Below are positions 1-26,282 of a stretch of DNA of 26,282 nucleotides, piece after piece (position 1 is the stretch's first letter; the number at the start of each line of letters is the position of its first letter). Source of the DNA: a virus. A program made the position numbers and the translations under genes. The stretch covers positions 1-26,282 of the IMG/VR virus record IMGVR_UViG_3300035698_000024, one strand, 5' to 3'. The notes beneath the pieces are model-generated. The model worked only from the letters and a program-made list of their open reading frames with translations, was not told the origin of the DNA and made no database searches.

Positions 1-2
1 GC

Positions 3-74
3 CCGATTCGTAAGACCCCGAAAATAGCCCCGTACAGTAACCCGAACAAGTTTAAGCACCCCGAACCCGAATAA
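3..74 (+). CDS. Possible 3' end of a rightward gene cut by the window edge
   Basis: Frame 3 is open from the first bases of the window to a TAA at 72-74. It encodes 23 residues ending in a Lys/Pro-rich tail (for example KTPKIAPYSNPNKF). The tail reads like a protein terminus, but it is too short to recognise. If real, it converges on the terminase small subunit gene, whose stop is at 150. The leftward frames in 1-149 have no ATG; the only long one starts from a GTG at 59 without a good ribosome site. This is an open frame only, and the sequence to the left would decide it. Confidence 0.3.
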   Translation, partial: PIRKTPKIAPYSNPNKFKHPEPE

Positions 75-104
75 AACCGCTTCGGCGCTCTGGCGTGCGT
101 TTCA

Positions 105-148
105 GGGCCTCTCAGGCCCCGCCAAGGGCCGCGCCCACTGCGCAGCCC
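105..148. repeat. Two tandem GC-rich hairpins beside terS
   Basis: Hairpin one has arms GGGCCT (105-110) and AGGCCC (114-119) around a 3-nt loop. Hairpin two has arms 126-134 and 140-148 around a 5-nt loop; it pairs over 9 positions, with one G-U on the leftward transcript and one C-A mismatch on the rightward one. No T-run follows on either strand, so they are not classical intrinsic terminators. They could still end or stabilise converging transcripts, or form a packaging-related site next to the terminase gene. The function is unknown. Confidence 0.5.
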
Positions 149-149
149 T

Positions 150-674
150 CTATTCCGCCACATCTTCGCTATCGCAAGTTATGCTAATTTGTTCGGATTC
201 TATGGGATTTTGTTCAGGTGTTACATCAATCATGCGATCTTTAGCGCGGGTCATAAATTCTTGGAGTTGTTCAACGATTTGATCACGGGTTAGGTTCTCA
301 ACGTTTTCGTGGGTAACGTGGCTACGAGCTACCATGAGTCCTGTTACTTTCAGGCGCAGTTCTTCTGCTTTAATTGCTGCTCCGAAGTTCCCTGCTTCCC
401 ATGCTTCGTCTCTGAGTCGCTGCATATCCCGAACAGATTTGGTTATTGTGACTCCGTACTTGCTTTCGAGTTCGGTTCTCATTTCTTCCATGCGTTCGCG
501 CACGACTGGGTTATTGAGGAGTTGCACGGCTCGCACGTTTGGCGATTTGTAACCGGCTGCTCTTGCTGCTCCTGTCTGGGTCATATCTTTATGAATGTAG
601 TTATCCAGAAACTTCTGTTGTTGTGGCTGCAATCTGCGTCCACCTTTTTCGATCTGCTCACCGACTTTTGGCAT
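150..674 (-). CDS. terS: Terminase small subunit (Terminase_2-like)
   Basis: This 174-residue protein is predicted to recognise phage DNA and hand it to the large terminase subunit for packaging. The N-terminal half (about residues 14-60) matches the usual Terminase_2 pattern: QQQKFLDNYI, then a helix-turn-helix around TQTGAARAAGYKSPNVRAVQ, then LLNNPVVRERM. A charged helical region follows (about 65-150), of the kind used for oligomerisation, and the tail is acidic. The length fits small terminase subunits. The ATG at 674 follows GGAA by 7 nt, and that GGAA belongs to a reversed copy of the CCGAACAA word at 683-690. The gene lies 3 nt after the upstream leftward gene. No large subunit is visible downstream, which is unusual. 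The family assignment is from pattern recognition. Confidence 0.75.
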   Translation of the reverse strand: MPKVGEQIEKGGRRLQPQQQKFLDNYIHKDMTQTGAARAAGYKSPNVRAVQLLNNPVVRERMEEMRTELESKYGVTITKSVRDMQRLRDEAWEAGNFGAAIKAEELRLKVTGLMVARSHVTHENVENLTRDQIVEQLQEFMTRAKDRMIDVTPEQNPIESEQISITCDSEDVAE

Positions 675-677
675 GTT

Positions 678-1019
678 TTATTCCGAACAATTTACTGGGT
701 TATGATTTGGTATTTTGTTTAGGGTTTTTGATCTCATGGCTGACGTGTATTGCGACCCGTCTTGCGCCTGCCATTGTATCCTTGTTGCGTTACCGCCTCT
801 CAGCTTATCCTTGTACTTGTGGACTTCGACGACAACGAAATGGGTTACGACCTTTTTCTTTCCTACTGTGATCAGATCGTAGAACATCTGGCCGACCTCT
901 GGTTCCGAGTGCAGGTAGACCTTATACCTGCCTTTTGCGTCTCGCATGTATTTTGGAAAGTTCAACATCGTTCGACGATACCCCGACAGGCCCGACAGGT
1001 CAACACCATAACAACCCAT
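678..1019 (-). CDS. Hypothetical protein upstream of terS
   Basis: The protein has 113 residues if it starts at the ATG at 1019, or 96 if it starts at the ATG at 968 (MLNFPKYM). The 1019 start has GGGAAG only two bases upstream, which is tight; the 968 start has no clear ribosome site. The product is basic and rich in Lys, Tyr and Val, with an alternating hydrophobic stretch (VVTHFVVVEVHKY) that suggests beta strands. No catalytic motif is evident and I do not recognise the family. It is the first gene of the leftward pair ending in terS, downstream of the hairpins at 1071-1109, so it may be co-expressed with the packaging protein. Confidence 0.55.
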   Translation of the reverse strand: MGCYGVDLSGLSGYRRTMLNFPKYMRDAKGRYKVYLHSEPEVGQMFYDLITVGKKKVVTHFVVVEVHKYKDKLRGGNATRIQWQAQDGSQYTSAMRSKTLNKIPNHNPVNCSE

Positions 1020-1070
1020 TTCTTCCCATACTACAGATCCTCAACATCAGCCCCTTTTCATCCACATCAG

Positions 1071-1109
1071 AGAGGGGGCCTTTAAGCCCCTCTATATGTA
1101 TATATAGAG
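1071..1109. repeat. Two overlapping, mutually exclusive hairpins
   Basis: AGAGGGG (1071-1077) pairs with CCCCTCT (1087-1093). CTCTATAT (1090-1097) pairs with ATATAGAG (1102-1109) around a 4-nt loop. Bases 1090-1093 belong to both stems, so only one hairpin can form at a time. On the leftward transcript both lie in the leader of the terS pair, which is attenuator-like geometry. No T-run is present. Pairing is seen directly; a regulatory role is inferred. Confidence 0.5.
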
Positions 1110-1117
1110 CAGTCATC

Positions 1118-1267
1118 TTGACGCTAAGATGTATTTGATAACAAACAACAATCTACGTCAAAATCAACTCTTGACGCTGTTGACGTAAACCACTTAAACC
1201 GTTGATTTAATTCAACAATCTACGTCAACATCAACTACGTCAACTTTGACGCGGCTTTTTCTTGACG
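1118..1267. repeat. Iteron-like cluster of TTGACG/CGTCAA with a 24-bp direct repeat
   Basis: This AT-rich divergent region holds eight copies of TTGACG. Forward copies start at 1118, 1171, 1180, 1246 and 1262; reverse copies lie at 1156-1161, 1223-1228 and 1238-1243. The blocks 1146-1169 and 1213-1236 form a 24-bp direct repeat with one mismatch, both containing TCTACGTCAA. Such an array is typical of an initiator-binding iteron region or of a multi-site repressor operator. It lies between the leftward terS pair and the rightward early cluster, so either role is plausible. Confidence 0.75.
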
Positions 1268-1314
1268 TAAATAATCGTTTATAATCAGTACATAATTTTT
1301 CTTACATTTTCTGC

Positions 1315-1357
1315 TTGACTTGCCTATATGGTATGGTTATACATGGGACATCTAGTA
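1315..1357 (+). promoter_or_regulatory. Strong sigma70-like promoter P1 with a TCTAGTA element at the start site
   Basis: TTGACT (1315-1320) is followed by a 17-nt spacer and TATACA (1338-1343). The predicted start is near 1350, where ATCTAGTA (1350-1357) begins. The stretch from the -10 box to TCTAGTA closely matches the promoters at 3237 (+) and 14711 (-): GTTAT, then GGG, then TCTAGTA at nearly the same distance. P1 would drive the rightward small-gene cluster from 1378. Confidence 0.7.
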
Positions 1358-1377
1358 TAAAACGGAGTATATATATC

Positions 1378-1551
1378 ATGGATGATTGGACAACACAGGA
1401 AAAGATTGAAGCCATTGAAGAGGTGATTGCTGATAGCAACGTAGAGCTTGCTTACGCGGAGGCTGATGGCTCTAATTTGGTTTATGAAATTCGTCAAGTT
1501 TTGGCTGAATCATATCGCCAGTTAACTGCACTTAAAGCGGAGACAGTATAA
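1378..1551 (+). CDS. Small acidic protein, first gene of the first rightward cluster
   Basis: The 57-residue product begins MDDWTTQEKIEAIEEV. The ATG at 1378 is chosen because ACGGAG sits upstream and the predicted transcription start is near 1350, so the longer in-frame start at 1315 would lie in the promoter. The protein is acidic and predicted helical throughout, with no Cys and no membrane segment. It resembles many short phage early proteins but no family I recognise. Its stop overlaps the next start (TAATG), indicating translational coupling. Confidence 0.7.
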   Translation: MDDWTTQEKIEAIEEVIADSNVELAYAEADGSNLVYEIRQVLAESYRQLTALKAETV

Positions 1552-1913
1552 TGACACAGTTTGAAAGCACAGCCAAGGGCCGCATTTTACGCGATTTGAG
1601 CGGCGACCTTATGGATAGCAACCACGCGACACGGCGGATGTTTCGCTGTTGGTTGGACGGTTCTTATCTTGGCGAGGATCACTACCGCGCTAATCTGGAA
1701 TTCATCAAGGGCAATAGCCATGACCGCAAGGCCATGCGTTCTTTTATCATCAACGAGTTCTGTAAGTATTCGGCTCACGATGCGCAATGTTCTGCGGGTT
1801 ACGCGCAAAATGTTATCGCCAAGGCTTTCCCTATCGAGGCTCTTGCGCTTCTCAATGACGCCTTGATTGACGAGGCTATTGAGTTTGGCGCAGAGCAAGC
1901 GGAGGCTGCGTAA
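1551..1913 (+). CDS. Hypothetical early protein
   Basis: This 120-residue protein is coupled to its neighbours by TAATG overlaps at both ends. The middle is rich in aromatic and charged residues (RMFRCWLDGSYLGEDHYR), and the C-terminal third is Ala-rich and helical (ALALLNDALIDEAIEFG). There is no membrane segment, zinc site or nucleotide-binding motif. I do not recognise the family. Position behind P1 and among short coupled genes suggests early expression in infection. Confidence 0.7.
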   Translation: MTQFESTAKGRILRDLSGDLMDSNHATRRMFRCWLDGSYLGEDHYRANLEFIKGNSHDRKAMRSFIINEFCKYSAHDAQCSAGYAQNVIAKAFPIEALALLNDALIDEAIEFGAEQAEAA

Positions 1914-2314
1914 TGTTATATATGGCATATGGAATGAACACGAACAGGGACGCAATGAAAGTACGTTGCCCGAAGGCCAAGGCGTTGGGCGGGTTTTACC
2001 TGCCCGACACACGGTTGGTTTTTCGCGGTGTTGCTGACATTATGCCCGACGAGAACACGATCTGCCCTGTTGTGCTGTGGGAGATCACCGATGATTGCCT
2101 GCGTGCGTTGGATCGGCTTGAAGGTTATCCGACATTATACGGGCGGCGCAAGATGAACGGCGATTGGATCACTTACGAGATGAACGACAAAAGCCGAACA
2201 AGTCCGCCTAATGGTGGCTATTACAAGATGATTGATGATGGCTACAATGATTTTGGCTTGGACGATTACTGGCTGCGGCGTGCTTTAGCCGATGCTGAGG
2301 AGGAAGCAGCATGA
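1913..2314 (+). CDS. Gamma-glutamylcyclotransferase-like (GGCT/AIG2-type) protein
   Basis: The 133-residue protein has the hallmarks of the GGCT-like beta-barrel fold: an N-terminal YGMN motif (6-9), a central PVVLWEIT strand (about 52-59) with a conserved-looking Glu57, and the LDRLEGYPTLYGRR block (about 67-79) typical of AIG2-like proteins. Characterised relatives release 5-oxoproline from gamma-glutamyl peptides or amines; the substrate of phage versions is not established. It may act on a host gamma-glutamyl compound or serve only as a fold. It is coupled to the preceding gene by TAATG and to the next by ATGA. The fold call is fairly secure; the activity is not. Confidence 0.7.
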   Translation: MLYMAYGMNTNRDAMKVRCPKAKALGGFYLPDTRLVFRGVADIMPDENTICPVVLWEITDDCLRALDRLEGYPTLYGRRKMNGDWITYEMNDKSRTSPPNGGYYKMIDDGYNDFGLDDYWLRRALADAEEEAA

Positions 2315-2469
2315 AAATACCAAAAGAATTACAGTATGAAGGGGATTGGCCTTGGGTGACGTTTAAAAATACTTCAAAGCAGGGACTAGCTGTAAGCAAA
2401 GATGTTGGAGGGCTGACATTGGTTGCAACATGGGTAAGAACGGACAGTTTTACCAAGGAAACCGCGTGA
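2311..2469 (+). CDS. Small hypothetical protein (52 aa)
   Basis: This short frame starts at an ATG overlapping the stop of the GGCT-like gene (ATGA). It ends at TGA 2467-2469, which overlaps the start of the next frame (TGATG). A GGAGGAAG stretch just upstream (2298-2305) gives a good ribosome site. The product begins MKIPKELQYEGDWPW and is mixed alpha/beta in character with no recognisable motif. The tight coupling on both sides is the main support for its being translated. Confidence 0.55.
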   Translation: MKIPKELQYEGDWPWVTFKNTSKQGLAVSKDVGGLTLVATWVRTDSFTKETA

Positions 2470-2564
2470 TGGATTGGGGAGATTGGGAGGATTGGTTAAT
2501 TCACGGCGTTAGTTTTGCGCTTGTGGTGTTTTGGATTGCTGGCGTTTGTGCTGGCTGGTTTTAG
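2469..2564 (+). CDS. 31-residue single-pass membrane peptide
   Basis: The ATG at 2469 overlaps the stop of the previous gene (TGATG). The peptide has an acidic, Trp-rich N-terminus (MDWGDWEDWLIHG) followed by about 18 hydrophobic residues (VSFALVVFWIAGVCAGWF) that could cross a membrane, then a stop. Small phage membrane peptides may act as holin-like, exclusion or envelope-modulating factors, but nothing here shows which. It is supported by gene coupling and its amphipathic design; it could be a chance frame. Confidence 0.4.
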   Translation: MDWGDWEDWLIHGVSFALVVFWIAGVCAGWF

Positions 2565-2574
2565 GAGAATGACT

Positions 2575-2820
2575 ATGGAGAAAAGAAGTTATAAGGCTTG
2601 GAGTGAGTACGACGACATTACGTTGGTTGATTTTCGTGACAAGGGTGTTGCCATTCGCATTATTGCGGGTGTTATGCAGCGCACGGAATCGTCGATCCAC
2701 AACCGCATTGCATTTTTGAAGGTGGGTACTAAGAAGAAGATTAAGTTGCATTTGGAACCCGAACAGAAATTCCTTGATAAGTATATTAAGTGGGTTGATC
2801 GGATGGTATTTAGGCGCTAG
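2575..2820 (+). CDS. Small HTH (Myb/SANT-like) DNA-binding protein
   Basis: This 81-residue protein carries an N-terminal three-helix DNA-binding pattern (about residues 8-48): WSEYDDITLVDF, then KGVAIRIIAGVMQRTESSI, then HNRIAFL. The pattern resembles the WTxEED...I...L.RT..A...R arrangement of Myb/SANT-like and GcrA-like domains. The tail is basic. AGGAG at 2563-2567 lies 7 nt before the ATG at 2575 and too close to the ATG at 2569, so 2575 is preferred. It is the last gene before the terminator at 2892, and may regulate phage or host transcription. The domain call is moderate; the target is unknown. Confidence 0.65.
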   Translation: MEKRSYKAWSEYDDITLVDFRDKGVAIRIIAGVMQRTESSIHNRIAFLKVGTKKKIKLHLEPEQKFLDKYIKWVDRMVFRR

Positions 2821-2891
2821 GATTTAGGTGCGGACTGGGGAGTTCGCGGCCTCTTACTTGAGGGTTTTTTACTTTGAATTGAATCAGAATT

Positions 2892-2914
2892 AGGGCGGTT
2901 TTTCCGCCCTTTTT
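2892..2914 (+). terminator. Intrinsic terminator of the first rightward cluster
   Basis: The perfect stem AGGGCGG (2892-2898) / CCGCCCT (2904-2910) has a T5 loop and is followed by TTTT. It lies 72 nt after the stop of the HTH gene. A weaker stem, CCTC/GAGG with a T6 run, precedes it at 2850-2870. Confidence 0.85.
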
Positions 2915-2943
2915 CGTGTTTGGAACCCGAACAAGTGTTTGAC

Positions 2944-2972
2944 TTGACCCGCGCGATTTTGCGGGGTATTTT
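2944..2972 (+). promoter_or_regulatory. Candidate promoter for a small RNA
   Basis: TTGACC (2944-2949), a 17-nt spacer and TATTTT (2967-2972) match sigma70 spacing. The predicted start, about 2979, is exactly the first base of a hairpin. The promoter lies just after the terminator at 2892-2914. A copy of CCGAACAA sits at 2927-2934. The -10 box is weaker than in P1 and P2. Confidence 0.45.
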
Positions 2973-2978
2973 GATTTT

Positions 2979-3073
2979 GCAGCGGTTAGTCCTCAACCTG
3001 TACCGCCTGCACTGCTCGAACATCAACTCCCCCGCTTGGCTAGGTTTCGCACTGCAACGGCGGGGGTTTTTTT
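2979..3073 (+). ncRNA. Candidate small non-coding RNA of about 95 nt
   Basis: The stretch is bounded by a promoter-like sequence (2944-2972) and an intrinsic terminator (3029-3073), and holds no convincing protein frame. The predicted transcript opens with a hairpin: GCAGCGGT (2979-2986) pairs with ACCGCCTGC (3002-3010) over eight base pairs with one bulged base. About 18 nt of single strand follow, then the terminator stem. That order (5' hairpin, linker, terminator) is common in bacterial and phage regulatory RNAs. No known RNA family is recognised; a tRNA is excluded because no T-arm or acceptor stem can be drawn. Confidence 0.45.
3029..3073 (+). terminator. Intrinsic terminator
   Basis: CCCCCGC (3029-3035) pairs perfectly with GCGGGGG (3060-3066), with a 24-nt loop and seven T residues (3067-3073). 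With the terminator at 2892 it brackets the candidate small RNA. The rest of 3074-3236 holds no gene I can support. Confidence 0.75.
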
Positions 3074-3236
3074 ATGCGTTGTGGTTTTGGTGATCACGTA
3101 ACCATACCAATCATCGTATGTCTAAGAATCCCGTTTCTTGTAACATACATGGTTTTGGGCGAGTTTCCCCCGATGACAAAACGGATTTAAATCCCGATTA
3201 TAATCCGCCCCGAACATAATATTTCTTATTTAGTCC

Positions 3237-3278
3237 TTGACCCCCGACATAAGATTTGTTATGCAGGGTTATCTAGTA
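3237..3278 (+). promoter_or_regulatory. Strong sigma70-like promoter P2 with the TCTAGTA element
   Basis: TTGACC (3237-3242), a 17-nt spacer and TATGCA (3260-3265) are followed by GGG and ATCTAGTA (3271-3278), close to the predicted start. The layout matches P1 almost base for base from GTTAT onward. It would drive the second rightward cluster beginning at 3296. Confidence 0.7.
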
Positions 3279-3295
3279 AACAATGGAGAGTTATC

Positions 3296-3703
3296 ATGGG
3301 CTTAGATATGTATTTAACGGGCGACAAGTTCACGCCTACGCATGACAATAAGCACAAGCGTGCTTTAGTTGACGGCTACGAGGTTGAGAGCCAACGGCTT
3401 GCATTAGGCTACTGGAGCAAGAATTGGGCGTTGCACGATTTCATCTCAGAGAAGTACGGCGATGGCGAGAGCAAGGTTGAGCTTAAAGACGAGGAGTTGC
3501 TTGAGATTGCGGACGCTGTTGAGCAGGGGTTGCTGGTTGACCCCAATGACGGCGGTGACATGCCGCATTATCAGGAGGTTTATGCGTATCACAGAGAACC
3601 CGAACAGGTTGCTAATACGGTGAAGATTTTCCGAGATGCTCATGACTGGGTTAGTCGCAATGATGGTTTTTGGCGTGACGTTACATATTACGGGAGTTGG
3701 TGA
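3296..3703 (+). CDS. Phage protein of the GLDMYL type, function unknown
   Basis: This 135-residue protein starts MGLDMYLTG, an opening I associate with a widespread family of phage proteins of unknown role. The family pattern continues with a YW.KNWALHDFI block (about 42-53), a charged middle (VELKDEELLEIADAVEQG) and an aromatic terminus (WRDVTYYGSW). There is no catalytic motif I can name. GGAGAG precedes the ATG, and P2 lies immediately upstream, making it the first gene of the second rightward cluster. The family resemblance is from memory of the pattern and should be read as moderate. Confidence 0.7.
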   Translation: MGLDMYLTGDKFTPTHDNKHKRALVDGYEVESQRLALGYWSKNWALHDFISEKYGDGESKVELKDEELLEIADAVEQGLLVDPNDGGDMPHYQEVYAYHREPEQVANTVKIFRDAHDWVSRNDGFWRDVTYYGSW

Positions 3704-3705
3704 AT

Positions 3706-4230
3706 ATGGCGTTAGAGAATCATCTGATTGATGAAGTAAGCCATACAAAAAACAAGGAGGGGTTGATCATAAGTTATTCATCATACCTTGTCTCTAATCA
3801 GCGTGGCGTAAGTCAGTTTTTTGAGGGTAAGAAGATTTGGTATTTGTCTCAGCAGGCCAAAAGGATTGGAATTATAACGCGAAAAGATTTCTTGAGCACA
3901 ATGCAGATTTATTCTGAGGGTGACACTTACCATTACATTTATTCTTTTATGGGTAAGGATGGGAAATTTTTATACATTGGTCAGACGCAAGACTTTGATG
4001 TGAGGATGAGGCAGCACAAAAGAAAACACTGGTGGGGATCAGTTTTAGAAATACGGTTGGAGCGTTCTTCATCTAGGAAGGTTGCCATTAAAAGGGAGAA
4101 AGACCTTATCCAAAAACTCCGTCCTAAGCACAATAAGGAGTTTTTGAGCAACCCGAAAAAGCTGAAGAACGGGGATGTTCCCCCAGTTGTTAACGTAAAA
4201 ATCGACTTAGAGAGGATTAGTGATGAGTAA
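3706..4230 (+). CDS. GIY-YIG nuclease-domain protein
   Basis: The 174-residue protein has a GIY-YIG nuclease core in its second half: YIY at 77-79, YIG at 90-92, a helix with Arg100/Arg102 and RQH, the metal-binding-type Glu131 in REKDLI, and Asn143. In known family members these residues cut DNA; roles range from homing to repair and host DNA degradation. The first 70 residues are unlike other domains I recognise and could bind DNA. The ATG at 3706 lies 9 nt after GGGAG; TTG at 3697 and GTG at 3700 are alternatives. All key positions are filled, so the nuclease is probably active. It may be a free-standing homing enzyme or an early nuclease. Confidence 0.8.
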   Translation: MALENHLIDEVSHTKNKEGLIISYSSYLVSNQRGVSQFFEGKKIWYLSQQAKRIGIITRKDFLSTMQIYSEGDTYHYIYSFMGKDGKFLYIGQTQDFDVRMRQHKRKHWWGSVLEIRLERSSSRKVAIKREKDLIQKLRPKHNKEFLSNPKKLKNGDVPPVVNVKIDLERISDE

Positions 4231-4402
4231 GATTGGAAATTATGTGGTTGAGATGCAGGAGATGGTAAGCACCCGACCCTGTCCATATTGCAATGGTGAT
4301 GGGCAGGTAGAGGTTGCTTTAGCTCCCGATTGCTTCCGCGAGGATGATTGCGAGAACTGCAACGGTTCTGGAGAAATTGTATTGGAGGATGAAGATGAGT
4401 GA
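4223..4402 (+). CDS. Small DnaJ-type zinc-binding protein
   Basis: The 59-residue protein carries two CxxCxGxG motifs, CPYCNGDG (20-27) and CENCNGSG (43-50), spaced to bind one zinc as in the cysteine-rich central region of DnaJ. It lacks the J-domain. The acidic tail ends EDEDE. The start at 4223 follows AGAGG and overlaps the end of the GIY-YIG gene by 8 nt. It may be a protein- or nucleic acid-binding zinc module; a chaperone role alone is unlikely. HMO-2011-type marine phages are known for a DnaJ-like central domain inside their DNA polymerase; here the module stands alone. Confidence 0.75.
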   Translation: MSKIGNYVVEMQEMVSTRPCPYCNGDGQVEVALAPDCFREDDCENCNGSGEIVLEDEDE

Positions 4403-4463
4403 GCGTGATATGGAACGTATGTTGGACGAGGTTTTTGAAAAAGTATTCGGGAGTAAATGGTAA
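4395..4463 (+). CDS. Possible 22-residue peptide
   Basis: A GGAGG at 4384-4388 lies 6 nt before the ATG at 4395. The frame ends at TAA 4461-4463. It overlaps the zinc protein gene by 8 nt and the next ATG by one base (TAATG). The product, starting MSERDMERMLDEVFEKVFG, would be an amphipathic helix. It is supported only by ribosome site and coupling, and may act as a leader that aids translation of the next gene. Confidence 0.4.
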   Translation: MSERDMERMLDEVFEKVFGSKW

Positions 4464-4747
4464 TGGAGAAACCGACTTTTCGTTACTTGCTTGACCGCTT
4501 GGGCGATGTGAAGACGCAATCTGATCTTGAGGATGTTAAGTATGAGATTGAGGGGTTTTTGCCCCTTGATCGCTTTGAGGAAACTCAGGATTTTGACGTT
4601 AACTCTGCAATTTTTAAGGTGAAGCGTGACTACGTTGAGCGTGCTTTGGTGAAGTCCGACACGTTATACGAGGCTTCGGACTTGCTTGGCTTAAAGAGTT
4701 ATCAGGTTTTAGTTAACTGGATGAAGAAGCTAGGGATTAAGAAATGA
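4463..4747 (+). CDS. Small protein with C-terminal Fis-type HTH
   Basis: The 94-residue protein ends in a Fis/NtrC-type helix-turn-helix (about 56-92): RDYVERALVKSD, then TLYEASDLLGLKSYQVLVNW, then MKKLGI. This matches the pattern of HTH_8 domains. The N-terminal half is acidic and helical. The ATG at 4463 is 9 nt from GGGAG (4449-4453); the ATG at 4457 is only 3 nt away, so 4463 is preferred. It could bend phage or host DNA or act as a regulator; no partner is visible. It is coupled downstream by ATGA. Confidence 0.65.
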   Translation: MEKPTFRYLLDRLGDVKTQSDLEDVKYEIEGFLPLDRFEETQDFDVNSAIFKVKRDYVERALVKSDTLYEASDLLGLKSYQVLVNWMKKLGIKK

Positions 4748-4962
4748 TCTTCTGGCATTTACTTGTGTTGACCTACACTGTTGAGGAGCACACGTTTGAG
4801 GCGATGATTGCGTTTAAAGACCAGTTAAGTTGCGCTGCGGCTATGGATAAGATTTATCCTGTGATTTATTCGGAATATCGTGATAGCATGGCGCAATGTA
4901 TTAAGACTGAAGATGCGTCTGGTTATACGGTTAGGCCAAAACCGCGTCCGAAAGGTTTATAA
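4744..4962 (+). CDS. Hypothetical small protein
   Basis: This 72-residue protein starts inside the stop of the Fis-type gene (ATGA). It opens with a hydrophobic strand (MIFWHLLVLTYTV), then a helix containing SCAAAMDKIYPVIYSEY, and ends in a basic Pro-rich tail (RPKPRPKGL). Short proteins of this shape are common among phage early genes, but I cannot assign a function. The N-terminal segment is too short and interrupted to be a clear membrane anchor. Confidence 0.65.
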   Translation: MIFWHLLVLTYTVEEHTFEAMIAFKDQLSCAAAMDKIYPVIYSEYRDSMAQCIKTEDASGYTVRPKPRPKGL

Positions 4963-5174
4963 TGAGTTTAACTCCTGAGCGTGTGGAGAAAATTATTTCG
5001 GGTGTCTTGCAAGAGATACCCGATGACGACCTTTCTTTGTCTGACATGCGAAATTTAGTTGTCGAACTTTTATTCGGGTTAGGTTTGAATCCGAGAGATA
5101 TGCCGTTATTTTTGATAATCTTGGTTGATGCGTATATGGGTGAGCGAATAGTTGATCAAATAAAGAAAGGGTGA
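4962..5174 (+). CDS. Hypothetical small helical protein
   Basis: The 70-residue protein is coupled to the previous gene by TAATG. It is acidic and predicted all-helical, with a hydrophobic stretch in its second half (MPLFLIILVDAYMG) that is probably a buried helix. No motif is recognisable. It is followed by a 34-nt gap holding a CCGAATAAGTTAAG variant of the dispersed word and then the Gly/Gln/Tyr-rich gene. Confidence 0.65.
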   Translation: MSLTPERVEKIISGVLQEIPDDDLSLSDMRNLVVELLFGLGLNPRDMPLFLIILVDAYMGERIVDQIKKG

Positions 5175-5208
5175 TATAACCCGAATAAGTTAAGTTTGGA
5201 GAGATGAA

Positions 5209-6207
5209 ATGGCTACACCCTCACCTTTTGCCACCAGTTTTAGGCAAGACCTTTCTTCGATGCAGGGAAACCCTCAGTTTATGGGTGGTATTGGGTCTAT
5301 GCTTCAGCAGTACCGAGCGCAAATGGGAGGTGGACAGCCTCAGCCCGCACAGTCTCAACCCCAGCCCGCGATGAATCAAATGGGTGGAGCAAACGCTCTA
5401 CGGGAAGGTTTTCGCGCAAGAATACCAGAGCAGTATCAAATACCAGAAATGCCGTCTGCGAATATCTCAATAGCGCAACAACAACCACGATCACGACCCA
5501 CGACGTTTGGCCCAGAAAGTTTTGGGACATTTGCTCAGCGGTTAGAACCCGCAAACCCATTCGCAAACAACGAGCAGTACAATGCGATGATGGAATATCA
5601 GAAGTCCATGCAGCCTCAGCAAGAGCAGATGGACCGCATGAATGAGTTGCGCACGGCTTTTGAGGGCACTGGCGGCTATAAGGATTACCGCATTAGCCAG
5701 ATGGAGCAGCAGTTACAGCAGCGGCAACAGAACCCTCGGATGGGCATGGGCCTTGGTGGTATGCGCCCGACAGGTATGAATATGTTCGGCGGAATGCCTA
5801 GACCGCAGCAGAATGTGTATGGCGGTCAGCGAGGCTTTGGAGGCAACCCGAACAACTATGGTGGCGGACAGCAGGGCGGTTACGGTATGCCGCAGATGCC
5901 ACAGCGCAACCCTTACCAACAGGGCGGTTATGGCGGTTATGGTCAGCAGCAAGGTGGTTACGGGATGCAGGGTGGTTACGGTCAGCAGAATCAGTACCAA
6001 CAGCAGCAATATCAACAGCCTCAGCAACAGTATCAAAGCCCGTACCAACAGGCACGTCCGCAACCGCAACAGTTTGGCGGCTACGGCATGGGTCAATCTT
6101 CACAAGGTGGGTATGGTGGTTACGGCGGCATGTCGAACGCTTACACGCCTCAACAATACGGTCAACAAATGGGCGGTCAACCCCAACAATTTGGTAGAAT
6201 GTATTAA
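5209..6207 (+). CDS. Gly/Gln/Tyr-rich prion-like low-complexity protein
   Basis: This 332-residue protein has no recognisable enzyme domain. Residues 1-180 are Gln/Met/Pro-rich with short helices (for example YNAMMEYQKSM). Residues about 180-332 are almost only Gly, Gln, Tyr, Met, Pro and Asn, built from irregular GGYG, YGQQ, QQYQ and QQFG repeats ending GQPQQFGRMY. The tail has regularly spaced Tyr and very few charges, as in phase-separating prion-like domains of FUS/TAF15 type. GGAGAG lies 5 nt before the ATG. It is the last gene of the second rightward cluster. A role in a phage condensate, in binding nucleic acid or in the virion are all possible. Confidence 0.8.
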   Translation: MATPSPFATSFRQDLSSMQGNPQFMGGIGSMLQQYRAQMGGGQPQPAQSQPQPAMNQMGGANALREGFRARIPEQYQIPEMPSANISIAQQQPRSRPTTFGPESFGTFAQRLEPANPFANNEQYNAMMEYQKSMQPQQEQMDRMNELRTAFEGTGGYKDYRISQMEQQLQQRQQNPRMGMGLGGMRPTGMNMFGGMPRPQQNVYGGQRGFGGNPNNYGGGQQGGYGMPQMPQRNPYQQGGYGGYGQQQGGYGMQGGYGQQNQYQQQQYQQPQQQYQSPYQQARPQPQQFGGYGMGQSSQGGYGGYGGMSNAYTPQQYGQQMGGQPQQFGRMY

Positions 6208-6227
6208 AGCATTTCGCTATAAGTTTG

Positions 6228-6344
6228 GTGTGGGTGGTTTCATCTAATAAAAATACGCTTAGTCACGGGAATGACGGTTATTTTGATTGGTTGCGTTGCT
6301 ACCAGACTGCGCCAAACGACTTGAACATCAACGGCCACCCACAC
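6228..6344. repeat. 10-bp perfect inverted repeat closing a 97-nt loop
   Basis: GTGTGGGTGG (6228-6237) is perfectly complementary to CCACCCACAC (6335-6344). The pair lies in the gap between the converging genes ending at 6207 (+) and 6347 (-), so transcripts from either side would fold into a long-range stem. No T-run follows, so it is not a standard terminator. It could close a structured RNA or protect 3' ends. Confidence 0.55.
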
Positions 6345-6383
6345 GATCATTCTCTTGGAAGTCCGTACCTGTTTTTCATCTGA
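6228..6383 (+). CDS. Doubtful 51-residue ORF in the convergent gap
   Basis: An open frame with GTG start at 6228 (or 6234) runs to TGA at 6381-6383. Its product has protein-like composition, including GYFDWLRCYQTAP and GHPHDHSLGSPYLF. It overlaps the 3' end of the leftward gene at 6347 by 37 nt, and there is no good ribosome site. It coincides with the inverted repeat, so the apparent composition may be incidental. Confidence 0.2.
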   Translation: MWVVSSNKNTLSHGNDGYFDWLRCYQTAPNDLNINGHPHDHSLGSPYLFFI

Positions 6384-6652
6384 GTAACGGATTGGTGTGA
6401 CGTTCCGAATATTTCGGCTATGTCGGCCACTGTCATACCTTTGATCAGCATCTTATTTACCGATGAGGCTTTCTGACTGAGTTCTAGGAGCTTTGGCGCT
6501 CCGCCCAGCTTACCGAAGTGTCCGGTAGATGCGTATTGTGGTATTTTAAGTTTTGAGTTCATTGCTCTATCAGTTTTGTTTTGGTTTTCCCAAGCTCTTT
6601 TGTATATGTCTTGGTACTTGTTAATTTGCCATTCTTGTAATTCTTGTTTCAC
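6347..6652 (-). CDS. Small HTH protein, last gene of the leftward replication block
   Basis: This 101-residue protein has a C-terminal helix-turn-helix (about 62-98): NKMLIKGMTVADIAEIFGTSHQSVTQMKNRYGL, given here as the pattern GMTVADIAEIFGTSHQSVTQ with flanking helices. It resembles resolvase-type or sigma-region-4-type HTHs. The N-terminal 45 residues are basic and helical. Its start overlaps the stop of the upstream gene by one base. It may be a late-acting regulator of the leftward operon, though no target is shown. Confidence 0.65.
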   Translation of the reverse strand: MKQELQEWQINKYQDIYKRAWENQNKTDRAMNSKLKIPQYASTGHFGKLGGAPKLLELSQKASSVNKMLIKGMTVADIAEIFGTSHQSVTQMKNRYGLPRE

Positions 6653-6822
6653 TATTCCACGTCCTTTTCGGCTTTTAGTTTTGTGTCAAGTATTTCTAGG
6701 AGAGCTTCGATCTCCTCCATTTGTTGCTTGACCGTATGGTTCCCCCTTTCGTCGGCCCTTTTTCTTGCCGTCATAGCGCACCGTCTAGTCCTCTCTAAAA
6801 CTATAGCAATATCTACGTCCAT
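6652..6822 (-). CDS. Small coiled-coil-like protein
   Basis: The product has 56 residues from the ATG at 6822 (MDVDIAIVLERTRR), which follows GGGAG by 7 nt; a longer frame to 6873 lacks a ribosome site and would overlap the preceding gene more. The C-terminal half (QQMEEIEALLEILDTKLKAE) shows a heptad pattern. No family is recognised. It overlaps the upstream DUF3846-like gene by 10 nt. Confidence 0.6.
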   Translation of the reverse strand: MDVDIAIVLERTRRCAMTARKRADERGNHTVKQQMEEIEALLEILDTKLKAEKDVE

Positions 6823-7040
6823 CGTGCGTCTCCCTTCAGAATGATTGCATCGCCTACAATGCCTGTGTCGCACATCTTTGAAGCCTCTTCGTTGAAGGGT
6901 AGTCCTTTTAGAAGTCCCTCTTCGTTAACGAGCACTTGGATGTCTGGGTCAGTTGGTGATCGAACCATCTCGACTAATCCACCGACCAGTTCTTGCGCAC
7001 GTTCTAATGACGGCGCTTTTGTTTCGAATACATGAATCAT
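6813..7040 (-). CDS. DUF3846-like small protein
   Basis: The 75-residue product starts at the ATG at 7040 (MIHVFETKAP) behind GGAGA; the longer frame to 7136 runs through the inverted repeat and is rejected. The arrangement ELVGGLVEMV, then VLVNEEGLLKGLPFNEEAS, then GIVGDAIIL matches the pattern of DUF3846 proteins found in many environmental phages. The function of that family is unknown. The gene is preceded by a promoter-like sequence at 7071-7099 and may be expressed apart from the primase gene. Confidence 0.65.
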   Translation of the reverse strand: MIHVFETKAPSLERAQELVGGLVEMVRSPTDPDIQVLVNEEGLLKGLPFNEEASKMCDTGIVGDAIILKGDARWT

Positions 7041-7070
7041 ATCTTTTCTCCTATGTGATCTGGGATTATT

Positions 7071-7099
7071 ACCATAGGTTCCCACCCGGCGCAAGACAA
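7071..7099 (-). promoter_or_regulatory. Candidate leftward promoter for the last three small genes
   Basis: On the leftward strand TTGTCT (7099-7094) is followed by 17 nt and TATGGT (7076-7071). It lies directly after a terminator-like inverted repeat and 31 nt before the ATG at 7040. It lacks the TCTAGTA element of P1 to P3. The match to consensus is moderate. Confidence 0.35.
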
Positions 7100-7101
7100 A
7101 A

Positions 7102-7128
7102 GTTAACAAACTACCGGGTTTTGTTAAC
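7102..7128 (-). terminator. Inverted repeat, probable weak terminator after the primase gene
   Basis: GTTAACAAA (7102-7110) and TTTGTTAAC (7120-7128) form a perfect 9-bp stem with a 9-nt loop. Read leftward, it follows the stop of the primase-helicase gene by 17 nt and is followed by TTTTGTC. The stem is AT-rich, so an operator role is an alternative. A copy of CCGAACAA abuts it at 7129-7136. Confidence 0.45.
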
Positions 7129-7145
7129 CCGAACAACTTATCGGA

Positions 7146-9365
7146 TTATAAATTATCTCGACCTGTCTGGCGCTCGTATTCCCCGCATGACAGTGGACCA
7201 CCAGAAACGCCGAGCCACTTTTCTGTTCCGCCAGTTGACAGTGAGTATTTGCGGATAAGCCCTTGGGTCATTGCGATTTTAACTGTGTCTTTGACAGTTG
7301 TTACGCCGAGTCCTTGAATAACAATAACGCACGGCTCCTGTGGTGGAGTAAGCATTGCTGTGTTATAGACGCCATCCTCTGAACCTCCGAGGGTAACGGC
7401 GCGGCCTTCGTTTTCACGCATACGAATGTAGTCTACGATGTGAGCCACGCGATCTCTTGTTGCCTGAGACATAAGAACTGAGCGTAAATCCGCTGATCTA
7501 TCCACCAGTAGGCCAGTGTCGGGATCACGAATGAAGTTACGGATGTCGCGGTTGGCTGGTCCGTTTGACTTTACGACTGCGCCATCGAACACTGCGTTAC
7601 GCGAGTATTCCACGCCGAGGTCACGACAGCGTTGTTTACCTGTGCCTTCATCGACAGACCAGACTGCGAATGCAGAACGCACGCCATCAACGATAGCGGA
7701 TGTACCTCGAATAAGGTTACGCGCTTGTTCCGGTGTTGTGACTGGTTCGTTGTCTTTGATCTTCGCCATGTGGTGATTGACCATGACAGTTGCGCCAGTT
7801 TCGGTTGCCATCTGAGCGAGTAGGCCCATGAAAGCAGCCCCAGCGGCAGGGTCAGCGTTTACATCTGCGTGAACGAATGATGCCATAGGGTCAATTACGA
7901 TTAGTTTTAGCTCAGAAAACTCTAGCATTTGGTCATAGATGCGCGAGAACTCTTCGCCCATCAGATAGCTATTGTCGAACTTTTGCATGATTGGGAAAAC
8001 GCCACCAAGGTTGGGTAGAGGCAGAACCCGCAGCTTGTGTGCATAGCTTTCTCTTGCACGTTTGGGGTCAAGGCGCGATATGCGCCTGTGCATTTCGTCC
8101 TTGTCATCTTCCGCAGTGATTAGGATTACATCTCCGTGCTCTGTAACTGTGCCACCGAACGAGCTTTGCATTGGCGTACCGGATGCGATCTTCATTGCGA
8201 GGTCTAGCGTCATCATGCCTTTACCACTGTCACCAGCGGCGGCGAATACGCATGGAACTCCAAGAGGAATTGTATCTGCGATCAGGAACTTCTGCTCTGG
8301 TGGCCTGCCAATAAAGTATTTGTTTACAATCAGGCTGTCATCAAGCAGGGAGATTGGCTTCTTGATTTTGCTTTCCTGCGACTTGATGAACTTTTCGATG
8401 TCAAAGCCTTCGTCAAGAGCGTCAGCAGCGTCCCACTTCTCTTCCTTTGTGGATGGGATTTTAAGTGTGAGAGTTGTTTTGGCTCCAGCTTCCTTGGCTC
8501 CAGCTTCGACAATGCGTGATAGTTTCTTGCCAGCGTCATCGTTGTCAGGCCATAGGATCACTTCTTTGTTGCGCAGTGGCGTGAAGTCAAACTTCTGTGC
8601 TGTGTTTTCGGAGAGCATACCCGCACCACCAATGGTACAGGTTGCTGCGTATCCTAGCTGAGTTAGAGCATCTGCGCACTTCTCGCCTTCGACCCAGATG
8701 ATTTTATCTGCGCCCAAAATGTTCGGGATATTGTATAGGGGTCTAGGCTCCGGGATTCCTTGACGGCCATCCATGAATTGACGGAATTGTTTCTTTGGCT
8801 TCCCGGCGCTATCCCGAACAATTTCTCCGGTTACGTCCCGGTCAAAGTATTTGCGAACGGTAACGAGAACTACACCATCGGCGTCCGTGTAGGAATATTC
8901 ATCCTCGAATGGCGTGCTGGGGCTTATAGATCGTTTTTGTTCGGGTTGTTGTGGCGCGGCTGCGGGAGGTGGAGTTGCCATGACAGAGAAGTTAACTGGA
9001 TTGTTCGGCTTAACGATATTGACAGGTGGGGCAACGTAGTCTTGCGAGATGTAATCTTTGAAGTGATCAAAGGTTTCGGCAAGGGAATATCCACGGCCTT
9101 CTTTTAATATTTTAGAGATGCCACCAACACCATCGCCTGACTCGAAATCTTTACCGCTCAGAAACCAAGGACTGCTAGTGTCGATGTTTATGACCAAAGA
9201 CCTTCCGGCCTCACCTCTCAGCGATCCAATGAAGAACTCCTTACCTCTTCGGACGCCTGCTGGGTATGTATCTACCAGTGCTTGCAACTGTATGCTGCGA
9301 GGAACTTCGCTTGAAATTCTCTTTGCGACCTCTCTCGCCGTCTTGCCAAAACTTAAAATATTCAT
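7146..9365 (-). CDS. Primase-helicase: TOPRIM domain fused to a RepA-like ATPase
   Basis: This protein of about 739 residues is probably the replicative primase-helicase. A TOPRIM domain covers about 220-295, with VEGEKCADAL (acidic EGE near 226) and the DND triad near 274-276. A RepA/AAA_25-type ATPase follows (about 355-560), with Walker A GDSGKG near 378, a TAEDD strand, and Walker B LIVIDP near 488, then a VNHHMAK sensor. The C-terminal 120 residues look like a winged helix. No N-terminal cysteine zinc finger is present, unlike T7 gp4. The ATG at 9365 follows AGGGA by 8 nt and is preferred to the GTG at 9383. It is the largest gene of the leftward operon. Confidence 0.8.
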   Translation of the reverse strand: MNILSFGKTAREVAKRISSEVPRSIQLQALVDTYPAGVRRGKEFFIGSLRGEAGRSLVINIDTSSPWFLSGKDFESGDGVGGISKILKEGRGYSLAETFDHFKDYISQDYVAPPVNIVKPNNPVNFSVMATPPPAAAPQQPEQKRSISPSTPFEDEYSYTDADGVVLVTVRKYFDRDVTGEIVRDSAGKPKKQFRQFMDGRQGIPEPRPLYNIPNILGADKIIWVEGEKCADALTQLGYAATCTIGGAGMLSENTAQKFDFTPLRNKEVILWPDNDDAGKKLSRIVEAGAKEAGAKTTLTLKIPSTKEEKWDAADALDEGFDIEKFIKSQESKIKKPISLLDDSLIVNKYFIGRPPEQKFLIADTIPLGVPCVFAAAGDSGKGMMTLDLAMKIASGTPMQSSFGGTVTEHGDVILITAEDDKDEMHRRISRLDPKRARESYAHKLRVLPLPNLGGVFPIMQKFDNSYLMGEEFSRIYDQMLEFSELKLIVIDPMASFVHADVNADPAAGAAFMGLLAQMATETGATVMVNHHMAKIKDNEPVTTPEQARNLIRGTSAIVDGVRSAFAVWSVDEGTGKQRCRDLGVEYSRNAVFDGAVVKSNGPANRDIRNFIRDPDTGLLVDRSADLRSVLMSQATRDRVAHIVDYIRMRENEGRAVTLGGSEDGVYNTAMLTPPQEPCVIVIQGLGVTTVKDTVKIAMTQGLIRKYSLSTGGTEKWLGVSGGPLSCGEYERQTGRDNL

Positions 9366-9395
9366 TATATTGTCCCTGTCCACAACTTAACTACT

Positions 9396-9433
9396 AAATA
9401 TGGGATGCCGCCCACCAAGCGCGTCCCATATTT
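9396..9433. repeat. 10-bp perfect hairpin between exonuclease and primase genes
   Basis: AAATATGGGA (9396-9405) pairs with TCCCATATTT (9424-9433) around an 18-nt GC-rich loop. It starts at the stop codon of the exonuclease gene and ends 31 nt before the primase ATG. No T-run follows the stem. It may be an RNA processing or stability element or a protein-binding palindrome. Confidence 0.6.
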
Positions 9434-10215
9434 TACTCTTTCCAGCATGTTTCACGAAACTCGCAAAACTTGCATAAGAAGAAATCTTTACTTTGAGCAA
9501 TACGCGGTAAAATGTCATTGGCTTTTGCAGCCGTCAAGATGTTAACCGCGCGGTCACTTGCCTCTTGAGCGAGCTTTGCATTGTATGGCACCAATTCGTA
9601 ATACACTTCTGAGGTGTTTTTATTTACAACCGTGAACAATGCGGGGTTTTTGCTCAGGTCCATGTAGGTCTGGTATAGCGCCAATTGCGTTGCGTAGGTC
9701 TTGTTTGCCTTCTCAACACCATGCCGAACGAATGCTTTGAACTTGCTATCGTTAGCCGACTTGCATTCCCATAGTGATGGATAGGCCATATCGACTGGGC
9801 CATCACAAACAACGCCATCAATGTGTCCTTTGATCTCGCCATCAGCGATAGAGAAACCAAACTGCTTGCCGTCCTTGTCTTCTGTGCGAAGGTCAAAACC
9901 AGCGTCTCTGAGCCACTTTGATGCGTAGTCCTCAATCTCATGCCCGAACTGGAAGATGCGCAGTGTACGGGCCGTAAAAGCCTTGTCAGGATCAATGGGT
10001 TGGTTCAGGTAGCGGTACTGTATTTTGCGAGAGCATTCATCGCCAATACTTGATGCGCCGATATACTTGCGGCGCTCGCGCTTTTCTTCTCCTGCAACAA
10101 TCGCGTTATCCACTGCCTCAGTAATCTGTTCGGCAATAGGGTCTGTCCTAGAACGGGATTGAAGTAGAGGGCCAAGTGCCTGTTGACTTAAAGTAAGTGT
10201 CTTCGAGTTTTCCAA
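9433..10215 (-). CDS. Cas4/RecB-like PD-(D/E)XK exonuclease with Fe-S cysteines
   Basis: The 260-residue protein has the RecB-family nuclease layout: His92-Glu93 in FGHEIEDYAS, GHIDG near 130-134 with the metal-binding Asp133, and ECK at 150-152 giving the (D/E)XK pair. Cys61 plus Cys248, Cys251 and Cys257 match the four ligands of the 4Fe-4S cluster in Cas4- and AddB-type nucleases. Such enzymes resect DNA ends for recombination. The start is a TTG at 10215 behind GGAG; no ATG is available in the N-terminal region. It overlaps the upstream gene by 68 nt. No cas1, cas2 or CRISPR array is present, so it is a phage recombination nuclease rather than an adaptation protein. Confidence 0.8.
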   Translation of the reverse strand: MENSKTLTLSQQALGPLLQSRSRTDPIAEQITEAVDNAIVAGEEKRERRKYIGASSIGDECSRKIQYRYLNQPIDPDKAFTARTLRIFQFGHEIEDYASKWLRDAGFDLRTEDKDGKQFGFSIADGEIKGHIDGVVCDGPVDMAYPSLWECKSANDSKFKAFVRHGVEKANKTYATQLALYQTYMDLSKNPALFTVVNKNTSEVYYELVPYNAKLAQEASDRAVNILTAAKANDILPRIAQSKDFFLCKFCEFRETCWKE

Positions 10216-10375
10216 TGTTTATCTCCGCTGCTAGACGTTTTGATTCTTGAATTCCAAAAATTAGGGTGTGGACTTGCTCTTCTGTAAGATCAGAAAAGCG
10301 TGTGCTCCATCCGAATATCCCTAATATATGGGCCAGTTCCTTCATTGGTTCTGGCGCTGCTTCCATGTTGCTCAA
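10148..10375 (-). CDS. Hypothetical small protein with TTG start
   Basis: The 75-residue product starts at TTG 10375, 8 nt after AGGAG and overlapping the stop of the upstream gene (TTGA); the ATG at 10366 is 18 nt from any ribosome site. It contains a helical segment (PMKELAHILGIFGWS) and another (EEQVHTLIFGIQESKRLA). No family is recognised. The 68-nt overlap with the exonuclease gene in another frame is larger than elsewhere in the operon, so its C-terminal part is constrained by two frames. Confidence 0.55.
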   Translation of the reverse strand: MSNMEAAPEPMKELAHILGIFGWSTRFSDLTEEQVHTLIFGIQESKRLAAEINIGKLEDTYFKSTGTWPSTSIPF

Positions 10376-10677
10376 TGTACTGTCTCCTCTTCTGCTGTCA
10401 TTAAATCCATTACGCTGTTGACTTCATCGGGATCAATATCATCGTTCCTGAACGCTAAACTCATAACGGTTTCTCCCTTGATCATTATGTTTGCACTGCC
10501 AAAAATAATTGTTTGATCAGAGTCATGTATTTTGTCATAGAGAATTTCTCCCGCAGATTCCTGCACTTCCGCCATGTCGTTGCTGTTATTTACCCAGCAA
10601 ATAACCTTAGATTCGGCGCTAGTTATTTCGCCGTCATCTTTTTCGACTATAAAGAGGTGCATTTCAAATCTTGGCAT
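10372..10677 (-). CDS. Hypothetical acidic protein
   Basis: This 101-residue acidic protein opens with a strand-rich segment (MPRFEMHLFIVEKDD) and ends in a helical acidic tail (VNSVMDLMTAEEETVH). The middle alternates strands and helices (GEILYDKIHDSDQTIIFGSA). There is no motif I can name. Overlaps with both neighbours (TAATG and TTGA) place it firmly in the leftward operon. Confidence 0.65.
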   Translation of the reverse strand: MPRFEMHLFIVEKDDGEITSAESKVICWVNNSNDMAEVQESAGEILYDKIHDSDQTIIFGSANIMIKGETVMSLAFRNDDIDPDEVNSVMDLMTAEEETVH

Positions 10678-10988
10678 TATGTATTGCCACCTTGAAATTT
10701 AATTTGCTCGACTTTTGGCTTTGGGTTTTCCGCAATTAGTTCAGCCCCACATGAGAGATAACCACAGCCATCAATCCAATGGTCTGGGTTTTCTGGGCTA
10801 GATTTTATACGGGCCACCTTGAGCAAATTCATCATTACAGCCACGTCATGTGGTGCTATGTGCATTCCAAGGTGAATGCTCCAATATTCAGCTATGGTTG
10901 TCAGATTTGACTCCATATACCCATGTTGGGCAGCGCGGTCTTTTGTGACGTATTCTTTTGCCGTGTCGAGCACTTCACTACGTTTCAT
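10677..10988 (-). CDS. DUF6378-like phage protein
   Basis: The 103-residue protein follows the pattern VLDTAKEYVTKDRAAQHG, then a YWSIHLG block, then VAVMMNLLKVARI and DHWIDGCGYLSCGAEL. This matches small phage proteins classed as DUF6378, whose role is not established. The arrangement of helices with conserved Asp and Glu resembles all-helical nucleotide pyrophosphohydrolases, but I would not claim that activity. The gene overlaps the helicase gene's stop by 4 nt. Confidence 0.7.
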   Translation of the reverse strand: MKRSEVLDTAKEYVTKDRAAQHGYMESNLTTIAEYWSIHLGMHIAPHDVAVMMNLLKVARIKSSPENPDHWIDGCGYLSCGAELIAENPKPKVEQIKFQGGNT

Positions 10989-12670
10989 ATCTTTCTCCCT
11001 GTCATCTTCTCCCAGTTGTCTGAGATCAGTCTATCAATTTGGTCACGATTAAAATAGTACCCTAAGCAACAAGCCGCTTTGTACTTCGTCCAAGAGAAGT
11101 CCATCTCGCTTACTTCCACGCCATTATTGCGCAGAAATTCCTTTTGCTTTGGCGTTGCAGCTTGGTTCAGCCAGCGTTTAGATTTGTTCGCAGCATTGCT
11201 GTCTTCGACTTCTCGCAAGAAGTCATCTGCCGCAGCCATCGCCTGTACCTTCTCACCGATTGATACAACTCTTGCGCGTCCGCTCTGGGCCTTTACGATA
11301 GCGATCCAGTATTTTCCGATATGACCTACCATAGCGAAGCCTTGAAAGCCTGTAGCCATCATTGCTGTGCCTAATCCATACGGGTCAATCCACATGAATG
11401 GGGATAGCTGCATCAGATCGTATTCTGTCATTACGAAGCTGTCTAAAACATCTTTAACTTTTTGTTCAAACTCATATTCACAGAACGGACATATGCGAGT
11501 ATTTGCAGCGACTTCGCTTTCGCAGTCTGGGCATATTTTTGTTGGCCCTTCGGCATTTGGGTCTTTGGGTCTTCCATCTAGGTTTGCAGTTTCATCTAAA
11601 GCCCCGTGAGTAAGTATAGATGTGCCAAAGTCCATGACAACGCAATCGGTCTTGATGGTGTTTGGGTATATCTCAGGATCAAGAATACGCAGACCGCGCC
11701 CAATCATCTGCACCATTGTGCCTTTTTGAGAGCATGGTCGCGTTAGGATGATGCAAGACACTGGCGGAGCGTCGAACCCCTCTGTTAGCACCATGACGTT
11801 AACGATCACTTGCATGTCACCGAACTCAAGATCGTGCAGCATTGCAGCGCGTTCGTCTTTTGGAGTTTCTCCAATTACGAAATCTGCTTTGACGCCAGCG
11901 CGTAGGAAAGCCTCACAGACGTGTTCCGCGTGTAGGACTGTAGAGCAGAACACAACGGTCTTGCGATCCCCTGCCTTTTCTTTCCACTCTTCTACAATGC
12001 GTTCGTTAATGACGCGGCGATCCATAATGGCCGCAACCTCTTCCATGTCATACTCTTTGCCACGGCGTGTCACATTATCCAGTTGATCGTTAAGTCCAAG
12101 GTCAACAACGTAGGAGGTTGGGCGGACTAGAAAGCCTTCGCGGATTAAAGTTGCCAATTCAATCTGGTGCGCACAATTATTGAATACACTGCGCAAACCT
12201 TTGCCATCGCCACGGTTGGGCGTTGCGGTAAAGCCTACGATCTCAGCGTTTTCGTTATCCATGCGAACAGCGTCAATGACTTTGCGGTAGGTGTCCGCAG
12301 CCGCATGGTGGCCTTCATCGACTACAACCATGTCGAAAACAGGGCGGTCACGCAGATTGCGATCACGCGACATTGTTTGAATCATTGAGAACACAGCATC
12401 GCCGTCCCAGTGCTTGACTGTTCCGTTAACGATGCTTGTTGTGATGTAGGGGTTAACCTTTTCGAACTTAGCTTTGTTCTGTTTAACAAGCTCATCACGA
12501 TGTTGAATTACAAGAATGCGTTTCCCTTTCTTGTGGCGATTGCCAACGAGAGCGGAAAGCATGATGGTTTTGCCTGCACCTGTGGGGGCGACAACGAGAG
12601 TGTTTTTGTGCTTGTCTAACGCGTTACATGCGTCAGACACAGCTACCTCTTGGTATGGTCTGAGTATCAT
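10985..12670 (-). CDS. RadD-like SF2 DEAD/DEAH helicase with zinc ribbon
   Basis: This 561-residue superfamily 2 helicase has motif I PTGAGKT (29-35), motif II DEGH (118-121), motif III TAT (148-150), and motif VI QMIGRGLR (321-328). A four-cysteine zinc ribbon follows (Cys380, 383, 394, 397). That order is the same as in RadD/YejH, which aids RecA-type recombination and repair; T4 UvsW is a looser analogue. The C-terminal 150 residues are unassigned. Context with Sak4-like ATPase, SSB-like protein and exonuclease supports a job in branch migration or replication restart. The start at 12670 lies downstream of the hairpin-rich gap. Confidence 0.85.
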   Translation of the reverse strand: MILRPYQEVAVSDACNALDKHKNTLVVAPTGAGKTIMLSALVGNRHKKGKRILVIQHRDELVKQNKAKFEKVNPYITTSIVNGTVKHWDGDAVFSMIQTMSRDRNLRDRPVFDMVVVDEGHHAAADTYRKVIDAVRMDNENAEIVGFTATPNRGDGKGLRSVFNNCAHQIELATLIREGFLVRPTSYVVDLGLNDQLDNVTRRGKEYDMEEVAAIMDRRVINERIVEEWKEKAGDRKTVVFCSTVLHAEHVCEAFLRAGVKADFVIGETPKDERAAMLHDLEFGDMQVIVNVMVLTEGFDAPPVSCIILTRPCSQKGTMVQMIGRGLRILDPEIYPNTIKTDCVVMDFGTSILTHGALDETANLDGRPKDPNAEGPTKICPDCESEVAANTRICPFCEYEFEQKVKDVLDSFVMTEYDLMQLSPFMWIDPYGLGTAMMATGFQGFAMVGHIGKYWIAIVKAQSGRARVVSIGEKVQAMAAADDFLREVEDSNAANKSKRWLNQAATPKQKEFLRNNGVEVSEMDFSWTKYKAACCLGYYFNRDQIDRLISDNWEKMTGRKI

Positions 12671-12683
12671 GATTATACCTATT

Positions 12684-12766
12684 TGCTAGAATAGTTAAGG
12701 TGGGGGGATTAGCGGCCACGGCCCCCCGATCCGTGTTCTAGCAGGCGCGGAATGGCCCTGCCGCTA
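12684..12766. repeat. GC-rich nest of inverted repeats between SSB and helicase genes
   Basis: TGCTAGAA (12684-12691) pairs with TTCTAGCA (12736-12743), enclosing GGGGGG (12702-12707) / CCCCCC (12722-12727). Next to it, GCAGG (12741-12745) pairs with CCTGC (12757-12761). TAGCGGC (12710-12716) pairs with GCCGCTA (12760-12766) as an alternative. No frame crosses the 98-nt gap. The competing folds suggest a structured leader for the helicase gene or a DNA structural site. Confidence 0.6.
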
Positions 12767-12768
12767 GA

Positions 12769-13386
12769 TTACTTTTGCGCCCAAGAAGGAACTGCGCCGC
12801 TATTTTGCGCAGGAGCTTGTGGAGGAACATACGCGGAGGCAGCGGGAGTTTGCTGCATCGGGACGTTTCCTTGGGGCAAAAATTCACTATTATTAGGCGT
12901 GAGAGCGGCCATCAGTTGATTACTGTCTTTATAGCCGTTCGTGCCTTTCTTGATGCCTACCTTTGCACAAATCTCCATGCCGCTCAAGTCCATCATTCCG
13001 CTGACATTGCGGTTTTGCTGGGCCTGTGGCGTCATGTCCGCAGGATCAATGTTGCGTGCGCTTTCGACAATCGACTTCAGCGTGCGCAGACCAATCTCTT
13101 TGGCAAGAGGCATACCGCTTGGGCCAATCTTATCGCCATCGACAAAGATGCTGTGCCAGAACTTGCGGCGATCAAACTCACCACCAACGATGGTGAACTC
13201 AAGGTTCATCCATTTGGCGGCTGTGCTTGCGGAACGCTTGAACCATTGGCCTTGGCCGAACTCAGGAAGTTCGATGTCGCCCATCTGCACGAGCACAACT
13301 GCACGAGCGATTGTGCCGATAGGGATGAGGCTGAGCTCTTGGTTCTTCGGGTTTTCGTCTGCGGGTACATTATTAAAATTAAGCAT
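12769..13386 (-). CDS. Phage single-stranded DNA-binding protein (DUF669-like)
   Basis: The 205-residue protein has an N-terminal OB-like half with the pattern WMNLEFTIVGGEFDRRKFWHS (here 'NLEFTI...GEFDRRKFW'), typical of phage ssDNA-binding proteins of the DUF669 kind. A helical segment follows (AKEIGLRTLKSIVESA), then a strand with MEICAKVGIK. The last 45 residues are a disordered Gln/Pro/Ala tail ending in VPSWAQK, which probably contacts partner proteins. It overlaps the Sak4-like gene by one base; Sak4 proteins are known to depend on a cognate SSB, which supports the call. Confidence 0.75.
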   Translation of the reverse strand: MLNFNNVPADENPKNQELSLIPIGTIARAVVLVQMGDIELPEFGQGQWFKRSASTAAKWMNLEFTIVGGEFDRRKFWHSIFVDGDKIGPSGMPLAKEIGLRTLKSIVESARNIDPADMTPQAQQNRNVSGMMDLSGMEICAKVGIKKGTNGYKDSNQLMAALTPNNSEFLPQGNVPMQQTPAASAYVPPQAPAQNSGAVPSWAQK

Positions 13387-14249
13387 TATGCTTCTCCTTC
13401 GCTAGAAGTTTGAGTTGTAGGATCGACAAATGTTAGATCATTGTCGGTTAGTGGTGAGCCGTTATTCATCTTTTCAATCAGTTTGCCAAGATGCGGCTCT
13501 TCGAGAACGTCAAGCCTGCCAGAACGGTCTTTGGCTGGATAGCCCCATTCGTTTAGAGGCTGACATACAAAGGCACGATATTGCCCATGATCACCTGTTA
13601 ATACTGCCATTGTGATTACTTCGTCTACAATACCGGGCAATTCACGTCCAGTTTTAGCACCTTCGATCTGCATGTTATATTGCTTGCGACCATAATCGTC
13701 AGTGATCTCGTCCAAGATGCCGACAAAGATCACGTTCTTTGTGCGGATGTGCTGGATGTGCGTAAGCCACGACATCATCTCGCGTCCGTGCATTCCATAG
13801 ACTGCGCGTGTATCAACCTTACCAGACCGCTCAGAGCGCGTCTCAGGCTGTTGTAAGCACCACTGAAAGCACAAACGTCCTGCCACGGTGATTGAGTCCA
13901 CAAACAGCGTATCGTACTTGCTCCACACGTCTGAGGAATCACCGTACATTGCCGCCACATAATCGTAGTGCGACTGGCCGTATGGCTGGTCCTCAGAGAG
14001 TGACGGGTTTGCACCGCCCAAGAAGCACGCGAGGTCACGGCATTCTACCCATGTGCGAGGACGCACAACGTCGATAGGATGCCCTTCGATTGCTGTATCG
14101 CCAGCTTCCAAGTCCATGAATAGGGTGGTTGCTGGGTTTAGGGTACGAGCAAGTGTGGTTTTACCCACACCGCTTGCACCACATACGACGATCTTGTGGC
14201 CTTTCTTTTCAGCGAGGCGTTGATCGGCTGTAATGATTTGCAGAGCCAT
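13386..14249 (-). CDS. Sak4-like RecA-fold ATPase (AAA_24)
   Basis: This 287-residue ATPase has Walker A GASGVGKT (24-31), an acidic strand FMDLEAGD (44-51), and Walker B TLFVDS (about 114-119). It lacks the extra domains of RecA. That architecture, and adjacency to an SSB, is characteristic of Sak4 single-strand annealing recombinases of phages. The ATG at 14249 overlaps the upstream stop (TAATG); a longer frame to 14297 is rejected because it lies inside the preceding gene. It is expected to act in homologous recombination during phage replication. Confidence 0.8.
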   Translation of the reverse strand: MALQIITADQRLAEKKGHKIVVCGASGVGKTTLARTLNPATTLFMDLEAGDTAIEGHPIDVVRPRTWVECRDLACFLGGANPSLSEDQPYGQSHYDYVAAMYGDSSDVWSKYDTLFVDSITVAGRLCFQWCLQQPETRSERSGKVDTRAVYGMHGREMMSWLTHIQHIRTKNVIFVGILDEITDDYGRKQYNMQIEGAKTGRELPGIVDEVITMAVLTGDHGQYRAFVCQPLNEWGYPAKDRSGRLDVLEEPHLGKLIEKMNNGSPLTDNDLTFVDPTTQTSSEGEA

Positions 14250-14647
14250 TATTCGATCTCCTCTACTTTGACTGCGCCAACTGCCACAGTGCGGCATTCT
14301 TCAAGCTCTTCCCTGATTGCAGGAGGAGCCGCTGTGAATTTGCGCTCTTCTACAGCAAACGTCAGCTTGCCATAGTGTTGCGCGTTTTCTGGCGACATAT
14401 TGTTCAGCGCGTCACGCAGCTTGTCTTGATCCCATGTGACCTTCTTGCCCACAGTGACCTTGAGCCTATGGTTGCCTTCTGCGATCTGCGCAGTACCAAA
14501 GTCTTTACCATTAGCGCGTAAAACGTCTTTCGCTACTGGTAAAAATGTATCTGATAGTTGCTCTTCAACGTCTTTAAGCTCAATACGCAATTCAGAGATA
14601 ACGTCCTTGAGTTCGTCTCGACGATCAAATAATTCTCGACTGTTCAT
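14249..14647 (-). CDS. Coiled-coil companion of Sak4, first gene of the operon
   Basis: The 132-residue protein begins with a long charged helix (about 1-40: RRDELKDVISELRIELKDVE and beyond). A strand-rich part follows, with HRLKVTVGKKVTWDQDKLRD, and then AVEERKFTAAPP. I do not recognise a named family. It is the first gene after promoter P3, is preceded by GGAAAGG, and is coupled to the Sak4-like gene. Position suggests a partner of the recombinase, but no activity can be read from the sequence. Confidence 0.65.
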   Translation of the reverse strand: MNSRELFDRRDELKDVISELRIELKDVEEQLSDTFLPVAKDVLRANGKDFGTAQIAEGNHRLKVTVGKKVTWDQDKLRDALNNMSPENAQHYGKLTFAVEERKFTAAPPAIREELEECRTVAVGAVKVEEIE

Positions 14648-14667
14648 GTCGATTCCTTTCCGCTTGT

Positions 14668-14711
14668 TACTAGAGTCCCAACTATAACCATATGGTGTGG
14701 GGTGCTGTCAA
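14668..14711 (-). promoter_or_regulatory. Leftward promoter P3 of the replication operon, with TCTAGTA
   Basis: On the leftward strand TTGACA (14711-14706) is followed by TTATAG (14687-14682, 18-nt spacer) or TATAGT (19 nt), then TTGGGAC and TCTAGTA (14674-14668). The block TATGGTTATA...GGGAC..TCTAGTA is shared with P1. The -35 box overlaps the stop codon of the DUF1064 gene. Confidence 0.65.
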
Positions 14712-15082
14712 GAACTTTTTTTGGAAAGTAAAATATCAATTCCCAGACAAGCCTTCATTAACTTCTTTTTCAGCTTGAACTCAGGCGTCTCAACGCCCTT
14801 GGCATCGTCAACAATATAATGCCACGCGCCGTCCTTGTCTTCTTTGTTATAACAGAAGTCAGCAACGTAGGCGCATATCTTCTGGTCATTAACCATTAGG
14901 TTAAACCGAACCTGTAGCTCAAGGTCTTTGATCACTCCGGCGCGTTCAAGGGACTTTAGGTATAGGTACCGCTCGCCTTCCCATTTGGAATCGAACTTGA
15001 TCCCTTGTATAGTTACTTTTTTATTTCCGTACTTGGGTCTTGACCCACGCAGCTTGGGATTATATACACTAGGGAAAGTCAT
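14708..15082 (-). CDS. DUF1064 nuclease-like protein
   Basis: This 124-residue protein matches the DUF1064 pattern: YGNKKVTIQGIKFDSKWEGE (about 18-37), then RYLYLKSLERAGVI, LELQVRF, and a VADFCY...YIVDDAKG core ending in FKLKKKLM. DUF1064 belongs to the PD-(D/E)XK nuclease superfamily and is common beside phage recombination genes, where a resolvase-like or endonuclease role is suspected. Glu in WEGER, Asp in VADF and the DDAK stretch are candidate catalytic residues. The ATG at 15082 has GGAGG 13 nt upstream, a long spacing. The N-terminal coding region carries the divergent promoter of the RHH gene. Confidence 0.75.
   Translation of the reverse strand: MTFPSVYNPKLRGSRPKYGNKKVTIQGIKFDSKWEGERYLYLKSLERAGVIKDLELQVRFNLMVNDQKICAYVADFCYNKEDKDGAWHYIVDDAKGVETPEFKLKKKLMKACLGIDILLSKKSS
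15040..15068 (+). promoter_or_regulatory. Promoter P4 of the RHH gene
   Basis: TTGACC (15040-15045), a 17-nt spacer and TATACA (15063-15068) form one of the best sigma70 matches in the window. It is followed by CTAGGGA rather than the TCTAGTA block of P1 to P3. It lies within the 5' coding part of the DUF1064 gene and points to the RHH gene 33 nt downstream. Confidence 0.65.
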
Positions 15083-15100
15083 TTATGGGAAGGAACCTCC

Positions 15101-15322
15101 ATGCCAAACCCCGGAAAATACAAGTCCGTAGGCGTTTCGATAGACGCATATGATAAGCTGGTAGCTATTGCGGATCACGAGGATCGTGCGATTGGTCGTC
15201 AGCTTGCGCGTATGATCGAAGAAACATACGAGAACATTCAGGATCATGTCAATACCAAGGCATTATACACGGCCCCCGCAGCTTCAGGGATCGGTGGATT
15301 GGCATCCGTTATTGACGATTAG
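15101..15322 (+). CDS. Ribbon-helix-helix (Arc/MetJ-type) regulator
   Basis: The 73-residue protein fits the RHH fold: a short strand (KYKSVGVSI, about 6-14), helix one (DAYDKLVAIADHE, 15-27), a turn, and helix two (AIGRQLARMIEETYENI, 30-46), then a flexible tail. RHH proteins bind DNA as dimers through the strand. It is the only rightward gene between 6384 and the right end, has its own promoter P4 and an AAGGAA ribosome site, and overlaps the virion block's last gene by 4 nt at their 3' ends. Position between the virion and replication blocks suggests a transcription regulator of the phage; its operator is not proven. Confidence 0.75.
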   Translation: MPNPGKYKSVGVSIDAYDKLVAIADHEDRAIGRQLARMIEETYENIQDHVNTKALYTAPAASGIGGLASVIDD

Positions 15323-18300
15323 AGCAGACCTACGTTCCCTAGACCACCAAGTAATGTAGAGGCAATATATGGATTAGACTTTGCGCGTTCGCGCAGGTTC
15401 ATCTGTTGCCGTACAAATTGTGGGTCTACGCTTTGCGTGATCTGAAGGTCATCAACGGACATCGGCATTGATACTTCTGGAACACTTGTTCGGGGTGCTT
15501 GAGGGGCAATGCCACGAGCCTCTTGATCTGCGAACAATGCTCTTGCACCACCTTGACGAACTGCTGTCTGACCACGGTTAGCTGCTTGCAGCCCCGCGAC
15601 AAGACTTTTTCCAGCGCCAGTTGCCCTTTCTGTAAGTGAAGCACCTGACCCAGTTGCTTGAGCAAACGACTCGTTTAAAGCCTGTGACAAACTTTGCGCA
15701 GTTGCTTGTGGACTTGTGCGCCCAGCTTTCATTGCAATAGCTGCTCTTAGAGTTTGTGGGTTATTAAGCATGTAGTTTAGTGCTTTAAACCTCATGCCTT
15801 TTTTGAAGTTTACAGCAGGGTTTGTTACCATACCTGTGCGGATAGCATCAGCAGCAAGAGAGCCTGCGCCCTTCTTTCCAGTGTCGCTTAACAATACAAG
15901 CATTTCTGATAGTTCTCTAATATCATCAACCGCTTGCTTTCCAAGAACTTTGTTTAGCATGTCTGGCTTGTAAGCCTCTAACGCTTTTCGAAGTGAAGAA
16001 GCAGCGGCTTCATTAACAAAAATGTCTTCATCTACAGAACCAAGAATATCACTTATAATTGTTCGTCTTATAGTTTCTTTTGCTGCATCGTTTCCATTGA
16101 AGAACCCCATAACTCTGTCCATTTGAGAAGCAGAGGTATTGCGGCTTAAAAGAAGACTTGCAGCTTCCTCTGGAGCTATCGTTCCATCGGCTAAGTTTTT
16201 AAGAGCTTTTGTCGATAGAGCCTTATCAAGACCTATCTGAGCATCTTTTACGCTTTTTAAGGTCTGAACAATATTATCACTTGGATTTTGAGCGATAATC
16301 CGTTGCATAATTTGGTCGTCAATTTTCTTAACGCCGTTATATGAAAGTGCTTTGGATAGACTTTGAACTTCGCCCCATTGATCGCCAAACAACAGTTTGC
16401 CAGACTTTCCTAGCTTTTTGATCTTGTTGTTAAACTGCACGCCGTTAAAGGCCAAGGGATCGCCAAAGTCCTTGTTTGCTACCAGCAAAGCATCATCAAG
16501 GTAGCTTTTAGCCAAGGTTTGACGCAATTCTTCACGACTTATTTGCGATAAGGAACTATCTGCTGAGTTCAAAACGGCAGCTATTCTCTTAGGGCTATCT
16601 GTTATTCTATCGAAAAGACGACCCGCTGTTAGCTTTACGTTCTCACCAGAATCACCAAGGTTCCTAATAATTCCTAAAGTTTCTAAGTCGTTGAAGAGTT
16701 TAATTTCACCGCGATAAGAAGCGCGAGCATCCAGTAATTGACCCATTGCTTTCTTAACTGTTTTAGCGTTTTGCGCTCCACCCACGCCTGTAAGTTTAAG
16801 TCCTCCAGATTTATAGTTGCTGGGGTCCATCATGCGATCAATGTCACTCTTTAGCCCGTTCAAGAGCCTGCGAGGCGTGGTGTCCTTTATACCCAATGCA
16901 GGGTCCATCAGTGTGTCGTTAATGTTCTTGCGAAGTTCTTTTAAACCGTTGAAAGTAGTAAAGCCTTCTTTCGCGCCTACAGCGTTTAGCTGGTCTATTT
17001 GACGACCTATTTCCAAAAACTCGTCAGGAGCAACTTTGTTCGCGCCAGCGTATTGACTGTCGATAATGTCCCCAAAGCGTGTCTTCATCGCCTTTATGTC
17101 GAATATAGGCATTTCTCCGCCGACAACTTCTTTTTCCACGCCGTTTATGGTTACTCGGCCTTTAACTCCAGACAGAGTGTTATCAACATTTTGAAATTGA
17201 ATCTTGCTTTGCTTCATGAACTCTTCGTAATTCTTTACAAGGGACTCTAATACAAAGTCATCTATCTCGCCGCCAGATTTAGTCGTTTTAGTGAGCATAG
17301 AAATTGTATCATCAATAGCTTTCATGTGAGCGCCTTGAGCAGCCTTTAAACCATCTTCAAGTTGTTTGGCTTTTGCAGGTACAGAGTTTCTTATTACTTC
17401 AGCCAAATCATCGACTGTAGATATTCCAGCTTCTCCAAGTAGCTTTTCTTTTTCGTTCAAAGCAAACCTGATGTTTGCCATTGCTCTTTTTTGTTCATTA
17501 CCACCAATAGCGCCAGCAATTTGTGACGCCTTAGCAATACCAGCAGGCATACCAGCGGCTGCGTAGCTGGGTTGCCCCGGAACGTCTGCGTCCATAATCT
17601 TTAATGCAAGATTAGCTTGATCAGCACCTAACTCTCGTTCCACTTGGCCCATAGCACGAGCACCTGCGTTGACGCCTTTGCCAGCCGCACCGATAGCCAT
17701 TTTACCAAGTTTGAAAATAGCATTACCCGCGAAATCTAAAGTACCAGCAAGTGCAGCTTCTCTTGCCACATCAATACCAACTTCGCCAAGGCTTTGTCTC
17801 TGAATGCCTAACAGGCTTTCTATGCCCTCTTCAGCAGCTTGCCCCAAGCCAGCGCCAGCGGCTGCACCAACCGCGCCTGTAACCAGCCCCGGAGCGCCAA
17901 GGACGCCACCAATAACCGCGCCTATTGTCTCAGGCGCGATTCCAGCGAGATCAGAAATATCTCGCATACTAAAACCTTCATCTTCGATGATAAGGTTCTG
18001 ACCAATAGGCTCCATGCCCTGACTTAATTGACCAGCTTCGGTCAAAGCCAAGAGGCCCTTTGAGTCTTTAGTGTAGCCTTCTTCACCAACGATCTTACGC
18101 AGTATCAGTTCTTTTTCCTCAGCAGTCTCGCCAAAGGATATTTTCGCTCTCAGTCCACCAGCCGCACCAGTATCGTAATCAAAACCATCGTCTCTGTCCG
18201 ATGCAGAGGCTCGTAGGTCTGAAAACGAAGGCGCACGATCCATGCCTATATTACTTTTTGGTCGCCCAAGAATATCATCGGCAGAACCTTTCCCTGAATC

Positions 18301-18390
18301 AAGCGCGCGCGATATTTTAAGCTCGTCAGCAGCGGAAATATCTTCTGAGCTTAATGCCCTAATTAAACGGAGTTCGTCTTGAGCGTTCAC
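15319..18390 (-). CDS. Large putative internal virion (DNA ejection) protein
   Basis: The protein has 1023 residues. The N-terminus has a twofold short repeat (DELRLIRALSSE / DELKISRALDSG). A LRAKISFGETAEEKELIL segment near 80-97 recalls conserved N-terminal parts of large virion proteins in marine phages. Residues 149-188 are a Gly/Ala-rich hydrophobic stretch (GAVIGGVLGAPGLVTGAVGA) that could insert in a membrane. The remainder is long helical. Size, place at the end of the virion block and the hydrophobic segment suggest an ejection protein, by analogy with T7 gp14-16. The start is GTG 18390 behind GGAGG, overlapping the upstream stop (GTGA). No lysozyme motif is seen. Confidence 0.65.
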   Translation of the reverse strand: MNAQDELRLIRALSSEDISAADELKISRALDSGKGSADDILGRPKSNIGMDRAPSFSDLRASASDRDDGFDYDTGAAGGLRAKISFGETAEEKELILRKIVGEEGYTKDSKGLLALTEAGQLSQGMEPIGQNLIIEDEGFSMRDISDLAGIAPETIGAVIGGVLGAPGLVTGAVGAAAGAGLGQAAEEGIESLLGIQRQSLGEVGIDVAREAALAGTLDFAGNAIFKLGKMAIGAAGKGVNAGARAMGQVERELGADQANLALKIMDADVPGQPSYAAAGMPAGIAKASQIAGAIGGNEQKRAMANIRFALNEKEKLLGEAGISTVDDLAEVIRNSVPAKAKQLEDGLKAAQGAHMKAIDDTISMLTKTTKSGGEIDDFVLESLVKNYEEFMKQSKIQFQNVDNTLSGVKGRVTINGVEKEVVGGEMPIFDIKAMKTRFGDIIDSQYAGANKVAPDEFLEIGRQIDQLNAVGAKEGFTTFNGLKELRKNINDTLMDPALGIKDTTPRRLLNGLKSDIDRMMDPSNYKSGGLKLTGVGGAQNAKTVKKAMGQLLDARASYRGEIKLFNDLETLGIIRNLGDSGENVKLTAGRLFDRITDSPKRIAAVLNSADSSLSQISREELRQTLAKSYLDDALLVANKDFGDPLAFNGVQFNNKIKKLGKSGKLLFGDQWGEVQSLSKALSYNGVKKIDDQIMQRIIAQNPSDNIVQTLKSVKDAQIGLDKALSTKALKNLADGTIAPEEAASLLLSRNTSASQMDRVMGFFNGNDAAKETIRRTIISDILGSVDEDIFVNEAAASSLRKALEAYKPDMLNKVLGKQAVDDIRELSEMLVLLSDTGKKGAGSLAADAIRTGMVTNPAVNFKKGMRFKALNYMLNNPQTLRAAIAMKAGRTSPQATAQSLSQALNESFAQATGSGASLTERATGAGKSLVAGLQAANRGQTAVRQGGARALFADQEARGIAPQAPRTSVPEVSMPMSVDDLQITQSVDPQFVRQQMNLRERAKSNPYIASTLLGGLGNVGLL

Positions 18391-20123
18391 TTATAATCCT
18401 CCATTTTTCGAGGCTTTTGCCCACTAGCTATACGGCGTTGGTTAATAAGGTCAAGTTCGGCAGGACTAGGGGCATTGCTACCTTGATCCGCAGATATAGA
18501 AATTCCAAAGTTTTTCTCTAAATTACCAACAGCAGTATCTAAGTTTGTTTGAGCCTGTGAGACTGTAAAGTTATATATGTCCTCAATTTGATTTAATATC
18601 AACACAGGGTCGTTGTTAAAAAAGCTAATTTCACCCACACGTTCACTGACTAGCTTTCTGTCACCATCAGACAACGTTTTTCCTGATTCTTTAAGTATGT
18701 CAGTAGCGTTATCAATAGAAAAGTTTTTAAGTGCTTGCTTCGCTTGAGCCGTATTTGATGGCATACCACCAGCAGGAGTGTAACCTATGGCGCGGAAGAA
18801 TCCTGTTACTTTATCAAGAGCCTGACCGGGGACGCTTACGCCAGCTTCGATGTTTTTAATTAGTTTTTGGAATGTGGCTTTGTCCTTGTTAATCCCCTCT
18901 TGGTATCCAACAAATCTTTCTACGACCTGACCGGAATCTTCCCCCAATTTATATTTGGAAGATGTGGCCCCACTGTAATTTGGATTGGCAGCAACACCGC
19001 TAACCACTAGCGCGGCGGGTTGATCTTCCCACTTTCCACCAACAAGTGAGACTGGCTCATACTTAGCACCCCAAGCGTCACCTAAGTCTTGACCTTCTGC
19101 GCGTTTAGCAAGAACATCCATGCGGTCAGCCGCGCTAATGAACTCATACTGAGACTCAAATTTAGGATCATTTATAAGTTTATTAAGCTCATACTTGTTC
19201 AACGGAACGAGTTGCCCTTTGTCAAATCCAGAGAACTCAGCACCCGGCTCTCCGCGCTCGTAAACCCAATATGAACCTCTGTTCATGATTTTTTCTTCGG
19301 CGGCGGCGCGAGTGGCTTTATCAGCGGATTGAGTTTGCAGAGCGTACTTACCGCCAGCAAGAGCGCCTTCACGGGCAAGGTTCTTAGCGCGTTGGAGTGC
19401 AGGCATAGCCTTGTCTCCAGCTTCACCAACAGACGTTAGCATCTTACTAACGTTAAAGCTCTTACCAGCTTTGTTCTGCATAAGAGCAAGACCAAACGCC
19501 ATAAGCGCATCTTTCTTATCTACTTTGCCGTTAGTATCAATTCCTGTGGCCTCAGAAAAAGCCTTCTTGTATTCTTCAATGGTACGCTTTTCAGGTACCG
19601 CTGGCCCAGCGCCACGCGCGGACTCAAAGAAGTCATCCATAGCAGCGAGGAAGCCTTCGTCCGTCTGCTCTTGAGTAACAGCAAATTCACGATCTCCGGG
19701 CTTTTCAACTACAGTACCACGACCACCTTCAACTGTTGAAGGCATTATGTCCAATGCAGCAAGAGTAGTAGCTATATCGTCTACTTCTGCATCAACGCCC
19801 AATCCGCCAAACTCGCCTTCAGGACCACCAAAAAACATATTGGGCTGATCTGCTCCGGCCTCAATGTCTGCGAACTGTGACATTTGTTCGGCTAACGCGG
19901 CTTCTTCATCCATTTTAGCCTGACCCGCTTCGGTTGGAGAACCCAAGTAGTCAATAATCTGGCCCGGAGCCGCGAGCATTGCATCGCCAATATCTTTATT
20001 TGTCTCATATAGCCAAGATGGAATCTTTAACATTCCTTGACCAAAAGCACCAATTTGAGTGTCAGCAGGCTCCATGCCAAAAGGACCAGATGCGTTTATT
20101 CCACTGTTGTTCGGATCAGCCAT
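18387..20123 (-). CDS. Putative virion-associated protein
   Basis: This 578-residue acidic protein has no recognisable enzyme motif. Its N-terminal 90 residues are Gly/Met/Pro-rich (SGPFGMEPADTQIGAFGQGM). The middle contains an EF-hand-like loop (DTNGKVDKKDALM, about residues 195-207) with alternate Asp/Asn/Asp residues that could bind calcium. The C-terminal half is helical. It sits between two large virion-type genes and is coupled to the next, so an internal virion role is likely. GAGG precedes the ATG at 20123, and a CCGAACAA copy overlaps codons 4-6 (20107-20114). Confidence 0.6.
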   Translation of the reverse strand: MADPNNSGINASGPFGMEPADTQIGAFGQGMLKIPSWLYETNKDIGDAMLAAPGQIIDYLGSPTEAGQAKMDEEAALAEQMSQFADIEAGADQPNMFFGGPEGEFGGLGVDAEVDDIATTLAALDIMPSTVEGGRGTVVEKPGDREFAVTQEQTDEGFLAAMDDFFESARGAGPAVPEKRTIEEYKKAFSEATGIDTNGKVDKKDALMAFGLALMQNKAGKSFNVSKMLTSVGEAGDKAMPALQRAKNLAREGALAGGKYALQTQSADKATRAAAEEKIMNRGSYWVYERGEPGAEFSGFDKGQLVPLNKYELNKLINDPKFESQYEFISAADRMDVLAKRAEGQDLGDAWGAKYEPVSLVGGKWEDQPAALVVSGVAANPNYSGATSSKYKLGEDSGQVVERFVGYQEGINKDKATFQKLIKNIEAGVSVPGQALDKVTGFFRAIGYTPAGGMPSNTAQAKQALKNFSIDNATDILKESGKTLSDGDRKLVSERVGEISFFNNDPVLILNQIEDIYNFTVSQAQTNLDTAVGNLEKNFGISISADQGSNAPSPAELDLINQRRIASGQKPRKMEDYK

Positions 20124-20135
20124 GATGGACCTCTT

Positions 20136-22262
20136 TTATTGTGCGCCTTGGTATGTGGCGTACATGCCTACACCCTGAAGGAATGGATTAGGAGCTTGTG
20201 ACGGTGTTTGAGTGTAAGCACCATACATGGAAGCAGACGGAGCACCAGTCAGATAGTTCTGAGCGTAACTATAAGGAGCAAGAACCTCTTGAGTGTAGTT
20301 AAGCTGGTTCTGACGAGTGTAATCGTTATACTGTTGATCGTACTCGCGAGACTTTCCGCCAATCCCGTACATATAGCTAAGGTCAGCAGGAGCCATTCCA
20401 GCGTAAGTTTTTCCAATGTCAGCGGACGTGCCAGCCAATGCGCCGTATCCTTTGCCAATATCAGCTTGAGCACCGCCCATCTGTCCTACCGTTGACCCAA
20501 GGCCACCTGTCAAGCGACCAGCTTCAAGGTCACGCTTCTTTTCGTCCTCTGAGGCACGAGCCTGCGCTTCTGCGCTAGAAAGCCCCATGCTGCGGTACAT
20601 ATCAGCCGCTTTTAACATACGGCTCTCAGCACCCTCAAACGAACTAGATTCAGCACCTAGTTGCGATCCGGCGATTCCACCAAGCGCGGTTCCAGCGGTT
20701 TGCTGACGCTTCTCGCCTGATTCGAACGCGCTCTGACGGGCATTTTCAACTGCCTGAGCAACTGAAGTCTCAAGCTGCGCTCCTGTGAGGCCACGGGCCT
20801 TACCGTCCTCATATGCTTTCATTTTGGCGCTATTGATCATTTGCTCGCTGTTCATGGTGCGTGTGGCACCTGATTCGTAAGCAGACATTCCAAGTTTGTT
20901 CATGGTTTCTGCTACAGCGTTTGACAACTGAGCACCTGTGAGGCCGCGAGATCGTGCGTCCTCGAACGCTTTGGCACGCAACTGCTCTTCAGTCTGAGAA
21001 AGGCCAGCAGAAGTGCTTGCCGCCGCTAGGCCACGCTTCGCCGCGTCTTCATACGCTTGTTGCTCAATGGTTGTACCACGAGCGCCTAGCTCACCTGTAA
21101 GGCCAGAAGCCTGCAACGCACGCTTACGAGCCGCTTCATCCGTGGACATTGCGCTTGAAAGCGCCTTGTCGTAACCCTGAGACATTAGATTTGCTACAGT
21201 GTTCTGCTTTGTTTCTTCAATCGCACGTTGTGTTTCAGCCGCTTGGACACCGGAGCGAGAACCGCCGAACGCTCCTGCGCCGATTGCTCTTGCTGAGTCA
21301 GCTTGACGTTGCTTTGCGCCTTCACGGGTAATCTTCTGCATTGCTGCGTCAACAACCTGAGACTTGTAAGGGTCCATAAAGCCTTGAGTCGCGGATGCAG
21401 GATCAAACTTTCCAAGTCCCTGCTCTGCTAATTCAAAAGCACGTCCAGTGCCGCGATCAAATGATTCACGCGCTCCAAACTCACCTTCTCCAGCTTTATT
21501 CAATGCGTCCCGCGCATCACCTAGCCCACCGCTAAGGCCATATTCGCCTTGAGCGCCACGCATCATCTGTTGTCCCTCTTTGAACAATCCTTGATCTACG
21601 CCATATGTACCAGTGCCTTTGCGCAGGGCGGCTTCGTCTACACCGTAAGTGCCTTGCGCACCTGTGATGCCTGATCGTGCGGTGTCATATGCGGTTTTGT
21701 CTACGCCGAATACATCTCTGCCGCCCTCAATTGAGGTTATAGCATCTCCATAAAGAGTGTCCGCTCTGCCTTTGGCATCAAATGCCTGAGTGCCTTGATC
21801 TGCTTTGGTTTGAGCATCTTTAAGCTCAGTGTCGTATATGTTTTTTGCGCCTACTTCACCTCTACCAGCTTCAAGATACGTCTTGGCGTCTGGAAAGTAA
21901 TCGGTAAGAGCATCTGCAATGGTTGTTTCGCCAGTATCGAACGCGTCTGCTGCATCTGGCAGGTAACGAGCCTTGCCCTCTGCGTCCATAAAGTATGGGT
22001 TAGCGCGGTCCATAAACGCTTGACGCTCTTCATCTGTGTCGAACGTGTTATAAACAGCAGTCTGTAGCGGGTCTTCACCAGCTTGGACGTAATCAGGGAC
22101 TTTGAATAAATCTGGATACGCTTCTGCATCCATAATTCCGCCTTGGAGGACGCCATCAGCGTCTGGCGTTCCAAATATCTGCGCCAGCAACGCTTCATCG
22201 TAGTCCTGCATGTACGCAGGGAGTTGGCGGATACTTGTACTGGTTACTGAAGAATCGCTCAT
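20136..22262 (-). CDS. Repeat-containing virion-type protein
   Basis: The 708-residue protein contains FMDPYKSQVVDAAMQKI (about 295-311) followed by GAGAFGGSRSG (328-338), a signature I associate with unannotated virion-region proteins of many environmental phages. Before it are several YGVD/FGVD repeats (about 185-245), and after it two copies of a roughly 51-residue unit with GLTGAQL at 440-446 and 491-497. It is mostly helical and Ala/Gly-rich, ending in a Tyr-rich tail. It is probably an internal or tail-associated structural protein. The start at 22262 overlaps the upstream stop by one base, behind GAGG. Confidence 0.65.
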   Translation of the reverse strand: MSDSSVTSTSIRQLPAYMQDYDEALLAQIFGTPDADGVLQGGIMDAEAYPDLFKVPDYVQAGEDPLQTAVYNTFDTDEERQAFMDRANPYFMDAEGKARYLPDAADAFDTGETTIADALTDYFPDAKTYLEAGRGEVGAKNIYDTELKDAQTKADQGTQAFDAKGRADTLYGDAITSIEGGRDVFGVDKTAYDTARSGITGAQGTYGVDEAALRKGTGTYGVDQGLFKEGQQMMRGAQGEYGLSGGLGDARDALNKAGEGEFGARESFDRGTGRAFELAEQGLGKFDPASATQGFMDPYKSQVVDAAMQKITREGAKQRQADSARAIGAGAFGGSRSGVQAAETQRAIEETKQNTVANLMSQGYDKALSSAMSTDEAARKRALQASGLTGELGARGTTIEQQAYEDAAKRGLAAASTSAGLSQTEEQLRAKAFEDARSRGLTGAQLSNAVAETMNKLGMSAYESGATRTMNSEQMINSAKMKAYEDGKARGLTGAQLETSVAQAVENARQSAFESGEKRQQTAGTALGGIAGSQLGAESSSFEGAESRMLKAADMYRSMGLSSAEAQARASEDEKKRDLEAGRLTGGLGSTVGQMGGAQADIGKGYGALAGTSADIGKTYAGMAPADLSYMYGIGGKSREYDQQYNDYTRQNQLNYTQEVLAPYSYAQNYLTGAPSASMYGAYTQTPSQAPNPFLQGVGMYATYQGAQ

Positions 22263-23299
22263 TACGCTTTCCTCTCAAGGTTGTTCATCATGCCATACAT
22301 TTGATTTATTCCGCTTTGAAGGTTGCCATTTCCAGCGCCTTTTACAGCGTCACGAGTCATTACAAATTCTCCGGCGGTCAACATGGCGGGTACGTCATCT
22401 TTAGTTCCAGAACCTTCACTTGGCATAATCCCGCCGTTTCTGCGAGGGTAATACGCCACGCCGCCTTGGTTTTTGTAAACAGGTACGCGTCTCTCAGGAA
22501 GTGGTCTACTCTTTAGGTTAATTGGGTTTTCACCCGCACGGCGGTTAAATCGCTCCATGTTTCCGTATGGATCAGGGTCAACTTCTTCACTGAACAAGGA
22601 ATCTAGCAACTGAGAGCCAAGTCCCATTGCGATTGACTCACCAAACTTTGAGTTCAACATGCGGCCAATGGTGCTTTCTGGGTCTGTGTTAAAGAAATCT
22701 CCGATTCCCATAAGACCTTCGGCGCGTCCAGAACTTCCGTTCCTACCCGCCTTGGAGGTAAAGTCTAAAGCGCCCTCGACAGCCATATCTCCGCCTCTGG
22801 GGCCACCAGAATTTTTACCACCGCCTGTAAGTCTGGACAATATGTCTCCGCCACCTGTTCCTCGGTCTGAATCCACTCCAGACATCATATTGTCTAAGAA
22901 CGGGATACCAGTTCCACGGCCTGACATAGCGCCAAGCCCACCACCGATAGCACCACCAAGCAGTGCATCACGGAGGCCAACGTCTTTGCCCTGCAACTTG
23001 CGCAAAGCCACGTTGCTAAGTGCGCCTTGAACAGATGGGTTTGAAGCGGCTTTTGTTAAAAAATTACCTATCTCAGCCCAGAAGAACTCTTTCTGACCAG
23101 TCATAGGATTCACGCTATTTTGGCCTGAGCCAACAACGTAACGGCGAGGATCAGAGCCTGCATCTTGAAACGCACGACCAAGGCCGCGAGCCACTTGAGG
23201 GTTCTGTTGCAATACTTGTTTGGGTACAACTGTCTCACCGGGGGTAAGGTGCGCCATCATCGTGTCGCCGTTTCTCCCGTAGCGTGCTGCGTTCTGCAT
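22262..23299 (-). CDS. Virion-region protein with TPGE/TAGE motifs
   Basis: The protein has 345 residues. Two related motifs lie near its ends: HLTPGETVVPKQVLQ (about 17-31) and PAMLTAGEFVMTRDAVKG (about 304-321). Such 'LTPGEFV' motifs are common in phage tail and internal virion proteins. Between them is a Gly-rich region with GGAIGGGLGAMSGRGTG. The ATG at 23299 follows GAGG by 8 nt after a 53-nt gap, so a new transcript or processing site may lie there. Structural role is inferred from motifs and position. Confidence 0.6.
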   Translation of the reverse strand: MQNAARYGRNGDTMMAHLTPGETVVPKQVLQQNPQVARGLGRAFQDAGSDPRRYVVGSGQNSVNPMTGQKEFFWAEIGNFLTKAASNPSVQGALSNVALRKLQGKDVGLRDALLGGAIGGGLGAMSGRGTGIPFLDNMMSGVDSDRGTGGGDILSRLTGGGKNSGGPRGGDMAVEGALDFTSKAGRNGSSGRAEGLMGIGDFFNTDPESTIGRMLNSKFGESIAMGLGSQLLDSLFSEEVDPDPYGNMERFNRRAGENPINLKSRPLPERRVPVYKNQGGVAYYPRRNGGIMPSEGSGTKDDVPAMLTAGEFVMTRDAVKGAGNGNLQSGINQMYGMMNNLERKA

Positions 23300-23352
23300 T
23301 GTACTAACCTCGTAATTACTTATCTCAAGTTACCAAATGTTCCTGAAAAATA

Positions 23353-23583
23353 CTAGAGCGTTGACCCAGAAATTGCCACAGGCATAGTAACCTGAACATT
23401 TGTACTTCTTTTTTCCGATCCTGTCCAACTTTGACCACAATCGGGGCAGTTACCATCCGGGTAGGACGCAATTTCTTCCGGTGTGTCTACAGCATTTTCG
23501 CAATTTATGCAATAAACTGTATCTATGCTACCAGATGGACGCCACTTAGAGCCGTTTGACATTGTAATAATTGTATCAGTCAT
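23353..23583 (-). CDS. Small zinc-ribbon protein
   Basis: This 76-residue protein carries four cysteines as CINC (25-28) and CPDC (46-49), the spacing of a rubredoxin-like zinc ribbon. The N-terminus is short and polar, and the C-terminus (NVQVTMPVAISGSTL) is strand-like. Its ATG overlaps the stop of the upstream gene (ATGA). Small zinc-ribbon proteins are seen among virion genes of related phages; the role is not known. Confidence 0.65.
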   Translation of the reverse strand: MTDTIITMSNGSKWRPSGSIDTVYCINCENAVDTPEEIASYPDGNCPDCGQSWTGSEKRSTNVQVTMPVAISGSTL

Positions 23584-23876
23584 GAGATTGTCACCGTTAC
23601 TGTTCCGACAGAACCTGTCGCTTGTGATCCTTGAACGTATGGAGAATAGGGTAAAGGGACCCGCAATTGCCCACCGTGATTAAAGACGGCACCAGCTTCT
23701 AGGCCGGAGTCGTCTGTCTGCAAATTAGTAAAGACCGTAAACGTGTTGCGGCCCTCACCGGGATTTTGAATGTTTTGCATATAAACTGAGTATGAGCGCA
23801 AAACCTCAGCAAAATATTGCGGATCGTATTGATCCGGCGGTATTGGGAAGAACGGGAGTATAAGGTTGCGAGACAT
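23580..23876 (-). CDS. Small virion-region protein
   Basis: The 98-residue protein has a Pro/aromatic N-terminus (LPFFPIPPDQYDPQYFAEV), a helix (LRSYSVYMQNIQNPGEG) and a strand-rich second half with TNLQTDDSGLEAG and a GSVGTVTVTIS terminus. I associate this layout with short proteins next to the tail stabilisation gene in environmental podovirus-like phages. It overlaps the stabilisation gene by one base (TAATG) and the zinc-ribbon gene by 4 nt (ATGA). Function is unknown; a tail or head-tail role is inferred. Confidence 0.6.
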   Translation of the reverse strand: MSRNLILPFFPIPPDQYDPQYFAEVLRSYSVYMQNIQNPGEGRNTFTVFTNLQTDDSGLEAGAVFNHGGQLRVPLPYSPYVQGSQATGSVGTVTVTIS

Positions 23877-25990
23877 TAACGCCTCCCGTCAGGCCGAATG
23901 TCCACACGCGGGGAACCTAGCCTCCATGCAACACCAGTGTCTTCGCTTTCGATCCTGAACGCAAAAGACCTACCCCTAAGCCGAACAAATACCTGCTCGG
24001 TGAATTGCTCTACCGGGATACTGGCTGTTTTAGTCACTGACCGCGAGTCTGAGGCGAGGTAATTTCCGCCGGGGAAATTCCTGACCTTCAACGTCATAGT
24101 CGCTTGAGGCGTCTCGGCAGTAGAGTTACGGAAGGTTAAGTCAGGAATGAGCCTGCGCATGAACGCAAACTGGTCGCCCTCGCCCAAGTCCATTTGACTG
24201 CTTTCAATATACGATGAAATTGCACTTGCTGGGCTTGTACTTCCATCATCAAACCCAATCTCTTGCAGATACAGGTAATGATCAGGAGACGCGGCAAGTG
24301 GGTCGATGTTAACACCACGATCCAGCCAGCATGTGCGAGACATCAAGCCATAATACCAGATTTTCTGATCATAGTTGTATGTGACGTAGCTGTCGTTCTC
24401 ACCGCTTGAACCGGATGGATAGAACCAAGTTACCTCAGAAAAGGCAGTGTTTAGCCCAGCAGTCACCTTCTCAAGTTGATCGTTATTGATGTTAGAGAAC
24501 ACATAATCACGAACTGAGCATGGGATACGTTGTACTGCACCGCCGTAAGCGTAAAACTCCTCAGCGCCCATCCAGAATACATTATCTTCGACGGCAATAG
24601 CGGCCAGTGGGCTTGCAATTGTTATATTCTCTGAGATTGAGTTAATGCCGAATGTGAATGGGGGGCCAAGGTACTGCATCGCGTGTAGAGAACTATCAGT
24701 AAATACAAGGACTTGCTGACGAGTCTCAAGGGCTGTAATGATCTTAGAACCTGAACCGATACGCAAGTCGCCTGCGGTGTTGTCCACAAGTGATTGCCAT
24801 TCAAGGATGTTTTCTTGGTCGGAGAATCTAATAAGTAGAGGGTCTTGCACGCCCGGATTTAGTTCGGAGTCGCACCCAAAGGCAATAACGTGGCGGTCAC
24901 GGTCAGATACCATGACTTGCTTTGCTACTGTTGGAACTTTGTTCGCTCCTGCTATAGAGGAAAGTTCGACGGCTCTTGTGGACGTTCCATTAGTTCGGTC
25001 CCAATAGAAGATGTCGCCATCACGAACATTCATAAGCAAGTCTTCGCCAAAGTTGTCATGTGACCATATACGCAAAGTCTGTCCAGATGCGGACAATGAT
25101 GTCCCTGAACCCCAAGCACCACGGCTCCATGTACCAGCTCCCCAACCGTTACCAACGATTGTTGTGTCGAGGCCAGTGTTGATCTGGTATGTGCCAACGA
25201 TAGAACCGCCGCCATTCCCAGAATCTGCTGAAGTTGCAAAAACATACGTTGGGTTTAGGCCAGTAGTTGTTGTAATGCTGCCAATTGTGCTCACAGTGCG
25301 AGCCTCTACTTGGTAGCTATTGTCGTTTATAATTAAAGTTATTTCGTACTCTTGGTTAAGTATGTCTGCCGTGACCGCTCCGCCAAGAGAAGCTGCCGCA
25401 GAAAATGTCACAAAGTCATCTTCCAAAGCCCCGTGATTACTGTCCGTTACGATCAATGTGGCGCAGTCTACAGCGGCACCTGACGTGTGTGTCGCAGCTA
25501 TTGTGTCATTGACACCGCGCGTACATCCAATCAGATTGTTGCCGCTCAAACCACCGTATGTAATTATCTCACTGTCAATTTTAATGCGCCCAGCCGAAGG
25601 AAACCCAGAAGATGACGTTAGGGGAATCACAGAGTCAATAACGGCTACATTGGCAGAAATGGTGTTGGCGCTTGCGTCGAATGTAACCTCACCAGCCGAA
25701 GTGGTTGTACGAATCGGCGTAATGTCGTTATAACCACCGCCTTCGTTAATGTAGTATTTTAGGTGCGTACCAACGCCCAAGTAATTCGTGCCATCTAGCG
25801 CCACCCAAGGGTGAAGTGCGCGACAAGTTCCTAAAAACGTTTTGGTAGATGACTTTATCCAGCCGCCTATCTTTTCAGGATACCCAAAGCGAAACCGAAC
25901 CTTGTCCATGTCAAACCAACCACCTTCGTTGCTATACGAAGTGGTTTCACGGTTGATACCGGGGCGGAATTGAAGTTTCTGTAACGGCAT
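23876..25990 (-). CDS. Tail stabilisation protein (P22 gp10-like)
   Basis: This 704-residue protein resembles the packaged-DNA stabilisation proteins of podoviruses, which plug the portal-tail channel after packaging. It opens PLQKLQFRPGINRETTSY and GWFDMDKVRFRFGYPEKIGG, characteristic of the family in environmental phages, and continues with beta-propeller-like repeats (for example IFYWDRTNG, HVIAFGCDSE, VFTDSSLHAMQYLG, NVFWMGAEEFYAYGG). An Ig-like, Ser/Thr-rich insert lies at about 100-280. The ATG at 25990 follows GGAG by 7 nt; an in-frame extension to 26020 has no ribosome site. It precedes the coupled small virion genes. Confidence 0.75.
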   Translation of the reverse strand: MPLQKLQFRPGINRETTSYSNEGGWFDMDKVRFRFGYPEKIGGWIKSSTKTFLGTCRALHPWVALDGTNYLGVGTHLKYYINEGGGYNDITPIRTTTSAGEVTFDASANTISANVAVIDSVIPLTSSSGFPSAGRIKIDSEIITYGGLSGNNLIGCTRGVNDTIAATHTSGAAVDCATLIVTDSNHGALEDDFVTFSAAASLGGAVTADILNQEYEITLIINDNSYQVEARTVSTIGSITTTTGLNPTYVFATSADSGNGGGSIVGTYQINTGLDTTIVGNGWGAGTWSRGAWGSGTSLSASGQTLRIWSHDNFGEDLLMNVRDGDIFYWDRTNGTSTRAVELSSIAGANKVPTVAKQVMVSDRDRHVIAFGCDSELNPGVQDPLLIRFSDQENILEWQSLVDNTAGDLRIGSGSKIITALETRQQVLVFTDSSLHAMQYLGPPFTFGINSISENITIASPLAAIAVEDNVFWMGAEEFYAYGGAVQRIPCSVRDYVFSNINNDQLEKVTAGLNTAFSEVTWFYPSGSSGENDSYVTYNYDQKIWYYGLMSRTCWLDRGVNIDPLAASPDHYLYLQEIGFDDGSTSPASAISSYIESSQMDLGEGDQFAFMRRLIPDLTFRNSTAETPQATMTLKVRNFPGGNYLASDSRSVTKTASIPVEQFTEQVFVRLRGRSFAFRIESEDTGVAWRLGSPRVDIRPDGRR

Positions 25991-26101
25991 CAGCAATCTC
26001 CAGTTGGAGTTATTATACACAAAAGTTCGGTTTGCACCAGTGTTAGGTTTAAACCGATGAATTGTTCGAGTTATCTGATTTTTACAAATAAACCGAACAA
26101 G

Positions 26102-26282
26102 TTACAGCATAAGCTCAAAATGAGGACCATCAATAAACGGGCGGCGATTCTGTGAGCGGCGCTCATCAACGTAGCTATTCATAGCATCTTCCATAGTGCC
26201 CCCGTGGAACTGAGCGATATTTGAAATTGTCCATGCCGCGCCCCAGCGTATAGGAACATCTACTTCCCTAGCCGCTTCGGCC
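26102..26282 (-). CDS. M15-type peptidase endolysin, C-terminal part (cut by window edge)
   Basis: The final 59 residues of a leftward gene are present, ending at TAA 26102-26104. They contain VPIRWGAAW and, near the end, FIDGPHFEL. These match the C-terminal part of M15 peptidases (L-Ala-D-Glu or VanY-type), where the His of PHFEL is the last zinc ligand. Such phage enzymes cleave the peptide bridges of the cell wall at lysis. The N-terminal part with the other zinc ligands lies beyond the window, so activity cannot be judged. An 80-nt gap with a CCGAACAA copy separates it from the stabilisation gene's longest frame. Confidence 0.7.
   Translation of the reverse strand, partial: AEAAREVDVPIRWGAAWTISNIAQFHGGTMEDAMNSYVDERRSQNRRPFIDGPHFELML

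Follow-up and report, generated by a model that had tools for sequence, protein, structure and literature searches.

Dispersed 22-bp palindromes in an uncultured marine phage lineage: candidate operators of a small ribbon-helix-helix protein

Why should a single 8-nucleotide word, CCGAACAA, recur throughout the DNA of an uncultured marine phage, and what might bind it? The window considered here, that is, the whole stretch of DNA that was analysed, is an IMG/VR virus record of 26,282 bases, which carries terS and a set of small early genes that read rightward; the replication block (primase/helicase, Cas4-type exonuclease, helicase, SSB-like, Sak4-like and Holliday-junction-resolvase-like) and the structural genes read leftward. 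No near match to the window was found among isolated phages, the closest of which share some proteins with it at 30–40% identity, and an Rfam search of the window gave no match. Complete relatives measure about 55–56 kb; one of them, G018 (55,718 bp), appears complete because its end matches the sequence directly before terS in a second relative, G019. Since binning placed one contig of the clade in a Rhodobacteraceae MAG and a related contig in a Maricaulis MAG, the hosts of the lineage are likely alphaproteobacterial.

The repeated word and the palindrome that contains it

CCGAACAA is present in the window exactly 15 times (plus strand, 9; minus strand, 6) and ranks first of all window 8-mers by over-representation, with its reversed form occurring once. 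The initial annotation had put the excess at about 15- to 20-fold, and the exact count agrees, as the Markov expectation is 0.97 copies at order 1, 0.90 at order 2 and 1.16 at order 3. Expectations rise to 2.97 and 7.5 at orders 4 and 5, where they are inflated because the motif itself dominates those counts in 26 kb, and even the order-5 value is half of what is observed. That annotation had also placed the word in genes and gaps alike and discounted codon or peptide bias as its cause. Copies are indeed coding as well as non-coding and lie on both strands, and 60 synonymous shuffles that kept proteins and codon usage gave a mean of 1.65 coding copies (maximum 5) vs 11 observed; together with the occurrence of sites in all reading frames and the codon conservation described below, this rules out both kinds of bias. 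Enrichment, proposed earlier as a check on relatives, is found in nearly all of those long enough to judge, so that neither of the outcomes named beforehand as refuting the excess has come about.

The full site is a 22-bp palindrome, AACCCGAACAATTGTTCGGGTT, of which CCGAACAA is the better-kept half. Its model, seeded with CCGAACAA, came from aligning the flanks and refining the result iteratively on some 280 loci; the consensus so obtained, CGAACAATTGTTCG, contains the core GAAC-N4-GTTC. Above a PWM cut-off of 12 bits, with order-4 Markov simulations as background, the window has 10 palindromes vs 0.2 simulated, and four of the ten (5057, 16046, 23387 and 26049) lack an exact CCGAACAA. Relatives carry 19 (G018), 16 (G019), 22 (G020) and 18 (G002) vs 0.4–0.8 simulated, which amounts to roughly 15–25 palindromes per 55-kb genome. 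A literature search for the motif sequence returned nothing relevant among the matches listed. The sites of the window, in window coordinates and with palindromes given without strand, are as follows, together with the two genes that encode the candidate binders.

42..49, plus: CCGAACAA copy 1, within AACCCGAACAAGTT where the terS-side cluster has its edge; PWM 8.5 at 37-62
150..674, minus: terS, terminase small subunit (phrog_51), adjoining the phased cluster; rival binder
189..196, minus: CCGAACAA copy 2, at the 3' end of terS
678..703: palindrome, PWM 19.0, containing CCGAACAA at 683-690, plus
2194..2201, plus: CCGAACAA half-site in the GGACT-like gene; PWM 9.0
2922..2947: palindrome, PWM 22.1, intergenic, containing CCGAACAA at 2927-2934, plus
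5057..5082: palindrome, PWM 15.9, in the 70-aa gene 4962-5174, with no exact CCGAACAA; homologous position also occupied in G001, G002, G019 and G020
5848..5855, plus: CCGAACAA half-site in the Gln/Gly-rich gene 5209-6207
7124..7149: palindrome, PWM 23.0, in the gap 5' of the 6813-7136 gene, containing CCGAACAA at 7129-7136, plus
8809..8834: palindrome, PWM 25.6, in the primase/helicase gene, containing CCGAACAA at 8814-8821, plus; homologous site in G001, G002, G003 and G019, weaker in G020
8937..8944, minus: CCGAACAA half-site in the primase gene
9001..9008, minus: CCGAACAA half-site in the primase gene
15101..15322, plus: ribbon-helix-helix (RHH) protein, 73 aa; best candidate for the binder
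15473..15498: palindrome, PWM 18.0, near the 3' end of the 1023-aa structural gene, containing CCGAACAA at 15486-15493, minus; conserved in G019
16046..16071: palindrome, PWM 17.4, in the 1023-aa structural gene, with no exact CCGAACAA; conserved in G019 and G002
19871..19896: palindrome, PWM 13.8, in gene 18387-20123, containing CCGAACAA at 19884-19891, minus
20107..20114, minus: CCGAACAA half-site near the start of gene 18387-20123
23387..23412: palindrome, PWM 17.2, in the 76-aa gene 23353-23583, with no exact CCGAACAA; conserved in G001, G003 and G019
23981..23988, plus: CCGAACAA half-site in the 714-aa stabilization-protein gene, antisense to it
26049..26074: palindrome, PWM 25.7, intergenic, with no exact CCGAACAA
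26093..26100, plus: CCGAACAA copy 15, intergenic, 39 bp past palindrome 26049..26074

The last two entries form a pair in which a strong site lies 39 bp ahead of a weaker one, and the same arrangement is seen in G001 and G022.

Placement, conservation and clade distribution

Sites fall in all three frames, with the stronger half lying with the gene in 33 cases and against it in 33. Those in non-coding DNA are mostly in gaps >250 bp, of which 21 among 38 contain a site. The early/replication region is the more densely populated, with 72 sites in 107 kb vs 36 in 190 kb of the late region (p ~3e-7 with the cluster thinned), and nearly all sites of G002 lie within a 17-kb early arc. Additionally, an array of about three to six strong palindromes adjoins terS, with recurring spacings of about 51, 60, 73, 92, 104, 114 and 128 bp, for which the best period is 10.6 bp (nominal Rayleigh p ~2e-5). 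The window starts inside this array, its edge being window 37-201, and 147 bp separate the CCGAACAA copies at 42 and 189, a spacing that recurs as 147 bp in G001, 146 bp in G004 and 148 bp in G002.

Sites occupy homologous places in proteins that are 55–88% identical, and orthologues often share one even when protein identity is as low as 55–80%. When pairs among nine genomes were compared, the codons of unchanged residues were identical in 72% of cases in coding sites vs 48% outside. Random placement of sites in the same genes gave 51.4% (sd 2.9%, maximum 60.5% in 2000 trials) vs 73.0% observed, a difference of 7 sd; the genome pairs are non-independent, and the random-placement control uses the same pairs. 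Conservation at synonymous positions, which had been proposed as a check, is thus evident, and the sites are kept in place by selection acting on the DNA itself.

Outside the clade the picture is different. Seventy-eight alphaproteobacterial prophage loci encode a Sak4 that is 55–63% identical, most of them with related Cas4-type exonuclease, helicase and SSB-like genes, and have neither an RHH protein nor a TerS of the phage-clade family; these loci and their flanks contain no palindrome in 1.25 Mb, whereas the loci of the clade have 201 in 0.74 Mb, and CCGAACAA is rare in the prophage loci. The frequency of the word in a host genome, which the initial annotation had wished to see compared, was determined in one candidate, a 4.1-Mb MAG with related phage contigs whose identity as host is uncertain, and was 28 vs 15 for the reversed control. 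The earlier suggestion that a phage or host protein binds genome-wide is supported, with the amendment that the word is just one half of a 22-bp palindrome, whereas a Chi-like or uptake-type word is disfavoured by the palindromic form of the site and by the scarce enrichment of the word in the candidate host-type genome and its rarity in the prophage loci.

Candidate binding proteins

Because the prophage loci have the replication cassette and are free of the motif, the replication proteins (Sak4, Cas4-type exonuclease, helicase and SSB-like) were removed as candidate binders. The Fis-like protein at 4457-4747 is absent from the motif-bearing G023, G036 and G035, and the HTH protein at 6347-6652 was not found in G001, G002, G022 or G023. 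Among recognisable DNA-binding proteins, the RHH protein and TerS would then remain.

Wherever a motif-bearing contig extends over the relevant position, it encodes a small RHH-type protein; this applies to all ten genomes compared, to L295 and L296, and to a distant subclade (G036, G035 and G032) in which the protein is just 40–47% identical; G031, which gave no RHH match, ends short of the RHH position. Pfam PF07878 (RHH_5) matches 4 of 14 family members with a best E of 9.3e-6, the value for Arc being 0.02, and the window protein itself has no match at Pfam reporting levels. An AlphaFold model of the monomer has helices at 14-26 and 30-55, with the preceding strand unformed, at low confidence (pLDDT 64); a fold search with this model gave nothing useful, and a sequence search of the PDB gave weak matches only. 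The presence of the RHH gene is confounded with clade membership, and TerS has an identical distribution. Many RHH repressors autoregulate; no good palindrome precedes the RHH gene here.

RHH regulators such as P22 Arc, CopG and T4 DsbA (Pfam Arc, RHH_5 and Phage_DsbA) bind DNA as small dimers through a beta-ribbon and recognise short inverted operators, that of Arc being about 21 bp, and most known RHH repressors have one or a few operators. The candidate family resembles them in matching RHH_5, and differs in that here there are about twenty selected sites plus a phased array. Since a many-copy short palindrome is typical of an RHH operator, the RHH protein is preferred over TerS and is the likeliest binder of the palindrome, as judged from gene content and site form. 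Two further comparisons were set aside: the isolated relatives CRP-902, DSL-LC04 and HTVC023P, considered as models, have 0 copies of CCGAACAA, no RHH protein and no comparable palindrome, and the enriched words that accompany a divergent RHH protein on MAG contig C30 are a local, non-palindromic CCCGAA hexamer repeat.

Dispersed operators and the alternatives

The reading to which we give somewhat better than even weight is that the palindromes are dispersed operators of one protein, most likely the phage RHH protein, serving looping, early-region damping and/or DNA compaction. The RHH protein would occupy the terS-side phased array cooperatively, DNA looping would join the array to auxiliary sites in genes and promoters, and the looped complex would damp or shut off early-region transcription and/or compact phage DNA during lytic infection. 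A phased array with orientation-free auxiliary sites fits with cooperative binding and looping. Systems of the lac type likewise have extra operators inside coding sequence, helical phasing and looping, with two or three operators; in-gene sites and helical phasing are thus shared, whereas the set described here is genome-wide.

The rival that survives best, although quite unlikely, is that TerS binds the sites, with the terS-side array acting as pac and the scattered sites as weaker places for loading or retention. Genomes that include the array have it immediately beside terS, TerS is distributed as the motif is, and long contigs are cut at differing places while G018 closes on itself, as headful packaging would lead one to expect. 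However, about twenty selected sites genome-wide would risk packaging being initiated at the wrong place, a concentration of sites in the early region makes no sense for packaging, and to our knowledge a 22-bp palindrome is unlike known pac repeats. The packaging cue considered in the initial annotation is conceivable for the terS-side cluster and leaves the selected sites within genes unexplained.

Improbable, and ranked below TerS, is the idea that these are lysogeny operators or stoperators through which an immunity repressor silences the prophage. Their number and spread recall the stoperators of cluster A mycobacteriophages L5 and Bxb1, which are bound by the immunity repressor and lie predominantly one way relative to transcription (PMC6550527), and the SPBRE of SPbeta, about ten 15-bp promoter-region sites bound by the recombinase-like MrpR, which keeps lysogeny (PMC10516654). 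With the stoperators the phage shares many copies of one site phage-wide, in similar number per genome and conserved within a family (PMC6550527). Stoperators, however, are asymmetric and belong to temperate phages, whereas the present sites are palindromic and orientation-neutral (33:33), about half of them lie in genes, and no lysogeny genes were found; being palindromic and orientation-neutral, they are not a stoperator set. The likeness to SPBRE is that of a repeated phage-wide operator with one phage-encoded DNA-binding protein (here a candidate), and the differences are the 22-bp palindromes, their presence in coding DNA too and the RHH candidate. Furthermore, searches of six long genomes, one of them apparently complete, found no tyrosine integrase (PF00589), serine recombinase (PF00239) or ParA (PF13614), and no HTH_3 repressor is common to the six, which makes lysogeny operators, and equally a partition centromere, less likely. 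The lack of integrase, serine recombinase and ParA points to the operator network of a lytic phage rather than to lysogeny operators, and the lineage is apparently lytic. In our analysis, the window set would be a variant of dispersed phage operators that shares the principle of one protein at many sites and is missing stoperator-type orientation and lysogeny features.

Very improbable is binding by a host protein, whether a nucleoid, SOS or cell-cycle factor. The palindrome core has the spacing of a LexA box, and we take it to resemble the Gram-positive one, but alphaproteobacterial LexA boxes are direct repeats, the information of the phage site extends to 22 bp, and neither the MAG counts nor the palindrome-free prophage loci suggest a host site. 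Just as improbable is an array that serves as a phage replication origin, or as a centromere for segregation to which the dispersed sites are secondary, for although it is palindromic, lies in a non-coding region beside a switch in gene direction, and plasmid centromere binders include RHH proteins, the GC skew simply tracks gene direction, a ParA-type ATPase is missing from the six long genomes, and the secondary sites in coding DNA are unexplained.

To return to the operators of the putative RHH regulator, dispersed phage operator networks are known from a few temperate systems, and this one, recognised from sequence alone, would belong to an abundant uncultured, apparently lytic lineage, which raises the question of why a lytic phage needs twenty operators. 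An unannotated 73-aa protein gains a specific and cheap binding test, and palindromic, orientation-neutral sites selected inside coding sequence represent an added DNA-level constraint on phage genes. A bolder version, offered tentatively and as rather unlikely, is that, with a single RHH protein of tiny size and about twenty palindromes under selection, of which half lie in genes, the lytic lineage folds its entire genome into nucleoprotein loops that time expression or packaging; if true, the loop-folded genome would be a phage-encoded chromosome-organising system without lysogeny.

Further enriched words and short repeats

Next in enrichment after the 8-mer picked out by the initial annotation, which is one half of the 22-bp palindrome, come CCAGCTTC/GAAGCTGG, with 10 copies in the whole window against about 1 expected, and TGAGCTTAA, with 5 copies against 0.3; the compared phage locus L001 is likewise enriched for CCAGCTTC/GAAGCTGG. 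Within the non-coding palindrome array beside the terminase small subunit gene (terS), many short GCAGC and CCCGA(A/T)C repeats lie between the palindromes. The palindrome is absent from the related phage contig C30 of G034 (L393), and tandem CCCGAA hexamers are found there in the stretch adjoining terS on its left. The C30 repeats echo CCCGAACCCGAA, near 60-71 at the window start.

Short repeats near terS
L294 13330-14000: terS-side array, example
L084 1380-1960: terS-side array, example
C30 9713-9740, 10287-10330 and 11589-11640: CCCGAA tandem repeats
C30 ~11960-12502: terS

Conserved and unmatched genes

The GGACT-type and amidoligase-type genes are conserved as a pair, the latter lying, in genome G019, across terS on its far side, and the amidoligase-type gene additionally contains a conserved palindrome. 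Since the GIY-YIG nuclease-type gene of the window has no counterpart found in the relatives compared, it is apparently a recent insertion or homing gene.

Window 1913-2314: GGACT-type gamma-glutamyl cyclotransferase gene
G019 3283-4356: amidoligase-type gene
Window 3697-4230: gene of the GIY-YIG nuclease type, matched in Pfam at E 3.5e-10

Tails of the ribbon-helix-helix proteins

Among the candidate palindrome binder (window 15101-15322) and its orthologues, the main-clade ribbon-helix-helix proteins close, past the putative DNA-binding part, with a conserved tail, GGxxSVxED; distant-subclade proteins carry another, ...LGIGSAK. The C-terminal tail may be a partner-binding peptide.
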